Of a stretch of 64,000 bases of DNA, positions 1 through 64,000 are shown one piece after another. Under the pieces are notes generated by a model. It saw only the letters and a list, made by a program, of their open reading frames with translations, was not told the origin of the DNA and did no database searches. The stretch lies in the NCBI GenBank assembly GCA_040880525.1, contig JBBDIG010000021.1, positions 1 through 64,000 of the forward strand, read 5' to 3'. The DNA is from Bacteroidia bacterium. GTDB lineage: Bacteria > Bacteroidota > Bacteroidia > CAILMK01 > JBBDIG01. Every line of letters begins with the position of its first letter. The stretch's first letter is position 1. The position numbers were made by a program, and so were the translations under genes.

Positions 1-84
1 AATAGACCTAAACTCTTTTGAAAAATCTCTCCAAGAAATAGGGGTCTAAGACAATTAAACTCGCTTAGAGAAATCATTGAAAGT

Positions 85-1131
85 TTGGATTCTCGTGAAA
101 GTAAACCTCAAATTGGTACAACGGAGTTGAACAACCCTATTGTTATTAATCCAAAAAGCTCATTTGAGCTCACGTTATACAACGCAAACGAAAAAGAAAT
201 CAAAAAGGTGATTCAAATCCTGAAAGACGACAACATTTGGAACAAGGAAAAGGATTTACTCCCATTGTTCACCGCTCACAACATTAAGTGTAAAGAGATT
301 GAAGATTACATTTTAGAGTATAAACCACAATACCATAAATTCATTGAACAGGCAAAGGCAAATTCTACCGAGTACAAAACAGCTTCCGAAATGGATAGAT
401 TGGATATTGAAAATGAATTCAAAGAAGAAGCAATCAACAATCTTTATGAAAGAGCAGCCTGCGAACTTGATATTCTCTTTGAAGGGAGTGAAATACCTGA
501 AACTATTGACGATGAATTAATACAAGAATATGGGTTCGAGACTATCTCAAAGTATATCGGTTTTAGTTATCGCAAGGATAAGATTATAAGCAATTGGGAA
601 AGAAAAGAATTTGAAGACTTACTAAAAGCAGATTTAGCTATTTCAGGGAATGACCTTCCAAATGAAGAAGTATTATCTTCTCAAACACTTAAAACACTTA
701 ATAAGATTGCTGAAAAAGAAGAAGGGCATTTTAAAAGAAAGCAAAAGGCTATTGACTATTTGACAGAAAACCCAAATCTATCAGACAACATTGGAAAGCA
801 TGTTTCAACCCGTTCAATGTTTAAAATCAAACCATTACCTGAAAAATTTAGAAATATTGATTTGGAGAACCTTTCTGCTTCATGGTCATACGTCAAAGAG
901 TACATTAGACTATTGACAGATACTTACAGAGATTCGGAACGCTGTACTGAAGACATAAAAGGCGATAAATCTTGGATTAAAGAATTTAGAGTTGAAAAAC
1001 ACGAAGATTTTGTTCCCGACTTAATTTGTCAACGAGCAAGAAAAGAATGTGAGAAAAAATACAGTAAAAATCGACCTCCAAAACTTCCTTTTCATGTTGG
1101 TTGTAACTGTAACTTGAGAAGAGAAATATAA
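85..1131 (+). CDS. hypothetical protein, possibly 5'-truncated or frameshifted
   Basis: A 348-residue, charged, mostly helical protein with no family I recognise. The C-terminus is cysteine-containing (C-x-C next to an HVG motif, residues about 338-345) and is rich in Lys/Arg. No signal peptide or membrane segment is visible. The only in-frame start is TTG at 85. The frame is open back to base 22, and the upstream residues (GLRQLNSLREIIES) read like protein. Bases 2-46 read like protein in the next frame (ending SFEKSLQEIGV), so a frameshift around the GGGG at 42-45 probably splits a longer gene that begins outside the window. It is the first of several rightward single genes in a repeat-rich accessory region. 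Function unknown. Confidence 0.55.
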   Translation: MDSRESKPQIGTTELNNPIVINPKSSFELTLYNANEKEIKKVIQILKDDNIWNKEKDLLPLFTAHNIKCKEIEDYILEYKPQYHKFIEQAKANSTEYKTASEMDRLDIENEFKEEAINNLYERAACELDILFEGSEIPETIDDELIQEYGFETISKYIGFSYRKDKIISNWERKEFEDLLKADLAISGNDLPNEEVLSSQTLKTLNKIAEKEEGHFKRKQKAIDYLTENPNLSDNIGKHVSTRSMFKIKPLPEKFRNIDLENLSASWSYVKEYIRLLTDTYRDSERCTEDIKGDKSWIKEFRVEKHEDFVPDLICQRARKECEKKYSKNRPPKLPFHVGCNCNLRREI

Positions 1132-1137
1132 AAAAAC

Positions 1138-1275
1138 GTGTGCCAACAATGGCTAAGAAAGCATGGGGCAGGTAAGGCTTTCATAAAGGTTCGTTCATTT
1201 AGCAAATTTCGGTTTCGGTGGACAGGAAATCGCATCGAAAGCCCTACGTTTCTTAGCCGAGGCCGTTGCCACACA
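1138..1275. repeat. attC-like imperfect inverted repeat between genes
   Basis: The left arm at 1138-1160 (GTGTGCCAAC, then GGCTAAGAAA) pairs with the right arm at 1249-1275 (TTTCTTAGCC, then GTTGCCACACA), with a few unpaired bases and about 90 bases between. Outer GCCAAC/GTTGCC boxes with an inner stem resemble integron attC sites in layout. However, the outer boxes do not fit the canonical RYYYAAC/GTTRRRY cores, so it may be another recombination or repeat element. It lies in a spacer between two same-strand genes. Confidence 0.5.
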
Positions 1276-1288
1276 TATAAAGACGACA

Positions 1289-1696
1289 ATGAATGATTGG
1301 AACAAGACAGGAAAGGTTAAAGCCGTAATTCTTGGTATTCTTTTCCTTCCGAACATAATTAAACCAATTGGTGCTCAACCTGACATGAGTTTTGCAATGA
1401 TTATTATGCCGTTAATCTTCGGGATAATTGCAATTCCATTTATCACAAAAATCAATGCAGCCATTTTCGGACAAGTAATTGAAAGACCGACATGGAATGA
1501 CAATCCTTTAACCTTCAAAAAACCTTTGAGCTTTTTCCATTTTGGTGCATTCTTCTTCCTGACAACAGGACTAAGTATGATAATTGGAACATTGATAAAA
1601 TTTCAGCAATTAAATCAATTCGGACTGACAGCTATATCTTTTGGAATTGGAATTTTAATTGGTATTCAACTACTTTTAAAAATGACTAAAAAATGA
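1289..1696 (+). CDS. small multi-pass membrane protein, unknown function
   Basis: A 135-residue protein with about four hydrophobic segments (residues about 10-28, 32-50, 80-100 and 108-130) joined by short polar loops, ending in Lys-Lys. No family is recognised. The ATG at 1289 sits only 14 bases after the attC-like inverted repeat, so the gene and its preceding repeat look like one cassette-like unit. Low GC and isolation from any operon fit the accessory character of the region. Likely an inner-membrane protein. Function cannot be inferred. Confidence 0.6.
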   Translation: MNDWNKTGKVKAVILGILFLPNIIKPIGAQPDMSFAMIIMPLIFGIIAIPFITKINAAIFGQVIERPTWNDNPLTFKKPLSFFHFGAFFFLTTGLSMIIGTLIKFQQLNQFGLTAISFGIGILIGIQLLLKMTKK

Positions 1697-1723
1697 GATT
1701 TACAATTTTGATACTCCCGCTCT

Positions 1724-1819
1724 CGCTCCGCATCCTGCGAGTGTAAGCTATTTCAGCCCTCTGGGCTAATTTAGGCGGGACGCCCTGCATTAGATGACAC
1801 TCCGCAAGTATGCGGAGCG
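1724..1819. repeat. large imperfect inverted repeat with nested hairpin
   Basis: The arm at 1724-1744 (CGCTCCGCAT then GCGAGTGT) is complementary to 1797-1819 (ACACTCCGC then ATGCGGAGCG), with a two-base bulge. The 52-base loop contains a further hairpin, AGCCC-tct-GGGCT, near 1755-1767. It directly follows the stop codon of the membrane-protein gene, and the first copy of the long direct repeat follows it. There is no U-tract, so it is not a classical terminator. Confidence 0.55.
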
Positions 1820-1827
1820 ACAGCCGA

Positions 1828-1910
1828 GTGCCAGATCAGGGGTGTTCAGTATCCATTGAGAATATGGATATTTGACGCAGGGCTAAAAACAAGAAAAAGC
1901 GCAGAATAAC
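1828..1910 (+). repeat. long direct repeat, copy 1
   Basis: About 83 bp. The first 22 bases are identical to those at 3636, and the rest aligns with scattered substitutions and small gaps through GGGCTAAA to AATAAC at the end. An internal hairpin (TATCCAT/ATGGATA) is present in this copy. It lies just upstream of the T9SS-exported protein gene. Confidence 0.75.
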
Positions 1911-1982
1911 GTCCCGGGTAGAATGTTATTGACGGCTTTATCGTACATATAAACAGTTGGGCACCACTAAAGCAACATAACA

Positions 1983-3485
1983 ATGAAAGGTTTAACCATA
2001 TTTGGACTCTCCATTCTTTTAATTTCCTTCCACGGCTTTTCAGATAAGCACAGAAATACCGAAAGGCGAAATTATGCAGGTAAGCCTGGTTCAGAAACCA
2101 CCATATCAATTGATAGCAGAATCAGTCAGGTGGTCTTAAAAACAGCCAACGGATGCGGCATAGGAAATTTTTTAATCCCCTGCACAGGAGATACCAGCCA
2201 AGGTACTCCGCCCTTGATTGGTTCAATTACATACAATGGGTCCAATTATACCTATAACGTATTGGATACGGTACCGGGAACACACATCAAGGGTGTTGCA
2301 TTTAAAAGATCATGGTGGTGGCCCCCAAATACGACCATCTTATCCGCCCACTCACCTGCGGAACCTTATGTAGTTGTTTCGGACATAGGTATGTTCTCAT
2401 ACTCGTTTGACGAGACTTTCAGTCCGCAGTACGGCAGCATATCTAAATTGGATTCTCTATTCATACCGGGTATTTTGAAAATGGCCAAACAAATAACCAC
2501 AGATGCCACCAATCCCATTGTTTTGCTCGTTCAGGATACGATTAGCACCTACCGCATACGGGTTTATTCCTATCCTAATCTACTGGAACAATTCAGCTTT
2601 GCTTTTCACTTTGAACCGGAAATATTTGAGGTAATCGAAAATGCTCTGTTCATTACCGGGTGGGACACCAGCGGCACCTATATGCTGTACCATTTCAGCT
2701 CCTTACAAGATACTTTATATGCAAGCTACCCGATGAACGATTTTGCCTCTAATGCGCAGGAGTTCTTGAAAATAAGAGATTCACTTTTTGTACTCAGCTC
2801 TCCCGGTGACAGTATTACAGTTCTCACCACGCTTAAGACAACAGACAGCACGCTATCACAAAGCGTTGTATATCCCCATTCTGGTGCGCGGGCTACCTAC
2901 AACGAGTACAAAAACCATAAAAACTTTACCTTTCAACCGACCGATTCAGTGCTTGATAAACAAATTCTTGTACTTGATCCTGCCAATGCTCAGGTCATAG
3001 ACACTTTGATGATCAACCATAGTCTGGACTGGTTCAAGCACCCGACTCCTGTGCCCGATGCTTTTGGATATTTTTCAATGGGATGGATAGGTGCAAGATG
3101 GGGAAATGGCATTAACGACAGTGTGTTTGTTTCAGATGCCTATGCAACCAGCGTTATACAAATAGAAGCAGGAGCCTTTCCGCAACATATAAATGCCACC
3201 TACGGTTGCTGGGTAGGAGTTCCTGAGAATGAGCTGGAAGCAATAAAGTTTGAAGTGTATCCGAATCCGGCATCTTCAATTGCAGTAATTAATCTGACAG
3301 GACTGAAAAAAGATAGACAATACACATTAACTATTAGTGACATGTCAGGAAGAGTGTATTATACAACCTATCTTAAGGCATATCAGGAAATCAACCTTCC
3401 TTTAGGTGATCTTTCAGATGGAGTTTATATGCTGAATCTGGATACCGGAAGAAATATCATTACCAAAAAATTGGTTATTCAATAA
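1983..3485 (+). CDS. secreted protein with T9SS type A C-terminal sorting domain
   Basis: A 500-residue protein. An N-terminal signal-peptide-like stretch (residues about 3-18, hydrophobic) precedes a large beta-rich region without a recognised domain. The last about 80 residues are a typical T9SS sorting domain: VYPNPASS, then a DMSGRVYY strand, then LSDGVYMLNL and a terminal KKLVIQ. The protein is therefore expected to cross the outer membrane through the type IX system and be released or surface-attached. The gene is bracketed by the two copies of an 83-86 bp direct repeat, 73 bases upstream and 150 bases downstream, suggesting it moved as a unit. Substrate or role unknown. Confidence 0.8.
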   Translation: MKGLTIFGLSILLISFHGFSDKHRNTERRNYAGKPGSETTISIDSRISQVVLKTANGCGIGNFLIPCTGDTSQGTPPLIGSITYNGSNYTYNVLDTVPGTHIKGVAFKRSWWWPPNTTILSAHSPAEPYVVVSDIGMFSYSFDETFSPQYGSISKLDSLFIPGILKMAKQITTDATNPIVLLVQDTISTYRIRVYSYPNLLEQFSFAFHFEPEIFEVIENALFITGWDTSGTYMLYHFSSLQDTLYASYPMNDFASNAQEFLKIRDSLFVLSSPGDSITVLTTLKTTDSTLSQSVVYPHSGARATYNEYKNHKNFTFQPTDSVLDKQILVLDPANAQVIDTLMINHSLDWFKHPTPVPDAFGYFSMGWIGARWGNGINDSVFVSDAYATSVIQIEAGAFPQHINATYGCWVGVPENELEAIKFEVYPNPASSIAVINLTGLKKDRQYTLTISDMSGRVYYTTYLKAYQEINLPLGDLSDGVYMLNLDTGRNIITKKLVIQ

Positions 3486-3793
3486 TAGGCATGTGCATGC
3501 CACTTGGGCAATTGTGGACTGCTAACCGTGAAGGTACAAACGAATGCTCGCACCAGACAGGGGGAACTTGTGTTTACGGCTTCTACCGCTTAGTTTTGCT
3601 AAAGGTGATGGGATTAAGATACGCGCCCCAGGAGCGTGCCAGATCAGGGGTGTTCAGAATCCTATTGAGAATATTGATATTTAAGGGTGAGGGCTAAACT
3701 TGATAAAAATCACATAATAACAACCTCAGTGGAGGGCTAAATGTGATAAAATGAAATATATAAACAAGTTGTACGCAAGCTAAATAACTGCAA
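3486..3793. other. repeat-containing spacer without a gene
   Basis: Contains a small perfect palindromic hairpin right after the stop codon (GGCATGTGCATGCC, 3488-3501), the second copy of the long direct repeat (3636-3721), and a short repeat GAGGGCTAAA-nn-TGATAAAA that occurs twice (near 3690 and 3732). The segment ATATAAACAAGTTG near 3758 resembles ATATAAACAGTTG near 1948, upstream of the preceding gene. The 68-codon open frame at 3491-3697 runs through these repeats and looks non-coding. Confidence 0.6.
3636..3721 (+). repeat. long direct repeat, copy 2
   Basis: Second copy of the repeat at 1828-1910, same orientation, 1.8 kb apart. The first 22 bases match exactly. The remainder matches with point changes and insertions of a few bases. 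It lies 72 bases upstream of the TIR-domain gene, as copy 1 lies 72 bases upstream of the T9SS gene. Confidence 0.75.
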
Positions 3794-4495
3794 ATGAGAA
3801 AATCCAGCTTCAACATAGAAAGTTTTGATAATCTAAAAGATTTCTTTAGTGAATACGATAAAAATGTATTGTTGCTAAAGAAGAATCACGAATTGCTGGA
3901 ACCTCTTTTAAACTATAAAGAGAAAACGGATTCAGACGATGAAAAACAAAAATTACAATGGGAAGTTGAAGCCAATTTGTTTGATTTTTATGGAGGCAGA
4001 TTGTTTTCTTTTTCAACAAGCAATGGAAAAGAAGTTGGTGAGATATCAGAGTATCCGCAGTTGAATGAATACCAGAATACTGCTTTTGATTATTTGAAAA
4101 ATAGAGCAATTAATTCTCAATCAACATATTTAAAGGCAAGATATAATTTATTGCTGTGGCATAGCAATGGACTTAATGTTTGGTATGATGAATTTACTTT
4201 GAGAGTTGGCGACAGCCTAAGACGCTCTATTGACCACGGACTAAATAATTCACGTTATGGAATTGTGGTTTTATCAGAAGCATTTTTCAATAAGGAATGG
4301 CCTAAAAGAGAGTTGGACGGGCTGTTTGCAAGAGAAGTAAACGGAGAAAAAGTAATACTTCCAATCTGGCATAAAATCAGTAAAAACGAAGTGTTGAAAT
4401 TCAGCCCAATAATAGCAGACATGTTGGCTTTGAATACAGCGAGTTTTACAATTGAAGAAATCGCAAAAGAAATCTCAAATAGAGTATTAAATTAA
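3794..4495 (+). CDS. TIR-domain protein with replaced N-terminal part of the fold
   Basis: 233 residues. Residues about 124-230 are a clear bacterial TIR domain: the BB-loop region VWYDEFTLRVGDSLRRSID, the RYGIVVLSEAFF strand, and WPKRELDGL, whose Glu173 sits where TIR NADases keep their catalytic glutamate. The usual first strand (the FISHASEDKD-type motif) is absent. Residues about 90-123 instead read like a different protein (YLKNRA...YLKARYNLLLWHS), and the first 90 residues are acidic and helical. The gene looks like a chimera joined near nucleotide 4160. TIR proteins act as NAD-cleaving or signalling effectors in antiphage systems such as Thoeris and as toxins. Whether this one is active is uncertain. 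Confidence 0.75.
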   Translation: MRKSSFNIESFDNLKDFFSEYDKNVLLLKKNHELLEPLLNYKEKTDSDDEKQKLQWEVEANLFDFYGGRLFSFSTSNGKEVGEISEYPQLNEYQNTAFDYLKNRAINSQSTYLKARYNLLLWHSNGLNVWYDEFTLRVGDSLRRSIDHGLNNSRYGIVVLSEAFFNKEWPKRELDGLFAREVNGEKVILPIWHKISKNEVLKFSPIIADMLALNTASFTIEEIAKEISNRVLN

Positions 4496-4513
4496 CCCTT
4501 GAAATCTAAAATA

Positions 4514-4654
4514 ATGGCAAAAAAGACAGTTCCGGTAAAACCTCACAAAAAGTCAACACCGTCTCCCGTTCCAAGAAAAAATCCGGATAAGACCAAGCCT
4601 GGCCCTAAAACGATTCCAGTGAAACCGCATAAACGTACACCGCCTTCAAAATAA
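4514..4654 (+). CDS. short Lys/Pro-rich peptide, 46 residues
   Basis: The ATG at 4514 begins a 46-residue peptide composed almost entirely of K, P, T, S, R and H. It contains an internal repeat: VPVKPHKKSTP near the start and IPVKPHKRTPP near the end. The sequence is highly basic and probably disordered. The start follows the TIR gene stop by 18 bases, so the two may be co-transcribed. Similar short K/P-rich peptides are common in Bacteroidota accessory regions, but I know of no assigned function. The repeated, in-frame composition argues that the reading frame is real. Confidence 0.55.
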   Translation: MAKKTVPVKPHKKSTPSPVPRKNPDKTKPGPKTIPVKPHKRTPPSK

Positions 4655-4715
4655 CTGTTTATGATAATTTTGCGTTCAAAAGATATTGAAAATTTCGAAA
4701 TCTCGTTATTGAGTG

Positions 4716-4723
4716 TAACTTTG
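4716..4723 (+). promoter_or_regulatory. Bacteroidota -7 promoter box
   Basis: TAACTTTG matches the TAnnTTTG consensus and lies 10 bases upstream of the ATG at 4734. A convincing -33 TTG at the usual distance is not present. A transcript from here would have a very short leader. Confidence 0.4.
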
Positions 4724-4733
4724 TAAAGTCATT

Positions 4734-5900
4734 ATGCCAAGAACCAACGCACATATTAATCCGGAAATGCTTGTATGGTCAAGGAATACGGTAAAATTAA
4801 CCGTAGAACTTGCTGCGGAGAAAATTGGTGTAAAGACCGAAAAGCTGGAAGCATGGGAAAATGGTGAATCTTTCCCCACAGTAAAGCAACTTTATAAAAT
4901 CGCAAATGTTTACAGGCGTCCGTTTGCATTGTTTTACTTCCCAAAGCCACCCAAGCATTTCAAGCCATTAAAGGATTTTAGAAAATTCCATCATCAATAC
5001 ACTCTAACCGAAAACGAAGAGTATATTCTTCAAAAAGAGCTAATGCTTTTCCAGCAAAAGAGAGAGATTGCTCTTGAATTGTATGAACAGCTTGATTCAG
5101 AACCTCCTCAGTTCAAATTAAAAGGCACAGTAAATCAGTCACCTGAAGAATTAGCTGAAAAAATCATTGAATATCTTGGCATTAATCACAATGAAGTTGG
5201 GGACATTAAGCCGGGTTATGACGCTTTAAACTATTGGAAGAAGCTTCTTGAATCTAAAGGAATTCTGGCTTTTCAAACTTCCGGTGTTCCACTTCATATT
5301 ATGAGAGGAGCGTGTGTTGCCAAAGATGTATTGCCTGTAATTGTCATTAATAGCAACGATACACAAAACGGACGTATTTTTTCATTATTTCACGAATTGG
5401 TACACATTGTATTACGTGCAGATGGGATTAGCAATTTTAGGTACAGCGATAAAGATTTATACGAACAGATAGAGGTTTACTGCAATCAAGTCGCAGCGGA
5501 AGTATTAGTTCCTTCAAATTATTTATTGGAATCACTTGTAGTTCGCTCTCATGATTCACGTAATCCCAATTGGACAGCAGACGAGCTAAGAAAGCTGTCA
5601 AATAGATTTTGTGTAAGCAGAGAAGTAATTTTAAGACGATTGTTGACCCTTGAAAAAACCACCAATCGATTTTATCAGGATTATCGAAACAATCAGGACT
5701 ATGAAGATAAAAAAAGCTCACCTGGCGGAGACTATTACCGAAATATAATTGCCAAAAACGGAGGGTTATTTCTGAATCTTGCTTTGCAAGGATATTATCA
5801 GGATAAACTGACAGCTTCCTCTCTTTCGGATTTTATAAAAATTAAGGTGTCCAACCTTGCAAAACTTGAACAACTGCTTTATGCAAAAGTACAGTATTGA
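4734..5900 (+). CDS. XRE-family HTH / ImmA-IrrE metallopeptidase
   Basis: 388 residues. Residues about 1-65 form a Cro/C1-type helix-turn-helix (LAAEKIGVKTEKLEAWENG). Residues about 170-300 are an ImmA/IrrE (COG2856) zinc peptidase with the HELVH motif near residue 220 and a downstream glutamate in EVYCNQVAAEVLVP. In ICEBs1, ImmA cleaves the phage-like repressor. HTH-peptidase fusions like this one usually act as the regulator or antitoxin of a paired gene. The stop codon overlaps the start of the next gene by 20 bases, which indicates translational coupling. The promoter box at 4716 immediately precedes the start. Confidence 0.85.
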   Translation: MPRTNAHINPEMLVWSRNTVKLTVELAAEKIGVKTEKLEAWENGESFPTVKQLYKIANVYRRPFALFYFPKPPKHFKPLKDFRKFHHQYTLTENEEYILQKELMLFQQKREIALELYEQLDSEPPQFKLKGTVNQSPEELAEKIIEYLGINHNEVGDIKPGYDALNYWKKLLESKGILAFQTSGVPLHIMRGACVAKDVLPVIVINSNDTQNGRIFSLFHELVHIVLRADGISNFRYSDKDLYEQIEVYCNQVAAEVLVPSNYLLESLVVRSHDSRNPNWTADELRKLSNRFCVSREVILRRLLTLEKTTNRFYQDYRNNQDYEDKKSSPGGDYYRNIIAKNGGLFLNLALQGYYQDKLTASSLSDFIKIKVSNLAKLEQLLYAKVQY

Positions 5901-6357
5901 TGCAAGTGCCATATTGGATGCCTGGGTAAGATATTATCCTCACGACACGTTTCCGTCATTTTGGGATAGGTTCAAAGAATTAGCAGAATCCGGTTCAGGT
6001 ATTGCAACGGAACTCATTGAACACGAAATCAGCAAAAAGGATGATGGATGCCATAAATGGTTCAAGCAAAATAATCTGAATGGATTTTTCATTGAACTTA
6101 CTGACTCAGTTCAAAATGCTGTTTCCGACATACTACAAAACCCAAACTATCAAAGATTGGTAGAAGATAGAAAGGGGACTTATGGAGCAGACCCTTTCGT
6201 AATAGCATTGGCAAAAGTTGAAGACTTAGTTGTTGTAACTGGTGAAAGAGCAACGAATAACATTGCAAAGCCTAAAATTCCGGATGTTTGCAGCGACATG
6301 GGAATTGAGTGTATTAACATTTTGGATTTGATGCGTAGAGAAGGATGGCGATTCTAA
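5881..6357 (+). CDS. DUF4411 (PIN-like) protein, putative toxin
   Basis: 158 residues from the ATG at 5881, which I prefer over the upstream TTG because the homologous core begins at YSIDASAILDAW. The fold is PIN-like: an N-terminal Asp in SIDASA, acidic residues in ELIEHEISKKD, and the C-terminal GADPFVIALA and VVVTGE motifs that are characteristic of DUF4411. PIN-like proteins are usually Mg-dependent RNases. The 20-base overlap with the HTH-ImmA gene makes a conserved two-gene toxin-antitoxin-like module. It is the last intact gene of the accessory block before a decayed transposase. Confidence 0.8.
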   Translation: MQKYSIDASAILDAWVRYYPHDTFPSFWDRFKELAESGSGIATELIEHEISKKDDGCHKWFKQNNLNGFFIELTDSVQNAVSDILQNPNYQRLVEDRKGTYGADPFVIALAKVEDLVVVTGERATNNIAKPKIPDVCSDMGIECINILDLMRREGWRF

Positions 6358-6497
6358 AACCAACCCTGTTTTGCACATTGAAATCCTCGTTCCTGCGGTT
6401 GCAAAGAGCAAAACGGCCAGCGCACAGAGGAAATAGAGAAAAGAAAACAAAAAGCTTCCCCTTCTGGCGCGAGTATTCACTCGTGCCTCACGCTCGG
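6358..6497. other. spacer between the toxin gene and the transposase remnant
   Basis: No gene seen. The stretch is purine-rich between about 6420 and 6460 and leads into the REP-like hairpin at 6466-6487. Confidence 0.5.
6466..6487. repeat. REP-like hairpin next to a RAYT remnant
   Basis: GGCGCGAGT and ACTCGTGCC form a 9-base stem (one G-T type mismatch) around a four-base ATTC loop. It lies 11 bases past the 3' end of the decayed REP-associated transposase, where such proteins keep the palindromes they recognise. Confidence 0.6.
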
Positions 6498-6755
6498 TTA
6501 AGCCATCAGCTTAATACCTTCCAGCAGCCCTTATTCTCCGCTGTAGTCCAGGGCACTGCTGTATAAGCAATGATGTGGTTCAGCTACAAAGCCGGCTTTC
6601 ACTGGATTTTCATGGATATAATCCAGCTTTTGCTGCATCATATCATTTGTGATCAATTGGATTGGATTATTATGCTGCTGCCAAAATTGAAAGCCTTTAT
6701 TGTGCTTTTCTTTTTTGCCTGCCCTTTTCATCACAGGCTGTAAATTGGACGCCAA
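6498..6755 (-). pseudogene. C-terminal remnant of a REP-associated tyrosine transposase (IS200-like, Y1_Tnp)
   Basis: The fragment carries the family signature WQQHNNPIQL and YIHENPVKAGFV. The N-terminal part with the HUH motif and catalytic tyrosine is missing, so only about 85 C-terminal residues remain. A TAA at 6531-6533 interrupts the usual ending: YSGE, stop, then GLLEGIKLMA in the same frame. It is therefore both truncated and stop-interrupted. RAYTs are single-copy, domesticated transposases linked to REP palindromes, and one such hairpin lies just downstream. The remnant marks the border between the accessory block and conserved chromosome. Confidence 0.8.
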
Positions 6756-6809
6756 TCCTGAAGTTATCGGTGATGTTCGAAAGGTAATCTTAACACGAAA
6801 GCCAAGTTA

Positions 6810-8180
6810 TTAATACTCAATCAAATCAAATTTCTTTTCTTTTTTCAGGAATTGCCTTAGTATTTTCCGGACGTCAGGATTATCTTTTTTGGCCTGGATG
6901 CAGTTCAGAATTTCAGCAGGGCTTTTGGAAGCGCCATTTACAGAAAAGTAACCAAAGCCCTGGTAACTGTGGTTTTGGACCTGGACGGCTGCATATTCAT
7001 TCACTTCCCTGCCGGGCACAATAATCATAAAGTCGGGCTTTGAAAACCTGAAATTCCCAATGGCTGATTCCACTCGTAAATTATAAGAAACGGGAGGCTC
7101 CTTGCCTGCACATGCACCGAGACATTTATGCAGAGAGTAGCCAAAACAATTGCCTTTTCCTGATTCCAGGCCGGCAAGTTTCTCACAAAGCTGGAATTGT
7201 TTCACCAGCCTTTTCAAGTGGTTGCGCGCCTGGACGGTAGTGGTAAACATCAGGACGGCCTCGCGGTCAGACTTTACCGGCATGGCTTTGAGGTGCAAAT
7301 ATCCCTCATGGCATGAGCTGGTGTAAATGCCATAGCGGAAACCGGCCTTTCGTCCTGCGCGGTTGTATTTTGGCGCCAGGCGTTTTATTTCATGGTCTTC
7401 CAGCAAACATGCAAGCAAGTCGCTTCCGGTCACCTCGCAATCTACGTAGGCCACTTCCTGCTTCATCCGTAGTGATTTGCCGCTTTTCAGGTCGGCTGAG
7501 AAATGGCTGATAACACGTTTGCGGATGTTGCGGCTTTTCCCTACATATATAAGGTCGCGGTTTTCATTATAAAAGTAATAAACACCCGGTTCATGAGGCA
7601 GCGCATCCACACATTCACGATCCATGTTGGGTGGAAATATCGCATCGGTCATATCATCACTGATGAGCGGCCCGCCATAACTGCGCTGGTATTGCTCCAG
7701 AATCATGTCAAAAAGGATGGCTGTAGCTGCGGCATCACCCATTGCGCGGTGGCGGTTAGCCACCTGTATATTGAGTGAACGGCACAATTTGCCGAGGCTG
7801 TATGAAGGATGGCCCGGCAGCAATTGCCTGCTGAGCTTCACTGTGCATAATTGCTTCCGCGCAAACTGGTATCCGAGGCGCTGGTACTCGCCCTTCAGCA
7901 TGGCATAGTCGAACCGGGAATTGTGCGCCACCAGGATCCTGCCTTCCGTGAGTTCAATGATATTCCGTGCTATTTCATAAAACCGGGGGGCATCCCGCAC
8001 CATGTCGTTGGTAATGTGCGTAATCCCGGTAATGTCAGGGTTGATAGGACATTCCGGATTTACGAGCGTTTGATACCGCTGCACCACCTTTTGGCCGTCA
8101 TGTACGCAAATGGCGATTTCAATGATCTTGCTGTATCGTGGACTTCCTCCGGTTGTTTCAGTATCTATTATGGCGTACAT
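6810..8180 (-). CDS. DEDDh 3'-5' exonuclease fused to GIY-YIG (UvrC-like) nuclease domain
   Basis: 456 residues. Residues about 1-165 are a DnaQ-type exonuclease: AIIDTETTG (Exo I), VAHNSRFDYAML (Exo II) and the HRAMGDAAAT ending with the DEDDh His and Asp. Residues about 195-275 are a GIY-YIG domain (GVYYF...LIYVGKSRNIRKRV) like the N-terminus of UvrC and Cho. The last about 180 residues lack a recognised domain. The combination of proofreading-type exonuclease and single-strand incision domain is known in bacteria as an epsilon/UvrC-like protein and suggests a role in DNA repair or processing of damaged ends. It is transcribed alone. Confidence 0.88.
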   Translation of the reverse strand: MYAIIDTETTGGSPRYSKIIEIAICVHDGQKVVQRYQTLVNPECPINPDITGITHITNDMVRDAPRFYEIARNIIELTEGRILVAHNSRFDYAMLKGEYQRLGYQFARKQLCTVKLSRQLLPGHPSYSLGKLCRSLNIQVANRHRAMGDAAATAILFDMILEQYQRSYGGPLISDDMTDAIFPPNMDRECVDALPHEPGVYYFYNENRDLIYVGKSRNIRKRVISHFSADLKSGKSLRMKQEVAYVDCEVTGSDLLACLLEDHEIKRLAPKYNRAGRKAGFRYGIYTSSCHEGYLHLKAMPVKSDREAVLMFTTTVQARNHLKRLVKQFQLCEKLAGLESGKGNCFGYSLHKCLGACAGKEPPVSYNLRVESAIGNFRFSKPDFMIIVPGREVNEYAAVQVQNHSYQGFGYFSVNGASKSPAEILNCIQAKKDNPDVRKILRQFLKKEKKFDLIEY

Positions 8181-8212
8181 GAGGCGAAATTAGCACTTTT
8201 CAGATATAGTTT

Positions 8213-8244
8213 TTTGATATGCCGGACCTTTGATATGCCGGACC
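8213..8244. repeat. two tandem copies of a 16-bp repeat
   Basis: TTTGATATGCCGGACC occurs twice back to back, just upstream of the exonuclease start on the minus strand. It could be a duplicated binding site or simple slippage. Nothing else supports a function. Confidence 0.5.
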
Positions 8245-8376
8245 ACAGAATTCCAAAAAACCAAATTAATTTAAAAAATAATCTTATTATTAGAATTTAG
8301 TTTTTATCAATAAAATATAAGGAAACACCATTAAAGATCGAAAAGCCAGCGCCATTCGTATTCTTCTAAAGGATAT

Positions 8377-9312
8377 TTAAATTTCTGCATTCGTTTTCCT
8401 TACCAGATCCTGAACCTTTGATTTCGGATAAATTACCTTTAATGCAGAGGGTAAAATCCTGAATTCCAATTTTTCGTCAAAGTTCTTAGGCTCTCCATCT
8501 ATGTGAAGAGGAGCATTATCATAGTTCCAGATCGTTGCACGGGTAGCTTTGATGACCCGGCTATAATTGGTATCATCAATATTCTCAAATAGCATTTGCA
8601 CAAAAAGTCCCGGAGAGGCAATTTTCGGAAAAGGTTCGATGATCAGAATTTCAAATTTTCCATCCGCCACATCGCCTCCGGGATTAATTTTCAGCCGGGT
8701 TCCGAATTGCCGTGCATTGGCAATACTGATCATAAATGCTTTGCCCACAAAAACTTCACTGTCCTCATCAGTCACGATTTTATACCGTGTTGGTTCATAC
8801 TCCCTGAATTCTTCGAGAGCTATGCGGGTATAAGTACTGAGGCCCCGGCTTTTTTCTTTTGCAAAAAGCTCCACCACGCGGGCATTGAATCCTAAGTCGC
8901 TGAGGTGAATAAAATAATAACCGTTTACTTCGAGCACGTCAATAGGCCAGGCTCTGCAATCGCACAAAAGAGTGAGCGCTTCATTCAACTCCAGCGGTAT
9001 TTCCAGGTCTTTGGCCATGCCATTACCTGAGCCATGCGGTAATATTCCCAGCGTTATGTCAGTGTTTACCAGTAATGAAGCAAGCATGTTTACCGTACCA
9101 TCCCCGCCTACGGCTACAACTACATCAAATTTGTTTTCCCGGATCTTTTCTTCAATTTTCTGCCGGTCATCTTCTCCGGTGGTAAAATAGATGCTTTTTG
9201 AAAGATTATATTTTTTACAATGAAGTTCAATGGAATTAGCGATTTCTTCCTTTTCCAATACCCCGGCAATCGGGTTTATTACAAACAACAGGTGCTGATC
9301 TTTCGGCTGCAT
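8377..9312 (-). CDS. diacylglycerol kinase-family lipid kinase (YegS/DagK type)
   Basis: 311 residues from the ATG at 9312. A longer frame exists, but the family begins at HLLFVINPIAG. The catalytic domain has the VVAVGGDGTVN nucleotide-binding motif and the ILPHGSGNGMAKDL loop typical of DAGKc enzymes. The C-terminal half is the YegS-like beta-sandwich ending in a HIDGEP motif. It phosphorylates diacylglycerol or a related lipid at the membrane, recycling it to phosphatidic acid. The gene is divergent from glyS with about 185 bases between starts. Confidence 0.9.
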   Translation of the reverse strand: MQPKDQHLLFVINPIAGVLEKEEIANSIELHCKKYNLSKSIYFTTGEDDRQKIEEKIRENKFDVVVAVGGDGTVNMLASLLVNTDITLGILPHGSGNGMAKDLEIPLELNEALTLLCDCRAWPIDVLEVNGYYFIHLSDLGFNARVVELFAKEKSRGLSTYTRIALEEFREYEPTRYKIVTDEDSEVFVGKAFMISIANARQFGTRLKINPGGDVADGKFEILIIEPFPKIASPGLFVQMLFENIDDTNYSRVIKATRATIWNYDNAPLHIDGEPKNFDEKLEFRILPSALKVIYPKSKVQDLVRKTNAEI

Positions 9313-9486
9313 TTTATTCAGTGATTTTAACGCGATATAAACAGGTTGACGGGCTTTTAGTTTCTTTTCAAATGTGCGAAAAGCGGAGGTCCAGGTGTAA
9401 ATATTTTCAGCGTATCTGCACAATCTCAAAAAGCAGAATTGTGGACTGAATGCAGAACCGGGTGCAGGTATTTCCGTCTGTCAAAT

Positions 9487-9494
9487 TACTTTTG
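9487..9494 (+). promoter_or_regulatory. -7 promoter box abutting glyS
   Basis: TACTTTTG fits TAnnTTTG and ends 6 bases before the glyS ATG at 9500. If used, the transcript would be leaderless or nearly so. No matching -33 element is clear. Confidence 0.35.
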
Positions 9495-9499
9495 CGGCT

Positions 9500-10954
9500 A
9501 TGGCACAACAAGAAGATCCTCTCAGGAACATCACCTCCCATTGTAAGGAGTATGGTTTTATTTTTCCCAGTAGTGAAATTTATGACGGGCTGGCGGCTAT
9601 TTACGACTATGGCCAGAATGGCGTGGAGCTAAAGCGCAACCTGCGCGACTATTGGTGGAAAGCTATGGTGCAGATGAACGAGAACATCGTGGGGCTGGAT
9701 TCGGCAATTTTCATGCATCCAAAAACCTGGAAGGCAAGCGGCCACGTAGACAATTTTAACGACCCGATGATTGACAATAAGGATAGCAAAAAGCGCTACC
9801 GGGCCGATGAATTGATCGAAACGAAAATTGCCCAGTATGAAAAAAAGGGCAAAACGCAGAAGGCCGGAGAAATACGCCAGCGCATGGAGGAATTGCTGGA
9901 GCAGGGCGACCTGAAAGCCGTGAAAGCCTTGATAGAGGAACTCGGTATAGCTGACCCGGTAAGTGGCAGCAAGAACTGGAGCGAGGTGCGGCAATTCAAC
10001 CTGATGTTCGGTACGCAGATGGGCTCCGTGGCTGAGGGCAGTGATGCTGTATGGCTCAGGCCGGAAACCGCCCAGGGAATTTTTGTGAATTTCTTAAACG
10101 TACAAAAAACCGGACGCATGAAGCTACCCTTCGGGATAGCGCAGGTGGGAAAGGCTTTCCGGAATGAGATCGTGGCGCGGCAGTTCCTGTTCAGGATGCG
10201 CGAATTTGAGCAAATGGAAATGCAGTTTTTCGTGAGGCCGGGAACCGAGATGGAGTGGTTTGAATACTGGAAAGAGAAACGAATGAACTGGCACTTGTCA
10301 CTGGGCCTTGATAAAAGCAAATACAGAATACATGAGCATATCAAACTTGCACATTATGCAAATGCTGCCGTGGATATTGAATATGAATTTCCCATTGGTT
10401 TTAAGGAAGTGGAGGGCGTTCACAGCCGCACCGATTTTGACCTGAAGCAACACCAGGAGCACAGTGGCCGCAAAATGCAATACTTTGATCCGGAGGTGAA
10501 TGAGAACTACATCCCGTATGTGGTGGAGACTTCCATCGGACTTGACAGGATGTTCCTGTTGCTGCTCTCAGCGGCTTATACGGAAGAGGACCTTGGAGAA
10601 GGCAGCAGTCGTGTAGTGCTGAAACTGCCACCCGTTCTGGCACCGGTAAAAGTAGGAATCCTGCCTTTGCTTCGAAAAGATGGCCTGCCGGAAAAAGCGC
10701 GCGAAATATTCGATACCATGAAATATCGCTGGCGGTGCCAGTACGAGGAGAAAGACACCATCGGCAAGCGATACCGCAGGCACGATGCCATTGGAACGCC
10801 CTACTGCATAACGATAGATCATGACACTTTGCAGGACGATTCAGTAACGGTGCGCTACCGCGATACGATGGAGCAAAAGCGCGTGGCCGTAGGAGAGCTT
10901 ATGCAAATGATGGAAAAGGAACTTGATGAAGCTGCCTTGTTGCGGAAAATTTAA
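9500..10954 (+). CDS. glyS: glycyl-tRNA synthetase, single-chain alpha2 type
   Basis: 484 residues. A class II synthetase that charges tRNA-Gly. N-terminal KEYGFIFPSSEIYDGL and YDYGQNGVELKRN are hallmark residues of the eukaryal/archaeal-like GlyRS. Motif 2 is FRNEI...FRMREFEQMEMQFF, and the C-terminal anticodon-binding domain follows VLAPVKVGILPL. Length is usual for this form. The alpha2beta2 bacterial type is not what is seen here, consistent with Bacteroidota. The start at 9500 is fixed by the conserved N-terminus (MAQQEDPLRNIT). It is followed by the duplicated lipoprotein genes. Confidence 0.95.
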   Translation: MAQQEDPLRNITSHCKEYGFIFPSSEIYDGLAAIYDYGQNGVELKRNLRDYWWKAMVQMNENIVGLDSAIFMHPKTWKASGHVDNFNDPMIDNKDSKKRYRADELIETKIAQYEKKGKTQKAGEIRQRMEELLEQGDLKAVKALIEELGIADPVSGSKNWSEVRQFNLMFGTQMGSVAEGSDAVWLRPETAQGIFVNFLNVQKTGRMKLPFGIAQVGKAFRNEIVARQFLFRMREFEQMEMQFFVRPGTEMEWFEYWKEKRMNWHLSLGLDKSKYRIHEHIKLAHYANAAVDIEYEFPIGFKEVEGVHSRTDFDLKQHQEHSGRKMQYFDPEVNENYIPYVVETSIGLDRMFLLLLSAAYTEEDLGEGSSRVVLKLPPVLAPVKVGILPLLRKDGLPEKAREIFDTMKYRWRCQYEEKDTIGKRYRRHDAIGTPYCITIDHDTLQDDSVTVRYRDTMEQKRVAVGELMQMMEKELDEAALLRKI

Positions 10955-11050
10955 CACATCATAGAATGCTCTATATGATTATCCAATAAAAAATATTGGT
11001 ATTGCACAATTTTCGGAGTTAATTTTTAATCCTGTGAATGCAGCAACCCA

Positions 11051-11058
11051 TATATTTG
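11051..11058 (+). promoter_or_regulatory. -7 promoter box of lipoprotein gene 1
   Basis: TATATTTG matches the Bacteroidota -7 consensus and lies 28 bases before the ATG at 11087. The corresponding position of the duplicated copy also has a TAnnTTTG box, which supports it as real. Confidence 0.55.
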
Positions 11059-11086
11059 CTTTTATTTTCAACAAAACACCGAAATC

Positions 11087-11533
11087 ATGAAAAGAAATCG
11101 AACCAGCACCATTTCACTGGCTTCTCTGGCTACCGCAGCCATTCTGTTCAATCTCCAGGCTTGCAAGAAGTATGAGGATGGCCCAGGCTTTACACTGAGG
11201 ACACCTGAAGGCAGGCTTGAAGGAGAATGGGAACTCACAAAAGTAGATTCTAATTCTTTATTAGGCTTCTTTGACGGGGTTGTGGTGGAATTTGAGAAGG
11301 ACGGGGACTTGGATATTACCTTAACCTATCTTTATACCTATTATGGATATTCAATTCCATACAGCTATACATACAGCGGTGATTGGGAATTTGAAGATGA
11401 TAAGGAGACCCTGGTACTTGAAATTGAAGGGGAAGAAATGGAATGGGAGATCTTAAAATTGACCAAAGATGAGCTATGGGTCGAATCTTTAGATTATGGC
11501 CGCATTTCCGAATATGAATTTGAGAAGCAATAG
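11087..11533 (+). CDS. lipoprotein, lipocalin-like, tandem paralogue 1
   Basis: 148 residues. A signal peptide with lipobox (FNLQAC, Cys at residue 26) indicates a lipoprotein. The mature part contains GRLEGEWELTKVDSN and alternating strands ending in ISEYEFEKQ, typical of the small lipocalin-like Bacteroidota lipoproteins, which sit on the periplasmic or outer face of the outer membrane. It is highly acidic. A second copy with nearly identical N-terminus and C-terminus follows at 11820 with its own promoter box and terminator. Ligand unknown. Confidence 0.8.
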   Translation: MKRNRTSTISLASLATAAILFNLQACKKYEDGPGFTLRTPEGRLEGEWELTKVDSNSLLGFFDGVVVEFEKDGDLDITLTYLYTYYGYSIPYSYTYSGDWEFEDDKETLVLEIEGEEMEWEILKLTKDELWVESLDYGRISEYEFEKQ

Positions 11534-11552
11534 GTAAAAATATTCGCTCTTG

Positions 11553-11583
11553 AAAAAAAAGCCTCCACTGCGAGGCTTTTTTT
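11553..11583 (+). terminator. rho-independent terminator after lipoprotein 1
   Basis: The stem GCCTC/GAGGC around a CACTGC loop is flanked by a run of eight A and a run of seven T, so it could work in both directions. Confidence 0.85.
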
Positions 11584-11782
11584 GTGAAATAATATTAAGA
11601 ATTTATTGGTTTTTATTTTTTTGAATGGACTAATTATTTATATATCAGTGAATTTGGATGGTTGGAAACTATGTGTGATCTTTCGAAAAATTTAACGGAG
11701 CATAGAATGCTAATTATGATTATTCAATAATATTAGTTTTTGAAATTGCAGAAATTGCAGTGTGATTTAATGCAGCAAGAGA

Positions 11783-11790
11783 TATGTTTG
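11783..11790 (+). promoter_or_regulatory. -7 promoter box of lipoprotein gene 2
   Basis: TATGTTTG matches TAnnTTTG, 29 bases before the ATG at 11820. It occupies the equivalent place to the box at 11051 in the first copy. Confidence 0.55.
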
Positions 11791-11819
11791 TTTTAATTTA
11801 AACAAAAACACCCAAAGTC

Positions 11820-12269
11820 ATGAAACTCAACCGCTACAACACGATTTCGCTTGCTTCCCTGGCTACCGCAGCCATTCTGTTCAATCTCCAGGCTTGCAAG
11901 AAGTATGATGAAGGTCCCGGCTTTACATTGAGAACACCTGAAGGCAGGCTTGAAGGAGAATGGGAACTTACCAAGGCAGATACAAATTCCTTGTTAGGCA
12001 GATATGATGAGGTGGTGTTAGAATTTGAGAAGGATGGGGACTTTGATTTGGCAGTAACATATATAGATTCGTATTATGGATATGGAGTGCCTTATACATA
12101 TAGAGTATCAGGTGATTGGGAGTTTGAAGACGACAAGAATACCCTGATCCTTGAACTGGGTGGAGGTGAGTTGGAATGGGATATCCTCAAATTGACCAAA
12201 GATGAATTGTGGGCCGAATCGGTAGAGTATTATGGCCGCATTTCCGAATATGAATTTGAGAAGCAATAA
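11820..12269 (+). CDS. lipoprotein, lipocalin-like, tandem paralogue 2
   Basis: 149 residues, paralogue of the preceding gene. The signal peptide and lipobox are nearly identical (SLASLATAAILFNLQAC), and the cores GRLEGEWELTK and LKLTKDELW are shared. The middle strands differ (residues about 60-100), so the mature surface has diverged while the ends stay conserved. The unit was duplicated together with upstream sequence (the AAAATTTAAC...CATAGAATGCT stretch at 10948 and again at 11687), the promoter box and a hairpin terminator. Function unknown. Outer-membrane lipoprotein location inferred. Confidence 0.8.
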   Translation: MKLNRYNTISLASLATAAILFNLQACKKYDEGPGFTLRTPEGRLEGEWELTKADTNSLLGRYDEVVLEFEKDGDFDLAVTYIDSYYGYGVPYTYRVSGDWEFEDDKNTLILELGGGELEWDILKLTKDELWAESVEYYGRISEYEFEKQ

Positions 12270-12294
12270 GGAAAAGTTATTCGCTCTTATATTG

Positions 12295-12321
12295 AAAGGC
12301 CTCCACTGTGAGGCCTTTTTT
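12295..12321 (+). terminator. rho-independent terminator after lipoprotein 2
   Basis: GGCCTC/GAGGCC stem around a CACTGT loop followed by six T. It is homologous in position and sequence to the terminator of the first copy. Confidence 0.85.
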
Positions 12322-12551
12322 GTGGAATAGAATAAAAGATTTATAGTTTTTTTATACCTGTTGAATTACTAAATATCTATATTTCGGTGCATTTAGAAGA
12401 CAGATGCCGGCCTGGAACTTCGTGTCGTGTCGGGGCCTGCACAGGAAACCATTTCTCAAATTTTTACGTCCTTTACATCAGCACCCCGGAGAAACCGGCT
12501 AATAACCCGCGCACTGAATGAAGTAGTTTAACACATAAATGATTGGCTACC

Positions 12552-15500
12552 ATGAATAAAGCCCTGTACTCCCTGTTTCCCTGTCTCCTCCTTTTACTCC
12601 TCCCGGTCTCACCATTAAATGCCACTCATCTAATGGGTTCCGATATTCAGTGGCAATGCCTCGGCAACGATACTTTCAAGATCACCATTACCATTTACCG
12701 CGACTGCAATGGTGTGGAACTGTGGAATGATGACCTCACCATAAAGGGCACAGATTGTAATTATAGCTACTCCGAGAGGCCGTTTATGTCAGCTCCGGTT
12801 GACATTACGCCCACTTGCAGCAAGTCCTGCACGCGATGCACATCCCCGGCTTGTGCTTTTCCTTACGGCATCCAAAAAATACAACTTACCAGGATTGTTG
12901 ACCTCGGCAGTGTAAGCTGTTGCCAACTGGAGATCAGTTGGGGCCAAAATGCAAGGAATGATATCATCACGACCGGTATGGCGGGCCAGAGATTCCATAT
13001 CAACGCCATGATGAATAAATGCCTTGCAACATGCAATAATTCTCCTGTTTTTACCAATGCTCCTGTATCAATGATCTGTATTGGAGAATGCCTGATCTAC
13101 AACCAGGGTGTAACAGATGAAGAGGGCGATTCACTGGTTTATTCTTTTACCTCTCCCCTCGTTGCATCCGAAGAGCCCGGGAATTACCTCTCCCCCTATT
13201 CATTTGAGAAACCATTGCAATTCCAGGGCTTTCCAAATGCTGACCTTCCATTTAACCGCACCACCTGCGAGGGCCTTCATCTCGATTCAGCGAATGGTGA
13301 TTTAAAATTTAAGCCGCTGATGGCGCAGGTAACCGTTATGGCAATAAAGGTTGAAGAGTACAGGAATGGGCAAAAGATAGGTGAAGTAAGGCGTGATATT
13401 CAACTGATTATAATGCATTGCCCTCCAAACAATGCCCCGGTGCTAAGTGGAATTAACGGAACATCAGAGTTTACTGCTGAAGCCTGTCCCGGCCAGCCAT
13501 TGTGTTTTGATATTTTTAGTGAAGATGAAGATCAGGGAGATACTTTAACCATGGAATGGAACAACGGAATTCCGGATGCAAACTTTTCAATTTCCGGAAA
13601 ACGAAGACCTACAGGGAGGTTTTGCTGGATCCCGGAAGAAGGAGATGCACGAGCGGCTCCATATTTCTTTACCGTAAAACTTAAGGATGATGCATGCCCT
13701 TTCGTGGCGGCTACTGCACGGGCCTATAGTATTTATGTACGGCCCTTGCCTTCTGCTGATTATGTGGTAAATGCCGGACCTTGCGGCAATTACAGCATTG
13801 AGATCAACACCAAAAAACCTCCCCATGCAACGATTGAATGGGCCATAGAAAATTACTCAAAACCTTATAATACGGTTGCTCCCAAGCTCGATCTGCAATT
13901 GGAAGAAGGCCGGGAATATCCTTTCCGGCTCCGTGTGCAATCAGAATGCAGCCGGGTTTATCGTGATACAATCCGAACGCTGTTTTCAAGTCTTCTGAAT
14001 AAACATGAAGGAGAAATATGCAAGGGAGATTCAATTCTTTTTGATCCGCAAATTCCACCAACGCTGCAATGCAGGTGGATTGATCAGAGTGATTCCTCAT
14101 TTGTTTCTCATTCCTCAATATTAAGAGTGGCTCCTGACAGGTCTACAAGCTACCGGCTGGAAGCAACGGATACTATGGGTGGCGCCAACTGCGTGAGAGC
14201 CGATACATTTCGTGTCTATGTTCATAATGCTCCATCCCTGGTGCTGAAACCGCTTTCTCCGCAATGCCTTAATAGTGGAATCAGCAGCCTTGAGAACTTT
14301 GCCACACCTGCAAATGCCACCTGGAAAGGAAATGGTGTTACGGCCAATCGCTTTAGTCCGTACCAGGCGGGAGTAGGCAGCCACTGGCTGGGGGCTGAAA
14401 TTACTTCTCCCGCCACCGGTTGCACAAGCAATGATTCCATGCAGGTGGCGATAAGGGACTTGCCCCATTTAAGTGGAACTGGAAATTTTGCCTTATGCAT
14501 TACAGACGCTGTCAAACCGCTGGTAGCCCAACCTGAAGAAGGCATTTGGCGGGGTAAAGGCATTAAAAAAGACAACAACGGCCAGTTTACTTTTGAGCCT
14601 CAGCAGGCTGGTCCGGGGAAATTTCCACTCACTTACATATACACTGATTCCAATGGATGCTCCAATCACCATGTGGCGGAAGCGGAAGTTTTTGAAAAAC
14701 CCACGGCAGACTTCATAATTCCGGAAAACATTTGCGAGGATTCAATAGCTATACGCCTGCAGGGTATTCCCGAAGGCGGAATTTTTTCCGGGGCAAAAAT
14801 TGTGGACAGCTTATTTATGCCTGATGTTCCAGGCACGCACAGGGTAATGTATACCTACACTGGCAAAGGAGGTTGTACGGACACGATCAGCAAAAACATC
14901 AGGGTGAATGCTCGCCCTGAGGTAAATGCCGCTCTGGCCGGTAACATTTCTGAGCTGTGCATATCTGCGGATGCTACGGAACTGAACGGCACACCGGCTG
15001 GCGGAACCTGGCAGGGAAAGGGCGTAAAGGCTAATACTTTTTTGCCTGAAGAAGCAGGAGCAGGAAATCACAGACTTCGCTATACCTATCAAAATCGTTG
15101 GGGATGCAGCAGTGAGGATGTGGTGCAGGTGACGGTGGTAGCAGCCCCAACAGTTTCACTTAAAGCACCGCAAGAGGTTTGTGCAGGAGAAGATATAACC
15201 CTGCAGGTATCGGCTGCAAACGTCCAAGAACTTACATGGCAAAGCTCAGGCAATGGTATTTTTAATGGCCATCCATCAGAGACCGTTTATCATCCCAGCT
15301 CTGAGGACATAGGAACCGGCTTAGTTAAAATTTCCGTTAGCACTGACGGCTCTGTATGTCCATCTACAGCAGACAGTGTCATGGTAATCATCAACCCGAT
15401 ACCTAAAGTAGATTTTTCTTCAAATTATAATATTGGCTGCTCCTCACCAATGGTGGTCCAGTTTAATGAGAAAGCGAATATTCGGGATGGAAACATCAGC

Positions 15501-16205
15501 CGCTATGACTGGGACTTTGGAAACGGACAATTGGCAGTCGGAAAAAGTCCGGTAGCGACCTATGAGAATGCCGGACTTTATACGGTACGTCTCGTTGTGG
15601 TTTCCGATAAAAATTGTTCCTCAGAAGTTACAAAGGAGCAATACATCCGCGTCAATCTCGCCCCTGTCGCAGCTTTTGAGGCCAGCCCGGAAATCACCTC
15701 TCTTTCATTTCCTGAAATAAACTTTGAGAATAAATCAGTCAACACAGCCGGGCCTGCTTATTCTTGGAGCTTCGGAGATGCGATGGCCCCTGATGGCGGG
15801 ATTTCGACAGCCGAAAATCCTGTGCATACCTATTCTGACACGGGCAACTACCTCGTGCGGCTTGTGGTACAAAATGAAAATGGCTGCCTGGATACTGCTT
15901 TCGGAGAAATTTACATTCATCCTGATATGCTTGTTTATATCCCGAATATATTCTCCCCAAATTACTCCGGCCCGGCTCCAAACGAAACCTTTCGTCCATC
16001 TGTGTATGGAACTTCGGAATATCTGTTCCAGGTCTTCGATCGCTGGGGCGAAAAGGTATTTGAAACGACAGATCCTGAAGATGGCTGGGATGGCCGCTAT
16101 AAGGGAGAACTGTGTCCGGAAAATGTACATGCTTATGTGCTTGTGGTGAAAGACCAGCAAGGCAAAAGCTACCGGTATACCGGTACCGTTACGCTACTAA
16201 GATAG
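12552..16205 (+). CDS. large secreted PKD-domain protein with T9SS type B (gliding-motility-type) C-terminal domain
   Basis: 1217 residues from the ATG at 12552, preferred over the TTG at 12543 because the signal peptide begins MNKALYSLFPCLLLLLLP. The mature protein has Cys-rich N-terminal beta regions, repeated about 80-residue segments with a GTWQGKGV/GIWRGKGI core (residues about 590-860), and two PKD-like domains (YDWDFGNG and YSWSFGDA, residues about 980-1120). The last about 90 residues are the type B sorting domain: VYIPNIFSP, FQVFDRWGEKVFET, DGWDGRYKGE and YTGTVTLLR. It should be exported by T9SS and probably functions as an adhesin or surface protein. Confidence 0.9.
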   Translation: MNKALYSLFPCLLLLLLPVSPLNATHLMGSDIQWQCLGNDTFKITITIYRDCNGVELWNDDLTIKGTDCNYSYSERPFMSAPVDITPTCSKSCTRCTSPACAFPYGIQKIQLTRIVDLGSVSCCQLEISWGQNARNDIITTGMAGQRFHINAMMNKCLATCNNSPVFTNAPVSMICIGECLIYNQGVTDEEGDSLVYSFTSPLVASEEPGNYLSPYSFEKPLQFQGFPNADLPFNRTTCEGLHLDSANGDLKFKPLMAQVTVMAIKVEEYRNGQKIGEVRRDIQLIIMHCPPNNAPVLSGINGTSEFTAEACPGQPLCFDIFSEDEDQGDTLTMEWNNGIPDANFSISGKRRPTGRFCWIPEEGDARAAPYFFTVKLKDDACPFVAATARAYSIYVRPLPSADYVVNAGPCGNYSIEINTKKPPHATIEWAIENYSKPYNTVAPKLDLQLEEGREYPFRLRVQSECSRVYRDTIRTLFSSLLNKHEGEICKGDSILFDPQIPPTLQCRWIDQSDSSFVSHSSILRVAPDRSTSYRLEATDTMGGANCVRADTFRVYVHNAPSLVLKPLSPQCLNSGISSLENFATPANATWKGNGVTANRFSPYQAGVGSHWLGAEITSPATGCTSNDSMQVAIRDLPHLSGTGNFALCITDAVKPLVAQPEEGIWRGKGIKKDNNGQFTFEPQQAGPGKFPLTYIYTDSNGCSNHHVAEAEVFEKPTADFIIPENICEDSIAIRLQGIPEGGIFSGAKIVDSLFMPDVPGTHRVMYTYTGKGGCTDTISKNIRVNARPEVNAALAGNISELCISADATELNGTPAGGTWQGKGVKANTFLPEEAGAGNHRLRYTYQNRWGCSSEDVVQVTVVAAPTVSLKAPQEVCAGEDITLQVSAANVQELTWQSSGNGIFNGHPSETVYHPSSEDIGTGLVKISVSTDGSVCPSTADSVMVIINPIPKVDFSSNYNIGCSSPMVVQFNEKANIRDGNISRYDWDFGNGQLAVGKSPVATYENAGLYTVRLVVVSDKNCSSEVTKEQYIRVNLAPVAAFEASPEITSLSFPEINFENKSVNTAGPAYSWSFGDAMAPDGGISTAENPVHTYSDTGNYLVRLVVQNENGCLDTAFGEIYIHPDMLVYIPNIFSPNYSGPAPNETFRPSVYGTSEYLFQVFDRWGEKVFETTDPEDGWDGRYKGELCPENVHAYVLVVKDQQGKSYRYTGTVTLLR

Positions 16206-16301
16206 TGGGCCGGTGATTTCTCAGGATGATCCGAGGAACTCCCACTGAATTGAAAAATAGAATAATTTTGTTTTGCTAAAAACAACTAATCCTAAATTCA
16301 A

Positions 16302-16604
16302 ATGATCAAGATAAAGCAGGAGATACGGGAAAAGGGCGGTTCATTTTATTATGAAGAAAATGGACAGAGGCTTGCGGAAATGGTATACGTAAATGCAGGG
16401 AGCGAAACGCTGATCATTGAACATACCGAAGTTAATGGATCGTTAAAAGGGAAAGGAATTGGCAGAAAACTTTTAGGGAGTTTGGTGGAATTTGCCCGTG
16501 CAGAAAAAATCCGGGTAATAGCCCTTTGTCCCTTTGCCAAAGCGATCTTTAAACGCAGCCCCGAATGGCAGGATGTGCTTTCTAAATCCATTACTCCTAT
16601 TTAA
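16302..16604 (+). CDS. GNAT-like N-acetyltransferase of the short YjdJ/NATD1 type
   Basis: 100 residues, the usual length of this minimal GNAT family. The acetyl-CoA site is visible as GKGIGRKLLGSLVEFAR, followed by ALCPFAKAIFKRSPEWQDVL, a conserved ending in the family. The family is annotated by fold, and its acceptor substrate is not known. It is preceded by the T9SS gene stop and followed by a DUF4287 protein on the same strand with 56 bases between. No strong regulatory signal is seen. Confidence 0.85.
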   Translation: MIKIKQEIREKGGSFYYEENGQRLAEMVYVNAGSETLIIEHTEVNGSLKGKGIGRKLLGSLVEFARAEKIRVIALCPFAKAIFKRSPEWQDVLSKSITPI

Positions 16605-16660
16605 GTCCTTGCAGAAATATTCCTGATATAACCGAACCTATAAAAAATCCCGGATTTACT

Positions 16661-17212
16661 ATGGATAAGGCCACGCAAACCATGATTGAAAACCTGCATA
16701 AGAATACAGGCAAATCACTTGAAGAATGGATATCGATTGTTAAAGAGCAAAACCATTCAAAGCACGGAGAGATAATCAAATTCCTGAAGGAGCAACATGG
16801 TTTCACGCATGGGTTTGCCAATCTTGTTGCGCATAAAGCCAAAGGGTCAGATGCCGGTTCATCAAGCCAGGATGAGTTGATCGCGAAGCAATATCAGGGC
16901 AAGGAGCATCTTAAACCGATATATGATGTGCTGATAGCTCAAATGCAGCAGTTTGGAGAAGATGTGGAAATTGCTCCCAAGAATACGTATGTCAGCCTGA
17001 GGCGGAAAAAGCAATTTGCTATGCTGCAACCTGCTACGAAAACGCGTTTTGAAATTGGAATAAATTTAAAAGGCCATGAACCGGAAGGAAAGCTGGAGGC
17101 CATCAGAGCAAAAAATTCTATGTGTTCTCATAAAATTAATATTAATGATATTAAGGAGATTGATACTGAGGTGGTAAAGTGGCTCAGAATGGCTTATGAC
17201 GAGGCCGGATAA
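16661..17212 (+). CDS. DUF4287 / DUF5655 domain protein
   Basis: 183 residues. The N-terminal about 70 residues match DUF4287 (TGKSLEEWISIVK...KHGEIIKFLKEQHGFTHGFAN), and the C-terminal half is DUF5655 (APKNTYVSLRRKKQFAMLQPATKTRFEIGINL). The pairing is common in Bacteroidota and other bacteria. The DUF5655 fold is related to small DNA- or nucleotide-interacting proteins, but no biochemical role is established that I know of. Probably cytoplasmic. Probably co-directional with, but independent of, the acetyltransferase gene. Confidence 0.82.
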   Translation: MDKATQTMIENLHKNTGKSLEEWISIVKEQNHSKHGEIIKFLKEQHGFTHGFANLVAHKAKGSDAGSSSQDELIAKQYQGKEHLKPIYDVLIAQMQQFGEDVEIAPKNTYVSLRRKKQFAMLQPATKTRFEIGINLKGHEPEGKLEAIRAKNSMCSHKININDIKEIDTEVVKWLRMAYDEAG

Positions 17213-17349
17213 GCCTGCACAGCCTTGTTAACCCCGCAGGTTGGGTCAACAGCAGAATAAACATCGCTGCTTAATTCACGGTTATCCATTGCAGGGTTGC
17301 GGTGTCAGGAGTTTCCTGGCCGTTGCATTCTATTTAATTATTGATCTTC

Positions 17350-18387
17350 ATGACGCTGTTATTCCTTTATTTATTTATTGCACTTTTTACTTCTTTTTTA
17401 TGTTCCTTGATGGAAGCTGTTTTGCTTTCCACACCGCTTTCCTACCTGCTGTCGAAATCGGAGCAGAGAGTATATTCAGCCACCGAGTTTATTAAATTAA
17501 AGGAAAATATTGATAAGCCTCTTTCTGCTATTTTATCTTTAAATACGATTGCGCATACGGTAGGTGCAGCGGGAGTTGGGGCGCAGGCCACACTGGTATT
17601 TGGAGAGGCTTCATTCGGAATTATTTCCGCGATACTCACCATCCTTATCCTGGTGGTGAGCGAAATTATTCCTAAAACGCTGGGTGCCAATTACAGCAAG
17701 GAGCTTATGGGCTTCACGGTCAGAATCATTAAGGGGATGATTTTTATAACTTATCCTTTAGTAATACTCTCTGCAGGATTAACGCGATTGCTCTCCAGGA
17801 AAAATACTGAATTAACCACAAGCCGAGAGGAAATTTCAGCTTTGGCAAACATAGGACAAGAAGAAGGTGTATTTGGAGATAAAGAAAATAAAATAATTCA
17901 GAATCTTATCAGATTAAAAAGTATCCGGTTGTCAGAAATATTGACGCCCAGGATCGTAGTGGAGGTGGCGGACGAAGAAATGAAACTTCAGGAGTTTCTC
18001 GATAAAAAGGAGCTTATGCACTTTTCGAGACTACCGGTTTATGCTGAAAACAGGGAAAATATTACAGGTTATGTATTTAAAGAATTGGTGTTTGAAAAAT
18101 TAGCAGAAGATCAATTTGACCTGAAACTAAAAGATATAAAAAGAGAAATTATAATTTTTCCTGATTCACAAACACTGTTCATGGCCTGGGAGATCATGCT
18201 CAGCAAAAAGGAACATATTGCGCTGGTAACGGATGAATATGGAGGAATGGATGGAGTCGTTACGCTCGAAGATATTATTGAGACCTTGCTGGGTTTTGAG
18301 ATTGTTGATGAAAAAGACAAGGTGGATGATATGCGGAAATATGCCCTGGACAAATGGAAGATCAGGAGAAATAGAAATAAGAGCTGA
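17350..18387 (+). CDS. CNNM/CorC-type membrane protein with CBS domains (hemolysin-like, DUF21)
   Basis: 345 residues from the ATG at 17350 (a TTG lies 9 bases upstream in frame). The N-terminus has three to four membrane helices of the DUF21/CNNM domain, including VVSEIIPKTLGANY. Residues about 195-330 are a CBS-domain pair (LTPRIVVEVAD...SRLPVYAENRENITGYVFK, then HIALVTDEYGGMDGVVTLEDIIETLLG). It is shorter than many CorB/C proteins because the C-terminal CorC_HlyC domain is missing. Relatives move or sense Mg2+ or Co2+ at the inner membrane. Transport specificity is inferred only from family. Confidence 0.88.
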   Translation: MTLLFLYLFIALFTSFLCSLMEAVLLSTPLSYLLSKSEQRVYSATEFIKLKENIDKPLSAILSLNTIAHTVGAAGVGAQATLVFGEASFGIISAILTILILVVSEIIPKTLGANYSKELMGFTVRIIKGMIFITYPLVILSAGLTRLLSRKNTELTTSREEISALANIGQEEGVFGDKENKIIQNLIRLKSIRLSEILTPRIVVEVADEEMKLQEFLDKKELMHFSRLPVYAENRENITGYVFKELVFEKLAEDQFDLKLKDIKREIIIFPDSQTLFMAWEIMLSKKEHIALVTDEYGGMDGVVTLEDIIETLLGFEIVDEKDKVDDMRKYALDKWKIRRNRNKS

Positions 18388-18456
18388 GCAAAAACCTCAT
18401 GATCTTTTCATTAAAAGAAAACAGGAAATTTAATTGTTGAGGAAATATTTTTAATG

Positions 18457-19746
18457 TTATAGAAATGAAATATCCTCTTTAATATTTCCTTTAGGCAAAA
18501 CATATTGCAGCGTTTTACCAGTTTTTTGTTCCAGCATGATGGCGCTTTCATCAAGCAGTTTATTTAGCAGTTTGCCATGATGGTGGCGAATAGTGAGGAG
18601 TTCAAGTCCTTCTACGGTTTCGATTTTAAAATGCTTCTCGAGGTTTTGCAGGAATTCGGTGAGTTTGCGCTCGTGATGGTCAGTGCAAATGGAAAAGCTG
18701 ATGGCAGATTTCTGCATCACGTTCATCTTCATACCTGAGCGTGCCATTTCCCTGAATATTTCGCTCATGTGGTGCTCAGCCATAAAAGAGAAGTCGCGGG
18801 TGGAGAGCGACACCAGCACCTGATTTTCCTTAACAATAATAATAGGTACGCCCTCCTGCATTGGAATTCCGGACTCAATGAGCGTTCCCGGTGTTTCCGG
18901 CTTCAGGAATGACCGCACCCGCAGCGGGATCTTTTTATTTTGCAGCGGCTTTATGGTTTTTGGGTGGAGCACCGTAGCGCCATAATATGTCATTTCAATT
19001 GCCTCTTCGTAGGAGAGCTTGCTGAATTGCCGCGTACCAATGAATTTTTTGGGATCGGCATTGAGAATTCCCGGTACGTCTTTCCAGATCACAACCTCAT
19101 CAGCATCCAGCGAAAATGCAAAAATGGAGGCCGTGAAATCCGAGCCTTCACGGCCCAGGGTCGTGGTATGGTGGTCGGGCGTGCTTCCAATAAATCCTTG
19201 CGTAATGACCGGCATTCTTTCCAGAATGGGCATCAGCTTGTTGCGTATAAGGTTTGGCGTAACGTCCCAGTTCACAACGCCCTCGCGGTGGTGGTTGCTC
19301 GTCATAATGAAGTTCCGGGCGTCAACCCACCGGCAGCGCAGCCCGGAATCGTTCAGGTAGGCATGTATAATCCGTGTGGCGAACAGCTCCCCATAACTCA
19401 CTACCTGATCGTAAATGTAGTCGTATTCCTCCGAAAATTCCTTTTCAAAGTAGCATTCCAGGTTCAGGAACAAAGAATCCACTTCTTCCCAGATTTCATT
19501 ATCTTCATCAGCAAAAAGCGATTTCATTATTGAAAAATGAAAATCCTTTATTTCATTAAATATTTTAAGAAAATCACCTTTATCGTAATATGTGTCCAGC
19601 AGGTTTTCCAGCGCGTTGGTGGTTTTCCCCATAGCTGAAATGACGAACAGCAGCCTGTCATCAAGATTTTGCTTAATAATGGTAGCAATATTCCTCACAG
19701 CTCCGGCATCCTTTACGGACGCACCTCCAAACTTAAATATCTTCAT
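18457..19746 (-). CDS. aspartate kinase
   Basis: 429 residues. It catalyses phosphorylation of aspartate, the first step to lysine, threonine and methionine. The N-terminus KFGGASVKD is the nucleotide-binding signature, and GREGSDFTA and the KDVPGILNADP region complete the kinase domain (residues about 1-270). The C-terminal about 130 residues are paired ACT-like regulatory domains. It is a monofunctional enzyme, because no homoserine dehydrogenase domain follows. The gene lies alone, 3' end facing the CNNM gene. Confidence 0.92.
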   Translation of the reverse strand: MKIFKFGGASVKDAGAVRNIATIIKQNLDDRLLFVISAMGKTTNALENLLDTYYDKGDFLKIFNEIKDFHFSIMKSLFADEDNEIWEEVDSLFLNLECYFEKEFSEEYDYIYDQVVSYGELFATRIIHAYLNDSGLRCRWVDARNFIMTSNHHREGVVNWDVTPNLIRNKLMPILERMPVITQGFIGSTPDHHTTTLGREGSDFTASIFAFSLDADEVVIWKDVPGILNADPKKFIGTRQFSKLSYEEAIEMTYYGATVLHPKTIKPLQNKKIPLRVRSFLKPETPGTLIESGIPMQEGVPIIIVKENQVLVSLSTRDFSFMAEHHMSEIFREMARSGMKMNVMQKSAISFSICTDHHERKLTEFLQNLEKHFKIETVEGLELLTIRHHHGKLLNKLLDESAIMLEQKTGKTLQYVLPKGNIKEDISFL

Positions 19747-19802
19747 TATTTGAAATTATAAAAATTAAAAGCGGGTAAAAGAAAAGATTGTTCAAAAAAT
19801 AA

Positions 19803-20282
19803 CTAATGGGTGGCAAGTTGGGAAATTTGCTGTTCCCGTAGCCTGCCATTAATCCATTCCGCATCCAGTTCAGCCTTGTATTTTTTGTAAAATTCAATAG
19901 CAGGATTGTTCCATTCCAGCACCTGCCACGCCATGCGCCTGGCTCCGGTGCGGTGCGCTTCGTTCAACACAGCCTCAAAAAGCAGGCTGCCGATTCCTTT
20001 ACACCGCCAGTTCTCCTGCACCACCAGATCTTCCAGGTACAGCGTTTTCCCTTTCCAGGTGGAATAGGTAAAGAAATAAAGCGCCATGCCCGTGATCTTC
20101 CCGTCATTCTCTGCGACAAAAAAATGAAATGCCGGAGATTCTGCAGCAAAATCAAGCTGAAGCTGTTCCAGCGTGAGCGTCATTTCTTCCGGAGCTCTTT
20201 CAAATACCGCCAGTTCATATATAAGCTTATGCACCTGTGGAAGGTCTTTTTCGGCTCCTTTCCGGATGTGGCTTGCCTGCAT
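19803..20282 (-). CDS. GNAT family N-acetyltransferase (diamine acetyltransferase-like)
   Basis: 160 residues from the ATG at 20282. A longer frame to 20357 would overlap the divergent fbp start, and the family begins at HIRKGAEKDLPQVHKLI. Motif A (ENWRCKGIGSLLFEAVLNEA) and the downstream VLEWNNPAIEFYKKYKAELDAEW are typical of the SAT1-like branch. It probably acetylates a polyamine or amino-acid-like amine with acetyl-CoA. The 68-base interval to the fbp start carries both promoters. Confidence 0.88.
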   Translation of the reverse strand: MQASHIRKGAEKDLPQVHKLIYELAVFERAPEEMTLTLEQLQLDFAAESPAFHFFVAENDGKITGMALYFFTYSTWKGKTLYLEDLVVQENWRCKGIGSLLFEAVLNEAHRTGARRMAWQVLEWNNPAIEFYKKYKAELDAEWINGRLREQQISQLATH

Positions 20283-20349
20283 TACGATTGTAGATTGCTG
20301 ATTGGATAAAAAGTGTGAATTTTGGGCGCGAAAATAATAAAATGATAAC

Positions 20350-21348
20350 ATGCTCAATCCAGTTAAAACCCTCTCTCAATTCATTGTTGAAACACAATCT
20401 CTATTTCCACATGCTACAGGCGGATTTACCCGGCTGATGAGCGACATCAGTACGGCAGCCAAAATCGTGAACCGGGAGGTAAACCGGGCCGGGCTTGCAG
20501 AGATCCTGGGCAGCGCAGGCACCACCAACATCCAGGGAGAGGAAGTAAAAAAGTTGGATGTGCTGGCCAATGAGCAGTTCATTGCTGCCCTCTCAGCCGG
20601 TGGAGAATGTTGTGTGATTGCTTCTGAAGAAAATGATCATGTCATCCCCGTGGACAATGATTTTACTGCCGATGCAAAATATGTGGTAACAATGGATCCG
20701 CTGGACGGCTCCTCTAATATTGATGTGAATGCATCTATCGGGACAATTTTCGCGATTTACAGACGCCAGTCGAAATCGGGAGCGGGCACTGAGGCTGATT
20801 GTCTGCAAAAAGGCGATGCGCAAGTGGCAGCGGGCTATGTCATCTACGGATCATCTACCATGATGATATATACCACAGGATCAGGTGTCAATGGTTTCAC
20901 GCTGGATCCTTCTATCGGTGAGTTTTGCCTTTCGCATCCAAATATTCGCACTCCGGAAAGAGGGAAGATATTTTCGATAAACGAGGGCAATTATCCGCAC
21001 TTCAGCGATGGCATCCGCAAATACATTGAGTTTGCGAAGGCTGACCACAAAGCTTCTGACAGGCCCTACTCCGCCCGGTATATTGGCTCGCTGGTGGCCG
21101 ATTTTCACCGCAATCTGCTGAAGGGAGGTATATTCCTGTATCCGGCCACTACCACCGCAAAAAAGGGAAAACTGAGGTTGGTTTACGAATGCAATCCCCT
21201 CGCATTTATTGCAGAACAGGCTGGCGGCAAGGCCACTGATGGTCGCCAGCGCATTATGGATATCCAGCCCGGAGAATTGCATCAGCGCGTGCCATTGTTT
21301 ATTGGCAGTGCCGCAATGGTGGATGAGTTGGAAAAGCTGCTGGATTAA
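20350..21348 (+). CDS. fbp: fructose-1,6-bisphosphatase, class 1
   Basis: 332 residues. It hydrolyses fructose 1,6-bisphosphate in gluconeogenesis. Diagnostic residues: [27 protein letters not shown] (the metal-binding DPLDGSSN), and [25 protein letters not shown] near the C-terminus. Start at ATG 20350 ([11 protein letters not shown]). Its stop codon is immediately adjacent, with zero bases between, to the end of the oppositely oriented formimidoylglutamase gene, so the two transcripts converge with no terminator between them. Confidence 0.95.
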
Positions 21349-22194
21349 TTACGGATTGATCCTGGCAGCCGCAAAATGATAAGCGGCTACAGCCGCAAGC
21401 CTTGCGGTTTGGTTATCAATATCGAAACTGGGATTAAGCTCATAAATTCCGAGAGAAATAATCTTCTCTGCTTTCCCGGCTATTTCCATCATAGCCAGTA
21501 TTTCTGAGGGGGTAAATCCATCGGCAGCAGGAGCGGAAACGCCTGGCGCAAAAGCGGCCTGTAAAGCATCCATGTCAAGGCTCAGTACAATTTGATCGCA
21601 TTTTTCCCGCAACTCATTCAATACCGTTTGAAATGCCGCAACTGCTTTCCCCAAACGGATTTCCTCGAAAGGAGCCACATGTACCTGTTTCTGCCTGGCA
21701 TATTCCCAGAGCTCCGGTGCATTGGCGTGCTTCTGTATTCCGAATTCCACAAGATTTTCTCCTGCGATCAATTGCTGCTCTATGGCCATGTAGAATGGAG
21801 AGCCACTGGTAATAAGCGGCTTATCTTTCCGAAGATCGAAATGCGGATCAATATTGATGCAGCCAAGCACAGCGCCCGGAGGCATCGAAGTTTTTATACC
21901 CTTCAGGTGGCTGTAGGCATGGTCGTGGCCCCCGCCAACTACCACCCCAAAAGATCCTTCAGATGCTGCTTTTGTAATAGCAGCCGCAGCCGCCTGGTGG
22001 TTTTTGTCAATATCTGTCCCGCATTCAGCATCTCCCCCATCGTGGAACTGTTCCATAACTCCGTGCGGCCCTTTGAGGCGGGCAAACATTTCGCGAAAAC
22101 GTGCGGGTCCTTCTTTAGCGCCTTGCCTGCCGCCAGTATTTGCTACAGCAACGTCATCAGGGATCCCTGTGAGCCACCATATATTTTTGTTCAT
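21349..22194 (-). CDS. hutG: formimidoylglutamase-like enzyme of the arginase family
   Basis: 281 residues from the ATG at 22194. The binuclear Mn-binding motifs of the ureohydrolase fold are present: GGGHDHAY (metal His), NIDPHFDLR (the D-x-H-x-D motif), and SLDMDAL (D-x-D). The C-terminal SLGIYELNPSFD resembles the family E-x-NP ending. HutG hydrolyses formimidoyl-glutamate in histidine degradation, but no other hut gene is in this window, so the specific substrate is uncertain among ureohydrolases. It converges with fbp. Confidence 0.8.
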   Translation of the reverse strand: MNKNIWWLTGIPDDVAVANTGGRQGAKEGPARFREMFARLKGPHGVMEQFHDGGDAECGTDIDKNHQAAAAAITKAASEGSFGVVVGGGHDHAYSHLKGIKTSMPPGAVLGCINIDPHFDLRKDKPLITSGSPFYMAIEQQLIAGENLVEFGIQKHANAPELWEYARQKQVHVAPFEEIRLGKAVAAFQTVLNELREKCDQIVLSLDMDALQAAFAPGVSAPAADGFTPSEILAMMEIAGKAEKIISLGIYELNPSFDIDNQTARLAAVAAYHFAAARINP

Positions 22195-22236
22195 GACCAA
22201 ATATTTTAAATATTACGTCCGAAATTGTTTGATGTT

Positions 22237-24303
22237 TTAGTCGCCATCGGGAGGACGCGTAACCGTAACCGGCTGGCCGGCTTCATTTTTATTTAATACC
22301 GGTTCTTCTACGAAATACATCTCCACCTCGCCTTTATTTTTAGCATGAATTTTCCCGCGGTACCGGCATTTGAAGTGGTCTTTTATTAAATGGTAGGTGG
22401 CACTTGAAATATTCACCTGCCCGGGTTCACAGTTTTGTTCCATACGGGCTGCAAGATTTACAGTGTCTCCCCAAATATCATAGGCGAATTTTTTCAGACC
22501 CACTATTCCTGCCACCACAGGTCCGCTGTGCAGTCCAATCCTGATGTTAAAAATTCCCTGCTGCTTTCTATACTCTATGATAAAATCACGGATGGTCAGC
22601 GCAGCTAAAGTACATTGAACGGCATGGGCAGGATTATCTTCAGGCAAGCCACACACCGCAAGATAAGCATCACCTATGGTTTTGATTTTTTCCAGATTAT
22701 ACTTTCCGGATATATTATCAAAGGCTGTAAAACAATAGTCAAGTTCCTTTACTAGGTCATGTGGCGATAATTTTTCACTAATCTGGGTGAAGTCCACGAA
22801 ATCGGCAAACATTACCGTTACGAACTCAAATTGCCGTGCATCTGCTGAGCCTTTTTGCTTTAGCTCCTCCGCCACCTCTGCCGGAAGAATATTCATAAGA
22901 AGGTCATCTGACTTCTTTTTTTCGACTTGCAACTCTTTGGTTCTTTCATTCACTTTAATCTCAAGTTCCTCTTTTCTTATTTCCAGAAGCCGCTGTTTCT
23001 CCTGCTCTTGTTCCAGTGTTTTCTGGGAAAGCACTTTTACCTGCGAAAGCTGATGGGTCAGGTTTTTATGAATATCGCCAAAATACCAGGCTAAATAAAC
23101 TGAAATGGAAATTGGTATGCTAACGCAGGCCAGGCCTATGCCGATCAAAGCCAGCAGTCCTGAAACCGAATCATCAGATGAAATAACTATTTTTGTTTTT
23201 ACCATAGCCAGGACAGAGATGGTAAGAATAAAAAGTATGCAAAATAATAGTCCTGCTCCTAGTATTTTCGCACCTTTTACTTTCCGCAAAATACCATACA
23301 TAATAGCTATTATGGCTTCTACTGCAACAACCAGAAGTAGTGCTGTAACTGAATAGATAGCCCATCCTATTCCAAAAAGCCGAAGGATAATTGTAACAAT
23401 TGATAAGGAAATTATTAAATAAAATATTATCCTTTTTTTCTTAGTAAAAATTTGATTAATGAATCCGCTGAAACTTATTGACAAAGAGCAAATCAAAGGA
23501 ACAATCATATAGAGCGCCTTGAGTTGGATACCTGGATTATGCATAATTTGATTTAAATAACCAATCATACATAAACCGGCCACACTAATTGCAAAAAAAC
23601 TGAAATATAGGTTTGAAATAATAAATCTGGAATAAAAAAACAGAAATAGATGAAGAATGCCCAGCGTTAAAAAAATGGCAAACAAAAGAATTGTGATGAA
23701 GCTGAAAATAGTTGTCCTTTCGTGCGTGGCATTAATTGCGGAATCAGGTTGCATCAAAAACATCCTGAACCCTGCGAAGGATGACCAAAATCTCCGATAG
23801 TTTTTGGAGGCATCAAAATTCGCGTATCTGACAGCCAGCACTTGTTTCCCTGTATCGGCAAAAGAGAATACAAAAGGAACATTTTGCGGGTCATAATATA
23901 CACTGCTATTCCTGTCTTTTATTTCCCCATAAGTTTTTATAAGGACACCATTCAGATAAATTTCTGAGGCGCCACGATGCGATAAGGTTAGCGCAAGAGG
24001 TACATTGACCAGCGATGAATCAATAAACAGATGCAACCGGAACCATGCAATTCCACTAAACCAATGGTCTGTGGCTTTTCGTGACTCCGGCAGTTCCATG
24101 TCCGGTTCCTGTATCTTCCATTCGCTGTCATCAAACGCTTTATCAGCAAATTCCGGTGAATCCTCCTGAACGAACCTCCAGTGCTCATTAAAATTGTAGG
24201 TCAGGCTATCTTTAGTGAGATACAGCGGGTTTGTCTCATTGGCATCTTTCGCTGATGCCACTACGAAAAGGAGAATTGCAAGGGCCGATAACAGAATTTT
24301 CAT
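22237..24303 (-). CDS. membrane-bound class III adenylate/guanylate cyclase with 7TM sensor region
   Basis: 688 residues. After a signal peptide, residues about 35-190 look like a galactose-binding/jelly-roll ectodomain (WRFVQEDS, FDDSEWKIQ, GIAWFRLHL, ASEIYLNGVLI). About seven membrane helices follow (residues 200-420), then a coiled coil (about 430-480) and a cyclase domain (485-665). Catalytic features: MFADFVDFT (first metal Asp), KIKTIGDAYLAV, and YDIWGDTVNLAARM. The KTIGD lysine and the WGD aspartate favour ATP as substrate. It should produce cAMP or a related signal in response to a periplasmic ligand. Confidence 0.88.
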   Translation of the reverse strand: MKILLSALAILLFVVASAKDANETNPLYLTKDSLTYNFNEHWRFVQEDSPEFADKAFDDSEWKIQEPDMELPESRKATDHWFSGIAWFRLHLFIDSSLVNVPLALTLSHRGASEIYLNGVLIKTYGEIKDRNSSVYYDPQNVPFVFSFADTGKQVLAVRYANFDASKNYRRFWSSFAGFRMFLMQPDSAINATHERTTIFSFITILLFAIFLTLGILHLFLFFYSRFIISNLYFSFFAISVAGLCMIGYLNQIMHNPGIQLKALYMIVPLICSLSISFSGFINQIFTKKKRIIFYLIISLSIVTIILRLFGIGWAIYSVTALLLVVAVEAIIAIMYGILRKVKGAKILGAGLLFCILFILTISVLAMVKTKIVISSDDSVSGLLALIGIGLACVSIPISISVYLAWYFGDIHKNLTHQLSQVKVLSQKTLEQEQEKQRLLEIRKEELEIKVNERTKELQVEKKKSDDLLMNILPAEVAEELKQKGSADARQFEFVTVMFADFVDFTQISEKLSPHDLVKELDYCFTAFDNISGKYNLEKIKTIGDAYLAVCGLPEDNPAHAVQCTLAALTIRDFIIEYRKQQGIFNIRIGLHSGPVVAGIVGLKKFAYDIWGDTVNLAARMEQNCEPGQVNISSATYHLIKDHFKCRYRGKIHAKNKGEVEMYFVEEPVLNKNEAGQPVTVTRPPDGD

Positions 24304-24476
24304 TTGAGCAAGTTAAATACATTATTGTAATTTAATACTCTGCCCGGTAAAATTTTACACCCATCGTCACGGGTGTGCTGATTTTGCGATAGATTGTTAA
24401 TTTTACCTTTTTTTTGATAAATATCAGCATACGTTATTTACATGATGAGTAGCTTGTTTTTCTCAGCCGGATTTAA

Positions 24477-24944
24477 ATGAGTTTGACACATCAAAAAATC
24501 TTGAGAACCATGAAGGATGCAAATGCACTTTTAGACAGGATTAAAAGAAAACGACAGGAAGTTGCGGACTATCTTAATAAGAATGAGCCGAAGCAATCCC
24601 GTTTCATCACAATCTCAATCGTTGCCGGTGCACTGGCTGCGGCTTTAACTGCCGGACCCGGTGTTGGCGGGAGTGGTTTTATTGAAACGGCCAGCGGACT
24701 CGTTTCTTTCGGTATCCCGGTATGGCAGGTGCTCTGCCTGTTGGCTACTGTTCTATCCGTGTCAGCAGTTATCTCAAACGGGTTGTTGAAGTCAAACGAT
24801 CTGACATCCAAAATTTCACAGGTTCGCGGCTGCGATGCAAAACTTGAGGGCCTGGAAATTATGCTCGATATGGAACAGATTGACCTGAAGCAGGCAACCT
24901 CTCTGTATACACAGTATCTTACCGAAATACCACACGTCAGATGA
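24477..24944 (+). CDS. small membrane protein, unknown function
   Basis: 155 residues. A basic coiled-coil N-terminus (residues about 10-38) precedes two hydrophobic segments (about 43-65 with a Gly/Ala-rich run and 78-103), then a helical C-terminus with heptad-like leucines (about 110-150). No family is recognised. The architecture, two helices flanked by cytoplasmic coils, is like small scaffold or effector membrane proteins, but nothing supports a specific role. Start at ATG 24477. The gene is isolated between the cyclase and pirin genes. Confidence 0.6.
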   Translation: MSLTHQKILRTMKDANALLDRIKRKRQEVADYLNKNEPKQSRFITISIVAGALAAALTAGPGVGGSGFIETASGLVSFGIPVWQVLCLLATVLSVSAVISNGLLKSNDLTSKISQVRGCDAKLEGLEIMLDMEQIDLKQATSLYTQYLTEIPHVR

Positions 24945-25117
24945 TGTGTATCCACATTTTCTCCCCGCGTTTAATCAGAAAATGCGTATTGGAAAAATTA
25001 TGTGCGAAACTTGAGTTAATAATTTAATAGCTGATTATATTTTGGGGAATTCAGGTCTGGTTGTAGCCCATAAAAACATTGCGTTACAGAAATAGTTATG
25101 ATAAAAAAGTTTACCCA

Positions 25118-25969
25118 ATGCGAAAGATTAAGCAAACCCACCAGGCGGTTTATGCCCCTATTGACGATCTCATCACCTACCGGGCTTTGCCGCTCCCTGC
25201 TCTTGAATTTCTGGATCCATTCCTTTTTCTGAATCATCACGGGCCGCAGCATTATAAACCCGGCAATAATGGACTTCCATTCGGACCGCATCCCCACCGC
25301 GGGTTCGAAACGCTCACACTGATCCTGAACGGTGAAATAACGCATAAGGATTCGTCAGGTGGCGAGAGCACGATCTATGCTGGCGGCATACAGTGGATGA
25401 CCGCAGGTAGCGGACTTATCCATTCTGAAGTTTCATCAGAAGAATTTAAGGAAAATGGCGGCCTGGAAGAGGTGATCCAAATTTGGCTGAACCTGCCTTC
25501 AAAGCTCAAAATGACGGAGCCAGAATATACGGGACTACAGAAAGAGGAAATTCCGAAAGTTGTGCTGGATAATGGCCGGGTTAGCGTGGATGTAATTTCA
25601 GGGCAGTGGGGCCAGACGCAAGGCGCCATTGATCCACCCACCCACATCAGCATGTTTACGATCAAAGGAAAGGAGGGGGCTAAATGGGAGGTGGAGGTGC
25701 CGACAGCGCACAATATTCTCTTTTATGTAGTGAATGGAAAAGTGAAAGTAAATGGCCTTGAAGCTGAGACCCATCACCTGGTGGAATTTGCTCATGAAGG
25801 AGAGAAACTGCAGATAGAAGCGCTTACTGAGGTGACCCTGGTTTTCGGTCATGGCGCTCCATTTAATGAACCTATTGTGGCGCATGGTCCATTTGTTATG
25901 AATACGCAGGAAGAGATCCGGCAGGCTATCAGGGATTATCAAAGCGGCAAAATGGGTGAATGGAACTGA
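25118..25969 (+). CDS. pirin family protein
   Basis: 283 residues from the ATG at 25118 (MRKIKQTHQAVYAP). The bicupin fold of pirin is indicated by the metal-binding GPHPHRGFETLT and GSGLIHSE motifs in the N-terminal cupin, and the C-terminal cupin has HNILFYVVNGKVKVNG. Family members are iron-binding, and some have quercetin dioxygenase activity. The physiological role in bacteria varies. A strong bidirectional terminator follows. Confidence 0.93.
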   Translation: MRKIKQTHQAVYAPIDDLITYRALPLPALEFLDPFLFLNHHGPQHYKPGNNGLPFGPHPHRGFETLTLILNGEITHKDSSGGESTIYAGGIQWMTAGSGLIHSEVSSEEFKENGGLEEVIQIWLNLPSKLKMTEPEYTGLQKEEIPKVVLDNGRVSVDVISGQWGQTQGAIDPPTHISMFTIKGKEGAKWEVEVPTAHNILFYVVNGKVKVNGLEAETHHLVEFAHEGEKLQIEALTEVTLVFGHGAPFNEPIVAHGPFVMNTQEEIRQAIRDYQSGKMGEWN

Positions 25970-25986
25970 AATGTTAAAATCAGCAT

Positions 25987-26023
25987 AAAAAAAGCAGCTA
26001 CCTTTCTGATAGCTGCTTTTTTT
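25987..26023. terminator. bidirectional rho-independent terminator
   Basis: The stem AGCAGCTA/TAGCTGCT around a CCTTTCTGA loop is flanked by seven A on the left and seven T on the right. It separates the convergent pirin and outer-membrane-protein genes. Confidence 0.9.
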
Positions 26024-26044
26024 ATATTTAGGAAATAGCGAAAA

Positions 26045-26743
26045 TTAATTGCCTATTAAATATTTAAAGCCCAGCATAAAGCCGGCAGTAATATTATTAG
26101 TTGGAGCACGGTCATCGGCACGGCCAGGAAAGTCCTCATTTTCTGAATTTCCAAATGAATAATCGAACCGGAACCCGGTATTAAGCAGGAAGCTTTCTAA
26201 AATACGAATATCAATTCCGGTTTCCATCATGGCACCTATAAGCATGCTCTCGTAAGGATCGGGCTCACTCGGAATAATTTCAATTTCATCGCCATCACCA
26301 TCTTCAAGGGAAGAACTCAGCAACAAAGAAATTTGCGGCCCTGCCCTGAATGCAAACATTACACGATTATCAGGATTGCTATTCAGGGTAAGTGCCAGCG
26401 GTATTTTGAGGTAATTGACCTTTTGCTGAAATGAGTATGTCTGCTTTGCTGTATCGGTCATAGTATATTTTTGGCCTTCCATGCTATAAATGAGATCCAG
26501 GCCCAGCCCTGCTTTGTCTGAGAACTTGTATCCCCCGCCAAGTCCAAAAGCAGTGCCCATGGTGAATTCGTAATTATGGCTGCCTCTTTCTGAATCGTCT
26601 GCGTTCAGCATCATGGTAGCTTGGGGCATTGCGAAAATCCTGATGGATGGCCCTGACTGAGCTGCAACGTTTGCAGGCAAAGCCATTAAAACAATTGCCG
26701 AAGCAATAAGGCTGAAAATGAATTTCTGATTTGTGTTTTTCAT
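26045..26743 (-). CDS. outer membrane beta-barrel protein (PorT-like fold)
   Basis: 232 residues. A signal peptide (residues 1-28, ending VAAQS) is followed by alternating amphipathic strands such as FGLGGGYKFSDKAGLGLDLIYS, LKIPLALTLN and AFRAGPQISLLLSSS. The protein ends MLGFKYLIGN, a terminal strand. This is the pattern of the small Bacteroidota outer-membrane beta-barrel (PF13568-type) proteins. A stretch of acidic residues (about 145-155) is probably an extracellular loop. Function not assignable. Confidence 0.82.
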   Translation of the reverse strand: MKNTNQKFIFSLIASAIVLMALPANVAAQSGPSIRIFAMPQATMMLNADDSERGSHNYEFTMGTAFGLGGGYKFSDKAGLGLDLIYSMEGQKYTMTDTAKQTYSFQQKVNYLKIPLALTLNSNPDNRVMFAFRAGPQISLLLSSSLEDGDGDEIEIIPSEPDPYESMLIGAMMETGIDIRILESFLLNTGFRFDYSFGNSENEDFPGRADDRAPTNNITAGFMLGFKYLIGN

Positions 26744-26901
26744 GTTGAGTTGATTTGAGATTAAAATTTTGATATTGTAAACAAAAAAGGATTCAGTAAA
26801 AATTCCTTAGTCGTTTTATTGCCATTTTTCCAGTACAGTTTTCTTCAGGATGTTAGAACACATTTCGGTACAGTGGGTTGCAGAAAAGCAAAAATAAACA
26901 T

Positions 26902-27501
26902 TTACACCGCGTTTATTTGCTCCCGGACGAGCTGGCTCAGATTTTCCCAAAACCGGCCTTTCTGATGCCAAATCGGGCTGCGATGAACGATCAGGGTAAC
27001 AAGAAATCCGCTCTTTTCTGTAAAGCTCATTGTGGTGCCTTGAATTTTTCCGGGTCTTGCTATGCCGAGCAAGCTAAGCAGTTTGTTGTTGATCACCGGA
27101 TCGTCTTCCAGTTGATACTCCACAACGAAGCGGGTACGATCCTTCACCTCCAGATGAGCAGCCTGGAATGCATTGATATGGACAGTTTTGCCCAGTACTC
27201 CCTCTTCCCCAAAGGCTTCTGCCATCCCTTCTGCAAAAGCGCACCCCATACTGAAACCGACCAAATGATGAGGCCCTTCGGTGGTCGAAATTTCCAATAA
27301 TTTTTCCCGTCCAAATTCATATCCCAAAGCATAGCGCGCACGGCAGGTAGAGAGAAATTTAAAATCAAGGGGTGGGAATTTCATTTGAGGATCGTCAAAA
27401 AATTTCGCAGCACCCTGCACAAATTCATCATCTCTTCCCCAGAAAATCCGGCCGGCAGGCGGGGAGCCGAAGCCTATTTTACCATTGATAAACCAGATCA
27501 T
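26902..27501 (-). CDS. hypothetical protein with GFSMG nucleophile-elbow-like motif
   Basis: 199 residues. The motif HHLVGFSMGCAFAEGMAEAF (residues about 77-96) matches the G-x-S-x-G elbow of alpha/beta hydrolases and is followed by VHINAFQAAHLEV. The length is short for a complete hydrolase fold and no clear catalytic Asp/His loop is identified, so I call it only hydrolase-like. No signal peptide. It lies upstream of smpB in the same direction but is separated from its neighbours, with no obvious operon. Confidence 0.55.
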   Translation of the reverse strand: MIWFINGKIGFGSPPAGRIFWGRDDEFVQGAAKFFDDPQMKFPPLDFKFLSTCRARYALGYEFGREKLLEISTTEGPHHLVGFSMGCAFAEGMAEAFGEEGVLGKTVHINAFQAAHLEVKDRTRFVVEYQLEDDPVINNKLLSLLGIARPGKIQGTTMSFTEKSGFLVTLIVHRSPIWHQKGRFWENLSQLVREQINAV

Positions 27502-27549
27502 TTATTTTCAGCTTTGGAAAAGGAGTTGTGAGAAATATGGAAATACGCT

Positions 27550-27996
27550 TCAGAATTGGGTGCGGTCTATTTCGCGCTTTGCATCCTTTTCCTTCAATGA
27601 TTGGCGCTTATCATAATGCTTCTTTCCGCGGGCAATGGCAAATTGCATTTTCGCAAAGCCGGTATCCGAAATGAATACGCTGAGCGGAATAAGAGTTATT
27701 CCCTTGGTTTTCACCTCATTCTCAATTTTGCGCAATTCCCTCTTGTTCAATAGAAGCTTGCGTTCGCGCAGGGGTTCATGATTATAAATATTGCCCTGCT
27801 TGTATTCGGCAATATGCATGTTTCTAATCCACATCTCGCCTTGCTTCAGGTAGCAGTAGCCCTCGGCAATGCTGGCCTTCCCCGCCCTGATAGATTTAAT
27901 CTCGGTTCCTGTCAGGCTCAGCCCTGCCGTAAACTTATCCATGATCTCATATTCATGGTAAGCCTTCCGGTTGCGTATATTCAGGTTTTCACTCAT
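27550..27996 (-). CDS. smpB: SsrA-binding protein SmpB
   Basis: 148 residues. It binds tmRNA and delivers it to stalled ribosomes in trans-translation. Diagnostic stretches: NRKAYHEYEI, GLSLTGTEIKSIRAGKASIAEGYC, MHIAEYKQGNIYNHEPLRERKLLLNKREL, and ARGKKHYDKRQSLKEKDAKREI at the basic C-terminal tail that enters the mRNA channel. The length is normal. The tmRNA gene itself is not in this window. Confidence 0.96.
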   Translation of the reverse strand: MSENLNIRNRKAYHEYEIMDKFTAGLSLTGTEIKSIRAGKASIAEGYCYLKQGEMWIRNMHIAEYKQGNIYNHEPLRERKLLLNKRELRKIENEVKTKGITLIPLSVFISDTGFAKMQFAIARGKKHYDKRQSLKEKDAKREIDRTQF

Positions 27997-28329
27997 GTCT
28001 TGCTTGCCGGTTCTATATGCTGCGAAGGTACAGCAAGGTTTATTTGATTATTGGATAATAGCAGTTTTTGCGCAGTCGTTTCGTACAGCTTAATAATCCC
28101 CATTTATTTTATACCCTTTTATTATTTCTTTAAAATTAATCCATAAAAAATAAATTTAAATAATTAAATAAAGCTTATTGTGGTTAAAAAATCAAATATT
28201 AAAACAAACAAACTTTTAAAAATAAGTTTTCATTTCTCAATATATATTACAGAAAATTTGATTTTTGAATCTCTTATGGCCAATGACGATTAATCGACCG
28301 TGAAAATTATTTATAAAGGCGAATGAATT
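27997..28329. other. AT-rich intergenic region upstream of smpB
   Basis: About 330 bases. The part from 28100 to 28300 is extremely AT-rich with many A and T runs. No reading frame, hairpin terminator or RNA gene is recognised. It must contain the smpB promoter on the minus strand and the 3' flank of the large T9SS gene. Confidence 0.5.
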
Positions 28330-31300
28330 TTACCGGATGATGGTAACGGTTCCTTTGGTGTGATGACGGCTTTCGTCCCAGCCGGTATAGGTGATAATGT
28401 ATACGAAGACGGCATCGAAGGGCTCTCGGTCTTTGTATGTGCCGTTCCATCGGTCGTGGCGGTCATTGCTATGAAAAACGCGCTCGCCCCAGCGATTATA
28501 CACTTTCACTTCAAAATCTTTTACGAAAACGGGGACCATGTTCCACAGGTCATTGCTCTCGTCATCATTAGGAGAAAATACGTTGGGTACGTATAATTCC
28601 GGAGCCTGTACAAGCTCGATTTCATTGCTGACGCTTTCGGCACCCAATCCTTTGTCGCCTTCGTGGCCAATGATGCGGTACCAATAGAGGCCCACGTCCA
28701 GATTGAGATTTTTATCTATCGTCTGCAACATGTGCTGTTCTGTGATGATCACGACAGAGTCAGGATTATACGGATCTCTACGGATCACTTCATATTCTCT
28801 TACACCGCCTTTCCATTTCTCATATTTATTCCAGTCCAGATAGTGCTCAAAAGGAACTGATTCACCTGAAAGATGAATGGAGCAACTGAAGTTGCCGGAT
28901 GCGCTTTGCAGGAAGCACTGGTCTACATTAGTTACTACATAGCAATAGGAATGATTATGTACGTCAGCCGAATAATCAAAGAATGTAGTATCATCAATAT
29001 TTTTTATGGTATGCAGCACTTCAAATTCACTATCAGGATTATTTTTCTTCCTCAGAATTTTATACATGTAATAATCATCTTTGGAATATCTCTGCCACAC
29101 CAGTTTCAGGTAGTCATTATCTACCACGGTTACTGTATAGATATAGGATGAAGGCGGCAGGGAATCTTCGTCAGGAATCGAACATTCCCAACGGGTGGAA
29201 TCGCCTGACATTCCGCAGATATTTACACCATGAATTAGGTAGCAATAATCCACGTTCGCATGATCGGGAGCGGCCTTATCCAGGAACTGAATATCATCGG
29301 GGTTTCTAATCTCCTTGAGAATTTCGATTCGGCCATCCGGGTATCTTTTCAGGAGGTTGTAATGCGACACATATTTGCCGGTTTCAAATTCACCCCAGTT
29401 CAGCTCAAGGTTGTTGTCAGACATGCGTTTTAAGCAAAATATGGCAGGGGGGGCTGGGGGTGGTGGAGGTTGCACTACGATTTTGATGGTACCTTCCGAA
29501 GTGCGTGGTGTGGGGCAGCCATCATCTCGCATATATATCGTTGCAACAAGGGTATCAGCGTTTGTTATATGATCGCAGGAAGTTTGCCAGGTAAAGCGCC
29601 CTGTGGCGCTTGAAATACCGAATTTGCTTACAATCTTAGCATGAGGTCCCGGAAATTTGTCAGGGTCAAACATCGGCCCTCCGAAACTAAAAAATACGGA
29701 ATCGTAAGGATCTTTGTCAGTGACCATAAATGAAAAATCAATTTTTTCGGTGGCCATAACAGTTATGATCGTATCCCTGAATTCAGGAGCAAAGTTGGAT
29801 GAGTTCAAATCAATTTTAAATAGAGCGTTGTTACAGCCACCTTCCGGTGAATTGGGGCGCTTTCCATTGTTTGTCTGAGACCAGGCATCTTCGGTGGTCG
29901 GAAAATCTGAAAATCCGCCACAGCCGGCACAAACCGATTGATATACCTTCCCGTGTTTGTCGAAACGGCTGGTTCCGCCATCCACATGTTCGCTGCTTCT
30001 GCCTCCGCCAAAATAGGTGGCATACACCAGGTCTTTCATGGAGCGGGAAAGGATGATCAGGTAAAAATCTGAGCCATCGGTTGTTGTCTGATATTCTTCC
30101 TTGAGGGGCATTCCTGTCATCACAGAACCCGACTGATTGTAAGTATTATTGGTTTGCCCTCCCCAGCCTGAAACATATACACGACCGCATAGATCCACAA
30201 GAAATGCCGAAGGGGAGATGTCCGGTACAGAATTTCCGGTTCCAAATACGGTGGAGGCCTTTCGGGTGCTGAGCGCTTTATCAAGCACGGTGATGAACTG
30301 CTTGCCGTTGTTGTTGCTGTAAACTCCCGAAGTTACAGGCCAGATGCCTTTTGTCTGGCCCATTGCGTATACCTGTCCTTTGCCGTCAAGCTGTACAAAA
30401 TAGCACTGGTCATATTGATTGGTACCCAGAAATGTAGAAGCCTGTAATTCTCCCGTCAGCGCATTAATTTTCGCTACGAAGCCATCGGTGCCGCCTGCGA
30501 ATGTTTCTGTCAAAACACCCGGAGTGGTCTTGAAATTATTGCTTTTTGTTCCGCCACAAACGAACAATTCATTGTCTGCTGAAATGTGCAGTCCGTAAGC
30601 GGCATCTGTGCTGTTCCCTCCAATAAAAGAACTCCAGAGGAGCATATCAAGGTCATCTGTGAGTTTCAGCACCACTCCGTCCTGGCCTCCGCCATAAGTC
30701 CCCTGAAAAGCATTTCGTACCGGAAAATTTGAGGACTCGGTACAGCTTGCAATTAGAACGTTGTCATTTTGATCTGTAATCACTTCCCCGCGAAATTGGT
30801 CGCCATAGTTGTAAGCCAGGGGACTTGTAGCGAATCTTCCATCTCCGTTCAGGCCATCATTGTTATGTCCTCCGGCCAGCGTAGAGGCCAGCAGTGTTTT
30901 CCCGTCAGCAGAAATGCGCGAAACGAAAATATCGGTTCCACCCTGCAAGCTGCGATTGAAGGCATTTGAAGAGGTTGGAAAATTAAAGGAAGAGGTAGTC
31001 CCCAGGATGATAAGTTCGCCTCTGCTGTTAACCACCATGCTATGGGGCCTATCATCGCCTGAACCTCCCAGGTAGGTAGCATAAAGAAGTTGTTTGCCAT
31101 CCGGAGAAAGTTTCATTATGCCTGCATCGGTTCCGCTAGAGAGGCCGGATGGGAAGGGACCTTTGAAATTTTGCTGATAAGCACCCGCGGTTACAGGATA
31201 TCCTTGTTCGTATACGGTTCCGCCACCGTAGCCATTACCCTGATCATCGTAGGTAGCCGTAAAGCCGAAGTTATCACCCACCGATCCGGAGAAGGTAGAG

Positions 31301-32019
31301 AACACCACCAACGGGTCAATCACTAATGGAATGCTTTTGTTGTAGCGGCCGACTTTAAACTGCATCCTCTCATTTTTCAGCCTGAAGCCGGATTTTACTT
31401 CTTTCTCCTGTTCTCCCTGAATTTGGTAGCTGTAAGGTTCCTGTTCCACTATCTTGTTGAGTGAGGTAGACAGCGTGAGTGCGCCCTCCTGAAGTGCCAA
31501 TTCATCACCTCCTGAGTAAAGCAGCGCGATATCATCAGGATCTCCCCCCGGGTTGACGATAAAGTTATACTTTACGGCCTGGTCCATCGCCACGATCTCA
31601 AGATCAATATGATCATAAATATTCCTGTAAATCACTTTTCCAAATGCCTTTACACCAGAAGCCCAACGCGTGGGATCATTACCCAGAAAATAATTGTAGT
31701 ATTCGGATGAAGTATCATATCCGACAGGTATAACAGCATTGGCACCTTGAAATTTCACTTTTACAGCATGCCCTGAATAGGACTCGGTCGTAGCGCTGTT
31801 GTGATAGCGATCATGCACCGCGCTTTCATCATAAAAGGAGTAGGTAAGACCGTCCTTTTCCAGAAACAGCTCACCACCGGGAATTGAAGTCCTGAATTTT
31901 ACAGGCTCCTCCCATTGCCCTTTGTTCTCACGGAACTTAACCTGAGCTGTGGCAGAGATACATAGAAAAGACAAAAGCAATACGATTGCACTGCTTTTTT
32001 GGTAAAAATTTACCTGCAT
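28330..32019 (-). CDS. large secreted SBBP-repeat protein with T9SS type B C-terminal domain
   Basis: 1229 residues. A signal peptide is followed by a DUF7948-type N-terminal region (FRENKGQWEEPVKFRT...GGELFLEKDGLTYSF) and multiple beta-propeller-like SBBP repeats (YATYLGGSGDDRPHSMVV, LWSSFIGGNSTDAAYG). A proline-rich linker (PPPPPAPPA, near residue 860), fibronectin-III-like segments and a C-terminal type B sorting domain (LYVPNVFSPNDDESND, VKVYNRWGERVFHS, WNGTYKDREPFDAVFVY, TKGTVTIIR) follow. Such proteins are cell-surface or gliding-associated. It is divergent from the MerR regulator. Confidence 0.92.
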   Translation of the reverse strand: MQVNFYQKSSAIVLLLSFLCISATAQVKFRENKGQWEEPVKFRTSIPGGELFLEKDGLTYSFYDESAVHDRYHNSATTESYSGHAVKVKFQGANAVIPVGYDTSSEYYNYFLGNDPTRWASGVKAFGKVIYRNIYDHIDLEIVAMDQAVKYNFIVNPGGDPDDIALLYSGGDELALQEGALTLSTSLNKIVEQEPYSYQIQGEQEKEVKSGFRLKNERMQFKVGRYNKSIPLVIDPLVVFSTFSGSVGDNFGFTATYDDQGNGYGGGTVYEQGYPVTAGAYQQNFKGPFPSGLSSGTDAGIMKLSPDGKQLLYATYLGGSGDDRPHSMVVNSRGELIILGTTSSFNFPTSSNAFNRSLQGGTDIFVSRISADGKTLLASTLAGGHNNDGLNGDGRFATSPLAYNYGDQFRGEVITDQNDNVLIASCTESSNFPVRNAFQGTYGGGQDGVVLKLTDDLDMLLWSSFIGGNSTDAAYGLHISADNELFVCGGTKSNNFKTTPGVLTETFAGGTDGFVAKINALTGELQASTFLGTNQYDQCYFVQLDGKGQVYAMGQTKGIWPVTSGVYSNNNGKQFITVLDKALSTRKASTVFGTGNSVPDISPSAFLVDLCGRVYVSGWGGQTNNTYNQSGSVMTGMPLKEEYQTTTDGSDFYLIILSRSMKDLVYATYFGGGRSSEHVDGGTSRFDKHGKVYQSVCAGCGGFSDFPTTEDAWSQTNNGKRPNSPEGGCNNALFKIDLNSSNFAPEFRDTIITVMATEKIDFSFMVTDKDPYDSVFFSFGGPMFDPDKFPGPHAKIVSKFGISSATGRFTWQTSCDHITNADTLVATIYMRDDGCPTPRTSEGTIKIVVQPPPPPAPPAIFCLKRMSDNNLELNWGEFETGKYVSHYNLLKRYPDGRIEILKEIRNPDDIQFLDKAAPDHANVDYCYLIHGVNICGMSGDSTRWECSIPDEDSLPPSSYIYTVTVVDNDYLKLVWQRYSKDDYYMYKILRKKNNPDSEFEVLHTIKNIDDTTFFDYSADVHNHSYCYVVTNVDQCFLQSASGNFSCSIHLSGESVPFEHYLDWNKYEKWKGGVREYEVIRRDPYNPDSVVIITEQHMLQTIDKNLNLDVGLYWYRIIGHEGDKGLGAESVSNEIELVQAPELYVPNVFSPNDDESNDLWNMVPVFVKDFEVKVYNRWGERVFHSNDRHDRWNGTYKDREPFDAVFVYIITYTGWDESRHHTKGTVTIIR

Positions 32020-32274
32020 TTGTTGTGCGTTACCTGATTGTAGACGTACTGAATCGGCAGTTAGTTGTACAGGGTGTATTTATACCCGGTTACGTTATTA
32101 CAAAGCTACTTAATTTAGTCCGTCTTATTATGTGAAAAATTTATAAAACCGGCCATTTAAAAGAATTGAGAAGGATTTTCAGGAGTTCAAACAAATAAAA
32201 AATGCTTTCGTTACAACCCGGTCATCTCACAGGCCAATGAAAAGGCTCATCACAAGATTTAACCACCAGGAGAT

Positions 32275-33177
32275 TTGAATTTTTCTATCCGGGAACTTGA
32301 GGCGCTCTCAGGCATTAAAGCGCATACCATTCGTATATGGGAGCAGCGCTATGAAATTTTGAAGCCGAAGCGTACAGGTACGAACATACGCTACTATGAC
32401 GAAGAGGATTTGCGGTTATTGCTGAATGTGGCTTACCTGAACCAGCACGGCTATAAGATCTCTCAGATTGTGGAAATGAGTCCTGAACGGTTGTCGGAGC
32501 TCGTTCGCAACCTTGGTGAAAAGGAAAACAGCTTTAACCCGCAGATAAATGCGCTGATCCTGGCTACGGTGGAGCTTGATGAACTGCAAGTGGAAAAGCT
32601 GATATCATCATGCACATTGCGATATGGCTTTATCCAGACGATGCTGAAGATCATATCGCCATTGTTTGAAAGGATTGGGATTTTGTGGCAAAGTGGCTCC
32701 ATCCGGCCCGCACAGGAGCATTTTATTAGCAATATTATCCGTCAAAAAATAATTGTTGCCATAGATGCGCAGGGAACTTCTACTGACCCCGAAGCTAAGA
32801 AATTCCTGCTGTTCCTGCCCTCCAATGAGCTGCATGAAATAGGGCTGCTTTTAGCGGCATATATCATCAAGTCCTACCATCATAAGGTCATCTATCTTGG
32901 GCAGGCCGTGCCCTTTGCCGATCTGAAGCTGGTATATGAGTGTTATCATCCGGATGTTGTGGTTACCTGCTTAACGCATGTGGCCCCTGCCGGGAAACAG
33001 ATCCGGGATTTTATTGACGGACTGGCGGAGGCTTTCCCCAAGGCACAGATCATAGCCGGAGGGCTCCAGGTCAGGTGCAGCGACCTCTGCGCGCAGGAAA
33101 GGGTTCATTTCCTGCGAAATCTTCCTGAATTCATAGATTTTCTGGAATCGCTAAAAAGAAGCGACAGCCGCAACTAA
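32275..33177 (+). CDS. MerR-family regulator with cobalamin-binding domain
   Basis: 300 residues, TTG start at 32275 with AGGAG just 2 bases upstream. Residues 1-75 are the MerR helix-turn-helix (FSIRELEALSGIKAHTIRIWEQRY). Residues about 90-170 resemble the B12-binding helical cap, and 175-295 the Rossmann B12 domain (KFLLFLPSNELHEIGLLLAAYIIKSYHH). The family's D-x-H-x-x-G motif is here E-x-H-x-x-G, keeping the base-off His ligand. CarH/LitR-like members are light- or B12-responsive repressors of carotenoid genes. An ECF sigma gene follows 245 bases downstream, a pairing common in Bacteroidota. Confidence 0.85.
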   Translation: MNFSIRELEALSGIKAHTIRIWEQRYEILKPKRTGTNIRYYDEEDLRLLLNVAYLNQHGYKISQIVEMSPERLSELVRNLGEKENSFNPQINALILATVELDELQVEKLISSCTLRYGFIQTMLKIISPLFERIGILWQSGSIRPAQEHFISNIIRQKIIVAIDAQGTSTDPEAKKFLLFLPSNELHEIGLLLAAYIIKSYHHKVIYLGQAVPFADLKLVYECYHPDVVVTCLTHVAPAGKQIRDFIDGLAEAFPKAQIIAGGLQVRCSDLCAQERVHFLRNLPEFIDFLESLKRSDSRN

Positions 33178-33422
33178 AAAATATTTCAGGAAGATTTCTC
33201 TTTTTTCTGACACATTCCCTGTAAGTTTGTTTAACTTTTTACAACATATATTAAACATTATATGATCATTTCATGTAAATGTCAACATAGAAGAAAATTT
33301 CTCCATATCATAGCTCAGGAATTTAGAAATGTTCGATTCAAAAAGGAAGGGCTTCTCTGAACAGGATTCCCTTTTGAAATGTATTGTTTAATATTTTGTT
33401 AGTACCATTAAACGTAGAACCA

Positions 33423-33929
33423 ATGCCAACCACAGATTTTACTTCCCAGGTGTATCAGTTTTCCAATGACCTGAAGCCAGTAGCGCTCAATCTTACGCGC
33501 GATATGGAAGATGCAAAAGACCTGATGCAGGAGACAATGTTAAGAGCACTTGCCAGCCAGGATAAGTTTAAAGAAGGCACCAACCTCAAAGCGTGGTTAT
33601 ACACCATAATGAAGAACATCTTCATTAATGATTACAGGAAGAAAAGCAAGCGCAGGGTGATTTCGGATGGAACCGATAACCATTTTTTCATAAACTCTTC
33701 CACCTCAAGGGAAGTGACGAATGGAGGCGAAGGCCAGCTCGCAATGGAAGATATTGACTGGGCAATGGAGCGCATAAACCCAGACTTTAAGACGCCATTC
33801 CTGATGCACTTCAAAGGCTTTAAATATCAGGAAATAGCCGATGCATTTAGCCTGCCCATCGGAACAGTGAAAAGCCGTATCCACTTTGCCCGCAAAGCGC
33901 TGAAGAAGCAGCTAAACGGTATGCGCTGA
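33423..33929 (+). CDS. ECF-family RNA polymerase sigma factor
   Basis: 168 residues from the ATG at 33423 (MPTTDFTSQVYQF). The sigma-2 region is NLTRDMEDAKDLMQETMLRALASQDKFKEGTNLKAWLYTIMKNIFINDYRKK, and the sigma-4 region is FKTPFLMHFKGFKYQEIADAFSLPIGTVKSRIHFARKALKKQL. The two are separated by a short linker of about 45 residues. No anti-sigma gene is adjacent. The neighbouring MerR-cobalamin gene suggests light- or B12-linked control, but the carotenoid genes such a pair usually serves are not in this window. Confidence 0.93.
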   Translation: MPTTDFTSQVYQFSNDLKPVALNLTRDMEDAKDLMQETMLRALASQDKFKEGTNLKAWLYTIMKNIFINDYRKKSKRRVISDGTDNHFFINSSTSREVTNGGEGQLAMEDIDWAMERINPDFKTPFLMHFKGFKYQEIADAFSLPIGTVKSRIHFARKALKKQLNGMR

Positions 33930-33991
33930 TTGTTTTTGTATCCTGCTTTCCATGCCTGCCCGAAGAAAGGAGCAGGGGCTGAAATGAAATG

Positions 33992-34375
33992 TTATCCCCC
34001 GATGGTGCTTTTTAGCTGATCAATAGAAACCTGCCAAACCATTTTGGCTTCCTGTATTTCATCCTCATTCTCAAAGTCAGTAACCATCAGCGCCACATCC
34101 CGGGTCAGTTCATCCAACTCTATTTCGAAGGTGAGATACTCTTCAGCATCCCGGTCAAGCCACTGAAATTTTACAAGCTTTCCGGGCTTTTTCCGGATCA
34201 TTTGCGCCCGCTCAGGGCTTCCATCCCACATAAACGTATAGACATCACCATTTACGGTTACATCATCAGCAAACCAGGCCGTGAGGCCGGATGCCGTTGC
34301 CAGGTAATTATAGAGAAGATCAGGACTTGATCTTAGCTGAAATTCTGCTGTATACTTTTCCCTTTTGTTGCTCAT
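33992..34375 (-). CDS. START-like (AHSA1-type) domain protein
   Basis: 127 residues from the ATG at 34375 (MSNKREKYTAEFQLRSSP), with a longer in-frame start at 34396. The fold is the helix-grip START-like type, with the YTAEFQLRSSPDLLYNYLATASGLTAWFADDV opening typical of the Bacteroidota branch and VDQLKSTI-type C-terminal helix. Proteins of this family bind hydrophobic ligands or act as Hsp90 co-factors in eukaryotes. The bacterial ligand is unknown. Single gene, opposite strand to the sigma factor. Confidence 0.8.
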   Translation of the reverse strand: MSNKREKYTAEFQLRSSPDLLYNYLATASGLTAWFADDVTVNGDVYTFMWDGSPERAQMIRKKPGKLVKFQWLDRDAEEYLTFEIELDELTRDVALMVTDFENEDEIQEAKMVWQVSIDQLKSTIGG

Positions 34376-34682
34376 GGGGATTTTTGTATTTGTCATAGTT
34401 GAATTTTCTTAGGTGGGGCAATAAAGGAAAACTTCCTTGTCTTTCCAAATTTCCAGAGGTATATAAAATTCCCTGTTTATTAAAAAAGCGCGTATCTCAC
34501 ATTTTGTTTTTTGAAGAATGATTTTTTTGCTCCAAGAATTTCAAGCCTTTGCTAAAAATGTTTATCCACTGTCCCTGAGCTTTTCCTGACTCATCACTGT
34601 AACCAACCGGCCCATATCTTTTTTCCGTTCGCTAAAAATTCTTATTCTTATTCAACCTTTGCTGTTCAGGAAAAAACGGGTT

Positions 34683-36143
34683 ATGAATTTCAGACAGGAC
34701 GATACAATTGCTGCAATAGCCACGGCTGCCGGCCCTGCGGCAGTAGGCATGATTCGTATTTCAGGTAAGAATGCTTTTTCCAGCGTGAATCCACTTTTCA
34801 TCGGCAAGGATCTGACTTCAGTAAAAAGCCATACCCTTCATTACGGTACTTTACAGCATGAGGGACAAACCCTGGACGAGGTGGTGATCGGTATTTTTCG
34901 CGGACCGAAAAGCTATACAGGCGAGGATGTGCTCGAGATCAGTTGTCACGGCTCCTCGGTGGTGCTTGAGCGTGTGATGCAGGCATTGATGCTTCAGGGA
35001 ATTCGCCCGGCAAAAGCCGGAGAGTTTACCATGCGTGCTTTCCTGAATGGGAAGATGGACCTCAGCCAGGCAGAGGCCGTGGCCGACCTCATCAACTCCG
35101 AATCGGAGGCGGCCTATAAAACCGCACTTTTCCAGATGCGGGGTGGGTTTGCAGAAAAAATAAAGCAACTGCGCGGACGGCTGGTTCACTTCACGGCACT
35201 CATTGAATTGGAGCTGGATTTTGCGGAGGAAGATGTGGAATTTGCCAACCGCGACCAATTCCGACAGTTGATTACAGAAATAAAGGACAATGTCAGTGGC
35301 CTGCTAAAATCTTTTCAGTTGGGCAACGTCATCAAAAAGGGCGTATCCGTAACCATTGCCGGCAGGCCCAACGCAGGTAAAAGCACGCTGCTCAATGCCC
35401 TGCTTCAGGAAGAGCGCGCCATCGTCAGCGAAATCCCCGGTACCACGCGCGATACGATTGAGGACACCATCAGCATCAACGGCATCCTCTTCCGGTTTAC
35501 TGACACGGCAGGAATCCGCGAAGCCGGGGATGAGATAGAGCGCATCGGCATTGAACGCACCCGCCAGAGCATCGGCAAGAGCAACATCCTCATCTACTTA
35601 TATGACGTGAATGAACTTACTCCAGCCGAAGTAAAACAGGACCTGGCAGAGCTGAACCTACAGCAGGAACCGGTTGTGGTGGGAAACAAACTGGATTTAA
35701 GTTCTGAGTTCAAAGTTCTGAGTTCAAAGTTCCGGGTTCAAAGTTCTGAGTTCAAAGTTCAAAGTTCAAAGTTCCGGGTTCAGGGTTCACAACGCGAAAC
35801 TCGCAACGCGGAACCCAGAACCCAGAACCCAGAACCGATATATATATCCTCGAAAACCCATGAGGGCATTGACCAGCTAACCATGGCATTGCTCAACCGC
35901 GTTAACCTCGGCAAAGGCATCAGCGACTATGGTGTAGTCACCAACCTGCGCCACCACGAAGCGTTGAGCCGCGCCAGCGAGGCCGTCCGCGATGTCCTCT
36001 CCGCCCTCGACAGCGGCCTCACCACCGATCTCCTCACAGTGGACATCCGTAGAGCACTTCAAGCCCTAGGTGAGATCACCGGGGAGATTACTACTGATGA
36101 GATTCTGGGGACTATTTTTTCAAAGTTTTGTATTGGAAAGTAA
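34683..36143 (+). CDS. mnmE: tRNA modification GTPase MnmE, with repeat insertion in the G domain
   Basis: 486 residues from the ATG at 34683 (MNFRQDDTIAAIATA); the frame also opens upstream. With MnmG it forms 5-carboxymethylaminomethyl-uridine at the tRNA wobble position. The N-terminal tetrahydrofolate domain (GAVGMIRISG-type, residues 1-120), a helical domain, and a Ras-like G domain (G1 GRPNAGKS near residue 227, G3 DTAGIR, G4 NKLD near 334-337, G5 SSK near 389) are present, as is the C-terminal catalytic CIGK. About 45 residues of low-complexity sequence encoded by tandem repeats sit between G4 and G5. The last codons form the attachment site of the 21.8 kb island that follows. Confidence 0.95.
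   Translation: MNFRQDDTIAAIATAAGPAAVGMIRISGKNAFSSVNPLFIGKDLTSVKSHTLHYGTLQHEGQTLDEVVIGIFRGPKSYTGEDVLEISCHGSSVVLERVMQALMLQGIRPAKAGEFTMRAFLNGKMDLSQAEAVADLINSESEAAYKTALFQMRGGFAEKIKQLRGRLVHFTALIELELDFAEEDVEFANRDQFRQLITEIKDNVSGLLKSFQLGNVIKKGVSVTIAGRPNAGKSTLLNALLQEERAIVSEIPGTTRDTIEDTISINGILFRFTDTAGIREAGDEIERIGIERTRQSIGKSNILIYLYDVNELTPAEVKQDLAELNLQQEPVVVGNKLDLSSEFKVLSSKFRVQSSEFKVQSSKFRVQGSQRETRNAEPRTQNPEPIYISSKTHEGIDQLTMALLNRVNLGKGISDYGVVTNLRHHEALSRASEAVRDVLSALDSGLTTDLLTVDIRRALQALGEITGEITTDEILGTIFSKFCIGK
35700..35837 (+). repeat. tandem/inverted repeat insertion within mnmE
   Basis: Repeats of the 11-14 base unit AGTTC-TGAGTTCAAAG and AGTTC-CGGGTTC fill 35700-35790. The downstream part (about 35810-35837) consists of AACCCAGAACCC units that are the inverse complement of GGGTTC-type units. 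The block is in frame and translates to SSEFKV/SSKFRVQ-type repeats followed by AEPRTQNPEP. Similar GTTC-rich repeats are usually seen between genes in Bacteroidota, so their presence inside this coding sequence is notable. In mRNA it could form a hairpin. Confidence 0.85.
36129..36143 (+). other. attL core of the island
   Basis: TGTATTGGAAAGTAA, overlapping the last four mnmE codons and stop. Confidence 0.8.
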
Positions 36144-36210
36144 TTACTTTTCAGATGTTTAGCTAATCCTTTCTTAGTTATAGCTTAAAGGCTGTTTTAT
36201 CTATTTTTAT

Positions 36211-36289
36211 TTGTTGCTAACTTTCCTTTTTTGGCATAGATTTGTTGCTAATCTGTTGCTGACATCCCGATTATTGTTGTTAGCAACAA
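36211..36289 (+). repeat. integrase arm-type repeat cluster, left end
   Basis: TTGTTGCTAA occurs at 36211-36220 and 36242-36251, a variant CTGTTGCTGA at 36253-36262, and the inverted TTAGCAACAA at 36280-36289. Such repeats close to an att core are usual for integrase arm sites. The 36241-36262 segment recurs exactly near the right end. Confidence 0.65.
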
Positions 36290-36315
36290 AATATTTAGAA
36301 CACGGGCGAAATTAT

Positions 36316-36364
36316 GATACATAGAGATACATTGGGATACAATGAGAGACAATCTGATACATAC
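36316..36364 (+). repeat. five GATAC repeats at exact 10-base spacing
   Basis: GATAC begins at 36316, 36326, 36336 and 36356, with GAGAC at 36346, each followed by AT or AAT. A 10-base period places all copies on one face of the helix. They lie 28 bases before the ATG of the excisionase-like gene, so they may be an operator or iteron set for its protein or for the integrase. Confidence 0.6.
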
Positions 36365-36391
36365 TTTGGCCACAACAAGACATCACACAAT

Positions 36392-36745
36392 ATGAGCAGC
36401 AACATTAGAGTACCAAAAATCTGTCAGCACTGCGGAACTGAGTTTATTGCCAAGACCACAGTTACCCAATATTGTGGGGACAACTGCGCCAAACGGGCAT
36501 ACAAGAAACGAGTGAGGGAAGCCAAGATTCAAGAGGTAGTACCAACGGCCATCCAGAAGCAAGACTTCATTCAGGAGCAAGTCAGCCAAAAAGCTTTCCT
36601 GAGTATTGCGGAAACCTGTAAACTCCTCGGAACAAGCAGAATGACCCTATACCGCCAAATTAAAACCGGGAACATAAAAGCAGGTAAAGTCGGTAGGCGT
36701 ACGATCATCAAAAGATCATCCATCGAAAAGCTTTTTCAAACATGA
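36392..36745 (+). CDS. excisionase-like HTH protein with zinc-ribbon-like N-terminus
   Basis: 117 residues from the ATG at 36392 (a longer frame opens at 36314, inside the GATAC repeat array, so I reject it). The N-terminus has a Cys4-type motif, C-x2-C...C-x3-C (KICQHCGTEF, YCGDNCAK). The C-terminal half is a MerR-type winged HTH (SIAETCKLLGTSRMTLYRQIKTGNIKAGKVGRRTIIKRSSIEKLF) of the excisionase family. The stop codon overlaps the integrase start as ATGA, so the two are translationally coupled. Probably controls integration and excision of the island. Confidence 0.8.
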   Translation: MSSNIRVPKICQHCGTEFIAKTTVTQYCGDNCAKRAYKKRVREAKIQEVVPTAIQKQDFIQEQVSQKAFLSIAETCKLLGTSRMTLYRQIKTGNIKAGKVGRRTIIKRSSIEKLFQT

Positions 36746-37830
36746 AAGTAACGCTAAGAGAACGCAACCAGGGCGGACAAACCAGCCTCTACCTTGACTA
36801 TTATCACAAGGGCCGGAGAAAGACGGAATCTCTTAAACTATACCTGAACCCTAAAGCCAGGACTAAGGAGGAGAAGGAGATTAATAAAAAGACGCTACAA
36901 CTGGCAGGTACAATTAGAGCACAGCGACAAATCGAAATCCAAAATGGGATCTATGGGTTTCGTGATAATGCGAAACTAAAGGGTAGCTTTACAGCCTACA
37001 TTGGATTACTCACCGAGAGACGAAAAGACAGCTCCGGCAACTACGGGAATTGGGACAGTATGCTTAAACATTTAAAGGAATTTATGCCTGCAAACATAAC
37101 CTTCGCGCAGGTTGACAGGCAGTTTGTCCAGGAGTTCAAGTTTTACCTCGATAAAGAGGCCAGAACCAAAAGCAATGAGCCGCTATCTCAGAACTCCAAA
37201 TACTCCTATTTCAACAAATTTAGGGCAGCACTGAAGCAAGCCGTAAAAGATGAAATCCTTCCAACCAATCCAAGTGAAGGAGTTGAAGTATTCAGGCAGG
37301 GTGAACCGGAGAGAGCATTTTTGACACTGGAAGAACTGCAAGCAGCCGTAAATTCAGAATGTGAAATTCCGTTACTGAAAACCGCCTTCATCTTTTCATG
37401 CCTTAGTGGGCTTCGCTGGTCAGACATACACAAGCTACTTTGGTCTGAGGTGCAACACTCCAAGAGCATGGGGTATTATATCCGTTTCATGCAAAAGAAA
37501 ACTAAGGGGACTGAAACCCTTCCTATCTCAGAGCAAGCCTATAACTTGCTAGGCGAACGCCAGGAGAACAGCCAAAGGGTTTTTGATGGATTAAAATATT
37601 CGGCATGGCACAATATGAAGTTGCAACAATGGATGATGAAGGCAGGTATTTCCAAGACCATCACTTTTCACTGTGCCCGACATACCTATGCTACGTTACA
37701 GCTATCCGCTGGAACAGATATTTACACGGTTTCCAAACTCTTAGGACATAGAGATTTAAAAACAACCCAAGTATACGCCAAGGTTATTGACGACAAAAAA
37801 CGAGAAGCAGCTAATAAAATCAAAATATGA
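36742..37830 (+). CDS. int: tyrosine recombinase / phage-type integrase
   Basis: 362 residues. An N-terminal arm-binding domain (residues about 1-60), a SAM-like core-binding domain (about 110-200) and a catalytic domain (about 220-350) follow the Bacteroidota element pattern. Active-site residues are visible: Arg in SGLRWSDIHKL, H-x-x-R in TFHCARHTYATL, GH in LLGHRDL, and the nucleophile Tyr in TTQVYAKVI. It overlaps the excisionase gene and the following gene by 4 bases each, so the three form one operon. It is the likely integrator of the island at mnmE. Confidence 0.93.
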   Translation: MKVTLRERNQGGQTSLYLDYYHKGRRKTESLKLYLNPKARTKEEKEINKKTLQLAGTIRAQRQIEIQNGIYGFRDNAKLKGSFTAYIGLLTERRKDSSGNYGNWDSMLKHLKEFMPANITFAQVDRQFVQEFKFYLDKEARTKSNEPLSQNSKYSYFNKFRAALKQAVKDEILPTNPSEGVEVFRQGEPERAFLTLEELQAAVNSECEIPLLKTAFIFSCLSGLRWSDIHKLLWSEVQHSKSMGYYIRFMQKKTKGTETLPISEQAYNLLGERQENSQRVFDGLKYSAWHNMKLQQWMMKAGISKTITFHCARHTYATLQLSAGTDIYTVSKLLGHRDLKTTQVYAKVIDDKKREAANKIKI

Positions 37831-38627
37831 GGCCACCAAAAAATTTTCTTTATGCTATTTCCTTTATTGAGATGAGTTCTATAAACTGTCTAAATAATGA
37901 AAGGAAAATCTATGAAATCTGCATAGAAGATTTAGAAGAACTGAGACAAAAGTTGAATTTTATTTCTCTAAATGATGCATACTCCTACTATGTTTTAGAA
38001 AGGATAAGTAAATTCAATGTTTTTCAAAAGAAGGAATTTATAGTTTATCAGTTTTCATTAGTGGAAAATGAAAAACAATGGTTTCTTGATTTGCAGAGTC
38101 TATTAGATAAAGCCCAAACTTTTATGGGTGAAACCTATAACCCCTGGGAGAATTCTCTTAAGGGCATCAATGAAATAATGAAAGAAATATATGAGGAGTA
38201 TTTCAATATTATAGAAGGTAAACCTAACCTTAAGAATAAACAGATTCCATCGAGTACTCATTCATTTACGTATCTTCAATATGCGGTAGACCCCGACAAG
38301 CTTGCCAACCTATATGAAAGTTTAAAATTTACTCACCTGATTGATGCAGGCACGAACCTTTCAAATTTTAATAAGGTATTCTCAAATAAAGAAATTAAAA
38401 CTCCTACAACTTGGACCGGCAGCATCAGTCAGCTTTACTATTTCATCAAACTCATTCATAACGATTGGAAATTAATAAAGAACCTAAAACAAGAGCAATG
38501 GAAAGTAACCTGCCAGTGCTTTGTTGATGCTGATGGGAACTCCTTTGACAGAAAGAAATTTAGGTCAATGAAAAAGCCAGTAAAAACCGCGCACATTATT
38601 GAAAATGCAGCATCCCACTTGAAGTAG
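37827..38627 (+). CDS. hypothetical protein in integrase operon, possibly RteC-like
   Basis: 266 residues, ATG at 37827 overlapping the integrase stop (ATGA). Mostly helical and moderately charged. The C-terminal WTGSISQLYYFIKLIHNDWKLIKN and NSFDRKKFRSMKKP resemble the end of RteC, the excision regulator of Bacteroides conjugative transposons, where a W-x-G or W-x-S stretch and a helical L-x-x-L-I-x-A-L segment precede a tail. The resemblance is weak, so I call it only possible. The location downstream of the integrase fits a regulator of element mobility. Confidence 0.45.
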   Translation: MRPPKNFLYAISFIEMSSINCLNNERKIYEICIEDLEELRQKLNFISLNDAYSYYVLERISKFNVFQKKEFIVYQFSLVENEKQWFLDLQSLLDKAQTFMGETYNPWENSLKGINEIMKEIYEEYFNIIEGKPNLKNKQIPSSTHSFTYLQYAVDPDKLANLYESLKFTHLIDAGTNLSNFNKVFSNKEIKTPTTWTGSISQLYYFIKLIHNDWKLIKNLKQEQWKVTCQCFVDADGNSFDRKKFRSMKKPVKTAHIIENAASHLK

Positions 38628-38628
38628 G

Positions 38629-38744
38629 GCACTCTGCACCCTGCACTATTATTTTTTTTTGCTTTTGTTTAGGCCTTTCTTTCTCAGAGTGAGCTCTTGT
38701 TTTCACCTGACCGAACACTCTGCACTCTGCACTCTGCACTGCAC
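38629..38744 (+). repeat. CACTCTG-type short tandem repeats, two clusters
   Basis: The block 38629-38646 (GCACTCTGCACCCTGCAC) and four further units at 38716-38744 (CACTCTG repeated three times, then CACTGCAC) flank a T-rich stretch. They sit in the gap between two island genes. Confidence 0.55.
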
Positions 38745-38852
38745 CTGCCTTGCTGTGGTCATATCCCCCTAAAACTCAATATATTTTTGAGCCGTATTCG
38801 ACAAACGAATATGGCTTTAGCGCTAAAGTCCATTTCTCACATCATAATTGAC

Positions 38853-39158
38853 ATGAAAATGGACGAAATAATATTACGTCTTGACAATCTCCAACGCCTC
38901 ATAGAGCGCCAGGGGATTCAAACTAAGGAAGTTTTGAACTTCAAAGAGGCTTGCGAGTACTTGGAGCTTTCTCAGTCACACTTGTACAAATTGACAAGTG
39001 CAGGGAGTATTCCGCACTACAAGCCCAATGGGAAGAAGCTTTATTTCAAAAAAAGTGAGTTGGAAAGCTGGTTGCTGCGCAATCGCAATTCCACTCAGGA
39101 TGAAATTGACCAAAAAGCTGCTGATTATCTAATCAAAAAAGGGAGGGTGAAGCTATGA
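38853..39158 (+). CDS. HTH_17/MerR-type DNA-binding protein (excisionase-like)
   Basis: 101 residues from the ATG at 38853 (MKMDEIILRLDN). The frame opens 52 codons earlier, but that part is low-complexity and contains the CACTCTG repeats. The core NFKEACEYLELSQSHLYKLTSAGSIPHYKPNGKKLYFKKSELESWLLRN is a textbook helix-turn-helix of the excisionase/HTH_17 group. It lies directly upstream of the primase-like gene, with an ATGA overlap, and probably regulates transcription of that operon or of excision. Confidence 0.85.
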   Translation: MKMDEIILRLDNLQRLIERQGIQTKEVLNFKEACEYLELSQSHLYKLTSAGSIPHYKPNGKKLYFKKSELESWLLRNRNSTQDEIDQKAADYLIKKGRVKL

Positions 39159-39826
39159 AAGAGATAAATAGTCCCGTCCGTACTGAATCGCATGATGAGT
39201 TCCTCAATTCAGGCAATAATTGCTATCCAAGCGTAGGCAAACACGAGGAATTACAATCTGAACTTGCCGATAATGAATTTAAGAAGATAAAATCACCTGT
39301 ATTCAGCTACTTTAAGAAACCCTTGTTTAATCTGTTTCCAAGTCACACTGTTTCCCTGGTAGATGTATTTCACCTTATTAGGCGAAAAGATTTTAATTGG
39401 GCTACAGATAAACTCCGCAAAATTCAGGATGTAATTGCTTCCAGAAATTTTAAGGCTAAGAATTTTGATTATGTAACCTTTTCTGGTTTGTTCACGCAAA
39501 GAGCTAATGCATATCTGCAAAAACATTCAGGATTACTTACCATCGATTTTGACCACCTTAAGGACATTCCTAACCTCAAATCATCACTGCTGAATGATCG
39601 TTATTTTGAGACTGAGCTACTCTTTACTTCTCCTTCAGGGAATGGCCTCAAATGGATAATTCCAATTGACTTGACTAAAGCAAAACACAAGGAATATTTT
39701 AACGCTGTAGGAAATTATATACTCAAAAACTATCAGGTTAAAATAGATGAAAATGGAAAGGACATATCTAGAGCCTGTTACCTCCCCCACGATCCAGAAG
39801 TATTCATCAATCCCAAATACTTATAG
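39155..39826 (+). CDS. VirE N-terminal/BT4734-type domain protein
   Basis: 223 residues. It matches the N-terminal domain family found ahead of DUF3987 proteins in Bacteroidota elements: LFPSHTVSLVDVFHLIRR, SGLFTQRANAYLQKHSGLLTIDFDHL, then FTSPSGNGLKWIIPIDL and RACYLPHDPEVF. The domain is related to the small-primase (AEP-like) fold and is thought to work with the next gene in replication of the element. The start overlaps the HTH gene by 4 bases and the next gene begins 3 bases after its stop. Confidence 0.75.
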   Translation: MKEINSPVRTESHDEFLNSGNNCYPSVGKHEELQSELADNEFKKIKSPVFSYFKKPLFNLFPSHTVSLVDVFHLIRRKDFNWATDKLRKIQDVIASRNFKAKNFDYVTFSGLFTQRANAYLQKHSGLLTIDFDHLKDIPNLKSSLLNDRYFETELLFTSPSGNGLKWIIPIDLTKAKHKEYFNAVGNYILKNYQVKIDENGKDISRACYLPHDPEVFINPKYL

Positions 39827-39829
39827 GAC

Positions 39830-41647
39830 ATGGAAAGAGAAACATTTAATCCTATGGATTGGCTTGATAAACCTACCCCGCAAAGCAAGGTTACAGAGCA
39901 GCACCAATTCAAGACAGATGCCCAAACAAACGAAGTAGAACGCATCATCCAGTACATTGAAACCAACCGGGTAGATATTACCTCTGCTTACAAAGATTGG
40001 GTAAATGTAGGTTTCGCCTTTGCCCATGAATTTGGGGAGAATGGCCGGAACCTATTTCATAGGGTAAGCCAGTTCTACCCCGACTATTCAGCTCCTGAGT
40101 GCGACACGCAATTTGACAATTGTTTGAAATCAAAAGGTCGTGGGGTTTCACTGAAAACCTTTTTCTACCTCGCAAAGGGTGCTGGAATTGATATTACACC
40201 TCCACGGACAGAAAAACAGGATCAGCACACTTTCAAGAGGGAGAAGCTGAACGGTAGTCAAACTGAATATCACCAGCACGGAAATCAGGAACAGGAAGAA
40301 ATGCCAACATTTCCTGATTCCTTATTTCCTGAACTTCCTGACTTTCTTCAAAGGGTAGTGAAGGCAGCATCCTCTAACGAGGAAAGGGATATTTTGCTCC
40401 TGGGATCCATTGTTACCATCAGTGCCTGTTTACCCAATGTTTTTGGCATATATGATGAGAATCGGGTCTATCCCAATCTGTATCTGTTTATTACAGCACA
40501 GGCATCCGCAGGGAAAGGTCGTTTGGTTCATTGTCGGCAATTGGTTAAACCCATCCATAAAGAACTAAGAGACCAAGCCAAACTCAACAAACAGCAATAT
40601 GAATCAGAAATGGCAGTATACAATTCCAAAAAGAACAGAACCGCTGATATTGAGAAGCCAGTTCCACCGCCTATAATGTCATTTATCATTCCAGCCAATA
40701 ATAGTGCAACAGGCACATATCAGATCTTAAACGATAACAACGGCATCGGACTTTTATTTGAGACTGAAGGTGATACATTAGCCCAAGCTTTTAAAAGTGA
40801 CTATGGGAATTACAGTGATGGGTTTAGAAAAGCTTTTCATCATGAGCCCATAACATATTTTCGAAGAACTGATCGGGAGTACGTAGAAATAGAAAAGCCA
40901 TGCCTTTCAGCGGTTCTTTCTGGTACGCCAAAACAGGTTTCGACTTTGATACCCAATGCGGAAAACGGCTTATTCAGCCGTTTCATTTTCTACTATATGA
41001 ACGTTCGTCCAGTATGGAAGAATGTATTTTCCAACCGAACGGATAATGGTTTAGATAATTACTTTGAAGCATTGGGCAGTGAGTTCTACAAGTTCTATAA
41101 AAGTCTTATGAAAGATGATCTACGCCAGGTTTTGCTAACCGCAGATCAACAAGACCAGTTCCATCAATCCTTTAGACAATTACTGGAAAAGTACTATAGC
41201 CTAAAAGGATTGGATTACATGGCCACGATCTATAGGCTGGGTTTGATAGCCTACCGTTTCTGTATGATATTGACGGTATTGCGGAACATGGAAACAGGCG
41301 ATACAGCCAAGGAGCATATTTGCGAGGAAAGGGATTTTCAGACTGTACAAGCTATGATCAAAGTTTTAGTGAAGCATTCAAGCAAAGTGTTTGGCGAGTT
41401 GCCCCAAGAAGAAATCAAACCCTCACGGAGGAACAAGAAAGAAAAGTTCCTCTATGAGTTACCTTATAACTTCAACCGCCAGAAGTACCTTGAAGTGGCT
41501 AAAGGTTTGGGGATTCCAGACAAGACTGCCGAGGGGTATATTACAAGCTTTGTCACCTCGAACTTGATTCATCGAGAATCCAAAGACCAGTACATAAACA
41601 CCTCACTTGAGGAAATTCAGGATTCTAAGGAAACTAAGGACGGATAA
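39830..41647 (+). CDS. PriCT_2 / DUF3987 replication-type protein
   Basis: 605 residues. Residues about 35-130 match a PriCT_2 domain (NVGFAFAHEFGENGRNLFHRVSQFYPDY...CLKSKGRGVSLKTFFYLAKGAGI). Residues about 150-560 are DUF3987, a primase/helicase-associated ATPase-like region with a P-loop-type ITAQASAGKGRLVH. Such proteins are typical of mobile elements in Bacteroidota and are thought to initiate or support element replication. Likely works with the VirE-N-like protein encoded immediately upstream, making the core self-maintenance module of the island. Confidence 0.82.
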   Translation: MERETFNPMDWLDKPTPQSKVTEQHQFKTDAQTNEVERIIQYIETNRVDITSAYKDWVNVGFAFAHEFGENGRNLFHRVSQFYPDYSAPECDTQFDNCLKSKGRGVSLKTFFYLAKGAGIDITPPRTEKQDQHTFKREKLNGSQTEYHQHGNQEQEEMPTFPDSLFPELPDFLQRVVKAASSNEERDILLLGSIVTISACLPNVFGIYDENRVYPNLYLFITAQASAGKGRLVHCRQLVKPIHKELRDQAKLNKQQYESEMAVYNSKKNRTADIEKPVPPPIMSFIIPANNSATGTYQILNDNNGIGLLFETEGDTLAQAFKSDYGNYSDGFRKAFHHEPITYFRRTDREYVEIEKPCLSAVLSGTPKQVSTLIPNAENGLFSRFIFYYMNVRPVWKNVFSNRTDNGLDNYFEALGSEFYKFYKSLMKDDLRQVLLTADQQDQFHQSFRQLLEKYYSLKGLDYMATIYRLGLIAYRFCMILTVLRNMETGDTAKEHICEERDFQTVQAMIKVLVKHSSKVFGELPQEEIKPSRRNKKEKFLYELPYNFNRQKYLEVAKGLGIPDKTAEGYITSFVTSNLIHRESKDQYINTSLEEIQDSKETKDG

Positions 41648-41823
41648 TCCTTAGTTTCCTCTAATTCCTCAAAATCCTGAAATTAGTTTTCTCCCTACTT
41701 CTTGCTTTTTAATCGTTTTCTTTCAACATTTTGAGATAATTATGGATCTGATAGCAGGGACATTTGGTGCCATCACAGCTACCTGTCTTGTAAACATCAG
41801 GGATCAGACGTGTGATTGCAAAA

Positions 41824-44800
41824 ATGTTTTCCATACTTTCACCGCAAAAAGCTTTGCCCCGGATATTTGATAACATCGAGAAACACCTCAATCAGGGATT
41901 AAAGGATTCCATCGAAGTGGCGTACAAGAGTGATTTCTGTATAGGCTACTTCAATCTTAGAGGTTGGAAACATTTGGCGGATTATGTAGAACGCTGGGAA
42001 GGAGGTGATGAGAAATGCTGCCGATTACTCATTGGAATGCAGAAGCACCCGCAAGAGGTGCTTAAAGATTACTTCAACCATGTTGAGACTGGTGAAATAG
42101 ATAACAAGCGGGCTAAGGATTTCAAGACCAAGTTAGCCCACGAGTTTCGCAACCAGTTAACCATCGGAATCCCTACCGACCAAGATGAAATAACATTACG
42201 CCAGTTAAAACATCAATTGCTCTCAAAAAAGGTAGTAGTGAAGCTTTTTTTGAAGCACACCCTTCATGCAAAATTGTATTTGCTTTACCGGGATGATAAA
42301 AATAATCCACGAACCGGATTTGTTGGAAGCAGTAATCTCACCATGTCCGGTTTGGCGAAGCAGGGAGAACTTAATGTGGATGTTCTGGATCATGATGCAT
42401 CAGAAAAGCTGGAAAAGTGGTTTGCCGATCGTTGGGAAGACCGCTGGTGTATAGACATTACTGAGGAACTTGCTGAAATAATCGAAGAATCCTGGGCCCG
42501 TGAAGAACTTATACCTCCTTATCATATTTACTTAAAAATAGCTTACCACCTTTCGCAGGAAGCGCGGTCTGGCCTTTCAGAGTTCAAACTGCCCAAGGAA
42601 TTTGAGAAGAAACTGTTTCCTTTCCAACAGCAGGCAGTGAAAGTAGCGGCCCATCATCTCAATAAGCGGAATGGAGTTTTGATTGGTGACGTGGTAGGGT
42701 TAGGAAAAACAATTACAGCAACTGCATTAGCCCGCATTTTTGAAGAAGACTTCAGCCTGGAGACTTTAATTATTTGCCCCAAGAACCTGGTGAAAATGTG
42801 GGAAGATTATGCTTTCGAGTATAGACTTAGAGCAAAGGTGCTATCCATTACCAAGGTTCAGGGTGAACTCACGGATATGAGAAGATACCGTTTATTGATA
42901 ATTGATGAAAGCCATAACCTCAGAAACCGATTTGGCAAACGATACCGGGCTATACACGAATATATCAAACTCAACGGTAGTAAGGTAATCCTTCTGACAG
43001 CTACCCCTTATAACAAAACCTACCTTGACCTTTCGGGCCAATTGCGGCTATTTATTGACGATGATCAGAATTTAGGCGTCAGCCCGGAGCGTTACATAGA
43101 ACGGATTGGCGGAAAAACGCGTTTTTTGGCCCGCCACCAAACGGCAGTAGATACGCTACCTGCATTTGAGCACAGTGAGTTCATTGACGACTGGCGTGAA
43201 TTAATGAAGCTATTTCTTGTGAGGAGAACCAGGAGCTTTGTTAAAAACCACTATGCGCTTACTGATAAGACAAATGGGCGGCAATACCTGGAATTTCCAG
43301 ATGGCAGCAAATCTTATTTTCCTGATCGCGTTCCAAAGGCGGTCCAGTACCCGTACAACCCGGAGGATTCAGAGGATCAGTATGCCAGGCTTTACTCACC
43401 AGCGGTAGTAAGTATCATTGCCGGATTAAATTTGGCCAGATACGGATTGGGCAACTACCTGAATGACAATGCTGAGAATAAGGCTACTGAAGCTGAAAAG
43501 ACAATTATTCAGAACTTGTCCCGTGCTGGTAGACGGTTAAAAGGTTTTGCGCGTACCAACTTGTTCAAACGCCTTGAAAGCAGTGGTTGGGCTTTCCTGC
43601 TTTCGGTTTCGCGGCAGGTTATGCGGAATTACACATTTATTTATGCTATTGAGAATAAAGAAAAACTTCCCGTTGGACAACAGGAAGCAAATATGCTGGA
43701 TTACTTTCTGGAAGATAAGGAGCCGGACGGGGAAAGCAAGCCTGATATAACTATGAATCTGCTGCTTGATGAGAAGCAATATCTTAATAAGGCAGCATCT
43801 GTTTTCAAGGTATTAAAGGCTGAGAAGAATCAAAAGAAGTTCGATTGGATTAAGAGTGACTTGTTCGAGAAGAAGTTGAAGGATGAACTATATGCTGATA
43901 GCAAGAACCTCCTAAAAATCCTTGAAGCAGGCAAAGAATGGAAAGCACTGGAAGACAGACAGCTCAATAGGCTTTTTGAGTTGATAACGAAAGATCACCC
44001 GAAAGAAAAAGTCCTCATATTTACTCAATATGCCGATACCGCCTATTATCTGTGTGATGAACTCAAAAGGCGAAAGGTCAAATCGCTTGAATGTGTAACG
44101 GGAGACGTAGAAGAACCCCGTGAATATGCGGTCAGGTTTAGCCCTAAAAGCAATGGCCGTAGTGAGATAGAAAATGAATTGAGAGTACTGGTTACAACAG
44201 ATGTTTTGAGCGAAGGGCAAAACTTACAAGATGCACATATTGTGGTCAACTACGATTTGCCCTGGGCCATCATCCGGTTAATACAGAGAGCTGGACGTAT
44301 TGACCGCATTGGGCAACAATCAAAGGAGATAATCTGCTACTCATTCTTGCCCGAAAATGGAGTAGAGCAGATAATCAATTTAAGAGGACGGCTTCGTCAG
44401 CGCATTGAAGAAAATGCTGAAGTAGTGGGAGCCGATGAAGTTTTTTTCGAGGGCGATCCGGTAAACCTGGCAGATTTGTATAATGAAAAATCCGGTATCC
44501 TGGATGATGCTGGTGAGGAAGAAGTAGATTTGGCCTCCTATGCCTATCAAATTTGGAAGGACGCCATAGATGCCGATCCTAAATTGAAACAGATCATTAC
44601 CAACATGCCTGATGTAGTCTATTCCACTAAGCCCCTCGGTAATAGAGAAAAAGATGAAGGTACGGTTGTTTATTGCCGAACCGGAGAAGGAAATGATGTG
44701 CTCACCTATGTGGATAGCCGTGGAGGTGTGGTGACCCAATCCCAATTCAGGATTTTAAGGGCCTTAAAATGCACACCAGAAACTCCGGCACTCGAACGCT

Positions 44801-45189
44801 TGCCGAATCATCATGACTTGGTGGCAAAGGGTGTTGATTACGTTCGGGAATTTGAAAGCCAGATTGGCGGCCAGCTTGGCCATAAGCGTAGTGCCCGGTA
44901 CAGGGTTTACATGAGCCTGGAAGGGTTTTACAACGCCAGTCCTGATGATCTTTTTGCAGGCCCACGCCTGAAAGCGGCAATTGATGAAATTTATCAGTTT
45001 CCACTCAAGGAATATGCACGTGACATCCTGAACAGGCAGTTGAAAACCGGAATATCAGATACTGATCTTTCAGAATTGGTTATCAACCTCCGCGAGGAAG
45101 ATAGATTGTGTATTGTTGATCCAGAGGGTGTTAAAGAATATAAAGCCCCGCAAATCATTTGTTCAATGGGCTTAAAAGAGGAAAATTAG
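41824..45189 (+). CDS. PLD-nuclease/SNF2-type helicase fusion
   Basis: 1121 residues from the ATG at 41824. The N-terminal domain is phospholipase D-like, with LHAKLYLL and GSSNLTMSGL (the H-x-K-x4 motif near residue 147). A superfamily 2 helicase of HepA/SNF2 type follows: Walker A in GLGKTITAT (about 291), DESH (about 361), LLTATPYN, and motif VI QRAGRIDRIGQQ (about 821). Helicase-nuclease fusions next to methylases form restriction-like defence units, and SNF2 helicases occur in DISARM. It is followed 1 base later by the methylase gene, in one operon. Likely acts on unmodified incoming DNA. Confidence 0.88.
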   Translation: MFSILSPQKALPRIFDNIEKHLNQGLKDSIEVAYKSDFCIGYFNLRGWKHLADYVERWEGGDEKCCRLLIGMQKHPQEVLKDYFNHVETGEIDNKRAKDFKTKLAHEFRNQLTIGIPTDQDEITLRQLKHQLLSKKVVVKLFLKHTLHAKLYLLYRDDKNNPRTGFVGSSNLTMSGLAKQGELNVDVLDHDASEKLEKWFADRWEDRWCIDITEELAEIIEESWAREELIPPYHIYLKIAYHLSQEARSGLSEFKLPKEFEKKLFPFQQQAVKVAAHHLNKRNGVLIGDVVGLGKTITATALARIFEEDFSLETLIICPKNLVKMWEDYAFEYRLRAKVLSITKVQGELTDMRRYRLLIIDESHNLRNRFGKRYRAIHEYIKLNGSKVILLTATPYNKTYLDLSGQLRLFIDDDQNLGVSPERYIERIGGKTRFLARHQTAVDTLPAFEHSEFIDDWRELMKLFLVRRTRSFVKNHYALTDKTNGRQYLEFPDGSKSYFPDRVPKAVQYPYNPEDSEDQYARLYSPAVVSIIAGLNLARYGLGNYLNDNAENKATEAEKTIIQNLSRAGRRLKGFARTNLFKRLESSGWAFLLSVSRQVMRNYTFIYAIENKEKLPVGQQEANMLDYFLEDKEPDGESKPDITMNLLLDEKQYLNKAASVFKVLKAEKNQKKFDWIKSDLFEKKLKDELYADSKNLLKILEAGKEWKALEDRQLNRLFELITKDHPKEKVLIFTQYADTAYYLCDELKRRKVKSLECVTGDVEEPREYAVRFSPKSNGRSEIENELRVLVTTDVLSEGQNLQDAHIVVNYDLPWAIIRLIQRAGRIDRIGQQSKEIICYSFLPENGVEQIINLRGRLRQRIEENAEVVGADEVFFEGDPVNLADLYNEKSGILDDAGEEEVDLASYAYQIWKDAIDADPKLKQIITNMPDVVYSTKPLGNREKDEGTVVYCRTGEGNDVLTYVDSRGGVVTQSQFRILRALKCTPETPALERLPNHHDLVAKGVDYVREFESQIGGQLGHKRSARYRVYMSLEGFYNASPDDLFAGPRLKAAIDEIYQFPLKEYARDILNRQLKTGISDTDLSELVINLREEDRLCIVDPEGVKEYKAPQIICSMGLKEEN

Positions 45190-45190
45190 A

Positions 45191-48100
45191 ATGGAGCATC
45201 TGATTTCAAAGAAAGTTTTTAATCAATATCTAAAGTCGTTCGATTTCTCAGGGTTATTTGTTGATTTGGGCTGGGCCCACGCAAAGAAAAGGGAACCGGT
45301 TGAAGCAGCCAACGAAGTTTACACACTCAATGCCGCTGCCGAGAAGCAGAGTTTTGTGGTGTTGATCTGTGATCCGGGGCCTGATGGTAAAATTCCTGAA
45401 AGCGCCATTCGCAGAACCATAGAAAAAAAGGTGCGTAGCCTGTTCTTTGAGCACATCATTATTTATGTAGATAAGGCCCAGAAAGAACAGCTTTGGCAGT
45501 TGGTGATTCGTGAGCCTAACAAACCTGCGCGAATTGTGGAGCACCGCTACCATGTGAACCAAGCCGCAGACTTTTTATATGAAAAATTGCAGGGCCTTCT
45601 CTTTACGCTGGATGAAGAAGGCAATATTGGAATAGTTGATGTAAAAGCGCGTGTTCAGGCACAGTTTAGCCAGAATGCAGAGAAAGTGACCAAGAAGTTT
45701 TATGCTGAGTTTAAGCAGCAGCATGGCGCTTTCCGCCAATTCATTGATGGAATTGCAAAAGAAACGGACAAGGATTGGTACACCAGCCTGATGTTAAACC
45801 GCCTTATGTTCATCTACTTCATTCAGAAAAAGGGATTTCTGGACAAGAATTTCAGTTATTTACAGGACAAGCTTAAAGAGGTAAAGGCGCAAAAAGGTAA
45901 AGGTAAGTTCTTTAGCTTTTATCGCAACTTCCTTATGCGGCTTTTCCATGAAGGGTTGGGGAATCCTGACCATTCTGATGCGGACTTGCAAAAGCTCATC
46001 GGCAGGGTTCCTTATCTCAATGGCGGCCTCTTCGATGTGCATGAACTGGAAAAGGATCATGCAAAAATCAACATTAAGGACGAAGCATTTGAGAAGGTCT
46101 TTGCTTTTTTTGATAAATACAACTGGCATCTTAATACTAATATCTCATCATCCGGCAAAGACATTAACCCGGATGTAATCGGGTACATATTTGAGAAGTA
46201 CATTAATGATCGCGCCCAAATGGGTGCCTACTACACCAAAGAGGATATTACCGACTATATCGGTAAAAATTGCATTATTCCCTATTTGTTTGACCAGGTA
46301 AAGGAACGTTGTAAAGAAGCTTTTACAGGCGATAGTAGCCTTTGGAATATGCTGAAGGAACAGCCTGACCGCTATATTTACCCTGCTATGAAACATGGAG
46401 TGTGGGAAGAACCACCCACCGATGGAAAAGATGGAAATCTGCGGGAATTGCCGGGGAATATTGAAATTGGGGTGGATACCAGCAAGCCCAACCTCATTGA
46501 GCGCAGGAAGGATTGGAATACCTCAGCGATAGAAGAATATGCGCTTCCCACCGAGATTTGGCGGGAAACCGTGACCCGCAGGCAGCGCTATTTTGAAGTA
46601 AGAAACAAGCTGGTAAATGGGGAGGTAACCAACATCAATGATTTCATTACCTATAACCTTGATATCCGGCAGTTTGCACAGGATGCTGTGGAGCAGTATG
46701 AAGGCATTGACTTTACCCGTGCCTTTTACCGCACGCTGCAAGAGGTCACTATTTTAGACCCTACCTGCGGTTCCGGGGCATTTTTATTTGCCGCGCTTAA
46801 TATTTTGCAGCCGCTTTATGAAGCTTGCCTGTTGCGCATGGGGCAGCACAAAGACGACATGGAACGGCAAAACCGCAATAAGAATACCTATAAAAACGAG
46901 CGGGAAATTTTAGCCCAGGCAGCGCAACACCCCAACCTGGATTACTACATCTTAAAGAACATTATCCTGCGCAATCTTTATGGGGTTGACATTATGAATG
47001 AGGCCGTGGAAATAGCCAAGCTGCGCCTGTTCCTGAAAATGGTGGCCGTGGCCGAACCGGATTACCAGAAAGAAAACTTAGGGCTGGAGCCATTGCCTGA
47101 CATTGACTTTAACATCCGGGCAGGGAATACATTGGTGGGCTTTGCCACGGAGGCGGAGTTAAATAAAAGCTGGCATTTGTTCCCGAACGATTTGTACGAT
47201 AATCCAAAAGAAGCCAAAACAAGGGTGAACGATAAAATGGACTATGTTGCCAAAGCATTCACCCGCTTTAAAGAAGTACAAACAGCTCACGTTCAACTTC
47301 AAGATTTCAAGTCTTTTAAAGATGTGAAGTCAGAACTTGAAATAAAGTTGAAGGAGCTAAGAAACGAACTCGATTATGTTCACGCCCTGACTTATGGAAT
47401 TTATCCAAATACCAGTCGAAAGCAATTCGAGGATTGGAAGCAAACGCACCAGCCCTTCCATTGGTTTGCCGAGTACTATGGCATTGTGCATGACCGTGGC
47501 GGGTTTGATGTGGTAATTGGGAATCCACCTTATGTTGAATATTCGAAGGTAAAGAAGTCTTATTCTATTATAGGACTCAAAACAATACAGAGTGGTAATC
47601 TTTTCGCCTTTTGTATTGAAAAAGCACTAAATATTTTACAAAAAAAAGGGTGGTTTGGATACATTGTTCCTGTTAGTTTGACTTGTACTCAGCGAATGGC
47701 GTCATTGCAAAACCAATTCCTTCAATATTCTGATGAAGTTTGGCTATCAAGTTATGGAGAACGTCCTTCAAAGTTGTTTGAAGGAGCTGAAGTATTGCTT
47801 TCTATTTGTATGTTTTCAAAAGGCAGCCAAAGTTTATTGAGGTCAACAAATTTAAGGAAATGGCACAGTGATTACCGTCCGCATCTGTTTGAAACAACTC
47901 AATACTCTCCTCCAGTTCAAAGGATTAGGAATTACATCATCCCCAAAGCGAAGGAGACACTAGAAGTTTCTATAATCCAAAAACTAAGTGAAGGAAATTC
48001 AGTTCTTGAAAAATTCTATACTGAGAAGAACAAAAACAAAATATACTACAGAATTGGTGGAGGTCGATACTGGAAGATTTTCACCACTTTTCAGCCAAAT

Positions 48101-48562
48101 TTCGTTTTAAACGGCACTCAATCAGTGTCCTCCCGGGAAAACTATCTCTATTTCGATAACTTGCTTACGAGAGACTTGGCTGTAGCACAGTTAAGTAGTA
48201 CCCTCTTTTTCTGGTGGTATTCAATTACCACTAATGGTAGAGATATGAACCCTGTAGATCTTGCCAAGTTTCCATTTGCTTACCAGAACCTAAGTAGTAA
48301 AACAATATCTGCTCTTCAAGGTGATAGTCAATTATTAATGGCAGACTATTCTAAAAAGAAAGTGGAAAAGGAGAAGGTGTCAACTAAAACTGGCAATGTT
48401 ATTTATGAAGAATTTTATCCAAGACTTTCAAAGGGTCTAATTGACCAAATTGATATACAACTTGCCCACTATTACACCTTCACAGAAGAAGAACTTGACT
48501 TCATCATCAACTATGACATCAAATACCGGATGGGAAAGGAATTGGAGGGGAATGAGGAGTAA
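45191..48562 (+). CDS. Eco57I/PglX-type N6-adenine DNA methyltransferase
   Basis: 1123 residues. The methylase core has motif I DPTCGSGAFLFAAL (near residue 521), a long insert, and motif IV NPPYVEY (near 777), the N6-adenine signature. The N-terminal about 400 residues are a helical, mixed alpha/beta region including FFEHIIIYVDKAQKEQLW and YYTKEDITDYI, like other Eco57I-type single-chain restriction-modification proteins. The C-terminus (about 850-1100) would hold the target recognition domain. The start is 1 base after the helicase stop. With the helicase it should form a restriction-modification pair. Whether cleavage resides in the PLD domain is inference. Confidence 0.88.
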   Translation: MEHLISKKVFNQYLKSFDFSGLFVDLGWAHAKKREPVEAANEVYTLNAAAEKQSFVVLICDPGPDGKIPESAIRRTIEKKVRSLFFEHIIIYVDKAQKEQLWQLVIREPNKPARIVEHRYHVNQAADFLYEKLQGLLFTLDEEGNIGIVDVKARVQAQFSQNAEKVTKKFYAEFKQQHGAFRQFIDGIAKETDKDWYTSLMLNRLMFIYFIQKKGFLDKNFSYLQDKLKEVKAQKGKGKFFSFYRNFLMRLFHEGLGNPDHSDADLQKLIGRVPYLNGGLFDVHELEKDHAKINIKDEAFEKVFAFFDKYNWHLNTNISSSGKDINPDVIGYIFEKYINDRAQMGAYYTKEDITDYIGKNCIIPYLFDQVKERCKEAFTGDSSLWNMLKEQPDRYIYPAMKHGVWEEPPTDGKDGNLRELPGNIEIGVDTSKPNLIERRKDWNTSAIEEYALPTEIWRETVTRRQRYFEVRNKLVNGEVTNINDFITYNLDIRQFAQDAVEQYEGIDFTRAFYRTLQEVTILDPTCGSGAFLFAALNILQPLYEACLLRMGQHKDDMERQNRNKNTYKNEREILAQAAQHPNLDYYILKNIILRNLYGVDIMNEAVEIAKLRLFLKMVAVAEPDYQKENLGLEPLPDIDFNIRAGNTLVGFATEAELNKSWHLFPNDLYDNPKEAKTRVNDKMDYVAKAFTRFKEVQTAHVQLQDFKSFKDVKSELEIKLKELRNELDYVHALTYGIYPNTSRKQFEDWKQTHQPFHWFAEYYGIVHDRGGFDVVIGNPPYVEYSKVKKSYSIIGLKTIQSGNLFAFCIEKALNILQKKGWFGYIVPVSLTCTQRMASLQNQFLQYSDEVWLSSYGERPSKLFEGAEVLLSICMFSKGSQSLLRSTNLRKWHSDYRPHLFETTQYSPPVQRIRNYIIPKAKETLEVSIIQKLSEGNSVLEKFYTEKNKNKIYYRIGGGRYWKIFTTFQPNFVLNGTQSVSSRENYLYFDNLLTRDLAVAQLSSTLFFWWYSITTNGRDMNPVDLAKFPFAYQNLSSKTISALQGDSQLLMADYSKKKVEKEKVSTKTGNVIYEEFYPRLSKGLIDQIDIQLAHYYTFTEEELDFIINYDIKYRMGKELEGNEE

Positions 48563-48663
48563 GGATAGAGGACATACAGCGGGTACTCTACGGATAGAGG
48601 GCACTGCGCCAGCGAACGAACCAAGAGCATCACAAGTTGTAAGAATATTAAATTTGCGCGGAA

Positions 48664-49323
48664 ATGGAGAAATACGGAATTCCTGAACGCTTCAAGCCAG
48701 GCTTTGAAGCGCTAATAGCCCTGGATGAAAAACAGGTGGAAGAAATTGCTGAAGTGATAAGCAAATATGAACCGGGTGTAGGGCCGGGCATTTTCGCCAG
48801 TCAGCTCTCTGAAAAGTTTCAGATTCCCGATATGAGGGAGATAGCAATGGTTGCTTTTAGTTTCGGGAGTTTATTAATCGCGGCTGATGATGGAACTGAA
48901 CAACTTTCACAGGCATTGGCACAGTCTTACTATACTCAGTTTGAAAAAGAAGCTGAAAAGAACTATGTGGATTCGCTTGCTAAAAAAATACATTTGCTAT
49001 TGCAAAAAAGCGATCCTTTAAAAACCTATAATAAAGCTTTGGGGCTGATTGCAGAAAGCGATAAGCTGTTCCGGGATTGCCGCATAATTAGTGATATTAG
49101 GCTGCTATTTCAGGAAAGTATCAGCAAGGAAAGCAACCATGCGATTGTGCTACATCAACTTAAGATTGAATATCAGACCAATGAAGAATTGAAAAGCGCT
49201 TTCTTTAACCTAAAACGGGAAGAGCTAGAGCAATTGAAGAAACAGGTAGATAGAGCTTTAGAAAAAGAAACAAGCATCTATAAGAATTTTCCAGGAATTC
49301 AGTTTATCCAATTAAAGAATTAA
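48664..49323 (+). CDS. unknown protein in the methylase operon
   Basis: 219 residues, ATG at 48664, 101 bases after the methylase stop. A strongly helical protein with acidic and basic runs and a likely coiled coil near the C-terminus (residues about 175-205, LKREELEQLKKQVDRALEKE). No cysteine/histidine motif, signal peptide or membrane segment. I recognise no family. It lies 4 bases upstream of the next gene, so the two are co-translated, and its position indicates an accessory role for the restriction-like system or a linked module. Confidence 0.55.
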   Translation: MEKYGIPERFKPGFEALIALDEKQVEEIAEVISKYEPGVGPGIFASQLSEKFQIPDMREIAMVAFSFGSLLIAADDGTEQLSQALAQSYYTQFEKEAEKNYVDSLAKKIHLLLQKSDPLKTYNKALGLIAESDKLFRDCRIISDIRLLFQESISKESNHAIVLHQLKIEYQTNEELKSAFFNLKREELEQLKKQVDRALEKETSIYKNFPGIQFIQLKN

Positions 49324-49327
49324 TGCA

Positions 49328-49972
49328 ATGAAAGATAGCCTCCAGATTGAGAACAAAAGCAAGTCATCCAGAACATCAGGTTTTTTTGCCGATAGTTATG
49401 AGCCTGAGCATATTGCAGTAATACAGAATAAGCCTTATGGCTCAGGTAAGTCTAAATTGCCGTTGGAACTGATAAAGGCTATATCGAAAAAGAAACTCCC
49501 ATCCGTGCAGATAATTAACACAGAGACTGCCTCAGAAAATGAGATTATATTGGAATTAATTGATGTAAAGGTAAATATTGATTTCAGGTTTTCTGAAATA
49601 GCAGATGAGATTGAAGCATCCAAGTATATTTTGGAGTTAGAGCAGGGATGGGATGGGGAAAATGCTGAAATCATAAAAAGTGAAATATGGAAAGCCGCCA
49701 CTAAATTTTTGATTAATGCTGCTTTGGAAATCAATAAGGAATATTCGGTTATTATTCAGACCCCGGAAATAAACCCTGTTAAAGATGGATCAATTGATCT
49801 ATCATGGAGAACGGAGAAGGCAAGAATGCTGATCAACGTAAGAGAAAGAGCGGGTGAAATGGTTGCGAATTATTATGGTGATTTCTATAATAATGAAAAA
49901 CCCCGGAAAGGTTCTGATTCACTTGATTCCAATATTGAAGATTTAGTAGTATGGATGAGGAATCTGGTTTAG
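49328..49972 (+). CDS. unknown protein with GWDGE motif
   Basis: 214 residues, ATG at 49328. The stretch ILELEQGWDGENAEIIKSEIWKAATKFLINA (residues about 97-127) resembles a motif I have seen in paired hypothetical proteins (W-D-G followed by I-x-x-x-x-W-x-x-A-x-x-F). The N-terminus is disordered and basic. The C-terminal part is predicted alpha/beta. The end overlaps the start of the next gene by 22 bases, which fits a co-translated two-protein unit. No function assigned. Confidence 0.55.
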   Translation: MKDSLQIENKSKSSRTSGFFADSYEPEHIAVIQNKPYGSGKSKLPLELIKAISKKKLPSVQIINTETASENEIILELIDVKVNIDFRFSEIADEIEASKYILELEQGWDGENAEIIKSEIWKAATKFLINAALEINKEYSVIIQTPEINPVKDGSIDLSWRTEKARMLINVRERAGEMVANYYGDFYNNEKPRKGSDSLDSNIEDLVVWMRNLV

Positions 49973-50499
49973 AAGAAAATCCTTTTGAGGTAAAAGAGAT
50001 CCATGAGGAGCATAATGTATTCAGACAGGTTCATTTTAGCGATTTAGTTGGGCCAAAGAAAAAAAGATTTCCCTCTGAAGCTCATTTTGCCCCAGACCCG
50101 GATGGCCTATCGGTCTATTGGGGTCAAATGATTAATGCAATGGGAGTTCTCATTACCATAGGATTATCCTTTAAAAAAGACGATACCTTTAAAAATCCCA
50201 CGGAATTTAAGGTACTGGAATTCACCGTTTCTTATCTACGTAGTATTGAAGGTGTTCTAGACTTAATTCACACGCCTCAGTTCAATGGAAATCCTGCTGC
50301 GGTTGGATCACCCAATATTCCTTCACACGCCTCAGTTCGCTATGGTATAGAAGATTTAGAGGTTCGGGTTAATTTGAGTGATTATTGCCGCGAGAATCGC
50401 GAAGAAGTGTTTTGCTCCATTAATGCAAACTCAGTATTGGAGGAGGTAGAGCAATTACGACTGAGATTAAATGATACACCATACCATATAGTGAGTTAG
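49951..50499 (+). CDS. unknown protein with RQVHF motif
   Basis: 182 residues, start inside the preceding gene (22-base overlap). The N-terminal NVFRQVHFSDLVGPKKKRFPSEAHFAPDPDGLSVYWG resembles the common R-Q-V-H-P...F-x-P-x-x-x-D-x-x-L-S-V-Y pattern of small proteins found beside restriction or toxin-antitoxin-like genes. A helical middle follows and the C-terminus is unremarkable. No known catalytic motif. With the upstream GWDGE protein it probably forms one functional pair inside the island cargo. Confidence 0.55.
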   Translation: MDEESGLEENPFEVKEIHEEHNVFRQVHFSDLVGPKKKRFPSEAHFAPDPDGLSVYWGQMINAMGVLITIGLSFKKDDTFKNPTEFKVLEFTVSYLRSIEGVLDLIHTPQFNGNPAAVGSPNIPSHASVRYGIEDLEVRVNLSDYCRENREEVFCSINANSVLEEVEQLRLRLNDTPYHIVS

Positions 50500-50525
50500 C
50501 AACAAACTTCTAATGCTGGTTAGTC

Positions 50526-51008
50526 ATGAAGGTTATTACCCTATATGATCGAAAAGTTTCGGTTTTAGGAGACACTCAAATCCTTGACCAACAAAAAACT
50601 GCTTTTTTTTGTAGCCGCAAATTCCCGGCATCCGTAGTCCTCAAAGCTTATGACTGGGCCACCGAAATGCGCGACCAGGGTAGGTGCGTTATTTCCGGCT
50701 TTCACTCACCAATTGAGAAGGACGTGCTTCATTTTCTTCTAAAAGGCACTCAACCCATCATTCTGGTCCATGCCCGGTGTCTGAAGAAACGAGAAGAACC
50801 GGAGGTATTGAAAGCAGTATCAGAAAATCGTTTATTGGTGCTTTCTCCATTCAACGAAGATCAAAAGCGTATCACCAGCAGGTCAGCCTTCATTCGTAAT
50901 CAATTTATGGTTGAAATGGCTGATGAGATTGTGGTAGGTTATGGCAAACAGAGTGATTCAATCGCAAAAATTCTCAATAATAGAATACATATCAAATATT
51001 TAGTATAG
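50526..51008 (+). CDS. DprA/SLOG-like Rossmann-fold protein
   Basis: 160 residues, ATG at 50526. The sequence AFFCSRKFPASVVLKAYDWATEMRDQGRCVISGFHSPIEKDVLHFLLKGTQPIILVHARCL looks like the Rossmann core of DprA/Smf and the wider SLOG (YoqJ/LOG-like) superfamily: a first strand, a helix, the VISGFHSPIEKDVLHFLL loop and a final strand before a basic tail. Its length is shorter than full DprA (no N-terminal SAM or C-terminal winged helix). SLOG proteins bind nucleotide signals or single-stranded DNA. As the last gene of the cluster it could sense nucleic acid or a nucleotide. This is inference. Confidence 0.6.
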   Translation: MKVITLYDRKVSVLGDTQILDQQKTAFFCSRKFPASVVLKAYDWATEMRDQGRCVISGFHSPIEKDVLHFLLKGTQPIILVHARCLKKREEPEVLKAVSENRLLVLSPFNEDQKRITSRSAFIRNQFMVEMADEIVVGYGKQSDSIAKILNNRIHIKYLV

Positions 51009-51588
51009 GCAGCTATTAATACCAGTACAAACCTTTTTTACCGGAAAGCTTTAAGATTAGCCGCTTTACGGTGGATTGGAATGGTTGGCCGAATAAATTC
51101 GTTTTCCACCGCTATTAACGCTTTTTTTGCCATTACTGAGGTATGCCGCAGGAGAGAGGCCGGTTCAACTCCCTGAATCTTTGTATTCCTGCTGACACCA
51201 CAAAGGAATGCTAAAATTGCAATTTTCGCGGTCATAGCGGTCAATTGCGAGGATATTCAAGTACATCCCCACACTTTGTCCCGAAGCTCTGTTACAACTT
51301 GCACTAGCCAAAGCCCCCGTGCAATCCCGAAAAAATGCAGTAGAACTCGTTAATTTCCGCATTTTCATTGTACAGCCGCAAGCTTAGCCTTGCCGATAAG
51401 AAAGAGATTTAAATATCCCGCTTGCTCAAAGAAGCCTCACAGGCGGATGATGAAGCTGGGCTAAATGTGTTGCACCAACTTACTGAGCAGGTGCTGTAAG
51501 AGGTTGGAGTTGGTGGAAAGTGTTGACGATGTCAACCGGAGTATAGGTGCCTGTTTAGTTAGTATCCAGTCCGTTCAGATATAATTTC
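51009..51588. other. 580-base stretch without an intact gene
   Basis: No long clean reading frame. A fragment on the plus strand at about 51,433-51,502 reads LLKEASQADDEAGLNVLHQLTEQVL, protein-like but isolated behind a stop codon, and two overlapping minus-strand frames of about 67 codons show no family. The stretch is probably decayed coding DNA separating the rightward cluster from the leftward genes. Confidence 0.4.
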
Positions 51589-51987
51589 TTAGAACCCCAT
51601 TAAAACCATTATGCTCTCCACCAATTCCTTTGCTGGTTTTAAGCGTTCATCAACAAAAACTAAATGGCGTTGATTTTCATCCTGGTAAACCACATACAAT
51701 TTTCCAGCAATATCAATTATTTCACCCTTTCGATAAGGGACCGGAGTAAGGAGTAAAATATCTTCTCCGCTATCGTCTGTTATAATTGCTTTGCTATAAT
51801 TTAAAACGCTCTCACATTTGGTAACACGAACATTTTCTAAGGTTATCAGACTATCAGCAAAAACTGATTGCCTATTATTTAGATCAGCAATTGTAGTGGC
51901 TGGTTCAATTTGTTTTTCAATAATTCCTTTGCAGGAAAATTGAATTAAAGTGACAATTGACATAATTACCATGAACAAATTTTTCAT
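51589..51987 (-). CDS. putative lipoprotein, OB-fold-like
   Basis: 132 residues. A signal peptide with a lipobox-like IQFSC (Cys19) marks a probable lipoprotein. The mature part carries strands ITLENVRVTK, AIITDDSGEDILLLT and KGEIIDIAGKLYVVYQD, a pattern resembling small OB-fold proteins. The C-terminus is helical. It is the last gene of the leftward group with the DUF4407 protein and coiled-coil protein, about 105 bases after the DUF4407 stop. Function unknown. Membrane anchoring inferred from the lipobox. Confidence 0.55.
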   Translation of the reverse strand: MKNLFMVIMSIVTLIQFSCKGIIEKQIEPATTIADLNNRQSVFADSLITLENVRVTKCESVLNYSKAIITDDSGEDILLLTPVPYRKGEIIDIAGKLYVVYQDENQRHLVFVDERLKPAKELVESIMVLMGF

Positions 51988-52091
51988 TGCTTTAAATTTT
52001 AAGGTGTAAGATGAAATTTGAAGAAGATGCTTGTCTTTAGTCGCAACATGCCCTCAGCCCTTATTGAGGACTGAGGGTATATTACTTACGA

Positions 52092-53321
52092 TTAGCTCAG
52101 GTCGCTGATATAATCGGAACTTGGATCCTTTTTATCCATTAGCCTTCGCAAGGCTTTCTCGAAGTCCAGATAAATGTCTTCTACCTGATCCAAAAGATGG
52201 TTACGGAAGCCTTCATCCTTAACCGTCTTAAAAATTTGAAACTGTACTTGCAATTTATGATCAGATGCACGCTTGAGTTGACCCATGAAGAAATCGAATC
52301 TTTTTTGTGCATCCTGCATAATCGAACTCATTTCGGTGAACTGCAATTTCAATAACTCCGCATTGACAAAGGCACGTTGTTGTTTCACCATCAATTCAGC
52401 CCTAACCTGTTCAGTTTGTTGGTTCACACTGACTGCCGTTGCCCCATTCTGCTTCACAATTTCATGATAAGTATCTCCATCCTTACCTGAACTCAGTTTG
52501 ATCGAGATTGGCACCAATTCAATACTTAGGAAAAACAGCCTTAGTAACCATATGCCCCAAAAGACTGTATTGTCCTCCTTACTCAGCGTTCCTAATGCTC
52601 GCATTCGCCCAAGAAACCCTTCTGCTTGCGCCTTGGTGATTTGCGTAATCTTTTCCTTGCGCTGAAGATTCAGAGCTGCAATTTCAGTGTTTTTCGCACT
52701 TGTATAGATTTTGGCATCTGATTCTGCCGCCTTCCACAATCTTTCCTTTTCTCGTGCGATGGGACCTTTATTAGCCTTTCCAGAGCCGGAAGTGCCATCC
52801 ACTTCACCAATATAGGAAAGGCGCAAGGCTTCCACTTTAGCTGCGGAAGTATTGATTTTATCATTCAAACCTGCGATTTTCACATCAAAGTCAGCATCTA
52901 TGAGGGCCACCTTGTTACTGAGGTTGTCAGAAAGCTTTTCTTGAATCGCATCTTCAAAAACCTTCAACTCCATTGGCACCGCTATCACCACGGCAAAAAT
53001 GGTTGCGAGCAGCAGGCGCGCAATCACTCCCAAATTGATTACACCCGGCTGAGTATTAGCCACAATGGCACGCTCAATCATAAAAATCACAAAACCCCAT
53101 AAAAAACCAAAGCCAAGGGATAGGGGCAAGTTTTCACTAAAGGTGAGTATGGCAAATGTTCCTGATGCAAATCCCAAAATTGGGGTGATCAGGACACAAG
53201 AGCCAATTATCGCCTTTTTTCGCTGTTCTGCGGAGTTACATTGCCTCAAAGTGGCTATGTCACACCCGGCACAACTACACAAGAATTGAGTGAGTAAACC
53301 AATACGTTTCATTGTATTCAT
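52092..53321 (-). CDS. DUF4407 membrane protein
   Basis: 409 residues. The N-terminal about 130 residues have the DUF4407 pattern: CSCAGCDIATLRQC, then three to four hydrophobic segments (KKAIIGSCVLITPILGFASGTFAILTF, LGFLWGFVIFMIERAI, LARLLLATIFAVVIAVPMELKVFEDAI) and a long coiled coil (about 150-230 and 290-400). A fourth transmembrane segment (WGIWLLRLFFLSIELVPISIKL) lies near residue 260. DUF4407 proteins have no established function that I know of. An ATG lies at 53321 and another in frame at 53312. It is 78 bases downstream of a coiled-coil gene on the same strand and forms an operon with it. Confidence 0.82.
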   Translation of the reverse strand: MNTMKRIGLLTQFLCSCAGCDIATLRQCNSAEQRKKAIIGSCVLITPILGFASGTFAILTFSENLPLSLGFGFLWGFVIFMIERAIVANTQPGVINLGVIARLLLATIFAVVIAVPMELKVFEDAIQEKLSDNLSNKVALIDADFDVKIAGLNDKINTSAAKVEALRLSYIGEVDGTSGSGKANKGPIAREKERLWKAAESDAKIYTSAKNTEIAALNLQRKEKITQITKAQAEGFLGRMRALGTLSKEDNTVFWGIWLLRLFFLSIELVPISIKLSSGKDGDTYHEIVKQNGATAVSVNQQTEQVRAELMVKQQRAFVNAELLKLQFTEMSSIMQDAQKRFDFFMGQLKRASDHKLQVQFQIFKTVKDEGFRNHLLDQVEDIYLDFEKALRRLMDKKDPSSDYISDLS

Positions 53322-53399
53322 TTTTAGTTGTTAAAAAGAAAGGTTTTAGTTTGAAACGAACTCCCGTGCATTTTCAAGAACACACGGGAGTTCGTGGGT

Positions 53400-54077
53400 T
53401 CAACTGAATTTCTTCAGCTCTTCTCTGATGATGTTTTCAAAGTTCATCATCAGCTTTTCCAAAAAGTCGAAGTACCTATCCTGCTCACGTTCTATTTGAG
53501 CTGCATACCTGTTGGCCGTTCCAGGGATGTCCGACATGGTTTTCAGAAACTGGTGCTTTTCACGCACCATTTGGATGAAGGCATACTGCCGGTTCTGTAC
53601 ATCTTTCGACAGACCTTCCAATTTGCCCATCATGAATGAAGCTACTTGTGAACGATACTCGGCCTTGATCATCTTCAAAGCCGCATCGTATTTTTCCCGC
53701 ATCCCCTCAAGCATGAACTGCGTGTTGAGTTTGTATAGGTTTAGGCGAAACTGCAAAGCTTCCTTGGCCGTGTTCCTTTCCATCTCCGCAACCAGCTTAT
53801 CCATTTTGTTTGGGAAAATCTTGCGCAGAAGTGGGCGGTTCGTTTCGAGTAACTGTCTTGTCCGCCCATCGATGCTTTGGGCATTTCTGATCATTAGATC
53901 AAAATTGTCATCAGCTCTCTCCACCAGGACTTTGTTCTGCTTATCCTTCATGGCGTTCACATAGGCCGCATTGGTTTGAACCTGCTCATCGCTATGTTGT
54001 GTGAAATTTCCAGAATCAGCTTCCTCGAAGCCACTCTGATGGTTTTCACTCATACCATCTTGGAAGTTTTGTTCCAT
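53400..54077 (-). CDS. coiled-coil protein, unknown
   Basis: 225 residues, ATG at 54077. The protein is almost entirely helical with several heptad-like stretches (about residues 65-125 and 130-200) and an acidic, Gln-rich N-terminus. No membrane segment or known domain. It is the first gene of a leftward group with the DUF4407 protein and the small lipoprotein. The order suggests the coiled-coil protein binds the DUF4407 membrane protein, but that is inference. The divergent 581-codon gene starts about 320 bases away. Confidence 0.6.
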   Translation of the reverse strand: MEQNFQDGMSENHQSGFEEADSGNFTQHSDEQVQTNAAYVNAMKDKQNKVLVERADDNFDLMIRNAQSIDGRTRQLLETNRPLLRKIFPNKMDKLVAEMERNTAKEALQFRLNLYKLNTQFMLEGMREKYDAALKMIKAEYRSQVASFMMGKLEGLSKDVQNRQYAFIQMVREKHQFLKTMSDIPGTANRYAAQIEREQDRYFDFLEKLMMNFENIIREELKKFS

Positions 54078-54371
54078 TTAAGTAAAATTTAGCGTGATTA
54101 AAAAATTGGGAATTGGATTGACTTCGCATTCACTACTGCGGAGCGTGGCCGGGGTACTCAGGTGAGGCTCGCCATGCCCGACCTTAGGAGTCTTAGTGAG
54201 TGTCTTTTCTTTCTCTCGTTTAAAGGTTTGAAAACAAACTGAGCTGTAAAAGTAAAGGTAAATGTTTAGAAAGCGACAAAAAAAAGTTGAATAAGTAGTT
54301 GAATACGTACATGACATGCTAATAGAAGGTATGGTTATCCCTTTGAGAGTAGGTTTTACACTCTAATCTGC
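54078..54371. other. divergent intergenic region
   Basis: About 300 bases between the leftward coiled-coil gene and the rightward 574-residue protein. It includes a GC-rich segment near 54135-54185 with partial inverse complementarity (GGCCGGGGT and GCCATGCCCGACC) but no clear hairpin or gene. The right edge carries the promoter box at 54372-54379. It probably holds promoters for both directions. Confidence 0.5.
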
Positions 54372-54379
54372 TACTTTTG
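54372..54379 (+). promoter_or_regulatory. -7 promoter box
   Basis: TACTTTTG matches TAnnTTTG, 18 bases upstream of the ATG at 54398. A TTTG lies at 54342-54345, further upstream than the usual spacing. Its position favours the ATG at 54398 over the earlier TTG. Confidence 0.5.
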
Positions 54380-54397
54380 CAGTTGACAAAAGAAGAC

Positions 54398-56122
54398 ATG
54401 GCTGACATACGCATTACCAGAAAAGAGCTAACTGCTCTCAGAGAAGCGGTTGCCAATAAGTTCAAGCAGGCTGACCTCGGTAAAAATCTTTCGATCCAGT
54501 TCAACAGTATGCCAGACAGTTATCAGGCGCTTTCAGATTCGATTAGTAAGGAGGTAGGCTCCAGTCTTTCAAACTCATTTCTACGTGACTTCTTCTACGC
54601 GACTCAAAAGCAGAAGGACAAAGACATTTTCACTTTTCGAGAAGCCACCCTTGATACGCTGAACTTATATGCTCATGGAAAATCCAGGAAAGAATTAGAT
54701 AAGATTGGTGGGCACTACAAACACATCGTTATTTATGCTGGATCAAATGTTCCAAGTGTTGAGGATTTGGGATTTAGCCCCCACCAATTTGACCACATTG
54801 ATGCATGGGCCTATGATGAATTGATTCTCACGGCAAAAGAAGATTCCGTTTACATTACACTGTATGTGAATGAAGCATTTTTAAAAAATAAACGTGGATG
54901 CGTATGGTTAATTAACCTTTTCACACACCACGTCTATGATCTTATAAGAAACCTTACCGTTCGCATTTTCGTCTCCCCTTCCCTAATGGATACATCGCAA
55001 CCTGACAGTGCTCCTCCTCGTTTTGAAATTGCCTCAGAAATTGGCCGGATGGCTATCCTTAATTTTTGGGAGAACGTTAAGGAGACGTTAGAAAAATTTG
55101 AAAAACGTCTGAACAGGGAAGATGGTAAATCAAATTCTGCCATAGGTATAGAAGATTATAACAAGCTATCGGGCTCAGCATTTCGTAATGCTTTGATTTC
55201 TCTGAATGCGTATAGCGCACGGAAGTGGCTTCAGGAACCTTCAATGATTGGCCAGTGGAATCCCGTAGAAGCCTTGAATACATTCCTACGGATAGCTAAA
55301 GACACCGACCCGGAAAAGCTTAGAAATATTATTAAGGATTACCCTAATGAGGATGAGGATTCAAATGGAAAGTTCGCTTTCTATTGTACAATTGGTTACC
55401 GGGGCTATCTGCAGCCAAAGGACCGATCGGAGATGCTTCTATATTTCTTTCTTTTTAATACGAGTTTGATTGAGCATAACCATAAAATCATCCGAATTTT
55501 TTCTCTTCCTTGCAAAACCGCCTCCGGTTCGGAATGGATTTCCCTTTTAAAGGAAAATGAGCAAAGAAATGAAAACCAACAGCTATTTGAGTTTATCTGT
55601 ATGAACGTACTCACGAATGTGGATACCTACCTTTTTGCCTACCTCTTTGATGAAGTTCACCCTTCTCTCCAGAGCGATTTTCAACAGGATTACGTCATCA
55701 GGATAGGGATGAGGGATGGAATTAACAATCCACGACTGAACATTGATACCAGGCTGGTAAGTAATGATTCACTAGGTCAATCCGAAGAAGGTCAATATGA
55801 TAAACTTTACTTAGCATATCCCGAAGAACCAAACGGCATTAATCGGCTAATAGGCATTACTGAAAGAAACGATATAATCCGTTTCTGTGAAGACTATAGA
55901 TTGCGCTTAGAGACTGTTGGCCCTCCAAAAAAGGATGACAAGCGGAGAACCATTAAAATCGATCAAAATAACCTAAAGCCGATCTCATCGCTTCTGGGAC
56001 TGGATGAGGCGAGATTGAAGCAACTTTTCGAGAGGGTCGAAATTGAATTCAATGACATGAGCGAGGTTAATAAGATGAAAAAACTCTCCCAGTTGCCAGA
56101 ACAAGGAAACTCTCCAAAATAA
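54398..56122 (+). CDS. unknown 574-residue protein paired with a radical SAM gene
   Basis: 574 residues from the ATG at 54398; an earlier TTG at 54377 lies inside the promoter box and is rejected. The N-terminal about 100 residues resemble the recurrent Bacteroidota N-terminal domain (ITRKELTALREAV...SNSFLRDFF...FREATLDTLNLYAHG) seen ahead of various regulatory or effector proteins. The rest shows no domain I recognise. A conspicuous His/Asp-rich segment near YAGSNVPSVEDLGFSPHQFDHIDAW does not match a known site. The next gene starts 13 bases after its stop, so the two are an operon and likely act together. Confidence 0.6.
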   Translation: MADIRITRKELTALREAVANKFKQADLGKNLSIQFNSMPDSYQALSDSISKEVGSSLSNSFLRDFFYATQKQKDKDIFTFREATLDTLNLYAHGKSRKELDKIGGHYKHIVIYAGSNVPSVEDLGFSPHQFDHIDAWAYDELILTAKEDSVYITLYVNEAFLKNKRGCVWLINLFTHHVYDLIRNLTVRIFVSPSLMDTSQPDSAPPRFEIASEIGRMAILNFWENVKETLEKFEKRLNREDGKSNSAIGIEDYNKLSGSAFRNALISLNAYSARKWLQEPSMIGQWNPVEALNTFLRIAKDTDPEKLRNIIKDYPNEDEDSNGKFAFYCTIGYRGYLQPKDRSEMLLYFFLFNTSLIEHNHKIIRIFSLPCKTASGSEWISLLKENEQRNENQQLFEFICMNVLTNVDTYLFAYLFDEVHPSLQSDFQQDYVIRIGMRDGINNPRLNIDTRLVSNDSLGQSEEGQYDKLYLAYPEEPNGINRLIGITERNDIIRFCEDYRLRLETVGPPKKDDKRRTIKIDQNNLKPISSLLGLDEARLKQLFERVEIEFNDMSEVNKMKKLSQLPEQGNSPK

Positions 56123-56135
56123 ATTTTAAATTAAG

Positions 56136-57494
56136 ATGAACCAAAGGTCAGTGTTAAGCGACAATGCTCAACAAGAGCGATTATCAATTCAGCCAATAAA
56201 CCTATCTTCCGATCACGTCTATGGCAAGGAGGCAGAAAAATCCTCAAAAAAAATCCGACTTGAGAATACAATAGCCAAAGCTCTTCAGTTAAAAGCGACT
56301 TTAGGTTCCGTTTGGAAATATATACCCGGTCAATTCCCTTCTGATTTTCAGAATTATACTAAAGGATGGAATTCACCGGATAAGGATAACCAACGGAATT
56401 CGGATAATGCGCAAATGTTCTACATTAATTTGGATTTGGAAGATTCCGGGTGCACCAGGAAGTGTTCGCACTGCTTTACCATGGCGGGGCAAATAGATAT
56501 TGAAAGGGGCAGAATCAGAGAGAACAGAGTACAGCCATTAACCCGAAAAATTTTGAACAAAGTTCGTTTGATTGAACAGATTAAAATTGCGCAGGAAGAG
56601 CTTGGGTTAAGATCAGTGCGTCTCTTAGGTCGGGGTGAGCCCACAGAAAGTTCTTATCTACTGGAATTTACAGAGAAGATGGCGGAGTTGGGTGTGGTCA
56701 CTGTTTTGTTTACTCGGGGTCATGTAGTAGGAAATGACATTCATGCAAGAAGGGTTTATAGAGGCTATGGTATTGAAAACGGCTTCCAGCTCGCAGAGCG
56801 GCTATTTGCACAAAACGTGAGTGTAATTCATGGATATTCGGCATTGAATGATACTGTGCATGATGGGATGACAGGTATAGAGGGACATTCAAAGGAATCA
56901 ACCTTAGGTTTACAAAGATTTGTTGAGACAGGGTTCCTCAATCATCATCCGACCCGGCTGGGGATAGAGGCTCCGATAGCTAAGATTAACATGATTGAAT
57001 TTCCAGTTAGTTATGTTTTCTTTCAGTGCATCGGGATTAGCCCAATATTCAATTCCTATATGGTAACAGGCCGGGCTGATCAGAGCTTTTTTGATAAACA
57101 CACGCCCTCCTTTGAAGAAAGGTTAGACCTGCATGCTAAAATTGTTTATTTTATGCGGCAGATGGGCATAAAGGGCCAAGTTGGCCCATACCTTGGGACT
57201 AAAGAATGCCATGATGTAGAACACGGGTTATATATACCCAGTTCAGGCGATGTTAGACCGTGTACCGGCTATGAGTCCATCGAATCAATTCAAGGAGATT
57301 TAAATGTTGAGGATATTCGAGATGTCTGGGCTCACAGTCGGATTAAAGGGCGACAACATATCTGTCCTCCTAAGCTTAATCATGGATTTCCTCTAGACTA
57401 TGTTTCACAACTTGAGGATATGCTTTCCAAAAGAAGCCATCTTTATGACCAAGAATATCAACAGATAATCAGTGGTTTAGGCTTGCAACAGTAG
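56136..57494 (+). CDS. radical SAM enzyme, unknown substrate
   Basis: 452 residues, ATG at 56136. The cluster motif C-x3-C-x2-C is CTRKCSHC (Cys106, Cys110, Cys113), with GRGEPT (165-170) as the SAM-binding GGE-type element and a barrel-like region to about residue 340. The C-terminus has further cysteines (ECHDVEH, RPCTGYE, HICPPK), suggesting an auxiliary cluster as in SPASM proteins. It is not viperin by its motif. The fold is a radical SAM enzyme that generates a 5'-deoxyadenosyl radical. The partner protein 13 bases upstream may be its substrate or chaperone. Confidence 0.85.
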   Translation: MNQRSVLSDNAQQERLSIQPINLSSDHVYGKEAEKSSKKIRLENTIAKALQLKATLGSVWKYIPGQFPSDFQNYTKGWNSPDKDNQRNSDNAQMFYINLDLEDSGCTRKCSHCFTMAGQIDIERGRIRENRVQPLTRKILNKVRLIEQIKIAQEELGLRSVRLLGRGEPTESSYLLEFTEKMAELGVVTVLFTRGHVVGNDIHARRVYRGYGIENGFQLAERLFAQNVSVIHGYSALNDTVHDGMTGIEGHSKESTLGLQRFVETGFLNHHPTRLGIEAPIAKINMIEFPVSYVFFQCIGISPIFNSYMVTGRADQSFFDKHTPSFEERLDLHAKIVYFMRQMGIKGQVGPYLGTKECHDVEHGLYIPSSGDVRPCTGYESIESIQGDLNVEDIRDVWAHSRIKGRQHICPPKLNHGFPLDYVSQLEDMLSKRSHLYDQEYQQIISGLGLQQ

Positions 57495-57870
57495 GCATCT
57501 GATCTCGGGGAAATGAATTTTTAACTCCTCCCAAAAGCCCTCCATCTGACCCAGCAGGTTTGCCCGAAGACTTGAGTACGTCTGCTCAGTTTTACGGAGT
57601 TATTTTGTAGGGCGCCATCCGTAAGATTAGGAGCAAGCGCAGATACTTCTACGTGTTTCGTGTTCTATATACCGGAGATGATGGTAGTCGTTTCTGCTGT
57701 GGGCGACTTCATTTCCTTGTTACCTACTAAGTCGGCCGAGCCGCTGTAGAAGCGGCAGGTTTTGTGGGTTTGGCTTCGAGTTGTAGCGCAGAGTTGGTGT
57801 GCGGGTTTTTGAGTGCAAAGGGATTTGGATTTCTTATTCTTTGCCCATATCCTCCTTTTAGTTGTACTCT

Positions 57871-57892
57871 TTTGTTGCTAATCTGTTGCTGA
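57871..57892 (+). repeat. right-end integrase arm-type repeat
   Basis: Identical to 36241-36262, containing TTGTTGCTAA and CTGTTGCTGA side by side, 40 bases upstream of the attR core. Confidence 0.7.
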
Positions 57893-57932
57893 ATCAATGT
57901 AAGTGACTGAAAAACAATGCGTGAACACATAC

Positions 57933-57947
57933 TGTATTGGGAAGTAA
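57933..57947 (+). other. attR core of the island
   Basis: TGTATTGGGAAGTAA, one synonymous change (GGA to GGG) from the attL core, still encoding the MnmE ending Cys-Ile-Gly-Lys-stop. The flanking sequence does not encode more MnmE. Confidence 0.75.
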
Positions 57948-58147
57948 GCGTTACGGGATTATGTAAGGTTTTATGGACGTTATTGTCAAGTGGATATTTT
58001 GTAATGGGCATTTTGGCTAGCTTTCAGGTTGTATTTATGAGGGGTCTTATCCTTCTCAGGTCAAGCTAAACGGAAGCAAGCTCTGCTGGGGAGCAACTTG
58101 CCAGGGATAAATTTGTTGGCTAACGGAAATATCATGGTATGAAGGCT

Positions 58148-59140
58148 GGGCTACATATCCGGCCTTCTTAATTTTTGAAGCCCTCATACCTTCAAAAATC
58201 CATCAATCAATTTCTTTTTACGGGCCAGGGAAAGACCATTGTGGTTCCTGAGTTTATTCTTAAGGTCGGCAAAGTGCCCGTCAATGGCATTGGTGGTATT
58301 GGGGATGTTCAGATCCATATAGTCGTACCAGGTGAACAGCCAAGGCAGGTTTGTTTTCAGGCTCCTATAGGCACTTCGCAACTTCTTATGGGTATAGTGG
58401 CTTTTGCCGGTCGCTGGGTTGAGCGTGCGTTCATTCAGGAACTCCATCCATTTGACATGCCAGTCATTCAGCCCTCCTTCAAAGCTTTCCCGGTCGGTGC
58501 TTTTCATCATGTCCACCAATGCCTTAAGCTCAATGGAAGCTGCTAATTTGGGCCTTTTGGTAAGGTACCTCCTGACGATCGCTGCCTGATGGAACTGACA
58601 CATCTGAACAGGATGCCTGCAAAACTTGACAGGAGCCCCTTACGCCCGTCACAAACAATTGCCAGGACCTCAAAGCCTCTTTCGGCAAGGAGGGCGATCC
58701 CCTGCTTATACAAAAGGTTGCTTTCTGTCTTTACATATTGCTTATACAAGTTGCGGCTGGTGAGGGCATCTTTAAATAGCATAACACCAAAACCCCGGCC
58801 CCAGTAAGTAGTATCCATTAATACCACAACCTTGTTTGCATCTGGCAAGGGGTTCTCGATCACATGCTTATCCAGCCGCCTCTGGATGGTCTTTATACTA
58901 CAGCCAAACTGCTCGGCCAATTGTGTGTAGGTTTGTTTCCCTGACTGGTACATGTCCCAAATCTCTCCCCACCTCGGTCTTTCTCCTCCTGAAAACTGTT
59001 TGCTACAACTATGGCATCTGTAACGTTGAACCCCTCTGGCAACCCATATTTGGTGACTGTTGAGGACTTACAATAAAAGCACTTTTTTTATTCATGACCT
59101 TTCAACGCCTGAAACCCTTGCCGGGCATATGTTCTAACTA
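58148..59140. mobile_element. IS element, IS256-type with zinc-binding variant transposase
   Basis: About 990 bp. The ends share the complementary blocks GGCTACATAT..CCGGC near 58148-58163 and GCCGGGCATATGT near 59120-59132, an imperfect terminal inverted repeat. The transposase lies inside on the minus strand. A DUF262 gene that has lost its beginning starts directly at the right end, so the IS probably interrupted it. Ends are estimated, since no target-site duplication was established. Confidence 0.6.
58184..59085 (-). pseudogene. frameshifted transposase
   Basis: Reading from right to left: a zinc-ribbon N-terminus (KCFYCKSSTVTKYGLPEG, then after a frameshift VQRYRCHSCSKQFSGGERPRWGEIWDMY), an HTH (YTQLAEQFGCSIKTIQRRLDK), then the catalytic region VVVLMDTTYWGRGFGVMLF (Asp of the DDE triad) and VLAIVCDGRKGLLSSF. 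A second frameshift near 58610 leads to the frame with MCQFHQAAIVRRYLTKRPKL and TNAIDGHFADLKNKLRNHNGLS. The two shifts break the gene. It could still be active if the shifts are sequencing errors. Confidence 0.75.
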
Positions 59141-59155
59141 ATTTTACCATTCTAA

Positions 59156-60280
59156 ATGTCCATTAAGCCAGAAATTATAACAGACAAATCTCCCTGGTAC
59201 TACCTAAACACATATGTTACCAACACAATACAGGGTAAAGTTTACGTGGTTGACGGACAACAAAGACTTACCACCCTTACTTTAATTTTAATTGCACTTC
59301 TTCACAAGGACAGAGCATATGAGCCAAAATTGGTCAAGTGTATCGAAGGAAGAATTGCCGGACAGTCTGGATATGAGGATGAGTTCTGGATGAATCATGA
59401 GAAGCATTTGTCTACCCTTCAAGAGTTGTTCGAAGGTAAAAAGGAATTGAAGGAGATCGACACAAATTCAGGAGCCACTGCCGTAAACATGGTTCAGAAC
59501 TATAGCACTATCCGGACTTGGTTGGACCGTGAATTAAATACACATCACAAGTTTGAAACCTTTGTGTTCTATTTTCTGCATCGCTTAGTTTTGATTAATC
59601 TTTCAGTGGAGCAAACTGATGTACCGATGGTCTTTGAGGTAATTAATGATCGCGGCCTAAGGCTAAAACCATATGAAATTTTAAAAGGTAAACTCTTGGG
59701 TCAAATTGATAAAGTGGAGCTATTGAATGATGACTATAATAGTTTGTGGGAAACGAAGGTCACATAATCAATAGGTTTAAGGAGGATGAAATAGATGCTT
59801 TTTTTCGGTACTATTTCAAAGCTAATTACTCCAACACAAGTAAAGAAGGAACTATATTTGACGGTGAGTATCAACGAGATATATTCTCAAACGATATGAA
59901 CGAAAAGCTAGGGTTTAAATACAACCCATCGGCCGTCAAAGAATTTCTTCGAAATGATTTTTCTTATTTCTCTGACCTCTACACGCAAATCTTGGAAGCC
60001 TATTACAATGATAGCCACCGATACCCATACATTTATCTGAATAGGCTCAATGTGATGGATAATCAGTTTTTGTTACTTCTATCTGGAATTACGTTGAAGG
60101 ATCAGGAGGCAGAAGAAAAGTCGAAACTCATACCTTATGAACTTGATCGGTTCTTTTAACTCCTTCAACTCCAGAACGCATACGACAGCAACGCCTTTAT
60201 TGATGAAATCTACTTGATCTCTAATGAAATCCGAAACAAGCCCATTGCACTTTACAGAAATATATTTGATGATCATCTTC
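59156..60280 (+). pseudogene. decayed DUF262 (GmrSD-type N-terminal) protein
   Basis: The remaining protein has VYVVDGQQRLTTLTLILIALL, the DUF262 signature, and VFEVINDRGLRLKPYEILKGKLL, but its N-terminal about 40 residues are lost at the IS. A frameshift near 59750 changes frame (the region continues INRFKEDEIDAFFRYYF), and an in-frame TAA at 60157 precedes LLQLQNAYDSNAFIDEIYLISNEI, which still reads like the family. Homology fades beyond about 60280. DUF262 is found in type IV (modification-dependent) restriction enzymes such as GmrSD. This copy is broken at three places. Confidence 0.75.
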
Positions 60281-60371
60281 CCGGTACAGGCACCTGGCAA
60301 CATCAGAAAAAAAGGGGATATTTGGCGAAACGTCAATTATATTTATATTTATCCCCCTAAACTCATTGCTA

Positions 60372-62759
60372 ATGAGACTTATCGTACTTACGTCATTCCT
60401 GATGGCTACTTGTGCTTTTCCTGCAAAGGCCCAAATAACTCAGACCATTCGGGGCATTATTAAAGATACTGATTCCAGGGTGTCCCTTCCCGGTGCCACC
60501 GTTGCCGTGTATGAGGGGCATACCTTCATTTCAGGTACCAGTTCAGGCCAGGACGGGGGGTATCGAATAGAAAAAGTCCCGGTGGGCAGATATACCCTGT
60601 TGGTAACCTACGTGGGGTATCACAGTTTTTCAGCACCGGATATAATTGTCAATACCGGAAAAGAGGTGGTACTTGATATTTTCCTGGAAGAGTCGGCCGT
60701 GCAATTGGATTCAGTGGTGGTAACAGCCGTTCCCAAAGGGGAGCCTTCCAATGAAATGGCCATGGTAAGCGCCCGCCCGTTTTCAGTGGATGAAACTGAG
60801 CGCTATGCCGGCAGCCGGGGTGACCCGGCCCGGATGGCCTCTAATTTTGCCGGTGTACAGGGAAATGATGATTCAAATAACGGCATTATAGTAAGGGGCA
60901 ATTCACCTTATTCCATGCAATGGCGCGTGGAAAACTTAAATGTGCCGGGCATGAACCATTTTGTCCTTACAGGAAGGACTAACGGACCAGTAAGTATTTT
61001 GAATAACAAATACCTCGCTACCTCCGATTTTTATACCGGTGCATTTCCCGCAGAATTCGGCAACAGCATCGGAAGTATTTTCAACCTTAAAATGCGGAAT
61101 GGCAATAATCAGCATCATGAGTTCACCGGGCAATTGGGACTTTTTGGTACAGAGTTGTTCCTTGAAGGGCCAATATCGAAGCAAAACCGGTCTTCTTATT
61201 TTCTGAGTTACCGGTATGGTACAGTGGCCATTTTCCAGGCTTTGGGCATTAGTGTGGGCACCAATGCAATACCTTACTACCAGGATGGTGCCTTTAAACT
61301 GAATTTCCCCGGCAACAACAGTAATCTCTCCATCTTTGGAATTGCCGGACACAGTAAAATTGACCAGATACAGAGCACGGAAACAGATACAGGGTTTGTG
61401 GACTTATATTCCTCGGTACCGAGTGATCAATACTTTTCTGCGGGAAAATATGTCACAGGGATGAACTATGGCAAAACCCTCAATGAGCGGACTTACCTGA
61501 GGATCACCCTTGGCGCTACCCGTGACCATTCAAACAATGAGGTTTATGATGTACACAGGCATATAGAAAGTGGCAGCTTTGTTATAGATAGCCTCACTTT
61601 TGACCAGAACTATGATTATACTTTTGATAAGTTTTCGCTTAATCCCTACCTTACTAAGAAACTTTCACGAAAACATAAAATACGGTTAGGGGCGGATGCG
61701 GAAATGTTGCACTTCGATTTGTTCAGCAGGCATCAGGATTATGTTAAGAATGTAGTGATAACTTCACGGGATTTCCGTGGGAACGCATGTTTTCTTCAGC
61801 CATACGTGAGCTGGTTATATGCGGTGTCTGAAAAATTTTCCTTCAAAGCAGGTTTACATGCCCAATATTTGGGCCTCAATGGCAGTGTATCGCTCGAGCC
61901 AAGGACAGGGTTCAAATGGCAGCTCAATGACAGGCAGAAAGTTAGTTTTGGGGCTGGTTTGCATAGCCAGATGTTATTGCCTTTCACTTATTTCTCCCGC
62001 ACTATTTTACCTAATGGGAATGCTTCACTTGAAAGCTTCAACCTCGACTTTATGCGTAGTGCCCAAGGGGTGTTGGCCTATACCCATATATTTGGTACAG
62101 TTAGAACGAGGTTGGAAGCCTACTATCAGCATTTGTACCGCGTACCGGTAAATAAGGAACCATCAAGTTATTCCTATTTGAATCAAGGTGCTGGCTATTC
62201 AGATATTGTCCCTTATCAGCTAACCTCAGCAGGTTTAGGAAGAAATTATGGTATTGAATTAACTATGGAACGGTTCTTTAGCAATTCTTATTTTTTCCTG
62301 ATCACCGCCTCATTGTTCGACTCCAAGTACAAGGGCAGTGATGGGGTTTGGTATAATACCGCGTTCAATGGTGTGTACGGCTCCAGTATTTTGGTGGGCA
62401 AGGAATTCAAGTGGGAGAAAAATAATCAACATACAATAGGGGTGAGCGGTAAGTTAACCCTTGCCGGGGGCAGGCGGTACACACCTATTGATACTGTGGC
62501 ATCAAGGTTAGAAGGACGGGCAGTTTATGTAGAAGGCGCGGAAAATTCCCTGCAATTGAAAGATTACTTCAGGACAGATCTGCGGATTATTTACAAAATG
62601 AATACCCCCAAAATTACCCATGAACTCGGTATTGACCTGGTGAATATATTCAATACCAGAAATGTATTGCGGCAGGTGTATAATCCGTCTGAAGTGAAAG
62701 TGGTGGAAGTTTATCAATTGGGCTTTTTACCGGTATTTTTTTACCAAATTAATTTCTGA
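60372..62759 (+). CDS. TonB-dependent outer membrane receptor
   Basis: 795 residues from the ATG at 60372. A signal peptide (MRLIVLTSFLMATCAFPAKA) is followed by a carboxypeptidase-regulatory-like beta-sandwich (TQTIRGIIKDTDSRVSLPGATVAVYEG...FLEESAVQLDSVVV). A plug-like region (residues about 120-230, GDPARMASNFAGVQGNDDSNNGIIVRGNSPYSMQWRVENLNVPG) and a beta barrel ending in the outer-membrane-typical terminal Phe (YQINF) follow. It imports a large ligand across the outer membrane using TonB energy. No SusD gene is adjacent, so it is not a typical polysaccharide utilisation locus. Confidence 0.9.
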   Translation: MRLIVLTSFLMATCAFPAKAQITQTIRGIIKDTDSRVSLPGATVAVYEGHTFISGTSSGQDGGYRIEKVPVGRYTLLVTYVGYHSFSAPDIIVNTGKEVVLDIFLEESAVQLDSVVVTAVPKGEPSNEMAMVSARPFSVDETERYAGSRGDPARMASNFAGVQGNDDSNNGIIVRGNSPYSMQWRVENLNVPGMNHFVLTGRTNGPVSILNNKYLATSDFYTGAFPAEFGNSIGSIFNLKMRNGNNQHHEFTGQLGLFGTELFLEGPISKQNRSSYFLSYRYGTVAIFQALGISVGTNAIPYYQDGAFKLNFPGNNSNLSIFGIAGHSKIDQIQSTETDTGFVDLYSSVPSDQYFSAGKYVTGMNYGKTLNERTYLRITLGATRDHSNNEVYDVHRHIESGSFVIDSLTFDQNYDYTFDKFSLNPYLTKKLSRKHKIRLGADAEMLHFDLFSRHQDYVKNVVITSRDFRGNACFLQPYVSWLYAVSEKFSFKAGLHAQYLGLNGSVSLEPRTGFKWQLNDRQKVSFGAGLHSQMLLPFTYFSRTILPNGNASLESFNLDFMRSAQGVLAYTHIFGTVRTRLEAYYQHLYRVPVNKEPSSYSYLNQGAGYSDIVPYQLTSAGLGRNYGIELTMERFFSNSYFFLITASLFDSKYKGSDGVWYNTAFNGVYGSSILVGKEFKWEKNNQHTIGVSGKLTLAGGRRYTPIDTVASRLEGRAVYVEGAENSLQLKDYFRTDLRIIYKMNTPKITHELGIDLVNIFNTRNVLRQVYNPSEVKVVEVYQLGFLPVFFYQINF

Positions 62760-62785
62760 CATTCTGAAACCTTTTTGACGCCTTT

Positions 62786-63058
62786 ATGAAAAAACTGCTG
62801 CCCCTACTTTTCCTGGCCCCTCCCAACATTCTAATTGCAGGGGCACCTGATTCCATTGCTACATTTATATTTCAAGAACAATTAAAAACGGAATACGGCC
62901 TCATTCCATTAATGGAAGGTTTTATAGGCAAGCCTGATACAATTGCCATTCATGATTGCCAGGTTGAAATAGCAGCAAAGAATAAAGGTGGGATCAAAAT
63001 GTATTTTGTGAAAGGGGCCAGCACCTTGAAATTGTCACGAATTGGAGGCCCATTATGA
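62786..63058 (+). CDS. short protein with signal peptide, N-terminal paralogue of the next gene
   Basis: 90 residues. A signal peptide (MKKLLPLLFLAPPNILIAGA) is followed by DSIATFIFQEQLKTEYGLIPLMEGFIGKPDTIAIHD, which aligns with the start of the next protein (DTVYTFVFKEGMQARYDLSDLVDRMVDTTGRITIEE). It thus looks like a truncated or duplicated copy of the sensor's N-terminus. The stop overlaps the next start (ATGA). It may be a secreted fragment or a decaying copy. Confidence 0.55.
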   Translation: MKKLLPLLFLAPPNILIAGAPDSIATFIFQEQLKTEYGLIPLMEGFIGKPDTIAIHDCQVEIAAKNKGGIKMYFVKGASTLKLSRIGGPL

Positions 63059-64000
63059 AAAAACTGCTGGTCATATGGCTGTTGATAATCCCAGCCCTCC
63101 TCCAGGCGGATACAGTTTATACCTTTGTCTTTAAAGAAGGGATGCAAGCCAGGTACGACCTTAGTGACCTTGTGGACCGGATGGTTGATACTACGGGCCG
63201 TATTACCATTGAAGAGATCTTGACAAGCAGAGACCTTCAAGGGCGGTTTAAGCCTATTGACAATTTAGGAAAAGAAACATCACTTGACGCTGTTGTATGG
63301 AGCAGGGCGGTATTTCTGAACATCTCGAAAAGGCCAGTGGACTACCTCCTTTCACTGTCCAATGCTGACTCTTTGGCTGTTTTTAAAGTAAACCAGGGCA
63401 AAATCACTAAAGATGTTTTAGGTAAAAAAATACCTATTCAGCAAAAAACATTTAAAAGTCATCTTGACCATGTTAGGGTCGTTTTAAACCCTGGCGAATC
63501 GGATACCTTTTATATAAGGGCTTCAGGGGATCAGTTTTATGATATTTTGCCCGGTACTTCGGTGCAGTTGATTCAAGAGTCGAGATGGCGCCTGGTGCAG
63601 TACCTCTCCATTTTCACAAGTGGCATCCAGGTGCTGATGCTGGGCTTATGCTTGCTATTGTTTTTTATTTTCAAAGACCGTCAATACCTGCTTTTTATCT
63701 TGCCGCTGACTGGTTTCCTGATTTGGTTTTCTTACAGGACTGATATTCACATTATTTTTAATACATTTCCTGTGCTTACGAAATATCAACCTGTTTTAAC
63801 GGGCTGGTATATGCCATTAACAGTTGCCGTTTTTTTTCTAGGGTATGTAGGTATCCGCAAGAAACTGAAATGGGTGTATTATACCCTTTGGGTTTTAATC
63901 CTTGCTACAGTAGGGGTATCACTTTTAAGCCTCTTGGTGCTCCATTATTCAAATAACATGGTGAATAGCCTGGTCCTTATTTTTATGTTGGTGGGATATG
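63055..64000 (+). CDS. 7TM-DISM-type sensor protein (partial)
   Basis: The 315 codons present start at ATG 63055 (MKKLLVIWLLIIPALLQA) and run off the window. After the signal peptide comes an extracellular beta-rich DISM-type domain (residues about 20-175) with WSRAVFLNISKRPVDYLLSL and LNPGESDTFYIRA. Membrane helices begin at about residue 185 (SIFTSGIQVLMLGLCLLLFFIF, LFILPLTGFLIWF, and further ones), matching the 7TM-DISM_7TM module. Such proteins end in a histidine kinase, GGDEF or cyclase domain, which lies outside the window. The start overlaps the preceding stop by 4 bases. Confidence 0.85.
   Translation, partial: MKKLLVIWLLIIPALLQADTVYTFVFKEGMQARYDLSDLVDRMVDTTGRITIEEILTSRDLQGRFKPIDNLGKETSLDAVVWSRAVFLNISKRPVDYLLSLSNADSLAVFKVNQGKITKDVLGKKIPIQQKTFKSHLDHVRVVLNPGESDTFYIRASGDQFYDILPGTSVQLIQESRWRLVQYLSIFTSGIQVLMLGLCLLLFFIFKDRQYLLFILPLTGFLIWFSYRTDIHIIFNTFPVLTKYQPVLTGWYMPLTVAVFFLGYVGIRKKLKWVYYTLWVLILATVGVSLLSLLVLHYSNNMVNSLVLIFMLVGY

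What the first reader, a model, noticed from the sequence alone, without database searches (positions are those of the whole stretch)
36129..57947. A 21.8 kb island inserted at the CIGK codons of mnmE, with both att cores visible
Seen: TGTATTGG[A/G]AAGTAA at 36129-36143 and 57933-57947, a synonymous third-position difference, and a 22-bp repeat shared near both ends. An integrase and excisionase are next to the left core. Known: SGI1 and relatives use the trmE/mnmE 3' end as attB, encoding the same peptide. Inference: the island uses the same hotspot in a different phylum with an unrelated integrase, so the target is a convergent choice.
Basis: partly seen in the sequence, partly recalled or inferred. 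Interest (0 to 1): 0.82.

Follow-up and report, generated by a model that had tools for sequence, protein, structure and literature searches.

The report
Mobile island at mnmE gene's end
A 21.8 kb mobile DNA island sits exactly at the last codons of the tRNA-modification gene mnmE and rebuilds that gene's end; it belongs to a widespread family of such islands in Bacteroidota, many of whose members also carry an Argonaute gene.

Summary
Cores TGTATTGG[A/G]AAGTAA lie at 36129-36143 and 57933-57947, the only exact copies in the 3.8 Mb genome, and an exact 22-nt repeat lies at 36241-36262 and 57871-57892. The island has a backbone shared with relatives (xis, tyrosine integrase, HTH, primase, helicase) and a restriction cargo that is not. 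Of the 80 integrase relatives held, 74 start directly after mnmE on the same strand. In a phylum-wide sample, 10 of 10 integrases at 49% identity or more follow mnmE, and 8 of 26 below. Paired cores about 18-67 kb apart occur in 40 of 48 genomes. Two empty sites in Winogradskyella show the junction at the core. The right core keeps the host's mnmE end while the island supplies a new one, as in SGI1. 'Convergent with SGI1' is plausible but untested: no SGI1 integrase could be fetched, and both are tyrosine recombinases. Unexpectedly, 39 of 40 paired islands carry a prokaryotic Argonaute; the window's lacks it. How these islands move between cells is unknown.

The parts
34683..36143 (+). mnmE (trmE), target gene, open; its last codons are the left core (ORF listed from 34659 with a TTG start)
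36129..36143 (+). left core (attL), TGTATTGGAAAGTAA, encodes CIGK and stop
36210..36262 (+). left arm-type sites: TTTGTTGCTAA at 36210 and 36241; 22-nt repeat 36241-36262
   Evidence: TTGTTGC within 200 nt right of the core in 73 of 78 attL
36314..36745 (+). xis-like excisionase/HTH_17 protein
   Evidence: (TIGR01764); match in 76 of 85 loci
36742..37830 (+). tyrosine integrase, 362 aa
   Evidence: match in 85 of 85 loci
37827..38627 (+). 266-aa protein of unknown function, in part of the family
   Evidence: 28 of 85 loci
38697..39158 (+). second HTH_17 protein (true start uncertain)
   Evidence: 76 of 85 loci
39155..39826 (+). primase, BT4734-like N-terminal domain
   Evidence: 72 of 85 loci
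39830..41647 (+). PriCT_2/DUF3987 helicase-like protein
   Evidence: 73 of 85 loci
41812..45189 (+). cargo: PLD plus SNF2-type helicase
   Evidence: weak matches in 2 of 85 loci
45191..48562 (+). cargo: type IIG restriction enzyme-methyltransferase
   Evidence: PDLC03628, E 4.7e-301; weak matches in 13 of 85 loci
48664..51008 (+). cargo: three unknown ORFs and a DprA-like ORF (50526-51008)
   Evidence: 0 of 85 loci
51589..54077 (-). cargo: ORF 51589-51987, DUF4407 protein 52092-53321, unknown ORF 53400-54077
   Evidence: 0 of 85 loci
54377..57494 (+). cargo: unknown 581-aa protein (54377-56122) and radical-SAM-like protein (56136-57494, weak SPASM and viperin scores)
   Evidence: 0 of 85 loci
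57871..57892 (+). right arm-type site, exact copy of 36241-36262
57933..57947 (+). right core (attR), TGTATTGGGAAGTAA; inferred to be the host's original mnmE end
   Evidence: polarity inferred from relatives

Best explanation
36144-57947 is an integrative genomic island of a Bacteroidota family specific for the 3' end of mnmE. Its tyrosine integrase, helped by the adjacent excisionase, recombines attP on the circular island with attB in the last codons of mnmE. Crossover lies in or near TGTATYGG. The island brings its own GGR AAG TAA, which completes mnmE at the left junction, and the host's original end is displaced to the right junction. The primase and helicase probably replicate the excised form. 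The middle is an exchangeable cargo slot, here a PLD-helicase plus type IIG restriction system and unknown genes. Shown: architecture, site specificity in relatives, paired borders, two empty sites and end replacement in relatives. Inferred: that the window's copy excises, and its end polarity. Unknown: the route between cells; no relaxase, conjugation or phage packaging gene was recognised in the proteins scanned.
For: Cores and 22-nt arms. Integrase next to mnmE in 74 of 80 relatives; five of the other six have at most 667 nt of contig upstream and the sixth (L178) is the second element of a tandem array at mnmE. In 395 phylum-wide genomes, integrase matches at 49% identity or more follow mnmE in 10 of 10, below that in 8 of 26. 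Second core, same contig and strand, in 40 of 48 genomes (about 1 expected). TTGTTGC left of the right core in 35 of 40 against 17 of 864 interior windows. Empty site G120: homology to five left flanks ends at 832, and to two right flanks begins at 812 and 818, around the core at 819-833. G142's right core keeps TAG like the empty G120, its left core has TAA. AAG plus TAA in 73 of 78 left cores, 29 of 40 right cores, 11 of 39 island-free ends. Identical integrases in different genera.
Against: No excision, attP or attB reads for the window; no close relative with an empty site. The window's island lacks two genes usual among its close relatives, Argonaute and DUF6266, so its right half is atypical. 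Eight of 48 genomes were not paired. In G120 the homology to three other right flanks begins only at 929 or 998, and no core was seen in the right flanks L269 and L271. L167 has left-core codons GGCAAATAG next to island sequence, against strict end replacement; two left cores end in TGA, one more in TAG, and one (L178, not an mnmE end) has AAATAA.
Confidence: 0.93

Rival explanations
1. The island is immobile: an old insertion whose integrase is kept as a relic, spreading only by descent.
For: No excision data; cargo of the window is unlike that of relatives; right half lacks usual genes; the right flank holds what looks like a broken transposase and a GmrSD fragment.
Against: The int, xis, primase and helicase frames are open and the integrase aligns end to end with relatives; relatives have identical integrases in different genera; presence and absence vary within one genus.
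Confidence: 0.15
2. The right core is a chance match and the true right border lies elsewhere.
For: With 2 mismatches allowed, 2 of 100 shuffles reach two matches; the right core stands in non-coding DNA.
Against: Only two exact copies in 3.8 Mb; exact 22-nt arm repeat with TTGTTGC 61 nt from the core, a spacing recurrent in relatives' right ends.
Confidence: 0.03
3. The mnmE site choice is shared by descent with the SGI1 or GIPmi1 integrases, so it is not convergent.
For: Same core peptide, same polarity of end replacement (PMC9035990 passage), both tyrosine recombinases.
Against: 79 of 80 record titles of the closest relatives name Bacteroidota; Bacteroidota integrases at 46-48% identity with no mnmE within 1.8 kb upstream exist, and the rows known to sit on other contigs than mnmE are at 35% or less, so site users of other kinds lie between; a paper places Bacteroidetes tyrosine integrases of gut bacteria in their own clade (PMC6907783 passage). 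No direct comparison was made.
Confidence: 0.15

Closest known systems
Salmonella genomic island 1 (SGI1/PGI/AGI family)
   Same: [quoted passage not shown] the last 9 bp of attL come from attP and attR keeps the host's end; tandem arrays at the site (PMC9035990 passages).
   Different: No traN, traG, mpsAB or relaxase recognised here; primase/DUF3987 module instead; Bacteroidota hosts; integrase kinship untested.
trmE-specific MobI islands (MGIVchHai6, GIPmi1)
   Same: Same site, restriction-modification cargo, tandem arrays (PMC7449626 passages).
   Different: No MobI-type protein recognised; different hosts and backbone.
dusA- and yicC-specific islands
   Same: Site-specific integrases that use ends of protein-coding genes (PMC8409611 passages).
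   Different: Other target genes.
Phage satellites such as PICIs (recalled)
   Same: int, AlpA/xis-like HTH, primase-helicase, no transfer genes recognised.
   Different: No packaging or capsid genes recognised; carries restriction or metal-efflux cargo.

Membership tests
Tyrosine-recombinase integrative genomic island | Integrase gene at one end beside an att core, direct-repeat cores at both ends | tested here: met
Tyrosine-recombinase integrative genomic island | Empty site in relatives with a single core | tested here: met
   For relatives in Winogradskyella (G120, G137); not possible for the window's species
Tyrosine-recombinase integrative genomic island | Excision to a circle | not testable with these tools
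   no reads
Bacteroidota mnmE island family described here | Integrase of the mnmE clade directly after mnmE | tested here: met
Bacteroidota mnmE island family described here | xis-int-HTH-primase-DUF3987 backbone and TTGTTGC arms | tested here: met
Bacteroidota mnmE island family described here | Argonaute gene and right-end DUF6266 gene (usual among close relatives, not universal) | tested here: not met
   no match in the window (DUF6266 and Argonaute) or in its genome (Argonaute)
SGI1 family | Insertion at 3' end of trmE/mnmE | tested here: met
SGI1 family | Backbone genes traN, traG, mpsAB, sgaC | tested here: not met
   none recognised by Pfam in the 17 island proteins scanned
SGI1 family | Integrase of the SGI1 clade | not testable with these tools
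   no SGI1 integrase could be fetched
trmE-specific MobI islands (MGIVchHai6, GIPmi1) | mobI gene (PF19456) | tested here: not met
   no match
Integrative conjugative element | Relaxase and type IV secretion genes | tested here: not met
   none in the 17 proteins; none among 40 ORFs scanned from six other elements (not every ORF of those was scanned)
Phage satellite (PICI-like) | Packaging or capsid-interference genes | tested here: inconclusive
   none recognised; PHROGs run on eight of the island's proteins only

The most novel reading that the evidence does not exclude
The window's island is an atypical member of a phylum-wide family of mnmE-specific mobile islands whose backbone, in the largest group seen, normally includes a prokaryotic Argonaute, probably without slicer activity. 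There the Argonaute works for the mobile element itself, for instance against competing elements or plasmids or in control of its own replication by the linked primase-helicase, rather than as ordinary cargo.
Probability: 0.3. Interest if true: 0.75.

Novelty: new variant of a known kind. Interest (0 to 1): 0.55.

Why it matters
The mnmE end is a known hotspot in Gammaproteobacteria, where it takes up resistance islands. A Bacteroidota family using the same codons with the same end-replacement logic suggests that a highly conserved C-terminal peptide (CIGK) is a recurrent landing pad, and would make the borders of many unannotated islands predictable. The islands carry restriction systems or metal-efflux genes, and identical integrases in different genera point to recent transfer. 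The regular link with an Argonaute makes the question of what Argonautes do for mobile elements testable in culturable marine bacteria.

Tried and rejected
Chance right core: rejected by the arm repeat and by relatives. Further cores right of the window: only matches with 3 mismatches and no arm context in 64001-143999 of the contig. Direct SGI1 comparison: E. coli genomes in which the mnmE-tnaC interval is broken were looked at; the four fetched hold a chromosomal gene and no annotated integrase within 6 kb; no other Gammaproteobacterial route worked. A viral-contig scan with the core found 7 stretches, one of them (L233) at an mnmE end, with no match to this integrase in the 4.7 kb held; two viral contigs encode integrases at 56% and 49% identity but begin at the integrase, so their site is unknown. 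Structure of the 581-aa cargo protein: one-sequence model, mean pLDDT 33, useless, no fold search made. Papers: among the listed titles and abstract starts I saw none describing mnmE islands in Bacteroidota, or an Argonaute linked to mnmE or to such integrases; several of these lists were cut at 15. The one Staphylococcus paper checked (PMC10821479, passages) mentions mnmE only as a boundary of imported chromosome segments. DUF6266 is in no paper of the library.
Full report
Observation. The left copy is the CIGK* end of mnmE. Beside the left core lie an excisionase-like HTH protein (TIGR01764) and a 362-aa tyrosine recombinase with Phage_int_SAM_5, Phage_integrase and Arm-DNA-bind_5 domains. 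By itself the 15-mer pair is reached by 2 of 100 shuffles when 2 mismatches are allowed; the arms and relatives remove that doubt.

Site specificity across relatives. Among 60 genomes (the window's included), the best integrase matches outside the window lie directly after mnmE on the same strand: G048 (80% identity), G015 (69%), G042 (59%) and a partial one in G013 (54%). Three more mnmE ends (G002, G052, G027) are followed by similar island-side sequence such as TAACTATCTTTC and run off their contigs 121-417 nt later. A scan of GTDB genomes found 220 relatives, of which the best 80 are held. In 74 of 80 MnmE's C-terminus ends 184-683 nt upstream; five of the other six have at most 667 nt of contig upstream, and L178 is the second element of a tandem array whose first element, with a 45%-identical integrase, sits at mnmE. 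Of the 80 record titles 79 name Bacteroidota; L177 is a MAG named Planktophila, probably mis-binned. In an even sample of 395 genomes of the phylum, 34 (the window's included) have an integrase match at E <= 1e-60; I fetched upstream DNA for 36 of the 38 listed matches (not the window itself and not G499:759195). Ten of 10 at 49% identity or more follow mnmE, and 8 of 26 below, within about 1.4 kb on the same strand. So some relatives at 46-48% show no mnmE within 1.8 kb. In the tree 81 rows labelled mnmE form one supported clade (97/97); L242, also at mnmE, groups with a viral-contig row of unknown site, and the rows that lie on other contigs than mnmE are outside. Five of the 81 (L110, L149, L159, L163, L178) carry the label without a directly seen mnmE end, branches among the outsiders are long, and one origin of the site choice is not proven.

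Borders. I chose 50 of the 80 loci, mostly on long contigs; 48 genomes were searched for the core (L120 and L147 not held; the listing was cut, and 30 genomes were repeated with a slightly narrower pattern). Forty of 48 have a second core on the same contig and strand (median 31.8 kb); about one is expected from the reversed-pattern controls. The script's shortest distance, 17.0 kb in G085, is probably not a right end: the core 22.4 kb away has the arm; without it the range is 17.6-66.5 kb. Salibacter (G015 = G107), unpaired, is paired at 40.5 kb; Acidiluteibacter (G083), whose left core ends in TGA, probably is too. Forty right cores were fetched from 39 of the 40 paired genomes (G084 twice, G078 not fetched, and the doubtful G085 core counted). 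TTGTTGC lies within 120 nt left of 35 of these 40, mostly at 48-50, 59-61 or 72 nt, and within 200 nt of 73 of 78 left cores, against 17 of 864 windows inside six islands; the window's right spacing is 61 nt.

Empty sites and polarity. In 60 genomes of the genus of W. psychrotolerans, the gene that follows the right core of G087 has 11 matches of 76% identity or more. By my arithmetic it starts about 0.1-0.3 kb after the mnmE core in G120 and G137, 29-34 kb away in six genomes, 48 kb in G090, 7 kb in G145, and on another contig in G124. In G120 homology to five left flanks stops at 832, with the core at 819-833; homology to right flanks begins at 812 and 818 for two, at 929 for two and at 998 for one. 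In G137 left homology stops at 1118 (core 1105-1119) and right homology begins at 1119 for one and at 1140-1180 for four. No core was seen in the right flanks of G109 and G152. G120's empty mnmE ends in TAG followed by AATC; the right core of the occupied G142 has the same TAG AATC while its left core has TAA. So the host's own end moves to the right and the island provides a new one. In bulk: AAG plus TAA in 73 of 78 left cores, 29 of 40 right cores and 11 of 39 island-free ends that I picked by hand (left against right p 0.003, G085's doubtful core included). This is the polarity reported for SGI1 (PMC9035990, passage). By analogy the window's host had GGG AAG TAA, and the island supplied GGA AAG TAA. 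Exceptions are L167 and a few TGA or TAG left cores.

Backbone and cargo. tblastn of the window's island proteins against 85 loci (L101-L180, two viral, three from relatives; Salibacter twice): xis 76, int 85, HTH 76, primase 72, DUF3987 73, the 266-aa protein 28, PLD-helicase 2 (weak), type IIG 13 (weak), the other nine cargo proteins 0. Most loci end 10 kb right of the integrase, so cargo counts are lower bounds. Sampled cargo elsewhere: type I and III restriction-modification, GmrSD, copper/cation efflux and MerT-like genes. No relaxase, conjugation or phage structural gene was recognised in the ORFs scanned.

Argonaute link. Three small islands encode an Argonaute (PADLOC pAgo). With one of these as query, 47 of 48 genomes with the integrase match (not G085), and it lies between the cores in 39 of 40 pairs. 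Those genomes were chosen by integrase similarity and contig length. In the less selected 395-genome set 9 have it at E <= 1e-60: 4 of the 6 genomes with integrase identity of 60% or more (the window's genome is one of the 6; distance about 11-18 kb), and 5 of the other 389 (Fisher p 2e-6). Among the 60 genomes it is strong only in G015, inside its mnmE island, with a fragment in G013 and a 27% match in G009; the window's genome, G048 and G042 have none, and G511 has none at the cut-off. Its PIWI part aligns best to AfAgo (AF1318); the first catalytic aspartate seems missing, a judgement from recalled motifs. A DUF6266 gene matches in 37 of the 40 right-end loci but not in the window.

Known or new. 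mnmE as a hotspot in Gammaproteobacteria is known (PMC9035990, PMC7449626, PMC8409611; passages seen). The searches named in Tried and rejected showed me no Bacteroidota counterpart; only listings were seen, and the library is open-access only. The site is a known kind; the family, its host range and its Argonaute link appear new. Convergence remains an inference.

Noticed in passing
L234:12889-14988, L235:4654-6747, L236:5541-7640: Argonaute gene inside 39 of 40 paired mnmE islands of relatives, absent from the window.
   Followed up: partly
L234:16867-17508, L315:10610-11251, L317:6044-6685: DUF6266 gene, function unknown, matching in 37 of 40 right-end loci of the family; in no paper of the library.
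   Followed up: partly
window 35699-35836: mnmE contains an in-frame array of 7/14-nt repeats (AAGTTCA, GAACCCA) just after the NKLD motif, adding a low-complexity stretch to the GTPase.
   Followed up: no
window 36316-36363: Tandem 10-nt GATACA-type repeats overlapping the start of xis; similar repeats with other letters are visible at this place in G015 and G048. Possible regulator or Xis sites.
   Followed up: no
window 58184-60159: Right flank: two overlapping minus-strand ORFs that look like a broken transposase (no Pfam match to the one scanned), and a GmrSD_N fragment split between two frames; perhaps remains of an earlier island at the hotspot.
   Followed up: no
L242 (G106), L185/L186 (G084), L219 (G061), L272 (G145): More than two mnmE-type cores in a row: apparent tandem arrays at one mnmE end.
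   Followed up: partly
L139-L143, L153/L155, L109/G048: Identical integrase proteins in different genera, a sign of recent transfer.
   Followed up: partly
L177: A contig filed under Candidatus Planktophila carries this integrase after an mnmE end like those of Bacteroidota; probably mis-binned.
   Followed up: no

Follow-up and report, generated by a model that had tools for sequence, protein, structure and literature searches.

The six consecutive genes at 41812–51008 of the window (the whole stretch of 64,000 nucleotides analyzed here) raise the question of which type of defense system they encode. A preliminary description had placed six ORFs at 41824–51008 and read them as a compact restriction-type system, a variant of DISARM in which a nuclease-helicase and a methylase are joined by four accessory proteins. 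Our ORF check of the window identified all six (P1 to P6; all features given here lie on the forward strand), intact, with P2 starting exactly 1 base past the P1 stop, as had been claimed, and with P4 and P5 overlapping by 22 nt. A search for promoters and terminators of the operon gave no excess over shuffled expectation. As set out below, P1 and P2 probably constitute an ATP-dependent restriction-modification (R-M) system that keeps the functional order of a Type ISP enzyme but divides it between two polypeptides. Nothing describing such an architecture turned up among the open-access literature that was searched.

First, P1 (41812–45189) encodes a putative restriction subunit combining a PLD nuclease with a SNF2 translocase. 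Its frame opens at a GTG (41812) and contains the in-frame ATG (41824) that had been taken as the start; homologues begin at the motif MPxIYDN, which corresponds in P1 to a TTG at 41854, the probable true start. The PLD half-site (42187–42435; Pfam PLDc_2, 41 bits, and 38 bits in a second search) includes HxK at residues 152–154 and GSSN at residues 172–175, with one HKD motif per chain, and is followed by the SNF2 translocase lobes (42607–44313; Pfam SNF2-rel_dom, DEAD and Helicase_C), which carry the Walker A motif GDVVGLGKT, a DESH box and QRAGRIDRIGQ. P1 also matches the PADLOC profile C3a139 "HKD+Snf2" (168 bits). Full-length homologues (40–63% identity, far above chance) occur in many phyla, the family spanning more than 20, and among 90 of them the PLD residues H, K, G, S, S and N are at least 95% conserved; the SNF2 lobes are conserved as well. 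The preliminary description was right that nuclease and helicase share one chain here, but this is no local fusion: it is the fixed state of the P1 family.

Second, P2 (45191–48562) encodes a predicted gamma-type N6-adenine DNA methyltransferase with a specificity domain, which would serve as modification and specificity subunit. It matches Pfam Eco57I (88 bits) and MmeI_Mtase, and its methylase motifs DPTCGSG and GNPPY are intact, as are the HAK-type PLD and helicase motifs previously noted in P1. The proposal of a compact nuclease-helicase plus methylase of restriction type was right. The PADLOC model REase_MTase_IIG (PDLC03628) spans the full length of P2 with 1000 bits, and P2 might accordingly be read as a self-sufficient Type IIG restriction-methylase, with P1 as a separate accessory, for instance a Type IV-like helicase-nuclease acting elsewhere. 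In the structure model of the N-terminal region of P2 (45191–46270; pLDDT 85), the elements are predicted to follow the order alpha-beta-beta-beta-alpha-beta, which a REase-like fold could accommodate, and P2 and P6 persist in one locus (L175) where no P1 can be recognized, albeit with a P2 of reduced length (784 aa). Against this, no conserved PD-(D/E)XK catalytic set and no invariant D/E-X-K were found in this domain among 68 P2 proteins, position 51 being E in only 62% of them. Because the conserved catalytic D...(E/D)XK is missing from the P2 N-domain, the invariant PLD domain of P1 is the sole recognizable nuclease of the pair; since a fold search of the P2 model against the PDB gave no significant match, the domain may still hold a degenerate or unusual nuclease. 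Taking into account also that the two genes hardly ever occur separately and co-diverge at the P2 N-domain (see below), we consider the Type IIG reading unlikely. Current tools would then mislabel the pair, P2 as Type IIG and P1 as a "helicase-related protein".

Our analysis of 97 loci from more than 20 phyla showed P2-related sequence adjoining P1 in 95. In one of the two exceptions the contig stops 42 nt past P1, and in the other 1.4 kb of other small ORFs follow P1 before the contig ends. The P1–P2 junction measures at most 60 nt in 57 of 88 loci. Co-divergence was assessed by a Mantel test of P1 identity against segments of P2 (68 loci, 500 permutations). P1 co-varies most with P2 residues 1–130 (r = 0.66), a candidate docking domain, and also with residues 131–360 (r = 0.48) and the methylase core (r = 0.51; none of the 500 permutations as high), although common descent without any contact could by itself explain why P1 and the P2 N-domain vary together. 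The target-recognition region (TRD; 47798–48370, residues 870–1060) behaves differently (r = 0.005 and 0.02, with 200 and 175 of the 500 permutations as high), and its mean identity across loci is 0.22, versus 0.60 for the methylase core. In two pairs of loci, P1 (91% identical in L094/L102, 95% in L066/L079) and the methylase core (95% and 92%) are close and the TRD is not (18/24% and 29/28%); the converse is seen in L060/L118, which have a common TRD (75%) and a P1 only 66% identical. By its sequence pattern, such decoupling of the TRD from P1 and the methylase, with swapping between loci, is what marks a restriction system whose specificity is changing. These loci would offer a ready set for studying TRD swapping as well as DprA-like antitoxins and defense cargo.

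Across P1 and P2 the order of nuclease, translocase, gamma-methylase and C-terminal TRD is that of the Type ISP enzymes LlaGI and LlaBIII, and an asymmetric target with one-strand methylation is likewise expected for P2. Type ISP enzymes, which cleave head-to-head, are however single chains with a Mrr-like PD-QXK nuclease, whereas here there are two chains, a PLD nuclease and a SNF2/RapA-like motor, often accompanied by a PsyrA-like partner and cargo. Type ISP proper was rejected: P1 and P2 have a separate stop and start, and no fused ORF was found in the 97 loci. If our reading is correct, the pair represents a two-chain PLD counterpart of these enzymes in more than 20 phyla. Type III R-M (an amino-methylase Mod whose TRD is central, and a PD-(D/E)XK Res) was also discarded, the methylase here being of the Eco57I/NPPY type with a C-terminal TRD and the nuclease a PLD. 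CglI, with a PLD protein and a DEAD ATPase, acts at an asymmetric site and needs two complexes; CglI and NgoAVII share with P1–P2 the combination of PLD nuclease, ATP-dependent motor and methylase, and the PLD half-sites, but the nuclease and DEAD ATPase of CglI are separate proteins and not one chain as in P1. Set beside these systems, P2 is of the N6-adenine Eco57I type. SauUSI, a translocating PLD-helicase dimer, resembles P1 in having both domains in one chain and in being a translocating nuclease; it differs in that a TRD of the same chain reads a methylated target, while in the present pair specificity is the part of another chain, P2.

The mechanism that we infer, including restriction activity, translocation, a requirement for convergence, P1–P2 binding and functions for P6 and the cargo, would run as follows. 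P2 would use its C-terminal TRD to bind an asymmetric target, where it would methylate a single adenine of one strand and so protect the DNA of the host, and P1 would dock on P2 through the N-terminal domain of the latter. At an unmodified site P1 would be licensed to translocate on DNA by its SNF2 motor. Because a P1 chain has no more than a single PLD half-site, two P1 chains would have to meet to complete the active site and cut, most simply as two complexes converging from oppositely oriented sites; by analogy to SauUSI, the half-sites may instead be completed in a stable dimer, with no convergence. Specificity would shift by swapping the TRD of P2, P1 staying generic.

The proposed DISARM variant did not hold: DrmA, DrmB (DUF1998) and a separate DrmC PLD gene are absent from the six proteins, and P1 scores 137 bits against DrmD models, for which the curated cut-off is 610, so that it was not accepted as DrmD. 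A reduced DISARM- or BREX-related system could be sought instead in Type-2 BREX-related systems, in which an HKD nuclease N-terminal to a SNF2 helicase is paired with an N6-methylase, as in P1–P2 (PMC12839542), and P2 does score against PglX (71 bits). This score too falls widely short of its curated cut-off (500), and neither the DUF499 ATPase and DUF3780 needed in Type-2 BREX-related systems nor PglZ or BrxC occur among the six genes, which led us to reject a BREX assignment. Since, moreover, the methylase of the complete and conserved pair is of the Eco57I type, a reduced system of this kind is extremely improbable.

A direct parallel to the pair is found on the Synechocystis plasmid pSYSX, which carries relatives of P1 (SGL_RS01585; 49% identical, annotated as "helicase-related protein") and, downstream of it, P2 (SGL_RS01600; 45%). 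Unlike in our cluster, a small ORF and the gene of a VapC-type toxin lie between the two genes there, and no P6 was found there. Two methylases, M.Ssp6803IV and M.Ssp6803V, have been placed on pSYSX (PMC6604393), and GAm6AGGC, the site of M.Ssp6803IV, is 99.6% methylated in vivo (PMC7296061). Because M.Ssp6803V is the type I enzyme and an incomplete gene table of the plasmid lists no further DNA methyltransferase besides the P2 relative, the latter would by elimination be M.Ssp6803IV, with GAm6AGGC as its target. This methylase would then gain a restriction partner. M.Ssp6803IV was reportedly handled as an orphan methylase by Hagemann et al. in 2018, in line with a reading in which P2 regulates genes, effectively as an orphan methylase, and P1 has ceased to restrict; in Synechocystis, methylation can affect expression (for the type I enzyme). 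The conservation of the P1 catalytic residues described above speaks against such an epigenetic regulator, as does the fast TRD swapping, which is expected for defense and unlike a conserved regulon, making it very unlikely.

The last gene, P6 (50526–51008), encodes a PsyrA/ShosA-type protein, a stand-alone DprA/SLOG fold, in agreement with the earlier DprA/SLOG-like call. P6 matches PADLOC PsyrA (E 2e-11), as do 39 of its 39 relatives, and scores 26 bits against Pfam DNA_processg_A (DprA), slightly under cut-off; the best PDB matches of its predicted model (pLDDT 94) are ShosA (8zva) and DprA. By sequence and predicted-fold homology, P6 belongs to the PsyrA/DprA-like antitoxin family. DprA homologues are antitoxins in shosTA, syrTA and rqlHI (PMC9122126). 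In RqlHI the partner of the DprA-like protein is a RecQ-like helicase. The partner in PsyrTA is a RecQ-like helicase as well. The present cluster differs from PsyrTA, RqlHI and ShosTA in that it has no RecQ or phosphoribosyltransferase toxin (none of the six genes has a RecQ-family protein such as PsyrT as best match); its helicase belongs to an R-M operon and is a SNF2-PLD nuclease. Of 67 loci that leave room for it, 47 have P6 downstream of P2, so that among the four supposed accessories it stands as a recurrent partner. Because its gain and loss on the P1 tree are nearly random (13 changes versus 14.4 when shuffled) and unlinked copies occur in 4 of 15 strong-hit genomes, its role appears loose; an ancestral fixed component was rejected, as P6 comes and goes along the tree. 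By analogy to rqlHI, psyrTA and shosTA, this frequent but dispensable protein may restrain or gate P1 or the cargo.

Between P2 and P6, 0–6 variable genes are found across loci, encoding DarT, Macro, PIN, OLD-like ATPase, AbiC-like and RhuM proteins. Judged by sequence, they are exchangeable cargo, often defense- or toxin-like, and the slot could guide the search for new defense modules. Here it holds P3 (48664–49323), P4 (49328–49972) and P5 (49951–50499), which the preliminary description counted as accessories and which are instead a separately mobile, locus-specific three-gene module. Homologous triplets occur in L143, L144 and L185, and the module recurs in a mobile element as well as in a contig that is phage-like; no P3–P5 homologues were found on plasmids. 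Neither tblastn nor profile HMMs found P3–P5 homologues in the other P1–P2 loci examined, for which reason a role as core accessories was rejected, and among 395 genomes of the class P5 is present in just 1, the window's own. P3 and P4 show no profile similarity to each other, and P5, with no match in PHROGs or Pfam, is distantly related to the genes in third position in other triplets (hhalign E 3e-4, probability 38% only). The C-terminal half of P4 matches the PADLOC candidate PDC-M32A (E 8e-6), and the third gene of the L143 triplet, not P5 itself, gives the only match to PDC-M32B (E 7e-4); these scores are low, and PDC-M32 has two genes versus three here. The cargo would probably form a second layer. 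More tentatively, and at low probability, the P1–P2 pair may be a widespread platform whose PLD-SNF2 subunit is checked by a PsyrA/RqlI-like protein and whose P2–P6 interval is a dedicated slot, loading exchangeable abortive-infection modules by recombination in the flanking genes; disabling restriction or losing the PsyrA-like protein would free this second, suicidal layer.

Finally, the cluster lies within a mobile element of this Bacteroidota genome, an integrase element of 21.6 kb. A search of relatives for an empty site recovered only mnmE and a multi-copy gene, and no close relative in which the flanks are conserved. The element encodes a tyrosine integrase (36742–37830; Phage_integrase, 64.6 bits, with Arm-DNA-bind_5 and SAM_5) and replication-type genes (39155–41647) with Pfam matches to BT4734-like (39155–39826) and DUF3987 plus PriCT_2 (39830–41647). 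It is bounded by exact 22-bp att-like direct repeats, TTTGTTGCTAATCTGTTGCTGA, at 36241–36262, 98 nt 3' of mnmE, and at 57871–57892; 0 such repeats are expected in 100 shuffles, and the longest chance match between comparable segments is 15 bp.

All six ORFs of the cluster outlined in the preliminary description are present and intact, and Pfam profile matches bear out the domains read there in the PLD-helicase, the Eco57I-type methylase and the DprA-like last gene. In P1 (41812-45189, + strand; start placed at a TTG codon at 41854 by homologue comparison) the PLDc_2 domain has just one HxK...GSSN half-site and is followed by SNF2/Helicase_C domains. One base, as originally described, separates P1 from P2 (45191-48562, +), which carries methylase motifs of the Eco57I/MmeI type. 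The last protein, P6 (50526-51008, +), was DprA-like in domain searches. The proposal that the cluster is a DISARM variant fails both on partners, absent among the six genes, and on curated cut-offs, and filing it under BREX or Type-2 BREX-related systems was rejected on the same two grounds. HKD-helicase fusions such as P1 are already known in PbeA, Type-2 BR helicases and SauUSI, as is ATP-dependent PLD restriction in CglI, and the closest functional template for P1-P2 is Type ISP. Among the open-access papers searched, none describes the P1-P2(-P6) arrangement, and REBASE may list members as Type IIG. It is well supported that P1-P2 represents an unnamed two-chain R-M architecture, predicted to be ATP-dependent, in which a PsyrA-like partner recurs and a cargo slot is present.

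P1 occurs well beyond its source genome. Full-length relatives (40-63% identity) are encoded on plasmids of Pelobacter, Anabaena, Synechocystis, Rhodococcus and others, and a GTDB survey (at least 585 of 590 stretches scanned) identified relatives, among the matches listed, in Planctomycetota, Nitrospirota, Desulfobacterota, Verrucomicrobiota, Acidobacteriota, Chloroflexota, Poribacteria, Pseudomonadota, Bacillota, Spirochaetota and more. A P2 relative adjoins P1 in 95 of the 97 loci examined; in one exception the sequence ends 42 nt past P1, and in the other approximately 1.4 kb of other small ORFs precedes the contig end. The junction spans 60 nt or less in 57 of 88 measured cases, and wider gaps are filled by small insertions of genes, among them a VapC-type toxin gene accompanied by a small ORF on Synechocystis plasmid pSYSX (L033, 13532-14162). 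PIN, KilA-N or other genes occupy this gap in other loci. Locus L175 (1641-4453), encoding a shortened P2 (784 aa) directly followed by P6 and lacking a recognisable P1, is a decaying or reduced system.

P2 might itself be a Type IIG enzyme, the class in which PADLOC files it, but a conserved catalytic D...(E/D)XK set is absent from its N-terminal domain across 68 sequences. A confident structural model of this region (residues 1-360, pLDDT 85) shows secondary-structure elements in the order alpha-beta-beta-beta-alpha-beta, which recalls REase folds, but gave no significant PDB match. Taking this N-terminal domain together with the PLD residues of P1, at least 95% conserved in the homologue alignment, we assign the putative DNA cleavage to P1.

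Among 68 complete P1-P2 pairs, pairwise identity in P1 correlated with that in P2 residues 1-130 (r=0.66), residues 131-360 (r=0.48) and the methylase core (residues 500-660; r=0.51, with 0/500 permutations as high). No correlation was found with the target-recognition region (TRD, residues 870-1060; 0.005 and 0.02), where alignments at low identity are noisy; pairs above 90% in P1 are independent of that noise. The TRD is only 18/24% alike in L094/L102 (P1 91%, core 95%), 29/28% in L066/L079 (P1 95%, core 92%) and 24/22% in L104/L122 (P1 90%, core 95%), and the reverse is seen in L060/L118, with TRDs 75% alike and P1 at 66%. This decoupling, and the even conservation along P1 (0.33-0.80 per 50-residue block), are as expected if P1 were a generic motor-nuclease and P2 the carrier of an exchangeable recognition domain. 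The best candidate for the P1 docking site would be P2's N-terminal domain. A diverged P2 class (L034, L060, L062, L078 and L118) shows likeness mainly in the N-terminal 370 residues, and no P6 was detected in these loci. In L034, L060 and L062, and also in L085 and L127, the genes next after P2 encode an AAA_15 ATPase and a protein of the DUF4276 type.

pSYSX, which codes for both P1 and P2 relatives, is the site of two methyltransferases, M.Ssp6803IV and M.Ssp6803V (PMC6604393), the former with the asymmetric motif GAm6AGGC, 99.6% methylated (PMC7296061). Since M.Ssp6803V is the type I enzyme slr6095 and an incomplete gene table of pSYSX annotates no further DNA methyltransferase apart from the P2 relative, that relative is by elimination M.Ssp6803IV. 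Hagemann and co-workers reportedly assigned M.Ssp6803IV to slr6050 in 2018 and showed it to be essential, as would be consistent with a restriction partner that is active.

PADLOC PsyrA was matched by 39 of 39 P6 relatives, and the P6 model (pLDDT 94) matches structures of ShosA and DprA. Residues G15, S30, E64, R84 and N125 are invariant. In 47 of the 67 loci with room, P6 follows P2 downstream in the same orientation, a placement far above chance for a gene present at most once per genome. Its presence is scattered over the P1 tree (13 changes vs 14.4 with shuffled labels), and it lies away from P1/P2 in 4 of 15 Bacteroidota genomes with strong matches. In shosTA, syrTA and rqlHI the antitoxin role falls to DprA homologues (PMC9122126), and a reference title in that paper has the genotoxic helicase RqlH restrained by RqlI. 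By analogy with these antitoxins, P6 may restrain P1 or the cargo.

The P2-P6 interval holds 0-6 same-strand genes (none in 11 loci, one in 13, two in 10, three or more in 10). Families in this slot and in the P1-P2 insertions include AAA_15/OLD-like ATPase with DUF4276, PIN, DarT, Macro, YhcG nuclease, RhuM, Schlafen/AlbA, AbiC-like, KilA-N, Fic and HSP70. P6-head fragments (L039, 12497-12599, 103 nt, 79%; L099, near 8902-9162) or a P2-tail fragment (L063, near 18400) flank the cargo in 3 of 35 such loci, suggesting that cargo is inserted through recombination in the flanking genes, with the fragments as possible scars. The cargo of the window is P3-P4-P5 (48664-50499, +), and homologous triplets stand alone, with no P1-P2 alongside, on a short contig (L143, 3790-5437), beside an integrase and an HTH gene (L144, 9255-11060) and amid phage tail genes on an IMG/VR contig (L185, 4938-6791). 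P5 shows weak homology to the third genes of these triplets (hhalign E 3e-4, probability 38%), and the PADLOC candidate PDC-M32A/B is distantly similar to P4 and to one relative of P5.

The six-gene cluster sits inside a predicted integrase element of 21.6 kb (36241-57892), which carries a DUF4407 gene and genes of unassigned type (51589-57494) in addition to its integrase, HTH genes and BT4734/DUF3987 proteins. An exact 22-bp direct repeat marks its edges, the left copy lying 98 nt downstream of mnmE. A minisatellite built of 14-nt units (AAGTTCTGAGTTCA; 35685-35796) lies in frame within mnmE; MnmE has 494 aa in the window vs approximately 463-477 aa in most relatives, and most MnmE matches break at residue ~350, the position of the minisatellite.
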